Source of the DNA: Ehretia macrophylla
Taxonomy: Eukaryota; Streptophyta; Magnoliopsida; Boraginales; Ehretiaceae
NCBI GenBank assembly: GCA_037974665.1
Contig: CM075769.1
Coordinates: forward strand, 82,093,190-82,157,189
Length of the DNA stretch: 64,000 nucleotides
Direction: 5' to 3'
The position numbers were made by a program, and so were the translations under genes. The notes below the pieces were generated by a model, which was given only the letters and a program-made list of their open reading frames with translations, did not search any database and was not told where the DNA came from. This document shows, piece after piece, positions 1 through 64,000 of the stretch (the first letter of the stretch is position 1; the number at the start of each line of letters is the position of its first letter).

Positions 1-80
1 GGTGCCGTGGGATTCGATAATAGTAATGTGGTGGATAAAGTAGCTTGGCAACCCTAACCGGAGGAAAAAAATTGAAAAGG
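1..80 (-). repeat. Partial 5S spacer at left edge, with terminator of copy 1
   Basis: This is the last 80 bp of a spacer, cut by the window edge. It includes the A runs just left of copy 1 (plus strand), which on the minus strand are the T-rich Pol III terminator. The spacer continues outside the window. Confidence 0.95.
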
Positions 81-199
81 GGGGTGCAACACGAGGACTT
101 CCCAGGGGGTCACCCATCCTAGTACTACTCTCTCCCAAGCACACTTAACTTCAGAGTTCTGATGGGATCCGGTGCATTAGTGCTGGTATGATCGCACCC
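81..199 (-). rRNA. 5S rRNA: 5S rRNA gene, copy 1
   Basis: 5S rRNA is the small RNA of the large ribosomal subunit, transcribed by RNA polymerase III with TFIIIA in the nucleus. The gene is recognised from the minus-strand start GGGTGCGATCATACCAGCAC, the A box AAGTTAAGCGTGCTTGG, the C-box core GGATGGGTGACC and the end TTGCACCCC. The 119-nt length fits the plant family (about 119-121 nt). The ends pair as helix I (positions 1-6 with 113-118). This copy differs from the consensus at C47U, C57U (A box) and C67A (IE), so factor binding may be weakened. Its downstream side has a T4 run, CAA, then a longer T run. T-type promoter flank. Confidence 0.97.
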
Positions 200-758
200 G
201 TCATGTTGGGGGTAGAATTCCTTTTTGTGTTAACGATTCACAGTCGCAGCCTAGTGAGATGGCCCATTTAGAAGGCCCAATGGGCTTAACAACAACCCAT
301 CCGCTTCAATAACGCAGCATCCTCGCAAGACCTGATATCGACGCATTGTAGGGTCCTCTAATGTCCCGCGAGTAAGGTTGTCATCCTATTAACAGTTCAC
401 GACTTACGATCCGGGAGGAAAAAACAGAGCTTAATAAGAAAAGTGGCTCGAAACTGATGAAAACGTTCGATTTTGGGATCCAAAAAGGGCACAGCGAGCA
501 AGCTAGCTGCCCCTGTCTTAGAGCTCTCGGAATGCTTTCCAACAGTATGTTGTGCGCCGCGTAACTCCTTACGGATCAAAAGTTATAAACACCGGAGCGA
601 CAGATACCTGGTCACAAGCCCCACGCCCTCGGTTTGCGGGCCCAGCCTCGTGGTGAAGCGAAGTTGTATTGCCCAAGGTGCCATGGGATTCGATAATAGA
701 AATGTGGTGGATAAATTATCTTGGCAACCCTAATTGGAGGAAATAAAAATTGAAAAGG

Positions 759-877
759 GGGGTGCAACACGAGGACTTCCCAGGGGGTCACCCATCCTAG
801 CACTACTCTCGCCCAAGCACGCTTAACTTCGGAGTTCTGATGGGATCCAGTGCATTAGTACTGGTATGATCACAACC
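759..877 (-). rRNA. 5S rRNA: 5S rRNA gene, copy 2
   Basis: Differs at A77G, C29U, C18U, C6U and G3U. All three internal control boxes are unaltered. G3U breaks a helix I pair with C116; C6U leaves a wobble with G113. G-type promoter flank. Confidence 0.97.
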
Positions 878-1434
878 GTCATGGTGGGGGTAGAATTCCT
901 TTTTGTATTAATGGTTCACAGTCCCAGCCTAGAGAGATGGCCCATTTAGAAGGCCCAATGGGCTTAACAACAACCCATCCGCTTCAACAACGCAGCATCC
1001 TCGCAAGACGTGATATCCACGCATTGTAGGGCTCTCCAATATCCCAAGAGTAAGGTTGTCGTCCTTTTAACAGCTCACGACGTACGATCCGCGATGGAAA
1101 AACAGAGCTTAGTAAGAAAAGTGGCCTGAAACTTATGAAAACGTTCGATTTTGGGCTCCAAAAAGGCAAAGCAAGCAGGCTTGCTGCCCATGTCGTGGAG
1201 CACTCGGAGAGCTTTCTAATGGTATGCTGTGCCCCGCGCAACTCCTTATGGATCAAAAGTTATGGGCACCGGAGCGACAGAGACCTAGTCACAAGCCCTA
1301 TGCGCTCGGTTTACTGGCCCAGCCTCTATGTGCCGCGAAGTTGTCTTGCCCAAGGTGCCGTGGGAATCGATAATAGAAATGTGGTGGATAAAGTATCTTG
1401 GCAACCCTAATCGGAGGAAAAAAAATTGAAAAGG

Positions 1435-1553
1435 GGGGTGCAATACGAGGACGTTCGAGGGGGTCACCCATCCTAGTACTACTCTCACCCAAGCACGCTT
1501 AACTTCGGAGTTCTTATGGGATCCGGGGCATTGGTACTGGTATAATCATACCT
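1435..1553 (-). rRNA. 5S rRNA: 5S rRNA gene, copy 3 (heavily diverged)
   Basis: The most substituted full-length copy, with 13 changes: G110A, A101C, G99A, G97C (C box), C67U (IE), C39A, A27C, U21C, C18U, C10U, C6U, G5A, G1A. Length is preserved, but helix I and two control boxes are affected; it is probably a pseudogene. T-type flank. Confidence 0.93.
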
Positions 1554-2113
1554 GTCATGTTAGGGGTAGAATGCCATTTTGTATTAATGGTTCACAGTCC
1601 CAGCCTAGAGAGATGGCCCATTTAGAAGGCCCAATGGGCTTAACAACAACCCATCCGCTTCAACAACGCAGCATCCTCACAAGACTTAATATCGACGCAT
1701 TGTAGGGCTCTCTAATGTCCCGTCAGTAAGGTTGTCGTCCTTTCAACATCTCACGACGTACGATCCGGGTTGGAAAAACGGAGCTTAATAAGGAAAGTGG
1801 CCCGACACTGATGAAAACGTTCGATTTTGGGCTCCAAAAAAGGCACAGCAAGCGTGCTTGCTGCCCCCGTCGTACAGCTCTCAGAGAGCTTTCCAACGGT
1901 ATGCTGTGTGCATCGCGTAAATCCATACGGATCAAAAGTTATGGGCACCGGAGCGACGGAGACCTGGTCACAAGCCCTACGGCCTTGGTTTGCTGGCCCA
2001 GCCTCCACGTGAAGCGAAGTTGTCTTGCCCAAGGTGCCGTGGGATTCGATAATAGAAATGTGGTGGATAAAGTAACTTGGCAACCTTAACCGGAGGAAAG
2101 CAAATTGAAAAGG

Positions 2114-2230
2114 GGGGTGCAACACGAGAACTTCCCAAGGGGTCAGCCATCCTAGTACTACCTCGCCCTAGCACGCTTAACTTCGGAGTTCTGATGGGAT
2201 CCGATGCATTAGTGCTGGTATTATCGCACC
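2114..2230 (-). rRNA. 5S rRNA: 5S rRNA gene, copy 4 (two 1-nt deletions)
   Basis: 117 nt: one base is lost in the IE (around A71) and one of G1-G3 at the 5' end. Also C104U, C95U and G87C (C box), U63A (A box), C28U, C10A. Likely non-functional. First copy with a B-type promoter flank. Confidence 0.93.
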
Positions 2231-2788
2231 GTCATGTTGAGGGCACAATTCTTTTATGTGTTAACGGTTCACAGTCCCAGCCTAGTGAGATGGCCCATTC
2301 AGAAGGCCCAATGGGCTTAACAACAACCCATCCTCTTCAACAACGCAGCATCCTCGCAAGACATGATATCGACACAATGTAGGGCCCTCTAATATACCGC
2401 GAGAACGGTTGTCATCCTTTTAACAGCTCACGACGTACGATCCGGGACGAAAAAATAGAGCTTAATAAGAAAAGTCGACCGAAACTGATGAAAACGTTCG
2501 ATTTTGGGCACCAAAAAGGAAACAGCGAGCAAGCTAACTGCCCCCGTCGTAGAGCTCTCAGAGTGCTTTCAACCGGTATGCTGTACGCCGCGTAAGTCCT
2601 TACAGATCAAAAGTTATAGGCAACGGAGCGACAGAGACTTTATCACAGGCCCTATGCCGTCGGTTTGCGGGCCCAGCCTCCACGTGAAGCGAAGTTGTCT
2701 TGCCCAAGGTGCCGTGGGATTTGATAATAGAAATGTGGTGGATAAATTATCTTGGCAACCTTAACCGGAGGAAAAATTATTGAGAAGG

Positions 2789-2907
2789 GGGGTGGAACAC
2801 GAGGACTTCCCAGGGGGTCACCCATCCTAGTACTACTCTCGCCCAAGCACGCTTAACTTCGGAGTTCTAATGGGATCCGGTGCATTAGTGCTGGTATGAT
2901 CGCACCC
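2789..2907 (-). rRNA. 5S rRNA: 5S rRNA gene, copy 5
   Basis: Only G113C and C39U. Control boxes intact. G113C removes the helix I partner of C6. T-type flank. Confidence 0.97.
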
Positions 2908-3465
2908 GTCATGTTGAGGGTAGAATTCCTTTTTGTGTTAAAGGTTCACAGTCCCAGCCGAGAGAGATGGCCCATTCAGAAGGCCCAATGGTCTTAACAA
3001 CAACCCACCCGTTTGAACAACGTAGCATCCTCTCAAGACGTGATATCGACGCATTGTAGCGCCCTCGAATGTCCCGCGAGTAATGTTGTCGTCCTTTTAA
3101 CAGCTCACGTCGTACGATCCAGGACGGAAAAACAGAGCTTAATAAGAAAAGTGGCCTAAAACTAATGAAAACGTTCGATTTTGGGCTCCAAAAAGGGTAA
3201 AGCAAGCTAGCTTGCTGCCCCCGTCGTGGAGCTCTTGGAGGGCTTTCCAACGGTATGCTGGGCGCTGCGTAACTCCTTACGGATCAAAAGTTATGGGCAC
3301 CGGAGTGACGGAGACTTGATCACATTTCCTACGCCCTCGGTTTGCAGGCCTAGCCTCCATGTGAAGCGAAGTTGTCTTGCCCAAGGTGCCGTGGGATTCG
3401 ATAATAGAAATGTGGTGGATAAAGTATCTTGGCAACCTTAACAGGAGGAAAATAAATTGAAAAGG

Positions 3466-3584
3466 GGGGTGCAACACGAGGACTTCCTAGGGGGTCACCC
3501 ATCCTAGTACTACTCTCGCCCAAGCACGCTTAACTTCGGAGTTCTGATGGGATCCGGTGCATTAGTGCTGGTATGATCGCACCC
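3466..3584 (-). rRNA. 5S rRNA: 5S rRNA gene, copy 6
   Basis: Near consensus: the single change is G97A, at the last base of the C box and in a CTG (CHG) site. G-type flank. Confidence 0.98.
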
Positions 3585-4141
3585 GTCATGGTCGGGGTAG
3601 AATTCCTTTTTGTGTTAATGGTCCACAGTCCCAACCTAGAGAGATGGCACATTCAGAAGGCCCAATGGGCTTAACAACAACCCATCCGCTTCAACAACGC
3701 AGCATCCTCGCAAGACGTGATATCGACGCATTGTAAGGCTCTCTAATGTCCCGCGAGTAAGGTTGTCGTCCTTTTAACAGCTCACGACGTACGATCCGGG
3801 TCGAAAAAACAGAGCTTAATAAGAAAAGGGGCCCGAAGCTGATGAAAAAGGTCGATTTTGGTCTCGAAAAAGGGCATAGCGAGCAAGCTTGTTGCGCCCG
3901 TCATAGAGCTCTCGGAGTGCTTTTCAACGGTATGTTGTACGCCGCGTAACTCCTTACGGATCAAAATTTATGGGCATCGGAGCGATGGAGACCTGGTCAC
4001 AAGCCCTACGCCCCCGGTTTGAGGGCCCAGCCTCCACGTGAAGCGAAGTTGTCTTGCCCAAGGTGCCGTGGGATTCGATAATAGAAATGGGGTGGATGAA
4101 GTATCTTGGCAACCCTAACCGGAAGAAAAAAATTGAAAAGG

Positions 4142-4260
4142 GGGGTGCAACACGAGGACTTCCCAGTGGGTCACCCATCCTAGTACTACTCTCGCCCAAG
4201 CACGCTTAACTTCGTAGTTCTAATGGGATCCGGTGCATTAGTGCTGGTATGATCGCAGCC
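4142..4260 (-). rRNA. 5S rRNA: 5S rRNA gene, copy 7
   Basis: C94A (C box), C46A, C39U, G3C. G3C breaks a helix I pair. B-type promoter flank. Confidence 0.97.
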
Positions 4261-4817
4261 ATCATGTTGAGGGCACAATTCCTTTATGTGTTAACGGTTC
4301 ACAGACCCTGCCTAGAGAGATGGCCCATTCAGAAGGCCCAATTGGCTTAACAACAACCCATCCGCTTCAACAACGCAGCATCCTCTCAAGATGTGATATC
4401 GACGCAATGTAGGGCCCTCTAATGTCACGCGAGGAAGGTTTTCATCCTTTTAACAGTCCACGACGAACGAACCGGGACGGAAAAACAGAGCTTAATAAAA
4501 AAAGTGGCTCAAAACTGATGAAAACGTTCGATTTTGGGCGCCAAAAAGGGCAAAGCAAGCAAACTTGCTGCCCCCGTCGTAGAGCTCTCAGAGAGCTTTC
4601 CAACGGTATGCTGTGCGCCGCGTAACTCCTTACAGATCAAAAGTTTTGGGCACCGGAGTGACGGAGAACTGGTCACAAGCCCTACGCCCTTAGTTTGCGG
4701 GCCCAGCCTCTACGTGAAGCGGAGTTGTCTTGCCCAAGGTGCCGTGGGATTCGAGAATAGAATTGTGGTGGATAAAGCAGCTTGGCAACCCTAACCGGAG
4801 GAAAAAAAATTGAAAAG

Positions 4818-4936
4818 GGGGTTCAACACGAGGACTTCCCAGGGGGTCACCCATCATAGTACAACTCTCGCCCAAGCACGCTTAAGTTCGGAGTTCTGAT
4901 AGGATCCGGTGCATTAGTGCTGGTATGATCGCACCC
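4818..4936 (-). rRNA. 5S rRNA: 5S rRNA gene, copy 8
   Basis: C114A, G81U (C box), A74U, G51C (A box), C36U. Two control boxes altered. T-type flank, missing the CC of the usual AATTCC block. Confidence 0.96.
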
Positions 4937-5493
4937 ATCATGTTGGGGGTAGAATTATTTTTGTGGTAAAGGTTCACAGTCCCAGCCTAGAGAGATGGCC
5001 CATTCAGAAGGCCCAATAGGCTTAACAACAACCCATCCGCTTCAACAACGCAGTATCCTCGCAAGACGTGAAATCGACGCAATTTAAAGCCCTCTAATGT
5101 CACGCGAGTAAGGTTGTCGTCCTTTTAACAGTTCACGACGTACGATCCGGGACGGAAAAACAGAGCTTAATAAGAAAAGTGGCTCAAAATTGACGAAAAC
5201 GTTCGATTTTGGGCTCCAAAAAGGGCACAGCAAGCAAGCTTGCTGCCCCCATTGTAGAGCTCTCGGAGAGCTTTGCAACGGTACGCTGTGCACCGCGTAA
5301 CTCTTTACAGATCAAAAGTTATTGGCACCGGAGCGACGGAGACCTGGTCACAAGCCCTACGCCCTCGATTTGCGGGCCCAGCCTCCACGTGAAGCGAAGT
5401 TGTCTTGCCCACGGTGCCGTGGGATTCGATAATAGAAATGTGGTGGATAAAGTACCTTGGCAACCCTAATCGGAGGAAACAAAATTGAAAAGA

Positions 5494-5611
5494 GGGGAGC
5501 AACACGAGGACTTCCCAGGGGTAACCCATCCTAGTACTACTCTCACCCAAGCACGCTTAACTTCGGAGTTCTGATGGGATCCTGTACATTAGTGCTGGTA
5601 TGATCGCACCC
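5494..5611 (-). rRNA. 5S rRNA: 5S rRNA gene, copy 9 (1-nt deletion)
   Basis: 118 nt: one C is missing from the C91-95 run in the C box. Also A115U, G89U (C box), C67U (IE), C29A, C26U. Probably impaired. T-type flank. Confidence 0.95.
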
Positions 5612-6170
5612 GTCATGTTGGGTGTAGAATTCCTTTTTGTGTTAAAAGTTTACAGTCCCGGCCTAGAGAGATGGCCCATTCAGAAGGCCCAATGCGCTTA
5701 ACAACAACCCATCCGCTTCAACAACGCAGCATCCTCGCAAGACGTGATATCGACGCAATGTAGAGCCCCCTAATGTCATGCGAATAAGGTTGTCGTCCTT
5801 TTAACAGTTCACGACGTACGCTCCGGGACGGAAAAACAGAGCTTAATAAGAAAAATGGACCGTAACTGATGAAAACGTTCGATTTTGGGCTCCAAAAGGT
5901 GCAAAGCAAGCAAGCCTTCTGCCCCCGACGTAGAGCTCTCGGAGAGATGTCCAACGGTATGCTGTGCACCGCGTAACTCCTTATGGATCAAATGTTATGG
6001 GCACCAGAGCGACGGAGACCTGGTCACATGCCCTACGCCCTCGGTTTGCGGGCCCAGCCTCCACGTGAAGCGAAGTTGTCTTGCCCATGGTGCCGTGGGA
6101 TTTGATAATAGAAATGCGGTGGATAAAGTAGCTTGGCAATCCTAACCGGAGGAAAAAAAATTTGAAAAGC

Positions 6171-6289
6171 GGGGTGCAACACTAGGACTTCCCAGGGGGT
6201 CACCCATCCTAGTACTACTCTCGCCAAAGCACGCTTAACTTCGGAGTTCTGATGGGATCCGGTGCATTAATGCTGGTATGATCGCACCC
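6171..6289 (-). rRNA. 5S rRNA: 5S rRNA gene, copy 10
   Basis: C107A, G64U (last base of the A box), C20U. T-type flank. Confidence 0.97.
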
Positions 6290-6846
6290 GTCATGTTGGG
6301 GGTAGAATTCCGTTTTGTGTTAACAGTTCACAGTCCCAGCCTAGAGAGATGGCCCATTTAGAATCCCAATGGGCTTAACAACAACCCATCCGCTTCAACA
6401 ACGCAGCATCCTCGCAAGACATGATATTGACGCATTGTAGGGCCCTCTAATGTCCCTCGAGTAAGGTTGTCGTCCTTTTAACAGCTCATGACGTACGATC
6501 CGGGACGGAAAAACAGAGCTTAATATGAAAAGTAGCCCGAAACTGATGAAAACGTTCTATTTTGGACTCCAAAAAAGGCATAGCCAGCAAACTAGTTGCC
6601 CCCGTCGTAGAGCTCTCGGAGGGATTCCCAACGGTATGCTGTGCGCCGCGTAACTCCGTATGGATCAAAAGTTATGGACACCGGAGTGACAGAGACTTGG
6701 TCACAAGCCCTACGCCCTCGGTTTGCGGGCCTAGTCTTCACGTGAAGTAAAGTTGTCTTGCCCAAGGTGCCGTGGGATTCGATAGTAGAAATGTGGTGGA
6801 TAAAGTATCTTGGCAACCTTAACCGGAGGAAAAAAAATTGAAAAAG

Positions 6847-6965
6847 GGGGTGCAACACGAGGACTTCCCAAGGGTTCACCCATCCTAGTAATACTCTCGC
6901 CCAAGCACTCTTAACTTCGGAGTTCTGATGGGATCCGGTGCATTAGTGCTGGTATGATCGCACCC
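6847..6965 (-). rRNA. 5S rRNA: 5S rRNA gene, copy 11
   Basis: C95U and C91A (C box), G75U, C57A (A box). T-type flank. Confidence 0.97.
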
Positions 6966-7523
6966 GTCATGTTGGGGGTTGAATTCGTTTTTGTGTTAAA
7001 GGTTCACAGTCCCAGCCTAGAGAGATGGCCCATTCAGAAGGCCTAATGGGCTTAGCAACAACCCATCCGCTTCAACAACGCAGCATCCTCGCAAGACGTG
7101 ATATCGACCCATTGTAGCGCCCTCTAATGTCCTGTGAGTAAGATTGTCGTCATTTTAACAGCTCACGACGTACGATCCAGAATGGAAAAACAGATCTTAA
7201 TAAGAAAAGTGTCCTGAAACTGATGAAAACGTTGGATTTTGGCCTCCAAAAAGGGCATAGAAAGCAACCTTGCTTTTCCCGTCATGGAGCTCTCGGAAAG
7301 CATTCCAACGGTATGCTGTGCGCTGCATAACACCTTACAGATCAAAAGTTATGGGCACCGGAGCGACGGAGACCTGGTCACAAGCCCTACGCCCTCGATT
7401 TACGAGCCCAGCCTCGACGTGAAGCAAAGTTGTCTTGCCCAAGGTGCTGTGGGATTCGATAATTGAAATGTGGTGGATAAAGTATCTTGGCAACCCTAAC
7501 CGGAGGAAAAAAAAATTGAAAAG

Positions 7524-7641
7524 GGGGTGCAACACGAGGACTTCCAGGGGGTCAACCATCCTAGTACTATTCTTGCCCAAGCACGCTTAACTTCGGAGTT
7601 CTGATGCGATCCGGTGCATTAGTGCTGGTATGATCGCACCC
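7524..7641 (-). rRNA. 5S rRNA: 5S rRNA gene, copy 12 (1-nt deletion)
   Basis: 118 nt: one G of G97-99 is lost at the edge of the C box. Also G87U (C box), G72A and G68A (IE), C35G. C35G is shared with copy 22 and with gene fragment 66. G-type flank. Confidence 0.95.
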
Positions 7642-8199
7642 GTCATGGTGGCTGTAGAATTCCTTTTTGTGTTAACGGTTCACAGTCCCAGCCTAGAGAG
7701 ATGGCCAATTCAGAAGGCCCAATGGGCTTAACGACAACCCATCCGCTCCAACAACGCAGCATCCTCGCAAGACGTGATATCAACGCATTGTAGGGCCCTC
7801 TTATGTCCAGCGAGTAAGGTTGTTGTCCTTTTAACAGCTCACGACATATGATCCGAGACGGAAAAACAGAGCTTAATAAGAAAAGTGCCCCGAAACTGAT
7901 GAAAACGTTCAATTTTAGGCTCCAAAAAGGGCACAACTAGCTAGCTTGCAACACCCGTCGTAGAGCTCTCAAAGAGCTTTCCAACGGTATGCTGTGCACC
8001 GCGTAACTCCTTACGAATCAAAAGTTATGGGCACCGGAGCGATTGAGACTTGGTCACAAGCCCTACGCCCTCGGTTTGTGGGCCCAGCCTCCACGTGAAG
8101 CGAAGTTGTCTTGCCCAAGGTGCCGTGGTATTCGATAATAGAAATGTGGTGGATAAAGTATCTTGGCAACCCTAACCAGAGGAAAAAAACTTGAAAAGG

Positions 8200-8318
8200 G
8201 CGGTGCAACACAACGACTTCCCAAGGGGTCACCCGTCCTAGTACTACTCTCGCCCAAGCACGCTTAACTTCGGAGTTCTGATCGGATCCGGTGCATTAGT
8301 GCTTGTATGATCGCACCT
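8200..8318 (-). rRNA. 5S rRNA: 5S rRNA gene, copy 13
   Basis: C118G, C107U, C105G, C95U and U84C (C box), C36G, C15A, G1A. Both partners of the terminal helix I pair are changed but do not restore pairing. B-type flank. The spacer to its right carries a 20-bp deletion near 8410, between two copies of CAACAAC, so the next gene is 657 bp away. Confidence 0.96.
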
Positions 8319-8856
8319 GTCATGTTGATGGCACAATTCCTTTATGTGTTAACTGTTCACAGTCCCAGCCTAGAGAGATTGCCCATTCATAAGGCCCAAT
8401 GGGCTTAACAACGCAGCATCCTCGCAAGATGTGATATCAACGTATTGTAGCGCCCTCTATTGTCCCGCGAGTAAGGTTGTCGTCCTTTTAACAGCTCACG
8501 ACGTACGATCCGGAACGAAAAAATAGAGCTTAATGAGAAAAGTGCCCCGAAACTGATGAAAACGTTCAATTTTGGGCTCCAAAAAGTTCAAAGCAAGCAA
8601 GCTTGCTGCCCCAGTCGTAGAGCTCTTGGAGAGCTTTCCAACGGTATGCTGTGTGCTATGTTAGTCCTTACGGATCAAAAGTTATGGGTACGGGAGCGAC
8701 AGAGACCTGGTCACAAGCCCGACGCCCTCGGTTTGTCGGCCCAGCCTCGAAGTGAAGCGAAGTTGTCTTACCCAAGGTGCCGTGAGATTCGATAATAGAA
8801 TTGTGGTGGATAAAGTATTTTGGCAACCCTAACCGAAGGAAAAAAAATTGAAAAGG

Positions 8857-8974
8857 GCGGTGCAACACGGGGACTTCCCAAGGGGTCACCCATCCTAATA
8901 CTACTCTCGCCAAGCACGCTTAACTTCGGAGTTCTGATGGGATCCGGTGCATTAGTGCTAGTATGATCGCACAC
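8857..8974 (-). rRNA. 5S rRNA: 5S rRNA gene, copy 14 (1-nt deletion)
   Basis: 118 nt: one G is missing from G64-66 at the A box edge. Also C118G, U106C, C95U (C box), C78U, C15U, G2U. Copy 28, 9.7 kb away, has the same deletion together with U106C, which suggests shared descent. G-type flank. Confidence 0.95.
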
Positions 8975-9531
8975 GTTATGGTGGGGGTAGAATTCCTTTT
9001 TGTGTTAACGGTTCACAGTCCCAGCCTAGAGAGATGGCCCATTCAGAAGGCCAAATAGGCTTAACAACAACCCATCTGCTTCAACAACGCAGCATCATAG
9101 CAAGACGTGATATCGATGCATTATAGGGCCCTCTAATGTCCCGCGAGTAGGATTGTCATCCTTTTAACAACTCACGACGTACGATCCAGGATGGAAAAAT
9201 AGAGCTTAATAAGAAAATTGGCCTGAAACTGATGAAAACGTTCGATTTTGGGCTCCAAAAAGGGCACAACGAGCAAGCTGGCTGCACCCGTCGTAGAGCT
9301 CTCGGAGAGTTTCCAACAGTATGATTTGCACTGCATAACTCCTTACGGATCAAAAGTTATGGGCAGCGGAGGGACCGAGACTTGGTCACAAGCCCTACGC
9401 CGTCGGTTTACGGGCCCAACCTCCACGTGAAGCGAAGTTGTCTTGCCCAAGGTACCGTGGGATTCGGTAATAGAAATGTGGTGGATAAAGTATCTTGGCA
9501 ACCCTAACCGGAGGAAAAAAAATTGAAAAGT

Positions 9532-9650
9532 GGGGTGCAACACAAGGACTACCCAGGGGGTCACCCATCCTAGTACTACTCTCGCCCAAGCACGCTTAAC
9601 TTCGGAGTTTTGATGGGATCCGGTGCAGTAGTGCTGGTATGATCGAACCC
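9532..9650 (-). rRNA. 5S rRNA: 5S rRNA gene, copy 15
   Basis: C107U, A100U, G41A, A23C, G5U. Control boxes intact; G5U breaks the helix I pair with C114. T-type flank. Confidence 0.97.
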
Positions 9651-10208
9651 GTCATGTTGGGGGTAGAATTCTTTTTTTGTGTTAACGGTTCACAGTCCCA
9701 ACCTAGAGAGATGGCCTATTCAGAAGGCCCAATGGGCTTAACAACAACCCATCCGCTTCAACAACGCAGCATCCACGCAAGACGTTATATCGACGTATTG
9801 TAGTGCCCTCTAATGTCCCGCAAGTAAGGTTGTCGTCCTCTTAACAGCTCACGATGTACGATCTGGGATGAAAAAACAGAGCTTAATAATAAAAGTGGCC
9901 CAAAACTGATGAAAACGTTCGATTTTGGGCTCCAAAAATGGCACAACGAGCAAGCTGGCTGCGCCCGTCGTAGAGCTCTCAGAGAGTTTCCAACAGTATG
10001 ATTTGCACTGCGTAACTCCTTACTGATCAAAAGTTATGGGCACCAGAGCGACGGAGACCTGGTCAAAAGCCCTACGCCCTCGGTTTGCAAGCCCAGCCTC
10101 CATGTGAACCGAAGTTGTCTTGCCCAAGGTGCCGTGGGATTCGATAATAGAAATGTGGTGGATAAAGTATCTTGGAAACCCTAAACGGAGGAAAAAAAAT
10201 TGAAAAGG

Positions 10209-10327
10209 GGAGTGCAACACGAGGACCTCCCAGGGGCTCACACATCCTAGTACTACTCTCGCCCAAGCACGCTTAACTTTGGAGTTTTGATAGGATCCAG
10301 TGCGTTAGTGCTGGTATGATCGCACCC
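10209..10327 (-). rRNA. 5S rRNA: 5S rRNA gene, copy 16
   Basis: Nine changes: C117U, A101G, C91G and G86U (C box), G48A, G41A, C36U, C29U, U24C. B-type flank. The next gene is 929 bp away because of the rearranged spacer between them. Confidence 0.96.
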
Positions 10328-11137
10328 GTCATGTTGATGGCACAATTCCTTTATGTGTTAACGATTCACAGCCCAGCCTAGAGAGATGGGCCATTCAGAC
10401 GGTCCAATGGGCTTAACAACAACCCATCTGCTTTAATAACGCAGTATCCTCGCAGGATGTGATATCGACGCGTTGTAGGGCCCTCTAATGTCCCACGAGT
10501 AAGGTTGTCGTCCTTTTAACAGCTCACGATGTACAATCCGAAAAGGAAAAACAGAGCAAAATGAGAAAAGTGGCCCAAAACTAATGAAAACGTTCAATTT
10601 TGGGCTCCAAAAAAGGGCACAACGAGCAAGCTAGCTATACCGTTTTTGATGGCATAATTCCTTTATGTATTAACGGTTAACAGTCCCAGCCTAGAGAGAT
10701 GGCCCATTCAGAAGGCCTCATGGGCTTAACAACAACCCATCTGCTTTAATAACGCAGTATCCTCGCAGGATGTGATATCGACGCGTTGTAGGGCCCTCTA
10801 ATGTCCCACGAGTAAGGTTGTCGTCCTTTTAACAGCTCACGATGTACGATCCGGAAAGGAAAAACATAGCAAAATGAGAAAGCTAGCTACCCTCGTCGTG
10901 GATCTCTCGGAGAGCTTTCCAATGGTATGCTGTACGCCGTGTTACTCCTAACGGATCAAAAGTTATGGGCACCGGAGCAACGGAGACCTGGTCACAAGCC
11001 CTACGCCCTCGGTTTGCGGGCCCAGTCTCCACGTGAAGCGAAGTTGTCTTGCCCAAGGTGCCGTTGGATTTGATAATAGAAATGTGGTGGATAAAGTAGC
11101 TTGGCAACCCTAACCGGAGGAAAAAAAATTGAAAAAG
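10328..11137. repeat. Rearranged double spacer lacking a 5S gene
   Basis: Two incomplete B-type spacers are joined with no gene between them. The first (about 10328-10640) runs to CAAGCTAGCTA in mid-spacer, then jumps back to the spacer start (CCGT then TTGATGG). The second continues to copy 17 but lacks about 60 bp at 10878-10885, where AATGAGAAA joins directly to GCTAGCTACC. The two copies share private changes at a 313-bp offset (for example CTTTAATAACGCAG from 10430 and from 10743; CGATGTAC and GGAAAGG in both). The best reading is a direct duplication of a spacer fragment followed by a deletion. Confidence 0.9.
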
Positions 11138-11256
11138 GGAGTGCAACACGAGGACTTCCCAGGGGGTCCCCCATCCTAGTAGTACTCTCGTCCAAGCACA
11201 CTTAACTTCGGAGTTCTGATGGGATCCGGTGCATTATTGCTGGTATGATCGCACCC
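11138..11256 (-). rRNA. 5S rRNA: 5S rRNA gene, copy 17
   Basis: C117U, U88G (C box), G75C, G66A, C57U (A box), C20A. T-type flank; its right-hand spacer shares private changes with that of copy 20. Confidence 0.97.
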
Positions 11257-11814
11257 GTCATGTTGGGGGTAGAATTCCTTTTTGTGTTAACGGTTCACAG
11301 TCCCAGCCTATAGAGCTGGCCCATTCAGAAGGCCCAAAGGGCTTAACAACAACCCATCCGCTTCAACAACGCAGCATCCTCGCAAGACGTGATATCGATG
11401 CATTTTAGGGCCCTCAAATGTCCCGCGAGTATGGTTGTCATCCTTTTAACAGCTCACGACATACGATCCGGGATGGAAAAACAGAGTTTAATAAGAAAAT
11501 TGGCCCGAAACTGATGAAAATGTTCGATTTTGGGCTCCAAAATGGGCAAAGCGAGATAACTCGCTGCCCCAGTCGTAGAGCTCTCAGATAGCTTTCCAAC
11601 GGTATGCTGTGCGCCACGTAACTTCTTATGGATTAAAAGTTATGGGCACCAGAGCGAAGGAGACGTGGTCACAAGCCATACGCCCTCGGTTTGCGGGCCC
11701 AGCCTCCACGTGAAGCAAAGTTGTCTTGCCCAAGGTGCCGTGGGATTCGAGAATAGAAATATGGCGGATAAAGTATCTTGGCAACCCTAACCGGAGGAAA
11801 AAAAATTTAAAAGG

Positions 11815-11933
11815 GGAGTGCAACACGAGGACTTCCCAGGGGGTCACCCATCCTAGTACTACTCTCGTCCAAGCAGGCTTAACTTCGGAGTTCTGATGGG
11901 ATCCGAAGCATTAGTGCTGGTATGATCGCACCC
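11815..11933 (-). rRNA. 5S rRNA: 5S rRNA gene, copy 18
   Basis: C117U, G66A, G58C (A box), C28U, A27U. The set G58C+C28U+A27U recurs in copy 21, three units on. T-type flank. Confidence 0.97.
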
Positions 11934-12491
11934 GTCATGTTGGGGGTAGAATTCCTTTTTGTGTTAAAGGTTCACAGTCCCAGCCTAGAGAGATGGCCCA
12001 TTCAGAAGGCCAAATGGGCTTAACAACAACCCATCCGCTTCAACAACGCAGCATCCTCGTAAGACGTGATATCGACGCATTGTAGGGCCCTCTAATGTCC
12101 CACGAGTAAAATTGTCGTCCTTTTAACAGCTCACGACGTACAATCTGGGATGGAAAAACAGAGCTTAATAAGAAAAGTGGCCAGAAACTGAAGAAAACTT
12201 TCAATTTTGGTCTCCAAAAAGGGCCAAGCAAGCAAGTTAGCTGCCCCCGTCGTAGAGCTCTCAGAGAGCTTTCCAACGGTATGTTGTGCGCCGCGTTACT
12301 CCTTACGGTTCAAAAGTTATGGGCACAGGAGCGAAAGAGACTTGGTCACAAGCCCTACGCCCTCGGTTTGCGGGCCCAGCCTCCACGTGAAGCGAAGTTG
12401 TCTTGCCCAAGGTGCCGTGGGATTCGATAATAGAAATGTGGTAGATTAAGTAGCTTGGCAACCGTAACTGGAGGAAAAAATATTGAAAAGG

Positions 12492-12610
12492 GGAGTACAA
12501 CACGAGGACTTCCCAGGGGGTCACCCATCCTAGTATTACTCTCGCCCAAGCACGCTTAACTTCGGAGTTCTGATGGGATATGGTGCATTAGTGCTGGTAT
12601 GATCACACCC
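12492..12610 (-). rRNA. 5S rRNA: 5S rRNA gene, copy 19 (AU30-31 variant)
   Basis: C117U, C114U, G75A, G31U, G30A, C6U. Control boxes intact. Carries the double change GG30-31 to AU, otherwise seen only between 40.2 and 52.1 kb; it removes the BamHI site and two helix III pairs. T-type flank, so outside the later linked haplotype. Confidence 0.97.
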
Positions 12611-13169
12611 ATCCTGTTGGGGGTAGAATTCCTTTTTGTGTTAACGGTTCACAGTCCCAGCCTAGAGAGCTGGCCCATTCAGAAGGCCCAATGGGCTTAA
12701 CAACAACCCATCGGCTTCAACAATACAGCATCCTAACAAGCCGTGATATCGATGCATTGTTGGACCCTCTAATGTCCCGCGAGTAAGGTTGTCTTCCTTT
12801 TAACAGCTCACGACGTACGATCCGGGTCAGAAAAATAGAGCTTAATAAGAAAATTGGCCCGAAACTGATGAAAACGTTCAATTTTGGGCTCCAAAAAAGG
12901 GCAAAGCAAGCAAGCTAGCTGCCCCCGTCGCAGAGCTCTCGGAGAGCTTTCCAATGGTATGCTGTGCGCCGCGTAACTCTTTACGGATCAAAAGTTATGG
13001 GCACTGGAACGACGGAGACATGGTTACAAGCCCTACGCCCTCGGTTTGGGGACCCAGCCTCCACGTGAAGCGAAGTTGTCTTGCCAAGGGTGCCGTGGGA
13101 TTCGATAATAGAAATATGGTGGATAAAGTATCTTGGCAACCCTAACCGGAGGAAAAAAAATTGAAAAGG

Positions 13170-13288
13170 GGAGTGCAACACGAGAACTTCCCAGGGGGTC
13201 ACATATCCTAGTACTACTCTCGCCCAAGCACGTTTAACTTCGGAGTTCTGATGGGATCCGGTGCATTAGTGCTGGTATGATCACACCC
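13170..13288 (-). rRNA. 5S rRNA: 5S rRNA gene, copy 20
   Basis: C117U, C104U, G86U and G85A (C box), G56A (A box), C6U. B-type flank. Confidence 0.97.
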
Positions 13289-13846
13289 GTCATGTTGACG
13301 GCACAATTCTTTTTTGTGTTAACGGTTCACAGTCCCAGACTAGAGAGATTGCCCATTCAGAAGGCCCAAAGGGCTTAACAACAACCCATCCGCTTCAACA
13401 ACGCAGCATCCTCGCAAGACGTGAAATCGATGCATTTTAGGGCCCTCAAATGTCCCGCGAGTAAGGTTGTCGTCCTTTTAACAGCTCACGACGTACGATC
13501 CGGGACTGGAAAACAGAGCTTAATAAGAAAAGTGGCCCAAAACTGATGAAAACGTTCGATTTTGGGCTCCAAACAGGTCAAAGCAAGCAGGCTTGCTGCC
13601 CTTGACGTAGAGCTCTCGGAGAGCTTTCCAAAGGTATGTTGTGCGCCGCGTAACTCCTTACGGATCAAACGTAATGGGCACCGGAGCGACAGAGACCTGG
13701 TCACAAGCCATACGCCCTCGGTTTGTGGGCCCAGCCTCCACGTGAAGCGAAGTTGTCTTAACCAAGGTGCCGGGGGATTCGATAATAGAAATGTGGTGGA
13801 TAAAGTAGCTTGGCAACCCTAATCGGAGGAAAAAAAATTGAAAAGG

Positions 13847-13965
13847 GGGGTGCGACACGAGGACTTCCCAGGGGGTCACCCATCCTAGTACTACTCTCGC
13901 CCAAGCAGGCTTCACTTCGGAGTTCTGATAGGATCCGAAGCATTAGTGCTGGTATGATCGCACCC
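13847..13965 (-). rRNA. 5S rRNA: 5S rRNA gene, copy 21
   Basis: U112C, G58C and U53G (A box), C36U, C28U, A27U. Three changes shared with copy 18, 2032 bp away. T-type flank. Confidence 0.97.
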
Positions 13966-14521
13966 GTCATGTTGGGGGTAGAATTCCTTTTTGTGTTAAA
14001 GGTTCACAATCCCAGCCTAGAGAGTTGTCCCATTCAGAAGGCCCAATGGGCTTAACAACAACCCATCCGCTTCAACAACGCAACATCCTTGCAAGACGTG
14101 AAATCGAAGCATTGTAGGGCCCTCTAATGTCCCGCGAGTAAGGTTGTCGTCCTTTTAACAGCTCACGACATAAGATCCAGGACGGAAAAATAGAGCATAA
14201 TAAGAAAAGTGGCCCAAAAATGATGAAAACGTTCGATTCTGGGCTCAAAAAAGGTACAGCAAGCAAGTTAGCTGCCCCCGTCATAGTGCCCTCAGAGAGC
14301 TTTCCGACGGTATGCAGTGCGCCGCGTAACTCCTTATGGATCAAAAGTTGTGGGCACTGGAGCGACGGAAACCTGGTCACGAGCCCTACGCCCTCAGTTT
14401 GCTGGCCCATCCTCCACGTGAAGCGAAGTTGTCTTGCCCAAGGTGCCGTAGGCTTCGATAATAGAAATGTGGAGGGTAAAGTATCTTGGCAACCCTAACC
14501 GGAGCAAAAAAAATTGAAAAA

Positions 14522-14640
14522 GGGGTGCAACACGAGGACTTCCCAGGGGGTCACCCATCCTAGTACTACTCTCGCCCAAGCACGCTTAACTTCGGAGTTC
14601 TGATGCGATCCAGTGCATTAGTGTTGGTATGATCACACCC
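14522..14640 (-). rRNA. 5S rRNA: 5S rRNA gene, copy 22
   Basis: C35G, C29U, G17A, C6U. Control boxes intact. B-type flank in the sub-form with CATAATTCC and TATGTATT, shared with copy 23 and the duplicated spacer at 10.65 kb. Confidence 0.97.
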
Positions 14641-15199
14641 GTCATGTTGATGGCATAATTCCTTTATGTATTAAAGGTTTACAGTCCAAGCCTAGAGAGA
14701 TGGCCCATTCAGAAGGCCCAATGGGCTTAACAACAACCCATTCGCTTTAACAACGCACTATCCTCACAAGATGTGATATCGACGTGTTGTAGGGCCCTCT
14801 AATGTCCCGCGAGTAAGGTTGTCGTCCTTTTAACAGCTCACGATGTACGATTTGGGAAAGAAAAACAAAACAAAATTAGAAAAATGGCCTGAAACTAATG
14901 AAAACGTTCGATTTTGGGCTCCAAAAAGGGCAACGCAAGAAAGATAGCTGCCCCCGTCGTAGAGCTCTTAGAGTGCTTTCCAACGGTATGTTGTGCGCCA
15001 CGTAACTCCTTACGGATCAAAAGGTATAGGCACCGGAGCGAAAGAGACTTGGTCACAAGCCCTACGCCCTCGGTTTGCGGGCCCAGCCTCCACGTGAAGT
15101 GAAGTTGTCTTGCCCATGGTGCCGTGGGATTCGATATTAGAAATGTGGTGGATAAAGTATCTTGGCAACCCTAACCGGAGGAAAAATAAATTGAAAAGG

Positions 15200-15318
15200 G
15201 GAGTGCAACACGAGGACTTCCCAAGGGGTCACCCATCCTACTACTACTCTCGCCCAAGCACGCTTAACTTCGGAGTTCTGATGGGATCCAGTGCATTAGT
15301 GCTGGTATGATCGTACCC
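15200..15318 (-). rRNA. 5S rRNA: 5S rRNA gene, copy 23
   Basis: C117U, C95U (C box), C78G, C29U, G5A. B-type flank, same sub-form as copy 22, its neighbour. Confidence 0.97.
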
Positions 15319-15877
15319 GTCATGTTGATGACATAATTCCTTTATGTATTAAAGGTTCACAGTCCCAGCCTAGAGAGCTGGCCCATTCAAAAGGCCCAAT
15401 GGGCTTGACAACAACCCATCCGGTTCAACAACGCAACATCCTCGCAAGACGTGATATCGATGCGTTGTAGGGCCCTCTAACGTCCCGCGAGTAAGGTTGT
15501 CGTCCTTTTAACAGCTCACGACGTACGATCCGGGACGGAAAAACAAAGCTTAATAAGAAAAGTGGCCCGAAAATGATGAAAAAGTTTGATTTTGGGCTCC
15601 AAAAAGGGCAAAGCTAGCGAGCTAGCTGCCCCCCTCGTAGAGCTCTCAGAAAGCTTTCCAACGGTATGTTGTGCGCCACGTAACTCCTTACGGATCAAAA
15701 GTTATGGGCACCGGGGCGATAGAGACTTGGTCACAAGCCCTAAGCCCTCGGTTTACGGGCCCAGCCTCCACGTGAAGCGAAGTTGTCTTGCCCAAGGTGC
15801 CTTGGGATCCGATAATAGAAATGTGGTGGATTATATAGCTTGGCAACCCTAACCGGAGAAAAAAAATTTTGAAAAGG

Positions 15878-15996
15878 GGAGTGCAACACGAGGACTTCCC
15901 AGGGGGTCACCAATCCTAGTACTACTCTCGCCCAAGCACGCTGAACTTCGGAGTTCTGATGGGATCCGGTGCATTAGTGCTGGTATGATCGCACCC
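15878..15996 (-). rRNA. 5S rRNA: 5S rRNA gene, copy 24
   Basis: C117U, G85U (C box), A54C (A box). T-type flank. Confidence 0.97.
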
Positions 15997-16553
15997 GTCA
16001 TGTTAGGGGCAGAATTCATTTTTGTGTTAACGGTTCACAGTCCCAGCCTAGAGAGCTGGCCCATTCAGAAGGCCCAATAGGCATAACAACAACCCATCCG
16101 CTTCAACAACGCAGCATCGTCGCAAGACGTGATACCGACGCATTGGAGGGCCTTCTAATGTCCTGCGAGTATGGTTGTCGTCCTTTTAACAGCTCACAAC
16201 GTACGATCCGAGACGTAAAAACAGAGCTTAATAAGAAAATGGCCCGAAACTGATGAAAACGTTCGATTTTGGGCTCCAAAAAAGGCATAGCGAGCAAGCT
16301 CGCTGCCCCCGTCATAGAGCTCTCGGAGAACTTTCCAACGGTATGCTGTCAGCCGCGTAACTCCTTACGGATCAAAAGTTATGGGCCCCGGAGCGACGGA
16401 GACCTGGTCCCAAGCCCTACGCTCTCGGTTTATGGGCCCAGCTTCCACGTGAAGCGAAGTTGTCTTGCCCAAGGGGCCGTGGGATTCGCTAATTGAAATG
16501 TGGTGGATAAAGTATCTTGGCAACCCCAACCGGAGGAAAAAAAATTGAAAAGG

Positions 16554-16672
16554 GAAGTGCAACACGAGGACTTCCCAGGGGGTCACCCATCCTATTACTA
16601 CTCTCGCCCAAGCACGCTTAACTTCGGAGTTCAGATGGGATCCGGTGCATTAGTGCTGGTATGATCGCACCC
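16554..16672 (-). rRNA. 5S rRNA: 5S rRNA gene, copy 25
   Basis: C118U, C117U, C78A, A40U. Control boxes intact; the two helix I changes give G-U wobbles. T-type flank. Confidence 0.97.
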
Positions 16673-17230
16673 ATCATGTTGGGGGTAGAATTCCTTTTTG
16701 TGTTAACGGTTCACAGTTCCAGCCTAGAGAGTTGGCCCATTCAGAAGGCCCAATGGGCTTAACAACTACCGATCCGCTTCAACAACGCCGCATCCTCGCA
16801 AGACGTGATCTCGATGCATTGTAGGGCCCTCTAATGTCTCGTGAGTATGGTCGTCATCCTTTTAACAGTTCACGGCGTACGATTCGGGACGGAAAAACAG
16901 AGCTTAATAAGTAAAGTGGCACAAAACTGATGAAAACGTTCAATTTTGGGCTCCAAAAAGGGAGAAGCAAGCAAGCTTGCTGCCCCCGTCGTAAAGCTCT
17001 CAAAGAGCTTTCCAACGGTATGTTGTGCGCCGCGTAACTTCTCACGGATCAAAAGTAATGGGCAACGGAGCGACCGAGACCTAGTCACAAGCCCTACGCC
17101 CTCTGTTTGCGGGCCCAGCCTCCATGTGAAGCGAAGTTGACTTGCCCAAGGTGCCGTGGGATTCGATAACAGAAATGTGGTGGATAAAGTAGCTTGGCAA
17201 CCCTAACCGGAGGAAAAAAAATTGAAAAGG

Positions 17231-17349
17231 GGAGTGCAACACGAGGACTTCCCAGGGGGTTACCCATCCTAGTACTACACTAGCCCAAGCACGCTTAACT
17301 TCGGAGTTATGATGGGATCCGGTGAATTATTGCTGGTATGATCACACCC
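17231..17349 (-). rRNA. 5S rRNA: 5S rRNA gene, copy 26
   Basis: C117U, G89A (C box), A71U and G68U (IE), G41U, G25U, C20A, C6U. IE disrupted. T-type flank. Confidence 0.96.
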
Positions 17350-17906
17350 GTCATATTGGGGGTAGAATTCCTTTTTGAGTTAACGGTTCACAGTCCCAGC
17401 CTAGAGAGCTACCCATTCAGAAGGCGCAATGGGCTTAACAACAACCCATCCGCTTCAACAACCCAGCATCCTCGCAAGACGTGAAATCGATGCATTGTAG
17501 GGCCCTCTAATGTACCGCGAGTAAGGCTGTCGTCCTTTTAACAGCTCACGACGTACGATTCGGGACGAAAAATCAGGGCTTTATAAGAAAAGTGGCCCAA
17601 AACTGATGAAAATGTTCGATTTTGGGCTCCAAAAAGGGAAAAGCGAGCAAGTTAGCTACCCCCGTCGTAGAGATCTCAGAGAGCTTTCCAACCGTATGCT
17701 GTGCGCCGCGTAACTCCTTACGTATCAAAAGCTATGGGCACCGGAGCGACAGAGACTTGGTCACAAGCCCTACGCCCTCAATTTGCGGGCCCAGCCTTCT
17801 CGTGAAGCGAAGTTGTCTTGCCCAAGGTGCCGTGGGATTCGATAATGGAAATGTGGTGGATAAAGTAGCTTGGCAACCCTAACCGGAGGAAAAAAAATTT
17901 AAAAGG

Positions 17907-18025
17907 GGAGTGCAACACGAGGACTTCCCAGGGGGTTACCCATCCTAGTACTACTCTCGCCCAAGCACGCTTAACATCGGAGCTCTGATGGGATCCGGTG
18001 CATTAGTGCTGGTATGATCGCACCC
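17907..18025 (-). rRNA. 5S rRNA: 5S rRNA gene, copy 27
   Basis: C117U, G89A (C box; shared with neighbour 26), A50U (first base of the A box), A43G. T-type flank. Confidence 0.97.
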
Positions 18026-18583
18026 GTCATGTTGGGGGTAGAATTCCTTTTTATGTTAACGGTTCACAGCCCTAGCCTAGAGAGATGGCCCATTCAAAAG
18101 GCCAAATGGGCTTAACAACAACCCATCCGCTTCAACAACGCAGCATCCTCGTAAGACGTGATATCAACGCATTATATGGCCCTCTAATGTCCAACGAGTA
18201 AGGTTGTCGTCCTTTTAACAGCTCACGACGTACGATCCGGGATGAAAAAACAGAGCTTAATAAGAAAAGTGGCCTGAAACTGATGAAAACGTTCAATTTT
18301 TGGCTCCAAAAAGGGCATAGCGAGCAATCTAGCAGCCCCTGTCGTAGAGCTCTCGGAGAGCGTTACAACGGTATGCTGTGCGCCACGTTATTCCTAACGG
18401 ATCAAAAGCTATGGGCACCGGAGCGACAGAGACTTGGTCACAAGCCCTACGCCCTCAATTTGCGGGCCCAGCCTCCTCGTGAAGTGAAGTTGTCTTGCCC
18501 AAAGTGCTGTGGGATTCGATAATAGAAATGTGGTGGATAAAGTATCTTGGCAACCCTAACCGGAGGAAAAAAAATTGAAAAGT

Positions 18584-18701
18584 GGGGTGCAACACGGGGA
18601 CTTCCCAGGGGGTCACCCATCCTACTACTACTCTCGCCAAGCACGCTTAACTTCGGAGTTCTGATCGGATCCGATGCATTAGTGCTGGTATGATTACAAC
18701 C
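18584..18701 (-). rRNA. 5S rRNA: 5S rRNA gene, copy 28 (1-nt deletion)
   Basis: 118 nt, with the same G64-66 deletion and U106C as copy 14. Also C78G, C36G, C28U, G7A, C6U, G3U. Both G7A and C6U hit the first CpG. G-type flank. Confidence 0.95.
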
Positions 18702-19259
18702 GTCATGGTGGGAGTAGAATTGCTCTTTGTGTTAACGGTTCACAGTCCCAGCCTAGAAAGATGGCCCATTCAGAAGGCCCAATTGGCTTAACAACAACCC
18801 ATCCGCTTCAACAACGCAGCATCCTCGCAAGACATGATATCGACGCATTGTAGCGCCCTCTAATATCCCTCTAGTAAGGTTGTCGTTCTTTTAACAGCTC
18901 ACGACGTACGATCTGGGACAGAAAAACAAATCTTAATAAGAAAAGTGGCCCGAAACTAATGAAAATGTTCGATTTTGGGCTCCAAAAAGGGCAAAGCGGT
19001 CAAGCTTGCTGCCCCCGTCGTAGAGCTCTCAGAGAACTTTCCAACGATATGCTGTGCGCCGAGTAACTCCTTACGGATCAAAAGTTATGGGCACCGGAGC
19101 GACAAAGACTTGGTCACAAGCCCTACGCCCTCGGTTTGATGGACCAGCATCCACGTGAAGCGAAGTTGTCTTGCCCAAAGTGCCGTGGGATTTGATAATA
19201 GAAATGTGGTGGATAAAGTATCTTGGCAACCCTAACCGGAGGAAAAAAAATTGAAATGT

Positions 19260-19378
19260 GGGGTGCAACACGAGGACTTCCCAAGGGGTCACCCATCCTA
19301 GTACTACTCTCGCCCAAGCACGCTTAACTTCGGAGTTCTGATGGGATCCGGAGCATTAGTGCTGGTATGATCGCACCC
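19260..19378 (-). rRNA. 5S rRNA: 5S rRNA gene, copy 29
   Basis: C95U (C box) and A27U only. T-type flank. The downstream T run nearest the gene is reduced to TTT (plus-strand GAAATG), leaving the farther T8 run. Confidence 0.98.
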
Positions 19379-19936
19379 ATCATATTGGGGGTGGAATTCC
19401 TTTCTGTGTTAAAGGTTGACAGTCCCAGCCTAGAGAGATGGCCCATTCAGAAGGCCCAATGGGCTTAACAACAACCCATCCGCTTCAATAATGAAGCATC
19501 CTCGCAAAACGTGATATCGACGCATTGTATGTCCCTCTAATGTCCCGCGAGTAAGGTTGTTGTCCTTTTAACAGCTCACGACGTACGATCCGAGACGAAA
19601 AAATAGAGCTTAATAAGAAAAGTTGCCCAAAATTGATAAAAACGTTCGATTTTGGGCTCAAAAAAGGGCACAACGAGCAAGTTAGCTGCCCCCGTCGTGG
19701 AGCTCTCAGAGAGCTTTCCAACGGTATGCTATGCGCTGCGTAACTCTTCACGGATCAAAAGTTATGGGCACCAGAGCGAGAGAGACTTGGTCACAAGCCC
19801 TACGCCATCGGTTTGCGGGCCCGGCCCCCACGTGAAGCGAAGTTGTCTGGCCCAAGGTGCCGTGGGATTCGATAATAGAAATGTGGTGGATAAAGTATCT
19901 TGGCAACCCTAACCGGAGGAAAAAAAATTGAAAAGG

Positions 19937-20055
19937 GGGGTGCAACACGAGGACTTCCTAGGGGGTCACCCATCCTTGTACTACTCTCGCCCAAGCACGC
20001 TTAACTTTGGAGTTCTGATAGCATCCGGTGCATTAGTGCTGGTATGATCGCACCC
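19937..20055 (-). rRNA. 5S rRNA: 5S rRNA gene, copy 30
   Basis: G97A (C box), U79A, G48A, C36U, C34G; the last two remove part of the BamHI-flanking C run. T-type flank. Confidence 0.97.
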
Positions 20056-20613
20056 GTCATGTTGGGGGTAGAATTCCATTTTCTTTTAACGGTTCACAGT
20101 CCCAGCCAAGAGAGATGGCCCATTCAGAAGGCCCAATGGGCTTAACAACAACCCATCCGCTTCAACAATGCAGCATCCTCGCAGGACGTGATATCGACGC
20201 ATTGTAGGGCACTCTAATGTCCCGCGAGTAAGGTTGTCATCCTTTTAACAACTCACGAAGTACGATCCCGGACGGAAAAACAGAGCTTAATAATAAAAGT
20301 GGCCCGAAACTGATGAAAACGTTCGACTTTGGGCTCCAGAAAGGACACAACGAGCGAGCTAGCTGCTCCCGTCGTAGAGCTCTCGGAGAGCTTTCCAACA
20401 GAATGCTGTACGCCGCGTAACTCCTTACGGATCGAAAGTTATGGGCACTAGAGCGACAGAGACTTGGTGACAAGCCCTACGCCCTCGGTTTGCGGGCCCA
20501 GCCTCCACGTGAAGCGAAGTTGTCTTGCCCAAGGTGCTGTTGGATTCGATAATAGAAATGTGGTGGATAAAGGATCTTGGCAACCTTAACCGGAGGAAAA
20601 AAAATGGAAAAGG

Positions 20614-20732
20614 GGGGTGCAACATGAGGACTCCTCAGGGGGTCACCCATCCTAGTACTACTCTCGCCCAAGCACGCTTAACTTCGGAGTTCTGATGGGA
20701 TCCGGTGCGTTAGTGCTGGTATGATCGCACCC
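20614..20732 (-). rRNA. 5S rRNA: 5S rRNA gene, copy 31
   Basis: G108A, A100G, G98A, U24C. Control boxes intact. T-type flank. Confidence 0.97.
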
Positions 20733-21292
20733 GTCATGTTGGGGTTAGAATTCCTTTTTGTGTTAAAGGTTCACAGTCCCAGCCTAGAGAGATGGCCCAT
20801 TCAGAAGGCCCAATGGGCTTAACAACAACCCATCCGCTTCAACAATGAAGCATCCTCGCAAGACGTGATATCGACGCATTGTAGCGCCCTCTAATGTACC
20901 GCGAGTAAGGTTGTCGTCCTTTTAACATCTCACGACATACGATCTGGGACGAAAAAACAGAGCTTAATAAGAAAAGTGGCCCGAAACTGATGAAAACGTT
21001 CGATTTTGGGCTCCAAAAAGGGCACAGCAAGCAAGCTTGCTGCCCTCATCGTAGAGCTCTCAGAGAGCTTTCCAACGGTATGTTGTGCGCATCGTAACTC
21101 CTTACGGATCAAAAGTTATGGGCACCGGAGCGACGGAGACCTGGTGACAAGCCTTACGCCCTCGGTTTGCGGGCCCAGCCTCCACGTGAAGCAAAGTTGT
21201 CTTGCCTAAGGTGCCGTGGGATTCGATAATAGAAATGTGGTGGATAAAGTATCTTGGCAACCCTAACCGGAGGAAAAAAAAAATTGAAAAGG

Positions 21293-21411
21293 GGGGTGCA
21301 ACACGAGGACTTCCCAGGGGGTCATCCATCCTAGTACTACACTCGCCCAAGCTCGCTTAACTTCGGAGTTCTGATGGGATCCGGTGCATTAGTGCTGGTA
21401 TGATCGCACCC
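21293..21411 (-). rRNA. 5S rRNA: 5S rRNA gene, copy 32
   Basis: G87A (C box), A71U (IE), U59A (A box). The same trio is found in copy 72, 26.7 kb away, and two of the three in copy 42. T-type flank. Confidence 0.97.
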
Positions 21412-21969
21412 GTCATGTTGGGGATAGAATTCCTTTTTGTGTTAAAGGTTCACAGTCCCAGCCTAGAGAGATGGCCCATTCAGAAGGCCGAATGGGCTTA
21501 ACAACAACCCATCCGCTTCAACAACGCAGCATCCTCGCAAGACGTGATATCGACGCATTGTAGGGCCCTCAAATGTCCCGCGAGTCAGGTTGTCGTCCTT
21601 TTAACAGCTCACGACGTACGATCCAGGATGGAAAAATAGTGCTTAATAAGAAAAGTGGCCCGAAACTGATGAAAACGTTCTATTTTGGTCTCCATAAAGT
21701 ACAAAGCGAGCAAGCTAGCTGCCCCCGTCGTAGAGCTCTCGGAGAGTTTACCAACGGTATTCTGTGCGGCGCGTAACTCCTTATGGATCAAAAGTTATGG
21801 TCGCTAGAGTGACGGAGACCTGGTCACATGCCCTACGCCCTCGGTTTGCGGGCCCAACCTCCACGTGAAGTGAAGTTGTCTTGCCCAAGGTGCCGTGGGA
21901 TTCGATAATAGAAATGTGGTGGACAAACTATCTTGGGAACCCTAACCAGAGGAAAATAAATTGAAAAGG

Positions 21970-22087
21970 GGGGTGCAACACGAGGACTTCCTAGAGGTCA
22001 CCCATCCTAGTACTACTCCTGCCCAAGCACTCTTAACTTCGGAGTTCTGATAGGATCCGGTGCATTAGTGCTGGTATGATCGCACCC
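21970..22087 (-). rRNA. 5S rRNA: 5S rRNA gene, copy 33 (1-nt deletion)
   Basis: 118 nt: within C91-95 one base is lost and one C is changed to U. Also G97A (C box), A69G and G68A (IE), C57A (A box), C36U. All three control boxes are hit; likely a pseudogene. G-type flank. Confidence 0.93.
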
Positions 22088-22645
22088 GTCATGGTGGGGG
22101 TAGAATTCCTTTTTGTGTTAATGGTTCATAGTCCCAGCCGAGAGAGATGGCCCATTTAGAAGGCCCAATGGGCTTAACAACAACCCATCTGCTTCAACAA
22201 CGCAGCATCCTCACAAGACGTGATATCGACGCGTTGTAAGGCCCTCTAATGTCCCGCAAGTAAGGTTGTCGTCCTTTTAACAGCTCACGACGTACGATCT
22301 GGGACGGAAAAACAGAGCTTAATAAGAAAAGTGGCTCGAAACTAATGAAAACGTTCGATTTTGGGCTCCAAAAAGGGCACAGCGAGTAAACTTTCAGCGC
22401 CCGTCGTAGAGCTCTCGGAGAGCTTTCCAACGGTATGCTGTGCGCGGCGTAACTCCTTACTGATCAAAAGTTATGGGCACCAGAGCCATAGAGACTTGGT
22501 CACAAGCCCTACGCCCTCAGTTTGCGGGCCCAGTCTCCACGTGAAGCGAAGTTGTCTTGCCCAAGGTGCCGTGGGATTCGATAATAGAAATGTGGTGGAT
22601 AAAGTATCTTGGCAACCCTAACTAGAGGAAAATAAATTGAAAAGT

Positions 22646-22764
22646 GGGGTGCAACACAAGGACTTCCCAAGAGGTCACCTATCCTAGTACTACTATCACC
22701 CAAGCACGCTTAACTTCGGAGTTCTGATGGGATCCGGTGCATTAGTGATGGTATGATCTCACCC
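22646..22764 (-). rRNA. 5S rRNA: 5S rRNA gene, copy 34
   Basis: C107U, C95U, C93U and G85A (C box), G70U and C67U (IE), G17U, C6A. Shares C107U+C95U+C93U with copy 35. T-type flank with GGGGTTAG. Confidence 0.96.
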
Positions 22765-23322
22765 GTGATGTTGGGGTTAGAATTCCTTTTTGTGTTAAAG
22801 GTTCACAGTCCCAGCCTAGAGAGATGGCCCATTCAGAAGGCCCAATGGGCTTAACAACAACCCATCCGCTTCAACAATGCAGCATCCTCGCAAGACGTGA
22901 TATCTACGCATTGTAGCGCCCTCTAATGTCCCGTGAGTAAGGTTGTCGTCCTTTTAACCGCTCACGACGTACGATCTAGGACGGAAAAAAAGAGCAAAAA
23001 TAGAAAAGTGGCCCGAAACTGATGAAAACGTTTGACTTTGGGCTCCAAAAAGGGCAAAGCAAGCATGCTTGGTGGCCCCGTCGTAGAGCTCTCGGAGAGC
23101 TTTCCAACAGTATGTTGTGCGCCGCGTAACTCCTTACAGATCAAAAGTTATGGGCACCGGAGCGACGGAGACCTGGTCACAAGCCCTACACCCTCGGTTT
23201 GCGGGCCCAGCCTCCACGTGAAGCGAAGTTGTCTTGCCCAAGGTGCCGTGGGATTCGATAATAGAAATGTGGTGGATAAAGTATCTTGGCAACCCTAACC
23301 AGAGGAAAAAAAATTGAAATGT
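22765..23322 (-). repeat. Exemplar intergenic spacer, between copies 34 and 35
   Basis: A typical 558-bp spacer. From right to left (transcription sense of the minus strand) it holds the terminator T runs of copy 35's side (A8 on plus at 23306-23313), CACGTG at 23215-23220, GGGCCC at 23203-23208, a short inverted repeat with arms AGCTCTC and GAGAGCT around one G (23087-23101), a hairpin with arms GCCCATT and AATGGGC around a 10-nt loop (22827-22850), and the promoter-proximal block next to copy 34. These landmarks recur in most units, often degenerate. I see no gene in it. Confidence 0.85.
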
Positions 23323-23441
23323 GGGGTGCAACACAAGGACTTCCCAAGAGGTCACCCATCCTAGTACTACTCTCGCCCAAGCACGCTTAACTTCGGAGTT
23401 CAGATGGGATCCGAAGCATTAGTGCTGGTATGATCGCACCC
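23323..23441 (-). rRNA. 5S rRNA: 5S rRNA gene, copy 35
   Basis: C107U, C95U and C93U (C box), A40U, C28U, A27U. T-type flank with GGGGTTAG, as in copy 34. The gene-proximal T run is only three long; T8 lies beyond it. Confidence 0.97.
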
Positions 23442-23999
23442 GTCATGTTGGGGTTAGAATTCCTTTTTGTGTTAAAGGTTCACAGTCCCAGCCTAGAGAG
23501 ATGGCCCATTCAGAAGGCCCAATGGGCTTAACAACAACCCATCCGCTTCAACAATGCAGCATCCTCGCAAGACGTGATATCTACGCATTGTAGCGCCCTC
23601 TAATGTCCGGCGAGTAAGGTTGTCGTCCTTTTAACAGCTCACGACGTACGATCCGGGATGAAAAAACAGAGCTTAATAAGAAAAGTGGACTGAAACTGAT
23701 GAAAACGTTCGATTTTGGGCTCCAAAAAGGGCAAAGCAAGCATGCTTGCTACCTTGGTCGTAGAGCTCCCGGAGAGCTTCACAACGGTATGCAGTGCGCC
23801 GCGTAACTCCTTACGGATCAAAGGTTATGGGCACCGGAGCGACGGAGACCTGGTCACAAGCACTACGCCCTCGGTTTGTGGGCCCAGCCTCCACGTGAAG
23901 CGAAGTTGTCTTGCCCAAGGTGCCGTGCAATTCGATAATAGAAATATGGTGGATAAAGTATCTTGGCAACCCTAACCGGAGGAAAATAAATTGAAAAGG

Positions 24000-24118
24000 G
24001 GGGTACAACATGAGGACTTCCCAGGGGGTCACCCATCCTAGTATTAATATCGCCCAAGCACGCTTAACTTCGGAGTTCTGAACGGATCCAGTGCAATAGT
24101 GTTTGTATGATCGCACCC
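24000..24118 (-). rRNA. 5S rRNA: 5S rRNA gene, copy 36 (heavily diverged)
   Basis: Eleven changes: C114U, G108A, G75A, G72U and G70U (IE), A37U, C36G, C29U, A23U, G17A, C15A. Probably a pseudogene. G-type flank. Confidence 0.95.
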
Positions 24119-24676
24119 GTCATGGTGGGGGTAGAATTCCTTTTTGTGTTAACGGTTCAAAGACCCAGCCTAGAGAGATGGCCCATTCAGAAGGCCCAAT
24201 GGGCTTAACAACCACCCATCCGCTTCAACAACGTAGCATCCTCACAAGACGTGATATCGACGCGTTGTAGGGCCCTCTAATGTCCCGCGAGTAAGGTTGT
24301 CGTCCTTTTAACAGCTCACGACGTACGATCTGGGAAGGAAAAACAGAGCTTAATAAGAAAAGTGGACCGAAACTGATGAAAGCATTCGATTTTAGGCTCC
24401 AAAAAGGGCATAGCGAGCAAGTTAGCTGCCCCCGTCGTAGAGCTCTCAGAGAGCTTTCCAACGGTATGCTGTGCGCCGCGTAACTCCTTACGGATCAAAA
24501 GTTCTGGGCACCGGAGCGACAAAGACTTGGTCACAAGCCCTACGCCCTCGGTTTGCGAGCCCAACCTCCTCGTGAAGCGAAGTTGTCTTGCCAAATGTGC
24601 CGTGGGATTCAATAATCGAAATGTGGTGGATAAAGTATCTTGGCAACCCTAACCGGAGGAAAAAATATTGAAAAGA

Positions 24677-24795
24677 GGGGTGCAACACGAGGACTTCCCA
24701 GGGGGTCACCCATCCTAGTACTACTCTCGCCCAAGCACGCTTAACTTCGGAGTTCTGATGGGATCCAGTGCATTAGTGCTGGTATGATCGCACCC
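24677..24795 (-). rRNA. 5S rRNA: 5S rRNA gene, copy 37
   Basis: Single change C29U, at a CpG. All control boxes match the consensus, and the T-type promoter flank is canonical. One of the best candidates in the window for an active gene. Confidence 0.98.
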
Positions 24796-24823
24796 GTCAT
24801 GTTGGGGGTAGAATTCCTTTTTG
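24796..24823 (-). promoter_or_regulatory. 5' flank of copy 37, exemplar T-type promoter region
   Basis: Plant 5S genes are known to use a TATA-like element near -28, a GC near -12 and a C at -1. Here the minus strand has C at -1 and a C run at -9 to -13, but AAAAA at -27 to -23 in place of a TATA-like motif. The T and G types share this A run. Functional assignment is inference. Confidence 0.55.
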
Positions 24824-25352
24824 TGTTAAAGGTTCACAGTCCCAACCTAGAGAGATGTCCCATTCAGACGGCCCAATGGGCTTAACAACAACCCATCTGC
24901 TTCAACAATGCAGCATCCTCGCAAGACATGATATCGACGCGTTGTAGGGCTCTCTAATGCCCCGCGAGCAAGGTTGTCATCCTTTTAACAGCTCGCGACG
25001 TACGATCTGGGATGGAAAGACAGAGCTTAATAAGAAAAGTGGCCCAAAACTGATGAAAACGTTCGAATTTGTGCTCCAATAAGGGCACAGCGAGCAAGCT
25101 TGTTGCGCCCGTCGTAGAGCTCTCGTAGATCTTTCCTACGGTATGCTGTGCGCCGCGTAACTCCTTAGGGATCAAAACTTATGGGCAGCAGAGCGACAGA
25201 GACTTGGTCACAAGCCCTACGCCCTCGGTTTGCGGGCCCAGCCTCCACATGAAGCGAAGTTTTCTTGCCCGAGGTGCTGTGGGGTTCGGTAATAGAAATG
25301 TGGTGGATAAAGTATCTTGGCAATCATAACCGGAGGAAAAAAATGGAAAAGG

Positions 25353-25471
25353 GGGTTGCAACATGAGGACTTCCCAGGGGGTCACCCATCCTAGTCCTAC
25401 TCTCCCCCAAGCACGCTTAACTTCGGAGTTCTGATGGGATCCGGTGCATTAGTGCTGGTATGATAGCACCC
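25353..25471 (-). rRNA. 5S rRNA: 5S rRNA gene, copy 38
   Basis: C116A, G108A, U76G, C67G (IE), G7U. C116A breaks helix I opposite G3. T-type flank. Confidence 0.97.
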
Positions 25472-26026
25472 GTCATGTTGGGGGTAGAATTCCTTTTTGT
25501 GTTAAAGGTTCAAAGTCCCAGCCTAGAGAGATGGCCCATTCAGAAGGCTCAATGGGCTTATCAACAACCCATCCGCTTCAACAATTCAGCATCCTCGCAA
25601 GACGTGATATCGACGCATTGTAGCGCCCTATAATGTCCCGCTAGTAAGGTTGTCGTCCTTTTAATGGCTCACGACGTACGATCCGGGACGGAAAAACAGA
25701 GTTTAGTAAGAAAAGTGGCCTGAAACTGATGAAAATGTTCGATTTTGGGCTCCAAAAAGGGCACAGTGTACAAGCTTGCTGCCCCCGTCATAGAGCTCTC
25801 GGAGGGCTTTCAACGGTATGCTATGCAACGCGTAACTCCTTACGGATTAAAAGTTATGGGCACCGGAGTGACGGAGACCTAGTCACAAACCCTACGCCCG
25901 CAGTTTGCAGGCCCATCCTCCACGTGAAGCGAAGTTGTCTTGCCCAAGGTGCCTTGGGATTCGATAATAGAAATGTGGTGGATAAAGTATCTTGGAAACC
26001 TTAATCGGAGGAAAAAATTGAAAACG

Positions 26027-26145
26027 GGGGTGCAACACGAGGACTTCCCAGGGGGTCACCCATCCTAGTACTACTCTCGCCCAAGCACGCTTAACTTCGA
26101 AGTTCTGATGGGATCCGGAGCATTAGTGCTGGTATGATCGAACCC
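26027..26145 (-). rRNA. 5S rRNA: 5S rRNA gene, copy 39
   Basis: C46U, A27U, G5U. Control boxes intact; G5U breaks a helix I pair. T-type flank. Confidence 0.97.
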
Positions 26146-26703
26146 GTCAAGTTTGGGGTAGAATTCTTTTTGGTGTTAAAGGTTCACAGTCCCAGCCTAG
26201 AGAGATGGCCCATTCAGAAGGCGCAATGGGCTTAACAACAACCCTTCCGCTTCAACAACGCAGCATCCTCGCAAGAGGTGATATCGATGCATTGTAGGGC
26301 CCTCTAATGTGCCACGAGTAAGGTTGTCGTCCTTTTAACAGCTCACGACGTACCATCCGGGATAGAAAAACAGAGCTTAATAAGAAAAGTGGCCTGAAAC
26401 TGATGAAAACGTTCGATTTTGGACTCCAAAAAGGGCATAGCGAGCAAGTTAGCTGCCCCCGTCGTAGAGCTCTCCGAGAGCTTTCCAACGGTATGCTGTG
26501 TGCCTCGTAACTCCTTACGGATCAAAAGTTATGGGCACCGGAGCGATAGAGAATTGGTCACAAGCCCTACGCCCTCGGTTTGCGGACCCTGCCTCCATGT
26601 GAAGCGAAGTTGTCTTGCCCAAGGTGCGGTGGGATTCGATAATAGAAATTTGGTGGATAAAGTATCTTGGCACCCCTAACCGGAGGAAAATAAATAGAAA
26701 AGG

Positions 26704-26822
26704 GGGGTGCAACATGAGGACTTCCCAGGCGGTCACCCATCCTAGTACTACTCTCGCCCAAGCACGCTTAACTTCGGAGTTCTGATGGGATCCGATGCAT
26801 TAGCGCTGGCATGATCGCACCC
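26704..26822 (-). rRNA. 5S rRNA: 5S rRNA gene, copy 40
   Basis: G108A, C93G (C box), C28U, A19G, A13G. T-type flank. Confidence 0.97.
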
Positions 26823-27380
26823 GTCATGTTGGGGGTAGAATTCCTTTTTGTGTTAAAGGTTCACAGTCCCAGCCTAGAGAGATGGCCCATTAAACAGGCC
26901 CAATGGGCTTAACAACAACCTATCTGCTTTAACAACGCAGCATCCTAGCAAGACGTGATATCGATGCATTGTAGCGCCCTATAATGTCCCGCTAGTAAGG
27001 TTGTCGTCCTTTTAACGGCTCACGACGTACGATCCGGGATGGAAAAACAAAGCTTAGTAAGAAAAGTGGCATGAAACTGATGAAAATGTTCGATTTTGGG
27101 CTCCAAAAAGGTCATAGCGTACAAGCTTGCTGCCCCCGTCTTAGAGCTCTCGGAGTGCCTTTCAACGGTATGCTGTGCACCGCGTAACTCCTTACGGATC
27201 AAATGTTATAGGCATCGGAGCGACGGAGACCTAGTCACAAGCCCCACACCCTCGGTTTACGGGCCAAGCCTCTAGGTGAAGCGAAGTTGTCTTGCCTAAT
27301 GTGCCGCGGGATTCGATAATAGAAATGTGGTGTATAAAGTATCTTGGCAACCCTAACCGGAGGAAAAAAAATAGAAAATG

Positions 27381-27498
27381 GGGGTGCAAGATGAGGACTT
27401 CCCAGGGGGTCACCCATCCTAGTACTACTCTCGCCCAAGCACGCTTAACTTCGGAGTTCTGATGGGATCCGGGCATTAGTGCTGGTATAATCGCCCCC
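27381..27498 (-). rRNA. 5S rRNA: 5S rRNA gene, copy 41 (1-nt deletion)
   Basis: 118 nt, A27 missing. Also G110C, G108A, C10U, U4G. Control boxes intact. G-type flank. Confidence 0.95.
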
Positions 27499-28054
27499 GT
27501 CATGGTGGGGGTAGAATTCCTTTTTGTGTTAACGGTTCACAGTCGCAGACTAGACAAATGGCCTATTCAGAAGGCCCAAAGGGCTTAACAACAACCCATC
27601 CGCTTCAACAACGCTGCATCCTCAAAGACGTGATATCGACGTGTTGTAGTGCCCTCTAATTTCCCGTGAGTAAGGTTGTCGTCCTTTTAACAGCTCACGA
27701 CGTACGATATGGGACGAAAAAACAGAGCTTAATAAGAAAAGTGGCCCGAAACTGATGAAAACGTTCAATTTTGGGCTCCAAAAAGTGCACATGGAGATAG
27801 CTAGCTGCGCACATCGTAGAGCTCTTGGAGAGCTTTCCAACGGTATGTTGTGCGCTGCGTAACTCCTTGCTGATCAAATGTTATGGGCACCGGAGTGACG
27901 GAGACCTGGTCACAAGCCCTACGCCCTTGGTTTGCAGGCCCAGCCTCCACGTGAAGCGAAGTTGTCTTGCCCAAGGTGCCGTGGGATTCGATAAGAAAAA
28001 TGTGGTGGATAAAGTATCTTGGCAACTCTAACCGGAGGAAAAAAATGGAAAAGG

Positions 28055-28173
28055 GCGGTGCAACATGAGGACTTACCAGGGGGTCACCCATCCTAGTACT
28101 ACACTCGCCCAAGCTCGCTTAACTTTGGAGTTCTGATGGGATCCGGTGCATTAGTGCTGTTATGATCGCACCC
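28055..28173 (-). rRNA. 5S rRNA: 5S rRNA gene, copy 42
   Basis: C118G, G108A, G99U, A71U (IE), U59A (A box), G48A, C14A. A71U+U59A are shared with copies 32 and 72. T-type flank. Confidence 0.96.
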
Positions 28174-28731
28174 GTCATGTTGGGGGTAGAATTCCTTTTT
28201 GTGTTAAAGGTTCACAGTCCCAGCCTAGAGAGATGGCCCATTCAGAAGGCCCAATGGGCTTAACAACAACCCATCATCTTCAACAACATAGCATCCTCGC
28301 AAGACGTGATATCGACACATTGTACGGCCCTCTAATGTCCCGCGAGTAAGGTTGTCGTCCTTTTAACATCTCACGACGTACGATCTGGGACTAAAAAACA
28401 GAGCTTAATAAGTAAAGCGGCCCGAAACTGATGAAAACGTTCGATTTTGGGCACCAAAAAGGGCAAAGCGTGCAAGTTTGATGCGCCCGTCGTAGAGCTC
28501 TTGGAGAGCTTTCCAACGGTATACTGTGCGCCGCGTAACTCCTTACGGATCAAAAGTTGGGGTCACCGGAGCGACAGAGACTTGGTCACAAGCCCTACGA
28601 CCTCGGTTTGCGGTCCCATCCTCCACGTGAAGCGAAGTTGTCTTGCCCAAGGTACCGTGGGATTCGATAATAGAAATGTGGTGGATAGAGTATCTTGGAA
28701 ACCCTAACCGGAGGAAAAAAAATTGAAAAGG

Positions 28732-28851
28732 GGGGTGCAACACGAGGACCTCCCAGGGGGTCACCCATCCTAGGACTACTCCCGCCCCAGCACCCTTAAC
28801 TTCGGAGGTCTGATGGGATCCCGGAGCATTAGTGCTGGTATGTTTGCACCA
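28732..28851 (-). rRNA. 5S rRNA: 5S rRNA gene, copy 43 (1-nt insertion)
   Basis: 120 nt: one extra G at G30-31, the only insertion among the full copies. Also A101G, A77C, A69G (IE), U63G and C57G (A box), A43C, A27U, U9A, G7A, G1U. Likely a pseudogene. B-type flank. Confidence 0.93.
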
Positions 28852-29409
28852 GTCATGTTGAGGGCACAATTCCTTTATGTGTTAACGGTTCACAGTCCCA
28901 TCCTAGAGAGATGGCCCATTCAGAAGGCCCAATGGGCTTAACGACAACCCAGCAGCTTCAACAACGCAGCATCCTAGTAAGATGTGATATCGATGCGTTG
29001 TAGGGCCCTCTAATGTCCGGCGAGTAAGGTTGTTGTCCTTTTAAGAGCTCATGACGTACGATCCGAGGCGGAAAAACAAAGCCTAATAAGAAAAGTGGCC
29101 CGAAAATGATGAAAACTTTCGATTCTGGGCTCCAAAAAGGGCACAGCGAGCAAGCTAGCTTCCCGCGTCGTAGAGCTCTCGGAGAGCTTTGCAACGGTAT
29201 GCTGTGCGCCGCGTAACTCCTTACGGATCAAAAGTTAATGGCACCAGAGCGACAGAGACTTGGTCACAAGACCTACGCCCTCGGTTTGCGGGCCCAGCCT
29301 CCACGTGAAGCGAAGTTGTCTTGCCCAAGGTGCCGTGGGATTCGATAATAGAAATGTGGCGAATAAAGTATCTTGGCAACCCTAACCGGAGGAAAAAAAT
29401 TTGAAAAGG

Positions 29410-29528
29410 GGGGTACAACACGAGGACTTCCTAGTGGGTCACCCATCATAGTACTACTCTCGCCCAAGCACGTTTAACTTCGCAGTTCTGATGAGATTCG
29501 GTGCATTAGTACTGGTATGATCGCACCC
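29410..29528 (-). rRNA. 5S rRNA: 5S rRNA gene, copy 44
   Basis: C114U, G97A, C94A and G81U (C box), G56A (A box), C46G, C35U, G31A, C18U. T-type flank. Confidence 0.96.
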
Positions 29529-30085
29529 GTCATGTTGGGTGTAGAATTCCTTTTTGTGTTAAAGGTTCACAGTCCGAGCCTAGAGAGATGGCCCATTCAG
29601 AAGGACCAATGGGCTTAACAACAACCCATCCGCTGCAAAAAAGCAGCATCCTCGCAAGACGTGACATCGACGCAGTGTAGGGCCCTGTAATGTCCCGCAA
29701 GGAAGGTTGTAGTCCTTTTAACAGCTCACGACGTACGATCTGGGACGGAAAAATGTTGCTTAATAAGAAAAGTGGCCTGAAATTGATGAAAACGTCCGAT
29801 TTTGGGCACCAAAAAGAGTACAGCGAGCAAGCTTGCTGCGCCCGTCGTAGATCTCTCGGAGAGCTTTCCAACGGTATGCTATGCGGCACGTAACTCCTTA
29901 CGGATCAAAAGTTATAAGCACCATAGTGACAGATACCAGGTCACAAGCCCATGCCCTCGGTTTGCGGGCCCAAGCTCTACATGAAGTAAAGTTGTCTTGC
30001 CCAAGGTGCTGTGGGATTCGGTAATAGAAATGTGATGGATGAAGTATCTTGGCAACCCTAACCCGAGGAAAAAAATTTGAAAAGG

Positions 30086-30204
30086 GAGGTGCAACACGAG
30101 GACTTCCCAGGGGGTCACCCATCCTAGTACTACTCTTGCTGAAGCACACTTAACTTCGGAGTTCTAATGGGATCCGGTGCATTAGTGCTGGTATGATTTC
30201 ACCC
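30086..30204 (-). rRNA. 5S rRNA: 5S rRNA gene, copy 45
   Basis: C118U, G68A (IE), G65A, G64C and C57U (A box), C39U, G7A, C6A. Shares C118U, G64C, C57U, C39U, G7A and C6A with copy 50; copy 55 shares all but C6A. T-type flank. Confidence 0.96.
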
Positions 30205-30762
30205 GTCATGTTGGGGGTAGAATTCCTTTTTGTGTTAAAGGTTCACAGTCCCGGCCTAGAGAGGTGGCCCATTCAGAAGGCCCAATGGGCTTAACAACAA
30301 CTCAACCACTTTAACAACGCAGCATCCTCGCAAGACATGATAGCAACGCATTGTAGGGCCCTCTAATGTCCCGCGAGTAAGGTTGTCGTCCTTTTAACAG
30401 GTCACGACGTACGATCCGGGACGGAAAAACAGAGTTTAATAAGAAAATTGGCCCGAAACTGAAGAAAACGTTCGATTTTGGGCTCCAAAAAGGCCAAAGC
30501 AAGCAAGCTTGCAGTCCCCGTCGTAGTGCTCTAGGAGTGCTTTCCAACGGTATGTTGTGCACCGCATAACTCCGTACTGATCAAAAGTTATGGGCACCAG
30601 AGCGACGGAGACCTGGTCATAAGCCCTACGCCCTCGATTTGCGAGCCCAGCCTCCACGTGAAGCGAAGTTGTCTTGCCCATGGTACCGTGGGATTCGATA
30701 ATAGAAATGTGGTCGATAAAGTATCCTGGCCACCCTAATCGGAGGAAAAAAAATTGAAAAGG

Positions 30763-30881
30763 GGAGTGCAACACGAGGACTTCGCAGGGGGTCACCCATC
30801 TTACTACTACTCTCGTCCAAGCACGCTTAACTTCGGAGTTCTGATGGGATCCGGTGTATTAGTGCTAATATGATCGCACCC
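30763..30881 (-). rRNA. 5S rRNA: 5S rRNA gene, copy 46
   Basis: C117U, G98C, G81A (C box), C78G, G66A, G25A, C15U, C14U. Six changes shared with copy 51. B-type flank in a variant form (TTGCGGGCACAATTCC). Confidence 0.96.
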
Positions 30882-31437
30882 GTCATGTTGCGGGCACAAT
30901 TCCTTTATGTTTTTACGGTTCACAGTCCCAGCCTAGAGAGATGGCGCATTCAAAAGGCCCAATGGGCTTAACGATAACGCATCCGCTTGACCAACGAAGC
31001 ATACTCGCAAGACGTGATATCGACGCATTGTACGGCCCTCTAATGTCCGGCGAGTCAGGTTGTCGTCCTTTTAACAGCTCACGTCGTATAATCCGGGACG
31101 AAAAAGAGAGAAAAAGACGAAAAGTGGACTGAAACTGATGAAAACGTTTGATTTTGGGCACCAAAATGGGCATAGCGAGGAAGTTAGCTGCCCCCATTGT
31201 AGTGCTCTCAGAGTGCTTTGAACGGTATGCTGTGCGCCGGGTAACTCCTTACGGATCAAAAGTTATGGGCACCGGAGCGACGGAGACGTGGTCACAAGAC
31301 CTACGCCCTCGGTTTGCGGGCCCAGCCTCCACATGAAGCGAAGTTGTCTTGCCCAAGGTGCCGTGGGATTAGATAATAGAAATGTGGTGGATAAATTATC
31401 TTGGCAACCCTAACCGGAGGAAAAAAAATTGAAAAGG

Positions 31438-31556
31438 GGAGTGCAACACGAGAACTTCCCAGGGGGTTACCCATCCTAGTACTACTCTCGCCCAAGCACG
31501 CTTAACTTCTTAGTTATGATGGGATCCGGTGCATTAGTGCTGGTATGATCGCACCC
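31438..31556 (-). rRNA. 5S rRNA: 5S rRNA gene, copy 47
   Basis: C117U, C104U, G89A (C box), C47A, C46A, G41U. C47A+C46A disrupt helix III. C104U+G89A shared with copy 52. T-type flank. Confidence 0.97.
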
Positions 31557-32114
31557 GTCATGTTGGCGGTAGAACTCCTTTTTTTGTTAACGGTTCACTG
31601 TCCCAGCCTAGAGAGCTGGCCCATTCAGAAGGCCCAATGGGCTTGACAACAACCCATCCGCTTCAACAACGCAGCATCCTTGCAAGACGTGATATCGATG
31701 CATTGTAGGGCCCTCTAATGTCCCGCGAGTGAGGTTGTCGTCCTTTTAACAGCTCACGACGTACGATCCGGGACGAAAAAACAGAGCTTAATAAGAAAAG
31801 TGGCCCGAAACTTATGAAAACGTTCGATTTTGGGCTCCAAAAAGGGCACAGCGAACAAGTTAGCTACCCCCATCGTAGAGCTCTCAGAGAGCTTTCCAAC
31901 GGTATGCTGTGCGCCGCGTAGCTCGTTAAGGATCAAAAGTTATGGGCACCGGAGCGACATAGAGTTGGTCACAAGCCCTACGCCCTTGGTTTGCGGGCCC
32001 AGCCTCCACGTGAAGCGATGTTGTCTTGCCCAAGGTGCCGTGGGATTCGATAATAGAAATGTGGTGGATAAAGTTTCTTGGCAACCCTAACCGGAGAAAA
32101 AAAAATTGAAAAGG

Positions 32115-32233
32115 GGGGTGCAACACGAGGACTTCCCAAGGGGTCACCCATCCTAGTACTACCCTCGCCCAAGCACGCTAAACTTCGGAGTTCTGATGGG
32201 ATCCGGTGCATTAGTGCTTGTATGATCGCACCC
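32115..32233 (-). rRNA. 5S rRNA: 5S rRNA gene, copy 48
   Basis: C95U (C box), A71G (IE), A54U (A box), C15A. T-type flank (GTTTGGGGTAG). Confidence 0.97.
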
Positions 32234-32790
32234 GTCATGTTTGGGGTAGAATTCCTTTTTGTGTTAACGGTTCACAGTCCCGGCCTAGAGAGATGGCCCA
32301 TTCAGAAGGCCCAATGGGCTTAACAACAACCCATCCGCTTCAACAACACAGCATCCTTGCAAGACGTGATATCGACGCATTGTAGGGCCCTCTAATGTCC
32401 CACGAGTAAGTCTGTCGTCCTTTTAACAGCTCACGACGTACGATCCGTGACGGAAAAATAGAGCTTAATAAGTAAAGTGGCCCGAAACTGATGATAACGT
32501 TCGATTTTGGGCTCCAAAAATGGCAAAGCCAGCAAGTTTGAAACCCTAGTTGTAGAGCTCTCGGAGAGCTTTCGAACGGTATGCTGTGCGCCGCGTAACT
32601 CCTTACGGATCAAAAGTTATGGGCACCGGAGCGACGGAGACCTGGTCACATGCCTTACGCCCTCGGTTTGCGGGCCCAGCCTCAACGTGAAGCGAAGTTG
32701 TCTTGCCCAAGGTGCCGTGGGATTCGATAATAGAAATGTGTTGGATAAAGTATCTTGGCTACACTAACTGGATGAAAAAAATGGAAAAGG

Positions 32791-32909
32791 GGGGTGCAAC
32801 ATAAGGACTTCCCAAGGGGTCACCCATCCTTGTACTACTCTTGCCCAAGCACGCTTAACTTCGGAGTTCTGATGGGATCTGGTGCATTAGTGCTGGTATG
32901 ATCGCACCC
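32791..32909 (-). rRNA. 5S rRNA: 5S rRNA gene, copy 49
   Basis: G108A, C107U, C95U (C box), U79A, G68A (IE), G30A. Both strands of the 107-108 CpG have changed. G108A, C95U, U79A and G68A shared with copy 54. B-type flank. Confidence 0.97.
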
Positions 32910-32937
32910 GTCATGTTGAGGGCACAATTCCTTTATG
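32910..32937 (-). promoter_or_regulatory. 5' flank of copy 49, exemplar B-type promoter region
   Basis: On the minus strand this flank reads CATAAAGG at -28 to -21, GCCC at -14 to -11 and C at -1. This is closer than the T and G types to the plant 5S pattern (TATA-like near -28, GC near -12, C at -1). The comparison rests on family knowledge; activity is not shown. Confidence 0.55.
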
Positions 32938-33467
32938 TGTTAACGGTTCACAGTCCCAGCCTAGAGAGATAGCCGATTCAGAAGGCACAATGGTCTTAAC
33001 AACAACCCATCTACTTCAACAACGCAGCATCCTCGCAAGACGTGATATCGACGCATTGTAACGCCCTCTAATGTCCCGCGAGCAAGGTTGTCATCCTTTT
33101 AACAGCTCATGACGTACGATCCGGGATGAAAAAACAGAGAAAAATAAGAAAAGAGGCCCAAAACTGATGAAAATGTTCGATTTTGGGCTCCAAAAATGGC
33201 ACAGTGAGCAAGCTGGCTGCCCCCGTCGTAGAGCTCTTGGAGAGCTTTCCAGCGCTATGCTGTGCACCACGTAACTCCTTACGCATCAAAACTTATGGGC
33301 ACTGGAGCAACGGAGACCTAGTCACAAGCCCTACGCCCTCGGTTTGCGGGCCCAGCCTCCACGTGAAGCGATGTTGTCTTGCCCAAGGTGCCGGGGAATT
33401 CGAGAATAGGAATGTGGTGGATAAAGGATCTTGGCAACCCAAACCGGAGGAAAAAAAGTTGAAAAAG

Positions 33468-33586
33468 GAGGTGCAACACGAGGACTTCCCAGAGGGTCAC
33501 CCATCCTAGTACTACTCTCGCCGAAGCACACTTAACTTCGGAGTTCTAATGGGATCCGGTGCATTAGTGCTGGTATGATTTCACCC
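33468..33586 (-). rRNA. 5S rRNA: 5S rRNA gene, copy 50
   Basis: C118U, C94U (C box), G64C and C57U (A box), C39U, G7A, C6A. Its right flank also matches that of copy 45, including GTCCCGGCC. T-type flank. Confidence 0.97.
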
Positions 33587-34144
33587 GTCATGTTGGGGGT
33601 AGAATTCCTTTTTGTGTTAAAGGTTCACAGTCCCGGCCTAGAGAGATGGCCCATTCAGAAGGCCCAATGGGCTTAACAACAACCCATCCGCTTCAACAAT
33701 GCAGCATCCTTGCAAGACATGGTATCGACGCATTGTAGCACCCTCTAATGTCCCACAAATAAGGTTGTCGTCCATTTAACAGCTCATGACGTACGATCCG
33801 TGACGGAAAAACAGAGCTCAATAAGAAAAGTGGCCCGAAACTGATGAAAACATTTGATTTTGAGCTCCAAAAAGGGCATAGCAAGCAAACTTGCTGCCCC
33901 CGTCGTAGAGCTCTTGGAGTGCTTTCCAACGGTATGTTGTGCACCGTATAACTCCTTACGGATCAAAAGTTATGGGCACCGGAGCGACGGAGACCTGGTC
34001 ACAAGCCCTACGCCCTAAGTTTGCGGGCGGAGCGTCCATGTGAAGCGAAGTGGTGTTGCCCAAGGTGCCATGGGATTCGATAATTGAAATGTGGTGGATA
34101 ATGTATCTTGGCAACCCTAACCGGAGGAAAAAAATTGGAAAATG

Positions 34145-34262
34145 GGGGTGCAACATGAGGACTTCCCTGGGGGTCACCCATCTTACTACTACTCTCGTCC
34201 AAGCACGCTTAACTTCGGAGTTCTGATGGGATCCGGTGTATTATGCTAATATGATCGCACCC
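34145..34262 (-). rRNA. 5S rRNA: 5S rRNA gene, copy 51 (1-nt deletion)
   Basis: 118 nt, C20 lost. Also G108A, U96A and G81A (C box), C78G, G66A, G25A, C15U, C14U. Unlike copy 46, its homologue, it has a G-type flank, so the flank was exchanged or the block boundary lies here. Confidence 0.95.
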
Positions 34263-34820
34263 GTCATGGTGGGGGTAGAATTCCTTTTTGTGTTAACGGT
34301 TCACTGTCCCAGCCTAGAGAGATGGCCCATTTAGAAGGCCCAATGGGCTTAACAACAACCAATCTGCTTCAACAACTCAGCATCCTCGCAAGACGTGATA
34401 TCGACGCATTGTAGGGCCCTCTAATGTCCCGTGAGTAAGGTTGTCGTCCTTTTAACAGCTCACGATGTACGATCCGGGACAGAAAAATAGAGCTTAATAA
34501 GAAAAGTGGCCCGAAACTAATGAAAACGTTTGATTTTGGGCACCAAAAAGGGCACAGCAAGCAAGCTTGCTGCCCCTATTGTAGAGCTCTCAGAGGGCTT
34601 TCCAACGGCATGCTGTGCGCCGCCTAACTCCTTACGGATCAAAAGTTATGGGCACCGGAGCGACGGAGACCTGGTCACAAGGCCTACGACCTCGGTTTGC
34701 GGGCCCAGCCTACACGTGAAGCGAAGTTGTCTTGCCCAAGGTGCAGTGGGATTCGATAATAGAAATGTGGTGGATAAAGTAGCTTGGAAACCCTAACCAG
34801 AGGAAAAAAAATTGAAAAGG

Positions 34821-34939
34821 GGGGTGCAACACGAGAACTTCCCAGGGGGTTACCCATCCTATTACTACTCTCGCCCAAGCACGGTTAACTTCGGAGTTCT
34901 GATGGGATCTGGTGCATTAGTGCTGGTATGATCGAACCC
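34821..34939 (-). rRNA. 5S rRNA: 5S rRNA gene, copy 52
   Basis: C104U, G89A (C box), C78A, G56C (A box), G30A, G5U. T-type flank. Confidence 0.97.
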
Positions 34940-35498
34940 GTCATGTTGTAGGTAGAATTCCTTTTTGTGTTAACGGTTCACCGTCCCAGCCTAGAGAGAT
35001 GGCCCATTCAGAAGGCCCAATGGGCTTAACAACAACCCATCCGCTTCAACAACGCAGCATCTTCGCGAGACGTGATATCGACGCATTGTAGGGCCCTCTA
35101 ATGTCCCGCGAGTAAAGTTGTGATCCTTTTAACAGCTCACGACGTACGATCCGAGTTGGAAAAACAGAGCTTAATAAGAAAAGTGGCCTGAAACTGATGA
35201 AAACGTTCGATTTTGGGCTCCAAAAAGGGCACAACGAACAAGTTAGCTGCCCCCATCATAGAGCTCTCAGAGGGCTTTCCGACGGTAGGCTGTGCGCCGC
35301 GTCACGCCTTACGCATCAAAAGTTATGGGCACCGGAGCGACATAGACTTGGTCACAAGCCTTACGCCCTCGGTGTGCAGGCCCAGCCTCCACGTGAAGTG
35401 ATGTTGTCTTGCCCAAGGTGCTATGAGATTCGATAACATAAATGTGGTGGTTAAAGTATCTTGGCAACCCTAACCGGAGCACCAAAAAAGTGAAAAGG

Positions 35499-35617
35499 GG
35501 GGTGCAACACGAGGACTTCGAAAGGGGTCAACCATACTAGTACTACTCTCGCCAAAGCACGCTTAACTTCGGAGTTCTGATGGGATCAGGTGCATTAGTG
35601 CTGGTATGATCACACCC
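35499..35617 (-). rRNA. 5S rRNA: 5S rRNA gene, copy 53
   Basis: G98C, G97U, C95U, G87U and G82U (C box), G64U (A box), G30U, C6U. The C box is badly altered; probably inactive. T-type flank. The terminator-side A run is broken by ACC on the plus strand. Confidence 0.95.
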
Positions 35618-36174
35618 GTCATGTTGGGGGTAGAATTCATTTTTGTGTTAAAGGTTCACAGTCCCAGCTTAGAGAGATGGCCCATTCAGAAGTCCCAATT
35701 GGCTTAATAACAACCCATCCGCTTCAACAACACAGCATCCTCACAAGACATGATATCGACGCATTGTAGGGCCCTCTAATGTCCCGCGAGTACGGTTGTC
35801 GTCCTTTTAACAACTCACGACGTACGATCCGTGACGAAAAAATAGAGCTTAATAAGTAAAGTGGCCCGAAACTGATGAAAACGTTCGATTGTGGGCTCCA
35901 AAAATGGTAAAGCGAGCAAGTTTGCCACCCTAGTCGTAGAGCTCTCGGAGAGCTTTCCAACGGTATGCTGTGCGCCGCGTAACTCCTTACGGATCAAAAG
36001 TTAGGGGCACCGGAGCGATGGAGACCTGGTCAGAAGCCCTACGCCCTCGGTTTGCTGGCCCAGCCTCCACGTGAAACGAAGTTGTCTTGCCCAAGGTGCC
36101 GTGGGATTCGATAATAGAAATGTGGTGGATAACGTATCTTGGCAACGCTAACGGGAGGAAAAAAATGGAAAATG

Positions 36175-36293
36175 GGGGTGCAACATGAGGACTTCCCAAG
36201 GGGTCACCCATCCTTGTACTACTCTTGCCCAACCACGCTTAACTTCGGATTTCTGATGGGGTCCGGTGCATTAGTTCTGGTATGATCGAACTC
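36175..36293 (-). rRNA. 5S rRNA: 5S rRNA gene, copy 54
   Basis: Ten changes: G108A, C95U (C box), U79A, G68A (IE), C61G (A box), C44A, U33C, C18A, G5U, G2A. T-type flank. Confidence 0.96.
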
Positions 36294-36850
36294 GTCATGT
36301 TGGGGGTAGAATTCATTTTTGTGTTAAAGGTTCATAGACCTAGCCTAGAGAGATGGCGCATTCAGAAGGCCCAATGGGCTTAACGACAACCCATCCACTT
36401 CAACAATGCAGCATCCTCGCAAGAGGTGATATCGACGCATTGTAACACCCTCTAATGTCCCGCGAGTTATGTTGTCGTCCTTTTAACAGCTCACGGCGTA
36501 CTATCCGGGACGAAAAAACATAGCTTGGTAAGAAAAGTGGCCCGAAACTGACGAAAATGTTCGATTTTGGGCTCCAAAAAGGGCCCAGAGTACAATCTTG
36601 CTGCCCCCGTCATAGAGATCTAGGAGAGCTTTCCAACGGTATGCTGTGCACCGCGTAACTCCTTACAGATCAAAAGTTATGAGCACCGGAGCGATGGAGA
36701 CCGAGTCACATGCCCTACGCCCTCGGTTTGCGGGCCCAGCCTCTACGTGAAGCGAAGTTGTCTTGCCCAAGGTGCCGTGGATTCGGTAAAAGAAATGTGG
36801 TGGATAAAGTATCTTGGCAACCCTAACCGGAGGAAAATAAATTGAAAAGG

Positions 36851-36969
36851 GAGGTGCAACACGAGGACTTCCCAGGGGGTCACCCATCCTAGTACTACTC
36901 TCGCCGAAGCACACTTAACTTCGGAGTTCTAATGGGATCCGATGCTTTAGTGCTGGTATGATTGCACCC
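36851..36969 (-). rRNA. 5S rRNA: 5S rRNA gene, copy 55
   Basis: C118U, G64C and C57U (A box), C39U, C28U, U24A, G7A. Third member of the 45/50/55 lineage. T-type flank. Confidence 0.97.
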
Positions 36970-37529
36970 GTCATGTTGGGGGTAGAATTCCTTTTTGTGT
37001 TAACCGTTCACAATCGCAGCCTAGAGATATGGCCCATTTAGAAGGCCCAATGGGCTTAACAACAACCCATCCGCTTCAACAACGCAGCATCCTCGCAAGA
37101 CGCGATATCGACGCATTGTAGGGCCCTCTAATGTCCCACGAGTAAGGTTGTCCTCCTTTTAACAGCTCACGACGTACGATCCGGGACAGAAAAACAGAGA
37201 TTAATAAGAAAAAAGTGTCGCGAAACTGATGAAAACATTTGATTTTGGGCTCCAAAAAGGGCACAGGGAGCAAGCTTGCTGCCCCCGTCGAAGAGTTCTC
37301 GGAGAGCTTTCCAACGGTATGCTGTGCACCGCGTAACTCCATACAGATCAAAAGTTATGGGCACCGGAGAGACGGAGACCTGGTCACAAGCCCTATGCCC
37401 TCGGTTAGTGGGCCCAGCCTCCACGTGAAGCGAAGTTGCCTTGCCCAAGGTGCCGTGGGATTCGATAATAGAAATGTGGTGGATAAAGTATCTTGGCAAC
37501 CCTAACCGGAGGAAAAAAAATTGAAAAGG

Positions 37530-37648
37530 GGGGTACAACACGAGGACTTCCCAGGAGGTCACCTATCCTAGTACTACTCTCGCCCAAGCACGCTTAACTT
37601 CGGAGTTTTGATGGGATCCGGTGCATTAGTGCTGGTATGATTGCACAC
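37530..37648 (-). rRNA. 5S rRNA: 5S rRNA gene, copy 56
   Basis: C114U, C93U and G85A (C box), G41A, G7A, G2U. T-type flank. Confidence 0.97.
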
Positions 37649-38204
37649 GTCATGTTGGGGGTAGAATTCCTTTTTGTGTTAACGGTTCACAGTCCCAGCC
37701 TAGAGAGATTGCCCATTCAAAAGCCCCAATGGGCTTAACAACAACCTATCCGCTTCAACAACGCCGCATCCTTCCAAGACGTGATATCGACGCATTGTAG
37801 GCCCTCTAATGTCCCGCGAGTTAGGTTGTCGTCCTTTTAACAGCTCATGACGTACGATCCGTGACGAAAAACATAGCTTAATAAGAAAAGTGGCCCGAAA
37901 CTGATGAAAACGTTCGATTTTGGGCTCCAAAAAGGGCACAGTAAGCATGCTTGCTGCCCCCGTCGTGGAGCCCTCGAAGAGCTTTCCAACGGTATGTTGT
38001 GCGCCGCTTAACTCCTTACGGATCAAAAGTTATGGGCACCGGAGCGACGGAGACCTGGTCACAAGCCCTACGCCCACAGTTTGCGGGCCCAGCCTCCAAG
38101 TGAAGCGAAGTTGTCATGCCCAAGGTGCCGTGGGATTCGATAATAGAATTGTGGTGAATAAAATATCTTGGCAACCCTAATCGGAGGAAAAAAAATTGAA
38201 AATG

Positions 38205-38323
38205 GGGGTGCAAAACGAGGACTTCCCAGGGGGTCACCCATCCTAGTACTACTCACGCCCAAGCACGTTTAAGTTGGGAGTTCTGATGGGATCCAGTGCA
38301 TTAGTGCTGGTATGATCGCATCC
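38205..38323 (-). rRNA. 5S rRNA: 5S rRNA gene, copy 57
   Basis: G110U, A69U (IE), G56A and G51C (A box), G48C, C29U, G3A. T-type flank. Confidence 0.97.
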
Positions 38324-38881
38324 GTCATGTTGGGGGTAGAATTCTTTTTTGTGTTAAAGGTTCACAGTCCCAGCCTAGAGAGATGTCCCATTAAAAAGGC
38401 CCAATGGGCTTAACAACAACCCATCCACTTCAACAACACAACATCCTCGTAAGACATGATATCGACGCATTGTAGCGCCCTCTAATGTCCCGCGAGTAAG
38501 GTTGTCATCCTTTTAACAGCTCACGACGTACGATCCGCGACGAAAAAACAGAGCTTAATAAGAAAAGTGGCCCGAATCTGATGAAAACGTTCGATTTTAG
38601 GCTCCAAAAAGGGTACAGCAAGCTAGCTTGCTACCCCCGTCGTAGAGCTCTTGGAGAGCTTTTCAACGGTATGTTGTGCGCCGCGTAACGCTTTACGGAT
38701 CAAAAGTTATGGGCACCGGAGTGACGGAGACCTGTTCACAAGCCCTTCGCCCTCGGTTTGCGGGCCCAGCCTCCACGTGAAGCGAAGTTGTGTTGCCCAA
38801 GGTGCCGTGGGATTCGATAATAGAAATGTGGTGGATAAAGTATCTTGGCAACCCTAACCGGAGGAAAATAAATTGAAAAGG

Positions 38882-39000
38882 TGGGTGCTACACGAGGACT
38901 TCCCAGGGGGTCACCCATCCTATTACTACTCTCGCCCAAGCACGCTTAACTTCGGAGTTCTGATGGGATCTGGTGCATTAGTGCTGGTATGATCGCACCC
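38882..39000 (-). rRNA. 5S rRNA: 5S rRNA gene, copy 58
   Basis: C119A, U112A, C78A, G30A. Control boxes intact. G-type flank. Confidence 0.97.
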
Positions 39001-39557
39001 GTCATGGTGAGGGTAGAATTCCTTTTTGTGTTAACAGTTCACAGTCCCAGCCTAGAGAGATGGCCCATTAAGAAGGCCCAATGGGCTTAACAACAACCCA
39101 TCCGCCTCAACAACGTACCATCCTCGCAAGATGTGATATCGACGCGTTGTAGGGCCCTCTAATGTCCTGCGAGTAAGGTTGTCGTCTGTTTAATAGCTCA
39201 CGACGTACGATCTGGGACGAAAAAACAGAGCTTAATAAGAAAAGTGGCCCGAAACTGATGAAAACGTTTGATTTTGAGATCCAAAAAGGGCACAGCAAGC
39301 AAGCTTGTTGCGCCCGTCGTAGAGCTCTCGGAGAGCTTTCCAACGGTATGCTGTGCCCCGCGTAACTCCTTACAGATCAAAAGTTATGGGCACCGGAGTG
39401 ACAGAGACTTAGTCACAAGCCCTACGTCCTCGGTTTGCGGGCCTAGCCTCCACATGAAGCGAAGTTGTCTTGCCAAGGTGCCGTGGGATTTGATAATAGA
39501 AATGTTGTGGATAAAGTATCTTGCCAACCCTAACCGGAGGAAAAAAAATTGAAAATG

Positions 39558-39676
39558 GGGGTGTAACACGAGGACTTCCCAAAGGGTCGCCCATCCTAGT
39601 ACTACTCTCGCCCAAGAACGCTCAACTTTAGAGTTCTGATGGGATCCGGTGCATTAGTGCTGGTATGATCACACCC
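39558..39676 (-). rRNA. 5S rRNA: 5S rRNA gene, copy 59
   Basis: G113A, C95U, C94U and U88C (C box), G60U and A54G (A box), G48A, C47U, C6U. Both bases of the 47-48 CpG have changed. T-type flank. Confidence 0.96.
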
Positions 39677-40233
39677 GTCATGTTGGGTGTAGATTTCCTT
39701 TTTGTGTTAAAGGTTCACAGTCCCAGCCTAGAGTGATGGCCCATTCAGAAGGCCCATTGGGCTTAACAACAACCCATCTGCTTCAACAACGCAGCATCCT
39801 CGCAAGACGTGATATCGACGCGTTGTAGGGCCCTCTAATGTACCGCTATTAGGGTTGTCGTCCTTTTAATAGTTCACGACGTACAATCCGGGACGAAAAA
39901 ACAGAGCTTAATAAGTAAAGTGGCCCGAAACTGATGAAAACGTTCGATTTTGGGCTCCAAAATGGGCACAGCAAGCTAGCTTGTTGCGCCCGTCGTAGAG
40001 CTCTTGGAGAGCTTTCCAACTGTATGCTGTGCGCCGCGTAACTCCTTACGGATCAAAAGTTATGGGCACCGGAGCGACATAGGCTTAGTCACAAGCCCTA
40101 CGCCCTCGGTTTGCAGGCCCTGCCTCCACGTGAAGCGAAGTTGTCTGGCCCAAGGTGCCGTGGGATCCGACAATGGAAATGTGGTGGATAAAGTATCTTG
40201 GCAACCCTAACCGGAAGAAAAAAATAGAAAAGG

Positions 40234-40352
40234 AGGGTGCAACACGAGGACTTCCCAAGGGGTCACCCATCCTAGTACTATTCTCGCAAAACCCCGCTTA
40301 ACTTCGGAGCTCTAATGGGATATGGTGCATTAGTGCTGGTATGATCGCACCC
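40234..40352 (-). rRNA. 5S rRNA: 5S rRNA gene, copy 60 (AU30-31 variant)
   Basis: Eleven changes: C119U, C95U (C box), G72A (IE), G65U, G64U, C61G and U59G (A box), A43G, C39U, G31U, G30A. The A box is destroyed; likely a pseudogene. Flank G-like (CAACGTGGGGG). First copy of the AU30-31 cluster. Confidence 0.94.
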
Positions 40353-40910
40353 CTCAACGTGGGGGTAGAAATCCTTTTTGTGTTAAAGGTTCACAGTCCC
40401 AGCCTAGAGAGATGGCTCATTAAGAAGGCCCAGTGGGCATAAGAACAACCCTTCCGCTTCAACATCGCAACATCCTTGCAAGACGTGATATCGACGAATT
40501 GTACCGCCCTCTAATGTCCCGCGAGTAAGGTTGTCGTCCTTGTAACAGCTCACGACGTACGATCCGGGACGGAAAAACATAGCTTAATAAGAAAAGTGAC
40601 CCAAAACTGTTGAAAACGTTCGATTTTGGGCACCAAAAAGGGGAAAGCGAGCAAGCTTGTTGCCACCATCGTAGAGCTCTCGGAGAGCTTTCCAACGGTA
40701 TGCTGTGCGCCTTGTAACTCTTTACGGATCAAAAGTTATGGGCAACGGAGCGACGGAGACCTGGTCACAAGCCCAAAGCCCTCGGTTTACGGGCCCAGCC
40801 TCCACGTGAAGCGAAGTTGTCTGGCCCAAGGTGCAGTGGGATTCGATAATAGAAATGTGGTGGATAAAGTATCTTGGCAACCCTAACCGGAGGAAAATAA
40901 ATTGAAAAGG

Positions 40911-41029
40911 GGGGTGCAACACGAGGACTTCCACGGGGGTCACCCATCCTAGTACTACTCTCACCCAAGCACGCTTAACTTCGGAGTTCTGATGGGATCC
41001 GGCGCATTAGTGCTGGTATGATCGCACCC
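40911..41029 (-). rRNA. 5S rRNA: 5S rRNA gene, copy 61
   Basis: G97U and U96G (C box), C67U (IE), A27G. T-type flank. Confidence 0.97.
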
Positions 41030-41587
41030 GTCATGTTGGGGGTAGAATTCCTTTTTGTGTTAAAGGTTCACAGTCCCAGCCTAGAGAGATGGCCCATTCA
41101 AAAGGCCCAATGGGCATAACAACAACCCATCTGCTTCAACAACGCAGCATCCTCGAAAGACGTGATATCGACGCGTTGTAGGGCCCTCTAATGTCCCGCT
41201 ATTAAGGTTGTCATCCTTTTAAAATTTCACGACGTACGATCCGGGATGAAAAAACAGAGCTTAATAAGTAAAGTGGCCCAAAACTGATGAAATCGTTCGA
41301 TTTTGGTCTCCAAAAAGGGGACAGCAAGCAAGCTTGCTGTGCTAGTCCTAGAGCTCCCGGAGAGCTTTCCAACGGTATGCTGTGCGCCGCGTAACTCCTT
41401 ACGGATCAAAAGTTATAGGCACCTGAACGACAGAGACTTAGTCACAAGCCCTACGCCCTCGGTTTGCGGGCCCTGCCTCCACGTGAAGCGAAGTTATCTG
41501 GCCCAAGATGCCGTGGGATTCGATAATGGAAATGTGGTGGATAAAGTATCTTGGCAACCCTAACCGGAGGAAAAAAAATAGAAAATG

Positions 41588-41706
41588 AGGGTGCAACACA
41601 AGGACTTCCCAGGGGGTCACCTTTCCTAGTACTACTCTCGCCCAAGCACGCTTAACTTCGGAGTTCTGATGGGATATGGTGCATTAGTGCTGGTAAGATC
41701 GCACCC
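41588..41706 (-). rRNA. 5S rRNA: 5S rRNA gene, copy 62 (AU30-31 variant)
   Basis: C119U, C107U, G85A and U84A (C box), G31U, G30A, A11U. Flank of the CATAGTGGG form that goes with AU30-31 in this region. Confidence 0.96.
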
Positions 41707-42264
41707 GTCATAGTGGGTGTAGAATTCCTTTTTGTGTTAAAGTTCACAGTCCCAGCCTATAGAGATGGCTCATTAAGAAGGCCCAGTGGGCTTAAGAACA
41801 ACCCTTCCGCTTCAACATCGCAAAATCCTCGCAAGACGTGATATCGACGCATTGTACCGCCCTCTAATGTCCCGCGAGTAAGGTTGTCGTCCGTTTAACA
41901 GCTCACGACGTACGATCCGGGATGGAAAAACATAGCTTAATAAGAAAAGTGACCCGAAACTGATGAAAACGTTCAATTTTGGGCACGCAAATTGGGCACA
42001 GCGAGCATGTTTGCTGTCCCCGTCGTAGTGCTCTCGGAGAGCTTTGCAACGGTATGTTGTGCGCCGCGTAACTCCTTACGGATCAAAAGTTATGGGCGCC
42101 GGAGCGACGGAGACCTGGTCACTAGCCCTACGCCCTAGGTTTGCGGGCCCATCCTCCACGTGAATCGAAGTAGACTTGCCCAAGGTGCCGTGGGATTCGA
42201 TAATAGAAATGTGGTGGATAAAGTATCTTGGTAACCCAAACCGGAGGAAAAAAATTTGAAAAGG

Positions 42265-42383
42265 GCGATGCAACACAAGGACTTCCCAGGGGGTCACCCA
42301 TTCTAGTACTACTCTCGCCCTAGCACTCTTAACTTCGGAGTTTTGATGGGATCCGGTGCATTAGTGTTGGTATGATCACACCC
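42265..42383 (-). rRNA. 5S rRNA: 5S rRNA gene, copy 63
   Basis: C118G, C116U, C107U, G82A (C box), U63A and C57A (A box), G41A, G17A, C6U. B-type flank, but with CTTTTTG as in the T type, so a recombinant promoter segment. Confidence 0.96.
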
Positions 42384-43617
42384 GTCATGTTGAGGGCACA
42401 ATTCCTTTTTGTGTTAACGGTTCACAGTCCCAGCCTAGAGAGATGACTCATTCAGAAGGCCCAGTGGGCTTAAGAACATCCCATCCGCTTCAACATCGCA
42501 ACATCCTCGGAAGACGTGATATCGACGTGTTGTAGGGCCCACTAATATCCCGCGAGTAAGGTTGTCGTCATTTTAATAGCTCACGACGTACGATCCGGGA
42601 CGGAAAAACAGAGCTTAATAAGAAAAGCGGACCGAAACTGATGAAAACGTTCGATTTTGGGCTCTGAAAAGGGCACAGCAAGGAAGCTTGCTGCGCCCGT
42701 CGTAGAGCACACAAAGAGCTATCCAACGGTATGCTGTGCGCCGCGTAACTCCTTACGGATTAAAAGTTATGGGTACTAGAGCGACGGAGACCTGGTCACA
42801 AGCCCAACGCCCTCGGTTTGCGAGCCCAGCCTCCACGTGAAGGGAAGTTGCCTTGCCCAAGGTGCCGTGGGATACGATAATAGAAATGTGGTGGAAAAAG
42901 TAGCTTGGCAACCCTAACCGGAGGAAAAAATATTGAAAGGGGGGGTGCAACACGAGGACTTCCCAAGGGGTCACCAATCCTAGTACTATTCTCGCCCAAG
43001 CTCGCTTAACTTCGGATTTCTGATGGGATCCGGTGCATTAGTGCTGGTATGATCGCTCCCGTCGTGGTGTGGGTAGAATTCCTTTTAGTGTTAATGGTTC
43101 ACCGTCCAAGCCTGGAGAAATGGCCCATTAAGAAGGCCCAATGGGCTTAACAACAACCCATCCGCTTCAACAACGCAGCATCCTCGGAAGACGTGATATC
43201 GACGCGTTGTAGGGCCCTCTAATGTCCCGCGAGTAAGGTTGTCGTCCTTTTAACAACTCACGACGTACGATCCGGGACAAAAAAATAGAGCTTGAAAAGA
43301 AAAGCGGCCCGAAACTGATGAAAACGTTCGATTTTGGGCTCCGAAAAGGGCACAGCAAGCAAGCTTGCTGCGCCCGTTGTAGAGCTCTCAAAGAGCTTTC
43401 CAATAGTACGCTGTGCGCCGCGTAACTCTTTACGGATCAAAAGTTATGGGCAACGGAGTGACGGAGACCTGCTCACAAGCCCAAAGCCCTCGGTTTGCGG
43501 GCCAGGCTCCACGTGAAGCGAAGTTGTCTTGCCCAAGGTACCGTGGGATTCGATAATAGAAATGTGGTGGATAAAGTATCTTGATAACCCAAACCGGAGG
43601 AAAAAAAATTGAAAAGG
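42384..43617 (-). repeat. Block duplicated at 45389-46622 (offset about 3.0 kb)
   Basis: Spacer after copy 63, gene 64 and its spacer share private variants with the spacer after copy 68, gene 69 and its spacer: GCGGACCGAAAC, GATTAAAAG or AATTAAAAG with TATGGGTAC, the gene set G85U, G72A, U59A, C44A, and AAGCCTGGAG plus CTCGGAAGACG in the following spacer. Confidence 0.75.
42942..43060 (-). rRNA. 5S rRNA: 5S rRNA gene, copy 64
   Basis: C95U and G85U (C box), G72A (IE), U59A (A box), C44A, U4A. Four changes shared with copy 69. G-type flank. The gene-proximal terminator run is reduced to TTT. Confidence 0.97.
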
Positions 43618-43736
43618 GGGGTGCAACACGAGGACTTCCCCGGTGGTGACCCATCCTAATACTACTCTCGCCCAAGCACGCTTAACTTTGGAGTTCTGAT
43701 TGGATCCAGTGCATTAGTGAGGGTATGATCGCACCC
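43618..43736 (-). rRNA. 5S rRNA: 5S rRNA gene, copy 65
   Basis: U96G, C93A and G89C (C box), C78U, G48A, C36A, C29U, G17U, A16C. C93A+G89C shared with copy 67. G-type flank (CAAGGTGGGGG). Next full gene is 975 bp away. Confidence 0.96.
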
Positions 43737-44005
43737 GTCAAGGTGGGGGTAGAATTCCTTTTTGTGTTAACGGTTCACAGTCCCAGCCTAGAGAGATGGC
43801 CCATTCAGAAGGCCCAATGGGCTTAACAACAACCCATCCACTTCAACAACGCAGCATCCTCGCAAGACGTGATATGGTCGCGTTGTAGGGCCCTCTAACG
43901 TCCCGCGAGTAATGTTGTCGTCCTTTTAACAGCTCGTGACGAACGATCCGGGACGAAAAAATAGAGCTTAATAAGAAAAGCGGGCCGAAACTGATGAAAA
44001 CGTTC

Positions 44006-44044
44006 GATGCGATCCGGTGCATTAGTGCTGGTATGATCGCACCC
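44006..44044 (-). pseudogene. 5S rRNA gene fragment, copy 66 (5' 39 nt only)
   Basis: Mid-spacer sequence ending CGTTCGAT joins directly to the 5S gene at RNA position 39. The bases GAT at 44006-44008 belong to both sides, so the break used a 3-bp microhomology. About 379 bp (distal half of a spacer and RNA 40-119) are lost. The fragment keeps the start site and a G-type promoter flank but has no A, IE or C box and no terminator, so Pol III transcription is not expected. It carries C35G, as in copies 12 and 22. Confidence 0.95.
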
Positions 44045-44592
44045 GTCATGGTAGGGGTAGAATTCTTTTTTGTGTTAACGGTTCACAGTCCCAGCTTGGA
44101 GAGATGGCTCATTCAGAAGGACTAGTGGGATTAAGAACAACCCATCCGCTTCAACATCGCAACATCCTCGCAAGACGTGATATCGACGCATTGTACCGCC
44201 CTCTAATGTCCCACGTGTAAGGTTGTCGTCTTTTTACCAGCTCACGACGCACGATCCGGTACGGAAAAACAGAGCTTAATAAGAAAAGTTACTCGAAACT
44301 GATGAAAACATTCGATTTTGGGAACCAAAAAAGGCAAAGCGAGAAAGCTTGCTGCCCCCGTCGTAGAGCTCTCGGAGAGCTTTCCAACGGTATGCTGTGC
44401 GCCGCATAACTCCTTACGGATCAAAAGTTATGGGCAAGGAGACCTGGTCACAAGCCCTAGCCCTCGGTTTGCGAGCCCAGCCTCCACGTGAAGCGAAGTT
44501 ATCTTGCCCAAGGTGCCGTGGGATTCGATAATAGAAATGTGGGGGATAAAGTATCTTGGCAACCCTAACCGGAAGAAAAAAAATAGAAAAGG

Positions 44593-44711
44593 AGGGTGCA
44601 ACACAAGGACTTCCCAGGTGGTGACCCATCCTAGTACTACTCCCGCCCAAGCACGCTTAACTTCGAAGTTCTGATGGGATATGGTGCATTAGTGCTGGTA
44701 TGATCGCACCC
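44593..44711 (-). rRNA. 5S rRNA: 5S rRNA gene, copy 67 (AU30-31 variant)
   Basis: C119U, C107U, C93A and G89C (C box), A69G (IE), C46U, G31U, G30A. CATAGTGG flank. The left spacer lacks about 9 bp near 44436 (GGGCAAGGAGACC). Confidence 0.96.
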
Positions 44712-45269
44712 GTCATAGTGGTGGTAGAATTCCTTTTTGTGTTAAAGGTTCACAGTCCCAGCCTAGTGAGATGGCTCATTCAGAAGGCCCAGTGGGCTTA
44801 AGAACATCCCATCCACTTCAACATCGCAACATCCTCACAAGACGTGATATCGACGCATTGCACCGCCCTCTAATGTCCCACGAGTAAGGTTGTCGTCCTT
44901 TTAACAACTCACGACATACGATCCGGGACGGAAAAATAGAGGTTCATAAGAAAAGTGACCCGAAACTGATGAAAAGGTTTGATTTTGGGCCCTAAAAAGG
45001 GCACAGTGAGCAAGCTTGCTGCCCTCATCGTAGAGCTCTCGGAGAGCTATCCAACAGTATGCCGTGCGCTGCGTAATTCCTTACGGATCAAAAGTTATGG
45101 GCATCGGAGTGATGGAGACCTGGTCCCAAGCCCCACGCCCTCGGTTTGCGGGCCTAGCCTCTGCTTGAAACGAAGTTGTCTTGCCCAAGGTACCATGGGA
45201 TTCAGTAATAGAAATGTGGGGGATAAAGTATCTTGGCAACCCTAACCGGAAGAAAAAAAATAGAAAAGG

Positions 45270-45388
45270 AGGATGCAACACGAGGACTTCCCAGGTGGTC
45301 ACCCATCCTAGTACTACTCTCGCCCAAGCACGCTTAACTTCGGAGTTCTGATGGGATATGGTGCATTACTCCTGGTATGATCGCACCC
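45270..45388 (-). rRNA. 5S rRNA: 5S rRNA gene, copy 68 (AU30-31 variant)
   Basis: C119U, C116U, C93A (C box), G31U, G30A, C20G, C18G. CATAGTGGGGG flank. Confidence 0.96.
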
Positions 45389-45945
45389 GTCATAGTGGGG
45401 GTAGAATTCCTTTTTGTGTTAAAGGTTCACAGTCCCAGCCTAGAGAGATGGCTCATTCAGAAGGCCCAGGGGGCTTAAGAACATCCCATCCGCTTCAACA
45501 TCACAACATCCTCGCAAGACGTGATATCGACGCATTGTACCGCCCTCTAATGTCCCGCGAGTAAGGTTGTCGTCATTTTAACAGCTCACGACGTACGATC
45601 CGGGACGGAAAAATAGAGCTTAATAAGAAAAGCGGACCGAAACTGATGAAAATGTTCGTTTTGGGCTCCGAAAATGCCACAGCAAGTAAGCTTGCTGCGC
45701 CAGTCGTAGAGGACTCAAAGAGCTTTCCAACGGTATGCTGTGCGCCGCGTAACTCCTTACGAATTAAAAGTTATGGGTACCAGAGCGACTGAGACCTGGT
45801 CACAAGCCCTACGCCCTCGGTTTGCGAGCCCAGCCTCCACGTGAAGCTAAGTTGTCTTGCCCAAGGTGCCGTGGGATACGATAATAGAAATGTGGTGGAT
45901 AAAGTATCTTGGCAACCCTAACCGGAGGAAAAAATAATGAAAAGG

Positions 45946-46064
45946 GGGGTGCAACACGAGGACTTCCCAGGGGGTCACCAATCCTAGTACTATTCTCTCC
46001 CAAGCTCACTTAACTTCGGATTTCTGATGGGATCCGGTGCATTAGTGCTGGTATGATCGCACCC
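45946..46064 (-). rRNA. 5S rRNA: 5S rRNA gene, copy 69
   Basis: G85U (C box), G72A and C67A (IE), U59A and C57U (A box), C44A. Homologue of copy 64. G-type flank. Confidence 0.97.
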
Positions 46065-46622
46065 GTCATGGTGGGGGTAAAATTCCTTTTTGTCTTAATG
46101 GTTCACAGTCCAAGCCTGGAGAGATGGCCCATTAAGAAGGCCCAATGGGCTTAACAACAACCCATCTGCTTCAACAACGCAGCATCCTCGGAAGACGTGA
46201 TATCGACGCGTTGTAGGGCCCTCTATTGTCCCGCGAGTAAGGTTGTCGTCCTTTTAACTGCTCACGACGTACGATCCAGGACGGAAAAACAGAGCATAAA
46301 AAGAAAAGCGGCCCGTAACTGATGAAAACGTTCGATTTTGGGCTCCAAAAAGGGCACAGCAAGCAAGCTTGCTGCGCCCGTCGTAGAGCTCTCAGAGAGC
46401 TTTGCAACAGTATGCTGTGTGCCGCGTAACTCTTTACGGATCAAAAGGTATGGACATCAGAGCGATTGAGACCAGGTAACATGCCCTACGCCCTCGGTTT
46501 GCGGGCCCAGCCTCCACGTGAAGCAAAGTTGTCTTGCCCAAGGTGCCGTGGGATTCGATAATAGAAATGTGGGGGATAAAGAATCTTGGCAACCCTAACC
46601 GGAACAAAAAAAATAGAAAAGG

Positions 46623-46741
46623 AGGGTGCAACACGAGGACTTCCCAGGTGGTCACCCATCCTAGTACTACTCTCGCCCAAGCACGCTTAACTTAGGAGTT
46701 CTGATGGGATATGGTACATTAGTGCTGGTATGATCGCACCC
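46623..46741 (-). rRNA. 5S rRNA: 5S rRNA gene, copy 70 (AU30-31 variant)
   Basis: C119U, C93A (C box), G48U, G31U, G30A, C26U. CATAGTGGGGG flank; its terminator side has ATAGAAAAGGAG as in copies 67 and 68. Confidence 0.96.
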
Positions 46742-47298
46742 GTCATAGTGGGGGTAGAATTCCTTTTTGTGTTAAAGGTTCACAGTCCCAGCCTAGACAG
46801 ATGGCTCATTAAGAAGGCCCAGTGGGCTTAAGAACATCCCATCCACTTCAACATCGCAACATCCTTGCAAGATGTGATATCGATGCATTGTACCGCCCTC
46901 TAATGTCCCGCGAGTAAGGTTGTCGTCCTTTTAACAGCACACGACATACGATCCGGGACGGAAAAATAGAGCTTAATAAGAAAAGTGACCCGAAACTGAT
47001 GAAATCGTTCGATTTTAGGCACCAAAAAGGGCAAAGCGAGCAAGATTGTTGCCCCCATCGTAGAGCTCTCGGAGAGCTTTCAAACGGTATGCTGTGTGCC
47101 GCGTAACTCCTTACGGATCAAAAGTTATCGGCAACGGAGCGACGGAGACCTGGTCACAACCCCTACGCCCTCGGTTTGCGGGCCCAGCCTCCATGTGAAG
47201 CAAGTTGTCTTGCCCAAGGTGCCGTGGGATTCGATAATAGAAGTGTGGTGGATAAAGTATCTTGGCAACCCTAACCAGAGGAAAATAAATTGAAAAGG

Positions 47299-47417
47299 GG
47301 GGTGCAACACAAGGACTTCCTAGGGGGTCACCCATCCTAGTACTACTCTCGCCCAGGCACGCTTAACTTCAGAGTTCTGATGGGATCTGGTGCATTAGTG
47401 TTGGTATGATCGCACCC
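47299..47417 (-). rRNA. 5S rRNA: 5S rRNA gene, copy 71
   Basis: C107U, G97A (C box), U62C (A box), C47U, G30A, G17A. C107U, G97A, C47U, G17A shared with copy 74, 2030 bp on. G-type flank. Confidence 0.97.
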
Positions 47418-47975
47418 GTCATGGTAGGGGTAGAATTCCTTTTTGTGTTAACGATTCACAGTCCCATCCTAGAGAGATGGCCCATTCAGAAGGCCCAATG
47501 GGCTTAACAACAACCCATCCGCTTCAACAACGCAGCATTCTCGAATGACGTGATATCGACGCATTGTAGGGCCCTTTAATGTCCCGCGAGTAAGGTTGTC
47601 TTCCTTTTAACAGCTCACGACGTACGATCCGGGGCAGAAAAACAAAGCTTAATAAGAAAAGCGACTCGAAACTGATGAAAACATTCGATTTTGGGCTCCA
47701 AAAAGTGCATAGCAAGCAAGCTTGATGCGCCCGTCGTAGGGCTCTCGAAGTGCTCTCCAACGGTATGTTGTGAGCCGCGTAACTACTTACTGATCAAAAG
47801 TTATGGTCACCGGAGCGACGGAGGCGTGGTCACAAGCCCTACGCCCTCGGTTTGCGGGCCCAGCCTCTACGTGAAGCGAAGTTGTCTTGCCCAAGGTGCC
47901 GTGGGATTCGATAATAGAAATGTGGTGGATAAAGTATCTTGGCTACCCTAATCGGAGTAAAAAAAATTGAAAAGG

Positions 47976-48094
47976 GGGGTGCAACACGAGGACTTCCCAG
48001 GGGGTCATCCATCCTAGTACTACACTATCCCAAGCTCGCTTAACTTCGGAGTTCTGATGGGATCCGGTGCATTAGTGCTGGTATGATCGCACCC
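47976..48094 (-). rRNA. 5S rRNA: 5S rRNA gene, copy 72
   Basis: G87A (C box), A71U, G68U and C67A (IE), U59A (A box). Shares a three-site haplotype with copy 32. G-type flank. Confidence 0.97.
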
Positions 48095-48652
48095 GTCATG
48101 GTGGGGGTAGAATTCCTTTTTGTGTTAACAGTTCACAGTCCCAGCCTGAAGAGATGGCGCATTCAGAAGGCCCAATGCGCCTAACAACAACCCATCCTCT
48201 TCAACAACGCAGCATCCTCGCAAGACGTGATATCGACGAGTTGTAGGGCCCTCTAATATCTCGCGAGTAAGGTTGTCGTCCTTTTAATAGCTCACGACGT
48301 ACGATCCGGGGTGGAAAAACAGGGCTTAATAAGAAAAGTGGCCCGAAACTGATGAAAACGTTCGATTTTGGGCTCCAAAATGGGCACAGCGAGCAATCTG
48401 GCTGCCCCCGTCGTAGAGCTCTCAGAGAGCTTTCCATCGGTATGCTGTGCACCGTGTAACTCCTTACGGATCGAGAGTTATGGGCACCTGAGCAACGGAG
48501 ACCTAGTCAAAAGCCCTACGCCCTTGGTTTGCGGGCCCAGCCTCCACGTGAAGCGAAGTTGTCTTGCCCAAGATGCCGTGGGATTCGATAATAGAAATAT
48601 GGTGGATAAAGTATCTTGGCAACCCTAACCGGAGGAAAAAATATTGAAAAGG

Positions 48653-48771
48653 GGGATGCAACACGAGGACTTCCCAAGGGGTCACCTATCCTAGTACAAC
48701 TCTCGCCCAAGCACTCTTAACTTCGGAGTTCTGATGGGATCCGGTGCATTAGTGCTGGTATGATCGCACCC
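48653..48771 (-). rRNA. 5S rRNA: 5S rRNA gene, copy 73
   Basis: C116U, C95U and G85A (C box), A74U, C57A (A box). B-type flank, isolated in a G-type region. Confidence 0.97.
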
Positions 48772-49328
48772 GTCATGTTGAGGGCACAATTCCTTTATGT
48801 GTTAACGGTTCACAGTACCAGCCTCGAGAGATGGCTCATTCAAAAGGCCCAGTGGGCTTAAGAACAACCCATCCGCTTCAACATCGCAACATCCTCGCAA
48901 GACGTGATATCGACGCATTGTACCGGCCTCTAATGTCCCGCGAGTAAGGTTGTCGTCCTTTTAACAGCTCACGACGTACAATCCGTGACGGAAAAATAGA
49001 GCTTAATAAGAAAAGTGACCCGAAACAGATGAAAACGTTCGATTTTGGGCACCAAAAGGGGAAAAGTGAGCAAGATTGCTGCCCCCATCGTAGAGCTCTC
49101 GGAGAGCTTTCCAACGGTATGCTGTGCGCCGCGTAACTCCTTACCGATCAAAAGTTATGGGCAACGGAGCGACGGAGAGCTGGTGACAAGCCCGACGCCC
49201 TCGGTTTGCGGGCCCAGCCTCCATGTGAAGCAAGTTGTCTTGCCCAAGGTGCCGTGGGATTCGATAATAGAAGTGTGGTGGATAAAGTATCTTGGCAACC
49301 CTAACCAGAGGAAAATAAATTGAAAAGG

Positions 49329-49447
49329 GGGGTGCAACACAAGGACTTCCTAGGGGGTCACCCATCCTAGTACTACTCTCGCCCAAGCACGCTTAACTTC
49401 AGAGTTCTGAAGGGATCCGGTGCATTAGTGTTGGTATGATCGCACCC
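49329..49447 (-). rRNA. 5S rRNA: 5S rRNA gene, copy 74
   Basis: C107U, G97A (C box), C47U, A37U, G17A. Left spacer shares GAAGCAAGTTG and GAAGTGTGG with that of copy 71. G-type flank. Confidence 0.97.
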
Positions 49448-50005
49448 GTCATGGTGGGGGTAGAATTCCTTTTTGTGTTAACGGTTCACAGTCCCAGCCT
49501 AGAGAGATGGCCCATTGAGAAGGTCCAATGGGCTTAACAACAACCCATCCGCTTCAACAACGCAGTATCCTCGGAAGACGTGATTTTGACGCGTTGTAGG
49601 GCTCTCTAATGTCCCGCGAGTAAGGTTGTCGTCCTTTTAATAGCTCACGACGTACGATCCGGGGCCAAAAAACAGAGCTTAATAAGAAACGCGGCTCGAA
49701 ACTGATGAAAACGTTCGATTTTGGGCTCCAAAAAGGGCACAGCAAGCAAGCTTGCTGCGCCCGTCGTAGAGCTCTCAAAGTGCTTTCCAACGGTATGCTG
49801 TGCGCCGCGTAACTCCTTACGGATCAAAAGTTATGGGCACCAGAGCGACGGAGACTTGGTCACAAGCCCTACGCCCTCGGTTTGGGGGCCCAGCCTCCAC
49901 GTGAAACGAAGTTGTCTTGCCCAAGGTGTCGTGGGATTCGATAATAAAAATGTGGTGGATAAAGTATCTTGGCAACCCTTACCGGAGGAAAAAATATTGA
50001 AAAGG

Positions 50006-50124
50006 GGGGGGCAACAGGAGGACTTCCCAAGGGGTCACCCGTCCTTGTACTACTCTCGCCCAAGGACGCTTAACTTCAGAGTTCTGATGGGATCCGGTGC
50101 ATTAGTGTTGGTATGATCGCACCT
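50006..50124 (-). rRNA. 5S rRNA: 5S rRNA gene, copy 75
   Basis: A115C, G108C, C95U and U84C (C box), U79A, G60C (A box), C47U, G17A, G1A. G-type flank. The spacer to its right has a 9-bp deletion near 50424. Confidence 0.96.
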
Positions 50125-50673
50125 GTCATGGTGGGGGTCGAATTCCTTTTTGTGTTAATGATTCACAGTCCCAGCCTAGAGAGATGGCCCATTCAGAAGG
50201 CCCAATGGGATTAAAAACAACCCATCCGCTTCAACAACGCAGCATCCTCGGAAGACGTGATATCGACGCATTGTAGGGCCCTCTACTGTCCAGCGAGTAA
50301 GGTTGTCGTCCTTTTAACAGCTCACGACGTACGATCTGGGACGGAAAAACTGAGCATAATAAGAAAAGCGGCCCGAAACTGATGAAAACGTTCGATTTTG
50401 GGCTCCAAAAAGGGCACAGCAAGTGCGCTTGTCGTAGAGCTCTCAGAGAGCTTTTCAACGGTATGTTGTGCAACACGTAACTCCTTATAGATCAAAAGTT
50501 ACAGGCACCGGAGCGATGGATTCCTGGTCACAAGCCCCACGCCCTCGGTTTGCGGGCCCAGCCTCCACGTGAAGCGAAGTTGTCTTGCCCGAGGTGCCGT
50601 GGGATTCGATAATAGAAATTTGGTGGATAAAGTATCTTGGCAACCCTAATCGGAGGAAAAAATATTGAAAAAG

Positions 50674-50792
50674 GGGGTGCAACACGAGGACTTCCCATGG
50701 GGTCACCCATCCTTGTACTACTCTCGCCCAAGCACTCTTAACTTCGGAGTTTTAATGGGATATGGTGCATTAGTGCTGGTATGATCTCACCC
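50674..50792 (-). rRNA. 5S rRNA: 5S rRNA gene, copy 76 (AU30-31 variant)
   Basis: C95A (C box), U79A, C57A (A box), G41A, C39U, G31U, G30A, C6A. G-type flank, unlike the CATAGTG flank of copies 62, 67, 68 and 70. Confidence 0.96.
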
Positions 50793-51349
50793 GTCATGGT
50801 GGGGGTAGAATTCCATTTTGTGTTAAAGGTTCACAGTCCCAGCTTAGAGAGATGGCTCATTCAGAAGGCCCAATGGGCCTAAGAACAACCCATCCGCTTC
50901 AACATCGCAGCATCCTCGGAAGACGTGATATCGACCCATTGTACCACCCTCTAATGTCCCGCGAGTAAGGTTGTTGTCCTTTTAACAGCTCACGACGCAC
51001 GATCCGGGACGAAAAAATAGAGCTTAATAAGAAAAGTGACACAAAACTTATGAAAACGTTCGATTTTGGGCTCCAAAAAAGGGCATAGCAGCAAGCTAGC
51101 TTCCCCTGTCGTAGAGCTCTCAGAGAGCTTTCCAACTGTATGCTGTGCGCCGCGTAACTCCTTACGGATCAAAAGTTATGGGCACCGTAGCGGTGAAGAC
51201 CTGCTCACAAGCCCAACGCCTTCGGTTTGCGGGCCCGGCCTCCACGTGAAGCGAAGTTGTCTTGCCCAAGGTGCCGTGGGATTCGATAATAGAAATGTGG
51301 TGGATAAAGTATCTTGGCAACCCTAACCGGAGGAAAAAAATTGAAAATG

Positions 51350-51468
51350 GGGTTGCAACACGAGGACTTCCGAAGGGGTCACCCATCCTAGTACTACTCT
51401 CCCCCAAGCAGGCTTAACTTCGGAGTTCTGATGGGATCCGGTGCATTAGTGCTGGTATGATCGCACCC
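51350..51468 (-). rRNA. 5S rRNA: 5S rRNA gene, copy 77
   Basis: C116A, G97C and C95U (C box), C67G (IE), G58C (A box). G-type flank. Confidence 0.97.
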
Positions 51469-52025
51469 GTCATGGTGGGGGTAGAATTCCATTCTGTGTT
51501 AACGGTTCAATGTCCCAGCCTAGAGAGATGGCCCCTTCAAAAGGACCAATGGGCCTAACAACAACCCATCCGCTTCAACAACGTAGCATCCTCGCAAGAC
51601 GTGATATCGACGCATTGCAGGGTCCTCTAATGTCCAGCGAGTAAGGTTGTCGTCCTTTTAACAGCTCACGACGTATGATCTGGGACGGAAAAACAGAGTT
51701 TAATAAGAAAAGTGGCCCAAAACTGATGAAAACGTTTTATTTTGGGATCCAAAAGGGCACAACAAGCAAGCATGCTGCGCCCGTCATAGAGCTCTCGGAG
51801 AGATTTCCAAAGGTATGCTTTGCGCCGCGTAACTCCTTACGGATCAATAGTTATCGGCACCGGAGCGACAGAGACTTGGTCTCTAGCCCTACACCCTCGG
51901 TTTGCAGGCCCAGCCTCCACGTGAAGTGAAGTTGTCTTGCCCAAGGTGCCGTGGGATTCGATTATAGAAATGTGGTGGATAAAGTATCTTGGCAACCCTA
52001 ACCGGAGGAAAACAAATAGAAAAAA

Positions 52026-52144
52026 GGGGTGCAACACGAGGACTTCCCAGGGGGTCACCCATCCTAGTACTACTCTCGCCCAAGCACGCTTAACTTCGGA
52101 GTTCTGATGGGATATGGTGCATTAGTGCTAGTATGATCTCACTC
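52026..52144 (-). rRNA. 5S rRNA: 5S rRNA gene, copy 78 (AU30-31 variant)
   Basis: G31U, G30A, C15U, C6A, G2A. Control boxes intact. Last AU30-31 copy. G-type flank (GGGGTTAG). Confidence 0.97.
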
Positions 52145-52701
52145 GTCATGGTGGGGTTAGAATTCCTTTTTGTGTTAAAGGTTCACAATCCCAGCATAGA
52201 GAGATGGCTCATTCAGAAGGCCCAATGGGCCTAAGAACAACCCATCTGCTTCAACATCGCAGCATCCTCGCAAGACGTGATATCGATGGATTGTACCACC
52301 CTCTAATGTCCCGCGAGTAAGGTTGTCATCCTTTTAACAGCTCACGACGCACGATCCGGGACGAAAAAACAGAGCTTAATAAGAAAAGTGACCCGAAACT
52401 GATGAAAACGTTCGATTTTGGGCTCTAAAAAGGGCAAAGCGAGCAAGCTAGCTGCCCCCGTCATAGAGCTCTCGAAGAGCTTTCCAACGGTATGCTGTGC
52501 GCCGCGTAACTCCTTACGGATCAAAAGTTATGGGCACCGAAGCGGCGAAGACCTGGTCACAAGCCCTACACGCTTGGTTTGCGGGCCCAGCCTCCACGTG
52601 AAGCGAAGTTGTCTTGCCCAAGGTGCCGTGGGATTCGATAATAGAAATGTGGTGGAAAACGTATCTTGGCAACCCTAACCGAAGGAAAAAAATTGAAAAT
52701 G

Positions 52702-52820
52702 GGGTCGCAACACGAGGACTTCCCAGGGGGTCACCCATCCTAGTACTACTCTCCCCCAAGCAGGCTTAACTTCGGAGTTCTGATGGAATCCGGTGCATTA
52801 GTGCTAGTATGATCGCACCC
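52702..52820 (-). rRNA. 5S rRNA: 5S rRNA gene, copy 79
   Basis: C116A, A115G, C67G (IE), G58C (A box), C34U, C15U. G-type flank (CAAGGTGGGGG). Confidence 0.97.
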
Positions 52821-53377
52821 GTCAAGGTGGGGGTAGAATTCCATTCTGTGTTAACGGTTCAATGTCCAAGCCTTGAGAGATGGCCCATTCAAAAGGACCA
52901 ATGGGCCTAACAACAACCCATCCGCTTTAACAACGCAGCATCCTCGCAAGACGTGATATCGCCACATTGTAGTGCCCACTAATGTCCCGCGAGTAAGGTT
53001 GTCATCCTTTTATCAGCTCACGACGTACGATCCGGGACGGAAAAACAGAGGTTAATAAGAAAAGTGGCACAAAACTGACGAAAACGTTTTATTTTGGGCT
53101 CCAAAAGGGCACAACAAGCAAGCATGATGCGCCCATCATAGAGCTCTCGGAGAGCTTTCCAACGGTATGCTTTGCGCCGCGTAACTCCTTACGGATCAAT
53201 AGTTATCGGCACCGGAGCAACAGAGACTTGGTCTCTAGCCCTCCGCCCTCGGTTTGCAGGCCCACCCTCCACATGAAGCGAAGTTGTCTTGCCCAAGGTG
53301 CCTTGGAATTCGATTATAGAAATGTGGTGGATAAAGTATCTTGGCAACCCAAACCGGAGCAAAAAAAATTGAAAAGG

Positions 53378-53496
53378 GAGGTGCAACACGGGGACTTCCC
53401 AGGGGGTCACCCATCATAGTACTACTCTCGCCCAAGCACGTTTAACTTCGGAGTGTTGATGGGATCCGATGCATTAGTGCTGGTATGATCGTACTC
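53378..53496 (-). rRNA. 5S rRNA: 5S rRNA gene, copy 80
   Basis: C118U, U106C, G81U (C box), G56A (A box), A42C, G41A, C28U, G5A, G2A. B-type flank, degraded (CACAAATCCC). Right-hand spacer carries the AAAAATTAG form in place of CTTAATAAG. Confidence 0.96.
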
Positions 53497-54055
53497 GTCA
53501 TGTTGATGGCACAAATCCCTAATGTATTTACGGTTCACAGTCCCAGCCCAGATAGATGGCCCATTCAAAAGGCCGAATGGGCTTAACGATAACCCATCCG
53601 CTTCAACAACGCAGCATTCTCGCAAGTCGTGATATCGACGCGTTGTAGGGCCCTCTAATGTCCGACGAGTAAGGTTGTCGTTCTTTTAACAACTCACTAT
53701 GTACGTTCCGAGAAGGAAAAACAAAGAAAAATTAGAAAAGTGGGCTGAAACTGATGAAAACGTTCGATTTTGGGCTCCAAAAAAGGGCACAGCGATCAAG
53801 CTAGTTGCTCCGGTCGTAGAGCTCTCGGAGAGCTTTCCAATGGTATGCTATACACCGCATAACTCCTTACGGATCAAAAGTTATGGGCACCGAAGCGACA
53901 GAGGCTTGGTCACAAGCCCTTTGCCCTCAGTTTGCGGGCCCAGCCCCCACATGAAGCGAAGTTGTCTTTCCTAAGGTGCCGTGGGATTCGATAATAGAAA
54001 TATGGTGGATAAAGTATCTTCGCAAACCAAACCGGAGGAAAAAAAATTGAAAAGG

Positions 54056-54174
54056 GGAGTGCAACACGAGGACTTCCCAGGGGGTCACCCATCCTAGTAC
54101 TACTCTCGCCCATGCACGCTTAACTTCGGAGTTCTGATGGGATCCAGTGCATTAGTGCTGGCATGATCGCACCC
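54056..54174 (-). rRNA. 5S rRNA: 5S rRNA gene, copy 81
   Basis: C117U, U62A (A box), C29U, A13G. G-type flank. Confidence 0.97.
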
Positions 54175-54730
54175 GTCATGGTTGGGGTAGAATTCCTTTT
54201 TGTGTTAACGATTCACAGTCCCAGCCTAGAGAGATGGCCCATTCAGAAGTCCCAATGGGCTTAACAACAACCCATCCGCTTCAACAACGTAGCATCCTAG
54301 CAAGACGTGATATCGACGCGTTGTAGGGCCCTCTAATGTCCCTCATGTAAGGTTATCGTCCTTTTAACAGTTCACAACGTACGATCTGGGATAGAAAAAC
54401 AGAGCTTAATAAGAAAAGTGGCCCGAAACTGATGAAAACATTCGATTTTGGGCCCCAAATTGGGCACAGCGAGCAAGCGGCTGCGCCCGTCCTAGAGCTC
54501 TCGGTGAGCTTTCCAACGATATGCTGTGCACCGCGTAACTCCTTACATATCAAAAGTTATGGGTACCGGATCGACGAATACCTGGTCACAAGCCCCACGC
54601 CCTCGGTTTGCGGGCCCAGCCTCCACGTGAAGCGAAGTTGTCTTGCCAAGGTACCGTGGGATTCGACAATAGAAATATGGTGGATAAAGTATCTTGGCAA
54701 CCCTAACCGGAGGAAAAAAAATTGAAAAGG

Positions 54731-54849
54731 GGGGTGCAACACGAGGACTTCGTAGAGGGTCACCCATCTGAGTACTACTCTTGCCCAAGCATGCTTAACT
54801 TCGGTGTTCTAATGGGATCCGGTGCATTAGTGCTGGTATGATCGCACCA
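54731..54849 (-). rRNA. 5S rRNA: 5S rRNA gene, copy 82
   Basis: Ten changes: G98C, G97A, C94U, G81A and A80C (C box), G68A (IE), G58A (A box), U45A, C39U, G1U. Probably inactive. T-type flank. Confidence 0.95.
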
Positions 54850-55428
54850 ATCGTGTTGGGGGTAGAATTCATTTTTGTGTTAACGGTTCACAGTCCCAGC
54901 CTAGAGAGATGGCCCATTCAAAAGGCCCAATGGGCTTAACAACAACCCATCGGCTTCAACAACACAGCATCCTCGCAAGACGTGATATCGATGCATTGTA
55001 GGGCCCTCTAATGTCCCCCGAGTAAGATTGTTGTCCTTTTAAAAGCTCACGACGTATGATCCGGGATGGAAAAACATAGCTAATTAAGAAAAGTGGCCTG
55101 AAACTGATGAAAACGTTCGATTTCGGGCTCCAAAAAGGGCACAGCGAGCATGTTTGTTGCCCCCGTCATAGAGCTCTCGGAGAGCTTCCAATGGTATGCT
55201 GTGCGCCGCGTAACTACTTAAGGATCAAAAGTTATGGGCACCGGAGCGACGGAGACCTGATCACAAGCCCTATGCCCTCGGTTTGCTGGCCCAGCCTCCA
55301 CGTGAAGCGAAGTTGTCTTGCCCAAAGTGCTGTGGGATTCGATAATAGAAATGTGGTGGATAAAGTATCTTGGCAACCCTAACCGGAGGAAAAAAAATTG
55401 AAAAGTGGGGTGCAACACGAGGACTTCC

Positions 55429-55446
55429 CAGGGGGTCACCCATCCT
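55429..55446 (-). promoter_or_regulatory. C box of copy 83 (internal control region)
   Basis: RNA positions 80-97, including the core GGATGGGTGACC on the minus strand: the main TFIIIA contact in 5S genes by family knowledge. Ends in a CTG site where C95U and G97A recur in other copies. Confidence 0.85.
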
Positions 55447-55453
55447 AGTACTA

Positions 55454-55459
55454 CTCTCG
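55454..55459 (-). promoter_or_regulatory. Intermediate element of copy 83
   Basis: RNA positions 67-72, CGAGAG on the minus strand; contains one of the six CpG sites. Confidence 0.8.
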
Positions 55460-55461
55460 CC

Positions 55462-55476
55462 CAAGCACGCTTAACT
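55462..55476 (-). promoter_or_regulatory. A box of copy 83
   Basis: RNA positions 50-64, AGTTAAGCGTGCTTG on the minus strand; shared Pol III element. Contains the 57-58 CpG. Confidence 0.85.
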
Positions 55477-56081
55477 TCGGAGTTCTGATGGGATCCGGTG
55501 CATTAGTGCTGGTATGATCGCACCCGTCATGGTGGGGGTAGAATTCATTTTTGTGTTAACGGTTCACAGTCCTAGCCTAGAGAGATGGCCCATTCAGAAG
55601 GCCCAATGGGCTTAACAACAACCCATTCGCTTCAACAACGCAGCATCCTAGCAAGACGTGATATCAACGCGTTGTAGGGCCCTCTAATGTCCCGTGAGTA
55701 AGGTTGTCGTCCTTTTAACAACTCATGACGTATGATATGGGATGGAAAAACAGAGCTTAATAAGAAAAGTGGTCCGAAACTGATGAAAACGTTCGATTTT
55801 GGGCTCCAAAATGGGCACAACGAGCAAGCTTGCTGCCCCCAATGTAGAGCTCTCAGAGTGCTTTCCAACGGTATGCTGTGCGCCGCGTTACTTCTTACGG
55901 ATCAAAAGTTATGGGCACCGGAGCGACGGATACCTGGTCACAAGCCCTACGTCCTCGGTTTGCGGGCCCACCCTACACGTGACGTGAAGTTGTCTTGCCC
56001 AAGGTGCCGTGGGATTCGATAATAGAAATGTGGTGGATAAAGTATCTTGGCAACCCAAACCGGGGGAAAAAAATTGAAAAG

Positions 56082-56200
56082 TGGGTACAACACGAGGACT
56101 TCCCAGGGGGTCACCCATCGTAGTACTACTCTCGTCCAAGCACGCTTAATTTCGGAGTTCTGATGGGATCCGGTGCATTAGTCCTGGTATGATCGCACCC
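56082..56200 (-). rRNA. 5S rRNA: 5S rRNA gene, copy 84
   Basis: C119A, C114U, G81C (C box), G66A, G51A (A box), C18G. G-type flank. Confidence 0.97.
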
Positions 56201-56757
56201 GTCATGGTGGGGGTAGAATTCCATTTTGTGTTAACGGTTCACAGTCCCAGCCAAGAGAGATGGCCCATTCAGAAGGCCCAATGGACTTAACAACAACCCA
56301 TCCGCTTCAACAACACAACATCCTCGGAAGACGTGATATCGACACATTGTAGGGCCCTCTAATGTCCCACAAGTAAGGTTGTCGTCCTTTTAACGGCTCA
56401 CGACGTACGATCCGGGATGAAAAAATAGAACAAAATCAGAAAAGTGACCCGAAACTGTTGAAAACGTTCGATTTTAGGCTCCAAAAAGGGCACAACGAGC
56501 GAGCTGGCTGCCCCTAATGTAGAGCTCTCAGAGTGCTTTCCAACGGAATGCTGTACGCCGCGTAACTCCTTACGGATCAAAAGTTATGGGCCCTGAAATG
56601 ACAGAGACTTGGTCACAAGCCCTATGCCCTCGGTTTGCGGGCCCAGCCTCCACATGAACCGAAGTTGTCTTGCCCAAGGTGCCGTGGGATTCGAAAATAG
56701 AAATGTGGTGGATAAAGTATCTTCGCAATCCTAACCGGAGGAAAAAAAATTGAAATG

Positions 56758-56876
56758 GGGGTACAACATGAGGACTTCCCAGGGGGTCACCCATCCTAGT
56801 ACTACTCTCACCAAAGCACGCTTAACTTCGGAGTTCTGATAGGATCCGTTGCATTAGTGCTGGTATGATCGCACCC
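56758..56876 (-). rRNA. 5S rRNA: 5S rRNA gene, copy 85
   Basis: C114U, G108A, C67U (IE), G64U (A box), C36U, C28A. B-type flank. The spacer to its right lacks about 15 bp near 56911 (TTAACGG joined to CCTGGAG). The gene-proximal T run is only three long. Confidence 0.97.
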
Positions 56877-57419
56877 GACATGTTGATGGCACAATTCCTT
56901 TATGTGTTAACGGCCTGGAGATTGCCCATTCAGAACGCCCAATGGGCTTAACTACAACCCATCCGCTTTAACAACGCAGCAACCACGCAAGTCGTGATAT
57001 CGACGCGTTGTAGGGCCCTCTAATGTCCCGCGACTAAAGTTGTCGTCCTTTTAACAACTCACGATGTACGATCCGGGAAGGAAAAACATAGCAAAATTAG
57101 AAAAGTGGCCCGAAACTGATGAAAACGTTCTTTTTTGGGCTCCAAAAAAGGGCACAGCGAGCAAGCTACCTGCTCCTGTCGTAGAGCTCTTGGAGATCTT
57201 TCCAACGGTATGATATGCGCCGCGTACTCCTTACGGATCAAAAGTTATGGGCACCGAAGCGACAAATACTTGGTCACAAGCCCTATGCCCTCGGTTTGCA
57301 GGCCCAGCCCCCAGGTGAAGCGAATTTGTCTTGCCCAAGGTGCCGTGGGATTCGATAATAGAAATGTGGTGGATAAAGTATCTTGGCAACCCTAACCAGA
57401 GGAAAAAAAATTGAAAAGG

Positions 57420-57538
57420 GTGGTGCAACACGAGGACTTCCCAGGGGGTCACCCATCCTAGTACTACTCTCGCCCAAGCACGCTTAACTTCAGAGTTCTG
57501 ATGGGATCTAGTGCATTAGTGCTGGTATGATCGCACCC
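57420..57538 (-). rRNA. 5S rRNA: 5S rRNA gene, copy 86
   Basis: C118A, C47U, G30A, C29U. Control boxes intact; both bases of the 29-30 CpG have changed. T-type flank. Confidence 0.97.
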
Positions 57539-58079
57539 GTCATGTTGGGGGTAGAATTCCTTTTTGTGTTAATGGTTCACAGTCCCAGCCTAGAGAGATG
57601 GCCTATTCAGATGGCCCAATGGGCTTAACAACAACCCATCCGCTTCAACAATGCAGCATCCTCGCAAAACATGATATCGATACAATGTAGCGCCCTCTAA
57701 TGTCCAGCGTGTAAGGTTGTCGTCCTTTTAAAAGCTCACGACGTACGATTCGGGACGAAAAAACAGAGCTCAATAAGAAAAGTGGCCCGAAACAGATGAA
57801 AATGTTCGATTTTGGACTCCAAAAAGGGCACAGCGAGCAAGCTTGATGCACCAGTCGTAGAGCTGTCGGAGAGCTTTCCAACGGTATGCTGTGCCCCGCG
57901 TAACTCCAAACGGACCAAAAGTTATGGGCACCGGAGCGATAGAGACTTGGCCATAAGCCCAACGCCCTCGGTTTGCGGGCCCAGCCTCCACGTGAAGCGA
58001 AGTTGTCTTGCCCAAGGTGCCGTGGGATTCGATAATGGAAATGTTGTGGATAAAGTATCTTGGCAACCATAACCGGAGG

Positions 58080-58094
58080 AAAAAAAATTGAAAA
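58080..58094 (-). terminator. Pol III terminator of copy 87, exemplar
   Basis: On the minus strand, two bases after the gene, TTTT is followed by CAA and T8. Runs of four or more T terminate Pol III. The same double run lies beyond most copies; in copies 29, 35, 64 and 85 the first run is only TTT. Confidence 0.85.
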
Positions 58095-58096
58095 GG

Positions 58097-58215
58097 GGGG
58101 TGCAACACGAGGACTTCCCAGGGGGTCACCCATCCTAGTACTACTCTTGCCCAAGCACGCATAACTTTGGAGTTCTTATGGGATCCGGTGCATTAGTGCT
58201 GGTATGATCGCACCC
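58097..58215 (-). rRNA. 5S rRNA: 5S rRNA gene, copy 87
   Basis: G68A (IE), A55U (A box), G48A, C39A. T-type flank. Confidence 0.97.
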
Positions 58216-58772
58216 GTCATGTTGTGGGTAGAATTCCTTTTTGTGTTAACGGTTCACAGTCCCAGCCTAGAGAGATGGCTCATTCAGAAGGCCCAATGGG
58301 CTTAACAACAACCCATCCGCTTCAACAACGCAGCATCCTCGCAAGATGTGATATCGATGCATTGTAGCGCCCTCTAATGTCTCGCGAGTAAGGTTTTTGT
58401 CCTTTTAAAAGCTCACGACGTACGATCCGGGAAGGAAAAACAGAGCTTAATAAGAAAAGTGGCCCGAAACTGATAAAAATGTTCAATTTCGGGCTCCAAA
58501 AAGGGCACAGCGAGCAACCTGCTGCGCTCGTCGTAGAGCTCTTGGAGAGCTTTCCAACGATATGCTGTGCGCCACGTAACTTCTTACGGATCAAAAGTTA
58601 AGGGCACCGTAGCGACGGAGACCTGGTCATAAGCCCTACGCCCTCGGTTTGCTGGCCCAGCCTCCACGTGAAGCGAAGTTGTCTTGCCCTAGGTGCCGTG
58701 GGATTGGATAATAGAAATGTGGTAGATAAAGTATCTTGGCAACACTAACCGGAGGAAAAAAAATTGAAAAGA

Positions 58773-58890
58773 GGGGTGCAACACGAGGACTTCCCAGGGG
58801 TCACCTATTCTAGTACTACTCTCGCCCAAGCACGCTTAACTTCGGAGTTCTGATGGGATCCGGTGCATTAGTGCTGGTATAATCGCACCC
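58773..58890 (-). rRNA. 5S rRNA: 5S rRNA gene, copy 88 (1-nt deletion)
   Basis: 118 nt: one C of C91-95 lost (C box). Also G85A and G82A (C box), C10U. T-type flank. Confidence 0.95.
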
Positions 58891-59447
58891 GTCATGTTAG
58901 GGGTAGAATTCCTTTTTGTGTTAAAGGTTCACAGTCCCAGCCTAGAGAGATGGCCCATTCAGAAGGCCCAATGGGCTTAACAACAACCCATCCGCTTCAA
59001 CAATGCACCATCCTCGCAAGACGTGATATCAACACATTGTAGCGCCCTCTAATGTCCCGATACTTTGGGTGTCGGCCTTTTAACAGCTCACGATGTACGA
59101 TCTGGGACGAAAAAACACAGCTTAATAAGAAAAGTGGCCCGAAACTGATGAAAACGTTCGATTTTGGGCTCCAAAAAGGGCACAGCAAGCAAGCTGCTGT
59201 GCCCGTCGTAGAGCTCTCGTACAGCTTTCCAACGGTATGCTGTGCGCCGTGTAACTCCTTACGAATCAAAAGTTATGGGCTCCGGAGCGAAGGAGACCTG
59301 GTCACAAGCCCTACGCCCTCGGTTTGTTGGCCCAGCCTCCACGTGAAGCGAAGTTGTCTTGCCCAAGGTGCCGTGGGATTCGATAATAGAAATGTGGTGG
59401 ATAAAGTGTCTTGGGAACCCTAACCGGAGAAAAAAAAAATGAAAAGG

Positions 59448-59566
59448 GGGGTGCAACACGAGGACTTCCCAAGGGGTCACCCATCCTAGTACTACTCTCG
59501 CCCAAGCACACTTAACTTCGGAGTTCTGATGGGATTCGGTGCATTAGTGCTGGTATGATCGAACCC
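59448..59566 (-). rRNA. 5S rRNA: 5S rRNA gene, copy 89
   Basis: C95U (C box), C57U (A box), G31A, G5U. T-type flank. Confidence 0.97.
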
Positions 59567-60123
59567 GTCATGTTGGGGGTAGAATCCCTTTTTGTGTTAA
59601 CAGTTGACAGTCCCAGCCTCGAAAGATGGCCCATTCAGAAGGCCCAATGGGCTTAACAACAACACATCCGCTTCAACAATGCAGTATCCTAGCAAGACGT
59701 GATATCGAAGCATTGTAGCGCCCTCTAATGTCCCACGAATAAGGTTGTCGTCCTTTTAACAGCTCACGACGTACAAACCGGGACGGAAAAACATAGCTTA
59801 ATAAGAAAAGAGGCCCCAAACTGACGAAAACGTTTGATTTTAGGCTCCAAAAAGAGCACAGTGAGCAAGCTTGCTGCGCCAGTCGTAGAGCTCTCTGAGA
59901 GCTTTCCAATGGTATGCTGTGTGCCGCGTTACTCCTTATAGATCAAAAGTTATGTGCACCGGAGTGATAGAGACCTGCTCACAAGCCCTACGCCCTCGGT
60001 TTACGGGCCCACCCTCCACGTGAAGCGAAGTTGTCTTGCCAAAGGTGCCGTGGTATTCGATTACAGAAATGGGGTGGATAAAGTGTCTTGGCAACCCTAA
60101 CCGGAGGAAAAAATTTGAAAAGG

Positions 60124-60242
60124 GGCGTGCAACACGAGGACTTCCCAGGGGGTCACCCATCCTAGTACTACTCTCGCCCAAGCACGCTTAACTTCGGTGT
60201 TCTGATGGGATCCGGTGCATTAGTGCCGGTATGATCGCACCC
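60124..60242 (-). rRNA. 5S rRNA: 5S rRNA gene, copy 90
   Basis: C117G, U45A, A16G. Control boxes intact; C117G breaks the helix I pair with G2. T-type flank. Next full gene is 1210 bp away. Confidence 0.97.
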
Positions 60243-60752
60243 GTCATGTTGGGGGTAGAATTCCTTTTTGTGTTAACGGTTCACAGTCGCAGCCTAGAGA
60301 TATTGCCCATTCAGAAGGCCCAATGGGCTTAACAACAACCCATCCGCTTCAACAACGCAGCATCCTCGCAAGACGTGATATCGACGCATTGTAGGGCCCT
60401 CTAATGTCCCGCGGGTAAGGTTTTCGTCCTTTTAAATGCTCACGACGTACGTTCCGGGACGGAAAAACAGAGCTTAATAAGAAAAGTGGCCCGAAACTAA
60501 TGAAAACGTTCGATTTTGGATTCCAAAAAGGACACAGCGAGCAAGCTGATGCGCCCGTCGTAGAACTCCCGGAGTGCTTTCCAACGGTATGATGTGCGCC
60601 GCGTAACTCCTTACAGATTAAAAGTTATGGGCAGCTGAGCGACGGAGACCTGGTCATAAGCGCTACGCCCTCGGTTTGCGGGCCTAGCCTCCACGTGTAG
60701 CGGAGGTGTCTTGCCCAAGGTGCTGTGGGATTCGATAATAGAAATGTGGCGG

Positions 60753-60776
60753 ATTAGTGCTGGTATGATCGCACCC
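60753..60776 (-). pseudogene. 5S rRNA gene fragment, copy 91 (5' 24 nt only)
   Basis: Spacer sequence GAAATGTGGCGG joins the 5S gene at RNA position 24 (ATTAGTGC on plus), with AT shared by both sides. About 142 bp, covering the end of the spacer, the terminator and RNA 25-119, are deleted. The 24 remaining nt match the consensus and a full T-type flank follows, but no internal control box remains. Not expected to be transcribed. Confidence 0.95.
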
Positions 60777-61333
60777 GTCATGTTGGGGGTAGAATTCCTT
60801 TTTGTGTTAACAGTTCACAGTCCCAGCCTAGAGAGATGGCCAAATAAGAAGGCCCAATGGGCTTAACAACAACCCATCCGCTTCAACAACTCAGCATCCT
60901 CACAAGATGTGATATCGGCGCATTGTAGCGCCCTCTAATGTCCAGCGAGTAACGTTGTCGTCCTTTTAAAAGCTCACGACGTACGTTCCGGGACAGAAAA
61001 ACAAAGCTTAATAAGAAAAGTGGCCCGAAACTGATGATAACTTTCGATTTTGCCCTCCAAAAAGGGCACAGCGAGCAAGCTGCTGCGCCCGTCATAGAGC
61101 TCTCAGAGAGCATTCCAACGGTAGGTTGTACGCCACGTAACTCCTTACGGATCAAAAGTTATGGGCACCGGAGCGACGTAGACCTGGTCACATGCCCTAC
61201 GCCCTCGGTTTGCGGGTCCAGCCTCTATGAGAAGCGAAGTTGTCTTGCCCAAGGTGCCGTGGGATTCGATAATAGAAATGTGGTGGATAAAGTATCTTGG
61301 CAACCCTAACCGATGCAAAAAAAATTGAAAATG

Positions 61334-61452
61334 GTAGTACAACAGGAGGACTTCCCAGGGGGTCATCCTACCTAGTACTACTCTCGCCCAAGCACGCTTA
61401 ACATCGGAGTTCTGATGGGATCCGGTGCATTTGTGCTGGTATGATCGCACCC
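61334..61452 (-). rRNA. 5S rRNA: 5S rRNA gene, copy 92
   Basis: C118A, C117U, C114U, G108C, G87A, U84A and A83U (C box), A50U (A box), U21A. T-type flank. The gene-proximal T run is weak. Confidence 0.96.
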
Positions 61453-62008
61453 GTCATGTTGGGGGTATAATTCCTTTCTGTGTTAACGGTTCACAGTCCC
61501 AGCCTAGAGAGATGGCCCATTCAGAAGGCCCAATGGGCTTAACAATAACCCATCTGCTTCAACAACGAAGCATCCTCGCAAGACGTGATATAGACGCATT
61601 GTAGCGCCCTTTAATATCCCGCGAGTAAGGTTGTCGTCCTTTTAAAAGCTCACGACGCACGATCCGGTAAGGAAAAACAGAGCATAATAAGAAAAGTGGC
61701 CTGAAACTGATGAAAACGTTCTATTTTGGGCTCCAAAAATGGCACAGCGTGCAAGCTACTACGCCCATCGTAGACCCCTTGGAGTGCTTTCCAACGGTAT
61801 GTGGTGCGCCGCGTAATTCCTTACGGATCAAAAGTTATGGGCACCGGAGCGACAGAGACTTGGTCACAAGCCCTACGCCCTCAGTTTGCGGGCCCATCCT
61901 CCACGTGAAGCGAAGTTGTCTTGCCCAAGGTGCCATGGGATTCGATAATAGAAATGTGGTGGATAAAGTATCTTGCAACCCTAAACGTAGGAAAAAAAAT
62001 TGAAAAGG

Positions 62009-62127
62009 GGGGTGCAAAATGCGGACTTCCCAGGGGGTCACCCATCCTAGTACTACTCTCGCCCGAGCACGCTTAATTTCGGAGTTCTAATGAGATCCGG
62101 TGCATTAGTGCTGGTATGATCGCACCC
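62009..62127 (-). rRNA. 5S rRNA: 5S rRNA gene, copy 93
   Basis: G110U, G108A, U106G, U63C and G51A (A box), C39U, C35U. T-type flank. Confidence 0.97.
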
Positions 62128-62685
62128 GTCATGTTGGGTGTAGAATTCCTTTTTGTGTTAACAGTTCACAATCCCAGCCAAGAGAGATTGCCCAATCAGA
62201 AGGCCCAATGGGTTTAACAACAACCCATCTACTTCAACAACGCAGCATCCTCGCAAGACGTGATATCGACGCATTGTACGACCCTCTAATTTCCCGCGAG
62301 TAAGGTTGTTGTCCTTTTAACAGCTCACGACGTACGATCCGGGATGGGAAAACAGAGCTTAATAAGAAAAGTGTCCCGAAACTGATGAAAATGTTCAATT
62401 TTGGGCTCCAAAAACGGCAAAGCAAGCAAGCTTGCTACCCCCGTCGTAGAGCTCTCGGAGAACTTTACAACGGTACGCTGTGCGCCGCGTAACTTCTTAC
62501 GGATCAGACCTTATGGGCACCGGAGCGACGGAGACCTGGTAACAAGCCCTACGCCCTTGGTTTGCGGGCCCAGCCTCCACGTGAAGTGAAGTTGTCTTGC
62601 CCAAGGTGCCGTGGCATTCGATAATAGAAATGTGGTGGATAAAGTATCTTGGAAACCCTAACCGGGGTAAAAAAAATTGAAAAGA

Positions 62686-62804
62686 GGGGTGCAACACGAG
62701 GACTTCCTAGGGGGTCACCCATTCTAGTACTACTGTCGCCCAAGCACGCTTACCTTCGGAGTTCTGATGGGATCCGGTGCATTACTGCTGGTATGATCGC
62801 ACCC
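62686..62804 (-). rRNA. 5S rRNA: 5S rRNA gene, copy 94
   Basis: G97A and G82A (C box), G70C (IE), U52G (A box), C20G. T-type flank. Confidence 0.97.
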
Positions 62805-63360
62805 GTCATGTTGGGGGTAGAATTCCTTTTTGTGTTAACGGTTCACTGTCCCAGCCTAGAGAGATGGCCCATTCAGAAGGCCCAATGGGCTTAACAACAA
62901 CCCATCCGCTTCAACAACGCAGCATCCTCGCAAGACGTGATATCGACACATTGTAGCGCCCTCTAATGTCTCGCGAGTAAGGTTGTCGTCCTTTTAAAAG
63001 CTCACGACGTACGATCCGGGACAAAAAAACAGAGCTTAATAAGAAAAGTGGCCCGAAACTGATGAAAACATTCGAATTTAGGCTCCAACAAGGGCACAGC
63101 AAACAAGCATGATGCCCCCGTCATAGAGCTTTCGGAGAGCTTTCCAACAGTATGCTGTGCGCTCGTAACTCGTTACGGATCAAAAGTTATGGGCACCGGA
63201 GCGACAGAGACTTGTTCACAAGCCCTACGCCCCGATTTGCGGGCCCAGCCTCCACGTGATGCGAAGTTGTCTTGCCCAAGGTGCTGTGGGATTCGATAAT
63301 AGAAATGGGGTGGATAAAGTATCTTGGCAACCCTAACCGGAGCAAAAAATATTAAAAATG

Positions 63361-63479
63361 GGGGTACAACACGAGGACTTCCCAGGGGGTCACCCATCCT
63401 AGTACTACTCTCACCCAAGCACGCTTAACTTCGGAGTTCTGATGGGATCCCGTGCATTAGTGCTTGAATGATCGCACCC
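63361..63479 (-). rRNA. 5S rRNA: 5S rRNA gene, copy 95
   Basis: C114U, C67U (IE), C29G, C15A, A13U. T-type flank. Last gene in the window. Confidence 0.97.
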
Positions 63480-64000
63480 GTCATGTTGGGGGTAGAATTT
63501 CTTTTTGTGTTAACGGTTCATAGTCCCAGCCTAGAGAGATGGCCCATTCTGAAGGCCCAATGGGCTTAACAACAACACATCCGCTTCAACAACGCAGCAT
63601 CCTCGCAAGACGTGATATCGACGCATTGTAGGGCCCTCTAATGTCCCACGATTACGGTTGTCGTCCTTTTAACAGCTTACGACGTACGATCCAGGACAGA
63701 AAAATAGTGCTTAATAAGAAAAGTGGCCCGAAACTGATGAAAACGTTTGATTTTAGGCTCCACAAAGGGCACAACGAGCAAGCTTGCTGCCCCCATCGTA
63801 GAGCTCTCGGAGAGCTTTCCAATGGTATGCTGTGCGCCGCGTTACTCCTTACAGATCAAAAGTTATGGGAACCAGAGCGACGGAGACTTGGTCATAAGCC
63901 CTGCGCCCTCGGTTTGCGGGCCCAGCCTCCACGTGAAGCGAAGTTGTCTTCCCAAGGTGCCGTGGGATTCGATAATAGAAATATGGTGGATAATGTATCT
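63480..64000 (-). repeat. Partial 5S spacer at right edge
   Basis: First 521 bp of the spacer after copy 95, T type, with the usual hairpin, AGAGCTCT and CACGTG landmarks. It stops about 36 bp short of where the next gene would begin, so the array continues beyond the window. Confidence 0.95.

Follow-up and report, generated by a model that had tools for sequence, protein, structure and literature searches.

Cytosines in the 5S rDNA-derived arrays of Ehretia macrophylla have very probably been methylated at CG and CHG sites in the germline and then changed by deamination, in genes that receive little protection. The window analysed here (64,000 nucleotides) holds one such array, in which transitions at CG and CHG sites exceed those at CHH sites in both gene and spacer. 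Transversions are little raised, the one blemish being an excess at CWG sites. The preliminary description had proposed methylation followed by deamination from per-site counts in the genes, and this reading appears well supported at the level of sequence, as the excess survives tree correction, strict filtering and comparison between duplicates.

The 5S array and the tallies at gene sites

Each of the 93 5S rRNA genes first counted in the window is confirmed by the Rfam model (cmscan, RF00001) with a score above the gathering cut-off (73.6 to 115.2 bits; cut-off 38). Gene-to-gene spacing is 674-679 bp in 86 of the 92 intervals. The gene at 55407..55525 serves as the numbering reference, gene position p being window position 55526 - p (Table 1). 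Besides its tandem duplication, the interval at 43618..44592 contains an additional 5S gene fragment at 44005-44044.

Table 1. Features of the 5S array in window coordinates; site counts are genes carrying the change among the 93 aligned
Feature	Position	Strand	Basis
5S rRNA gene array, 93 genes head to tail, unit about 677 bp	81..63479	-	cmscan RF00001 and spacing
929-bp interval (against about 677 bp) containing a 236-bp near-duplicate, 94.5%	10209..11137	-	gene spacing and comparison
Region richest in C117T carriers, a lineage marker and not a recurrent mutation	10209..18025	-	10 of 14 carriers inside
975-bp interval with a 308-bp tandem duplication (43703-44316)	43618..44592	-	gene spacing and comparison
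5S gene identical to the consensus, the only one among 93	55407..55525	-	0 differences; best Rfam score, 115.2 bits
CG, gene 107-108: C107T 10, G108A 11	55418..55419	-	gene alignment
CWG, gene 95-97: C95T 19, G97A 8	55429..55431	-	gene alignment
CG, gene 67-68: C67T 6, G68A 7	55458..55459	-	gene alignment
CG, gene 57-58: C57T 7, G58A only 1	55468..55469	-	gene alignment
CG, gene 47-48: C47T 6, G48A 6	55478..55479	-	gene alignment
CWG, gene 39-41: C39T 9, G41A 6	55485..55487	-	gene alignment
CG, gene 29-30: C29T 10, G30A 13	55496..55497	-	gene alignment
CWG, gene 15-17: C15T 5, G17A 6	55509..55511	-	gene alignment
CG, gene 6-7: C6T 10, G7A 6	55519..55520	-	gene alignment
1210-bp interval, irregular unit excluded from the unit alignment	60124..61333	-	gene spacing

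An alignment of all 93 genes reproduces exactly 16 of the 17 per-site tallies in the preliminary description; the exception is G30A, for which 5 had been given in place of 13. G58A was absent from those tallies, and this CG base is changed to A in a single gene. The mean number of genes bearing a transition is 7.75 per CG site (12 sites), 8.83 per CWG site (6 sites), 4.0 per CCG site (3 sites) and 2.57 per CHH site (47 sites). Both CG and CWG differ from CHH (Mann-Whitney, p=8e-6 and p=2e-4).

Sequence context of transitions in genes and spacers

The unit alignment comprises 89 of the 92 window units, the 3 irregular units being excluded. A length filter of 600-720 bp dropped 7 of 354 units, including these 3, and L001-L008, which are located within longer fetched stretches, were kept out of the unit set. 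In the spacers of the 89 units, transitions per site per copy amount to 0.107 at CG, 0.098 at CWG, 0.066 at CCG and 0.029 at CHH. Relative to CHH, transitions in the window are raised 3.65-fold at CG (site bootstrap, 3.02-4.38), 3.49-fold at CWG (2.60-4.49) and 2.18-fold at CCG (1.43-3.35), and the corresponding transversion ratios are 1.07 (0.80-1.44), 1.54 (1.00-2.34) and 0.91 (0.59-1.31). Every one of 90 CG sites has at least one transition, against 35 of 214 CHH sites with none. Strict filtering, which took out sites lying close to gaps or within homopolymers and those having a variant above 15%, leaves rates of 0.082 at CG, 0.072 at CWG, 0.048 at CCG and 0.026 at CHH. C>T and G>A changes are nearly equal at CG (0.111 vs 0.095, a small difference, p=0.02) and at CWG (0.092 vs 0.105, p=0.24), which is the pattern expected of methylation on both strands.

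The 1.54-fold CWG transversion excess (spacer p=0.044; p=0.001 after site filtering) means that part of the CWG transition excess may not be deamination. Other old arrays have no such excess (0.84). Double CG->TA changes number 35 where 44.6 would be expected if the two were independent, and the GC->AT control is similarly short (6 vs 10.3). CWG doubles number 4 against 13.7 expected (p=0.002), in a comparison addressing lower mutability after the partner base has changed.

The same contexts stand out in other 5S arrays of the genome. Ratios of transitions to CHH are 3.52 at CG and 2.82 at CWG in the four least diverged arrays (56 units pooled) and 3.56 and 3.30 in older arrays (66 units pooled); these spectra left out array L018, and L017, L019 and L028 entered only as pooled. 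Nearly the same CG:CHG:CHH ratio is present in arrays with a gene divergence of no more than about 1.5%, which indicates that the signature marks germline methylation and not by itself a dead array. Single young arrays give small numbers: the spacer of L024 has next to no CWG excess (0.018 vs 0.014 at CHH; 5 changes), and the genes of L020 show a single transition at CG. Clustering, considered as a sign of multi-base mutation or conversion tracts because some differences between duplicates lie close together, is present in the young arrays (236 close pairs vs 181 expected, z 4.4), and CG gene sites of the C4 array carry 34 transversions vs 16.9 expected from its spacer.

Selection and functional state of the genes

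Poor purifying selection had also been proposed for the array, and the data divide on it. Genes differ more than spacers between the duplicates on C2 and C12 (66/1770 vs 199/7912, p=0.006 without context correction), as the proposal predicts, but the window genes are less diverged from the consensus than their surroundings, with 521 changes against 700 expected at context-matched spacer rates (ratio 0.74; 26% less). This deficit could mean constraint; it is read here as spacer variation that predates the array, since neither the duplicates nor the rare window variants show it. Variants present in at most 2 copies number 187 in window genes vs 198.7 expected, in a class that is biased to slow sites because fast sites seldom yield rare variants. 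In the young arrays the genes carry 102 changes vs 196 expected (48% less), and the deficit persists among variants in at most 2 copies (76 vs 114, p=9e-5), so that constraint is likely there.

The array is unlikely to be a normal working 5S locus, methylated though active, in which variation is tolerated and homogenisation is slow; of the alternatives considered this one is the least improbable. The least diverged arrays have a similar methylation signature, genes fall short of spacer divergence in the window and in the young arrays, one window gene equals the consensus, and an expressed 5S variant in Cardamine is C>T-shifted (PMC13087485). The homogeneity expected of a functional plant 5S locus is absent from the window, where the 93 genes have 93 distinct sequences with a mean of 6.0 changes per gene, distances between units are nearly flat and the unit tree is close to a star. 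All three stretches of the internal promoter are unchanged in only 15 of the 93 genes. Moreover, genes are unprotected between duplicates elsewhere in the genome, and homogenisation with distance is nearly absent.

Shared descent and independence of the units

Shared descent does not explain the CG/CHG excess, and the units form a near star. Amplification of a few ancestral CG/CHG subfamily variants, with single changes counted repeatedly, is a very improbable source of the pattern, despite traces of kinship among some carriers. Changes at C117, C114 and C36 had been described as looking like lineage markers, and C117T is one: its carriers are adjacent in 9 pairs vs 1.96 expected. C114T (1 vs 0.60) and C36T (0 vs 0.32) do not behave in this way. 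Carriers of C107T are mutually closer than random units (0 of 400 draws; 6 of 10 carriers matched), as are those of C95T (about 5% of 400 draws; 14 of 19 matched), in a test for which only 5-14 carriers per site were matched by name to units. In addition, 15 of 88 internal branches have support >0.9 and length >0.005.

Against these traces, terminal branches make up 91% of the length of the tree, and position in the array barely affects distance (0.112 between neighbours, 0.116 between units 80 apart). All 90 CG sites have changed, and segmental duplicates show the same contexts. Parsimony-corrected transitions per gene site in the 89 units are 5.69 at CG, 6.50 at CWG, 3.00 at CCG and 2.04 at CHH; CG (p=2e-5) and CWG (p=2e-4) exceed CHH, and CCG does not differ from it (p=0.26). 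Transversions at those sites are 2.31, 2.33, 3.00 and 2.04, respectively (p>0.1). Ratios to CHH after parsimony, for gene and spacer, are 2.78 and 3.35 at CG, 3.18 and 2.68 at CWG, and 1.47 and 2.06 at CCG. The excess claimed in the preliminary description persists 2.7-3.4-fold at CG and CWG once descent is corrected for.

Duplicated segments and base calling

Nanopore reads are known to have base-calling errors at methylated cytosines, and long-read errors of this kind could imitate C>T and G>A changes. Such an origin is a shade less probable still than shared descent, for two inverted copies on C12 (9878 bp, 99.69% identical, gap-free) share 538 variants and have only 31 private ones, and the shared variants hold the excess (CG 0.108, CWG 0.105, CCG 0.084, CHH 0.032). 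A stretch of C2, a separate contig, matches the C12 duplicate at 97.1%. Unpolarised C/T differences between C2 and C12 per 1000 sites are 56.6 at CG, 67.0 at CWG, 56.8 at CCG and 16.3 at CHH. The 29 polarised differences between the C12 copies comprise 14 transversions and transitions at 6 CG, 3 CCG, 0 CWG, 3 CHH and 3 A/T sites; CG fits and CWG is unsupported there.

The C12 pair may represent separate haplotypes, or one stretch that was assembled twice.

Proposed origin of the pattern

There is next to no chance that a RIP-like or APOBEC-like DNA-editing enzyme caused the changes: fungal RIP does target repeats (PMC10462631), but here CAG and CTG are alike (5.47 and 6.20 per site) with little CpA preference, CHH rates vary little with the next base (CA 0.033, CC 0.026, CT 0.027) or the 5' base (AC 0.024, CC 0.032, GC 0.032, TC 0.020), and window variants show no clustering (2557 pairs at most 10 bp apart vs 2590 expected, z about 1).

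Under germline methylation and deamination, the window would belong to a very large collection of tandem arrays derived from 5S rDNA. The units would once have become nearly identical, through a burst of either amplification or homogenisation, and would since have diverged separately with gene conversion and unequal exchange nearly nil. In the germline, both strands of the arrays would be methylated at CG and CHG sites, and transitions there would be about 3-4 times as frequent as at CHH because 5-methylcytosine deaminates to T. The cause is presumably methylation by MET1-like enzymes at CG and CMT3-like enzymes at CHG, and the weaker effect at CCG fits a CMT3-type preference. Most genes would no longer be maintained by selection; they may have been protected earlier and not now, and the array is probably silent heterochromatin.

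Genome share of the 5S-derived repeat

Of 99 points sampled, 17 fall in the repeat, with 5S-unit sequence making up half or more, a rough count in which 2 points consisting of N and L089, at 45% cover, are scored as misses. Ten of the 17 are clearly the 677-bp unit, points having been sorted by eye into 677-bp, 340-bp and undecided. A random subset of the sample gives 3 of 20; the other 79 points were placed at round coordinates, some of them on contigs already known to have matches, and coverage of C13-C20 is thin (1 of 19, C17 absent). With sampling mostly non-random and uneven, the share is biased, probably upward. Arrays occur in 20 of 20 10-kb stretches on 8 contigs, the stretches having been chosen at 5S matches or beside the window. 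These data suggest at least 10^5 units in the 1.58-Gb genome, frozen rather than homogenised; the 5S copy number of flax is about 10^5. As in satellite DNA, the repeat is arranged in long tandem arrays, which occur at many loci and make up a large part of the genome (on these rough counts), and a spacer-only 340-bp satellite exists alongside the 677-bp gene-plus-spacer unit.

A wider reading is plausible, if slightly on the doubtful side: that concerted evolution has largely lost its hold on 5S rDNA, which is now a leading satellite of the genome, with at least 10^5 gene-plus-spacer units spread over many chromosomes. Each unit would have stayed frozen after its amplification, and the arrays would preserve a legible record of past germline methylation at CG, CHG and CCG.

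Comparison with known systems

Concerted evolution has its classic example in rDNA. The window array shows hardly any, which gives dozens of near-independent copies per 64 kb with little visible selection. On the wider reading, each unit would be a natural mutation-accumulation line, on a scale beyond published 5S amplifications in the part of the literature covered. The units would provide per-context germline mutation rates for a plant without bisulfite data (CG similar to CWG, CCG intermediate, CHH slow). They would also allow one to test directly if amplified rRNA genes decay under methylation, as was expected and not seen in pikes. The methylation-deamination mechanism is already known for plant rDNA; the genomic setting is more striking. 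In that same partial coverage, neither a plant 5S satellite of comparable share nor a CG/CHG-resolved study of 5S decay was found.

For Arabidopsis, methylation at CG and CHG has been implicated in keeping subsets of the 5S genes silent, and silenced 5S spacer transcripts are matched by siRNAs (PMC2691480). The C>T/G>A bias of a Cardamine 5S variant is ascribed to deamination, in a report on shifted 5S variants of Cardamine and Arabidopsis (PMC13087485). The present array resembles these methylated plant loci in that cytosine deamination is the proposed source of variants. It differs in that the Cardamine case concerns a fixed, expressed variant (>70% C>T/G>A), whereas here many copies decay independently, and the decay is split by CG, CWG, CCG and CHH.

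In pikes (Esox), 5S genes lie on many chromosomes in >20,000 copies, some in inverted blocks, with heavy CG methylation; an experimental estimate is over 200 thousand copies, about 5% of the genome (PMC5437419). Both genomes have amplified 5S arrays at many loci, with some inverted blocks and, here probably, CG methylation. The Esox genes stay homogeneous and show no enrichment of methylation-type mutations (p>0.05), whereas the present arrays have such mutations in 3-4-fold excess at CG and in excess at CHG as well. Most window genes carry several changes, unlike those of Esox, which is the decay that the Esox authors expected and did not see (PMC5437419).

Wheat, Thinopyrum and Solanaceae likewise have many degenerate 5S copies, known as pseudogenes (cited in PMC11070557). 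Beside them, the present arrays are very large, with a spectrum that is context-resolved and tree-corrected. In the frog satellite PcP190 (PMC11675491) and the satellite of Hoplias malabaricus (PMC5437419), as here, 5S sequence has turned into a satellite; unlike in those satellites, the entire 677-bp gene-plus-spacer unit is retained.

Layout and Genome-Wide Extent of the 5S Array

The window (C6:82,093,190-82,157,189, in a 1.58-Gb genome of 20 contigs) is occupied by 5S rRNA genes spaced 674-679 bp apart in 86 of 92 intervals, with outlying spacings of 657, 662, 668, 929, 975, and 1210 bp. The array extends at least 20 kb beyond the window on each side, where four 10-kb stretches hold 60 gene matches, some of them partial.

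Locations of the 5S gene array and the derived satellite
Feature	Location	Strand	Evidence
5S rRNA gene array	window 81-63479	minus	93 RF00001 matches, 73.6 to 115.2 bits
340-bp tandem satellite	L037 C6:70, L051 C1:35, L052 C1:50, L058 C3:65, L095 C10:20 Mb		84-89% identity to unit consensus

Arrays were found in all 20 fetched 10-kb stretches, which were chosen at 5S matches or beside the window. A genome scan with RF00001 gives no dependable count because only 47 of its 274,483 first-look candidates were scored. At 17 of 99 further sample points (L049-L147), at least half of the sequence was derived from the 5S unit (17%, 95% interval 10-26%), a genome share that is approximate because most points were non-random. 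Sorted by eye, 10 of the 99 points were clearly of the 677-bp kind (10%, 5-18%, some 116,000-415,000 units), 4 were the 340-bp satellite, and 3 were assigned to neither kind. The satellite corresponds to unit positions 165-502 and is gene-free, consisting of spacer only. On C6, 8 of 20 points were positive, every one within 70-82.5 Mb, the region of densest sampling. The 5S unit may be a leading satellite of this genome. One 5S array is interrupted for 6.8 kb by sequence resembling a recently inserted LTR retrotransposon: it contains a direct repeat (L015:8151-10000 and L016:2486-4334, at C4:30.058-30.065 Mb) that is 99.3% identical over 1.85 kb or more.

Transitions at CG and CHG Sites

Units from the window and the 20 stretches were cut from gene start to gene start. 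The alignment took in the 347 of 354 that measured 600-720 bp, of which the window supplied 89. The spacer of the window units showed, per site and copy, transition frequencies of 0.107 at CG, 0.098 at CWG (W being A or T), 0.066 at CCG, 0.029 at CHH, and 0.012 at A/T sites, with transversions at 0.035, 0.054, 0.028, 0.034, and 0.026 in the same order. The corresponding gene transitions were 0.079, 0.100, 0.039, 0.027, and 0.006, with G1, whose partner is the last spacer base, counted as the 13th CG base. Differences from the consensus numbered 3824, including 1755 C>T or G>A changes, 1218 of which lie at CG or CHG. The preliminary description had proposed such an excess, and it persists when shared descent is corrected for by parsimony on a FastTree tree: relative to CHH, transitions were 2.78-fold at CG (p=2e-5) and 3.18-fold at CWG (p=2e-4) in the gene, and 3.35-fold (p=1e-29) and 2.68-fold (p=2e-10) in the spacer. 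Transversion ratios were 1.13 and 1.14 in the gene and 1.04 and 1.38 (p=0.044) in the spacer. Under strict site filters the CG and CWG transition excess persists, as does the CWG transversion excess (p=0.001). A>T changes are frequent in the window, at 0.0168 per site per copy; the other old arrays have 0.0111, and window A>G stands at 0.0114. C>A is just under twice C>G.

With all 93 genes aligned, 16 of 17 earlier hand tallies of hot sites were exact, and G30A occurs 13 times rather than 5. G58A, missing from that tally, was seen in 1 of 93 genes (G58C in 4; CG partner C57T in 7), which makes position 58 an exception among the otherwise hot CG bases. Mean transitions per gene site were 7.75 at 12 CG, 8.83 at 6 CWG, 4.0 at 3 CCG, and 2.57 at 47 CHH sites.

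History of the Units

INDEPENDENCE. Distances between window units average 0.112 when the units are neighbours, compared with 0.116 when they lie 80 units apart. The standard deviation of pairwise distances is 0.0135, versus 0.0105-0.0124 in three shuffles of each site independently, and variant pairs no more than 10 bp apart number 2557, with 2590 expected. Because distances are flat, the spread is shuffle-like, and close pairs occur in the expected number, the units form nearly a star, with a shared origin followed by independent histories; 91% of the length of the FastTree tree is terminal. Departures are small: carriers of C117T, rightly suspected of being a lineage marker, cluster at window 10,209-18,025, carriers of C107T and of C95T are slightly nearer each other than random units, and support is found for 15 of the 88 internal branches.

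Divergence is lowest, among the stretches fetched, in four arrays (L020, L024, L025, and L026, genes ~1.5% diverged), which are candidates for recently homogenised 5S genes. L025 and L026 (C6:73.34 and 74.32 Mb) mix units of ~640 and 677 bp. Within units of these young arrays, the changes that are not CG/CHG transitions form 236 close pairs where 181 would be expected (z 4.4), a clustering that the window lacks. Pooled (56 units), they show transitions at 3.52 times the CHH rate at CG and 2.82 times at CWG, compared with 3.56 and 3.30 times in five older stretches (66 units). Numbers are small in single arrays: at CWG, the spacer of L024 shows almost no excess (5 changes), and the L020 gene carries one CG transition. 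Since arrays whose genes are ~1.5% diverged show nearly equal ratios, the methylation signature by itself does not mark a dead array. Evidence that the window array is decaying comes from the mean of 6.0 changes per gene across 93 genes, from the finding that 15 of 93 genes have all promoter stretches intact, and from the duplicates elsewhere.

Selection on the Genes

Measured from the consensus, gene changes in the window number 521, with 700 predicted from spacer rates (0.74). The young arrays have 102/196 (0.52), the C4 array 206/296 (0.70), and an older set 168/200 (0.84). When the count is restricted to variants carried by no more than two copies, the window has a ratio of 0.94 but the young arrays one of 0.66. 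We infer that much of the window deficit reflects spacer variation predating the array; some constraint is likely in the young arrays. Poor purifying selection had been suggested, and the duplicated stretches on C2 and C12 agree: genes differ there at a higher rate than spacers (66/1770 versus 199/7912; p=0.006 for genes more variable, context-uncorrected) and are thus unprotected.

Source of the Changes

C>T and G>A are nearly symmetric in the window, CWG is on par with CG with CCG intermediate, there is little CpA or TpC preference, and clustering of changes, looked for in the window, was absent. These mutation patterns are best explained by maintenance methylation in both the CG and the CHG context, after which methylated cytosines would deaminate spontaneously. 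A DNA-editing enzyme is disfavoured as the source by the weak CpA/TpC preference, the strand near-symmetry, and the unclustered changes in the window. CMT3-type methylases prefer CWG to CCG, and the order seen here fits such an enzyme.

Sequencing error is a very unlikely origin of the variants, given the context excess in variants common to duplicates. Two C12 stretches (L022 at 67.27 Mb and L023 at 69.13 Mb) are inverted copies, gap-free and 99.69% identical over 9878 bp, and the C2:87.97 Mb stretch matches them at 97.1%. In 14 unit pairs, the C12 copies have 538 variants versus consensus in common (CG 0.108, CWG 0.105, CCG 0.084, CHH 0.032) and 31 private. Unpolarised C/T differences between C2 and C12 per 1000 sites are 56.6 at CG, 67.0 at CWG, 56.8 at CCG, and 16.3 at CHH. 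The 29 newest C12-copy differences, polarised by C2, include transitions at 6 CG, 3 CCG, 0 CWG, and 3 CHH sites, numbers too small for CWG. L022/L023 and matches at C12:68.015/68.388 Mb, the latter paired solely by equal score and opposite strand, are both symmetric about C12:68.2014 Mb, either as a palindrome with 0.9-Mb arms or as assembly-joined haplotypes.

Comparison with Other 5S Systems

The mutational mechanism is already known; the literature searched yielded neither a frozen 5S array analysed by sequence context with tree correction nor a comparable 5S genome share. One Arabidopsis paper implicates CG and CHG methylation in the silencing of 5S gene subsets (PMC2691480). Unlike the window array, the methylated 5S genes of pikes are reported to be without such a mutation excess (PMC5437419).
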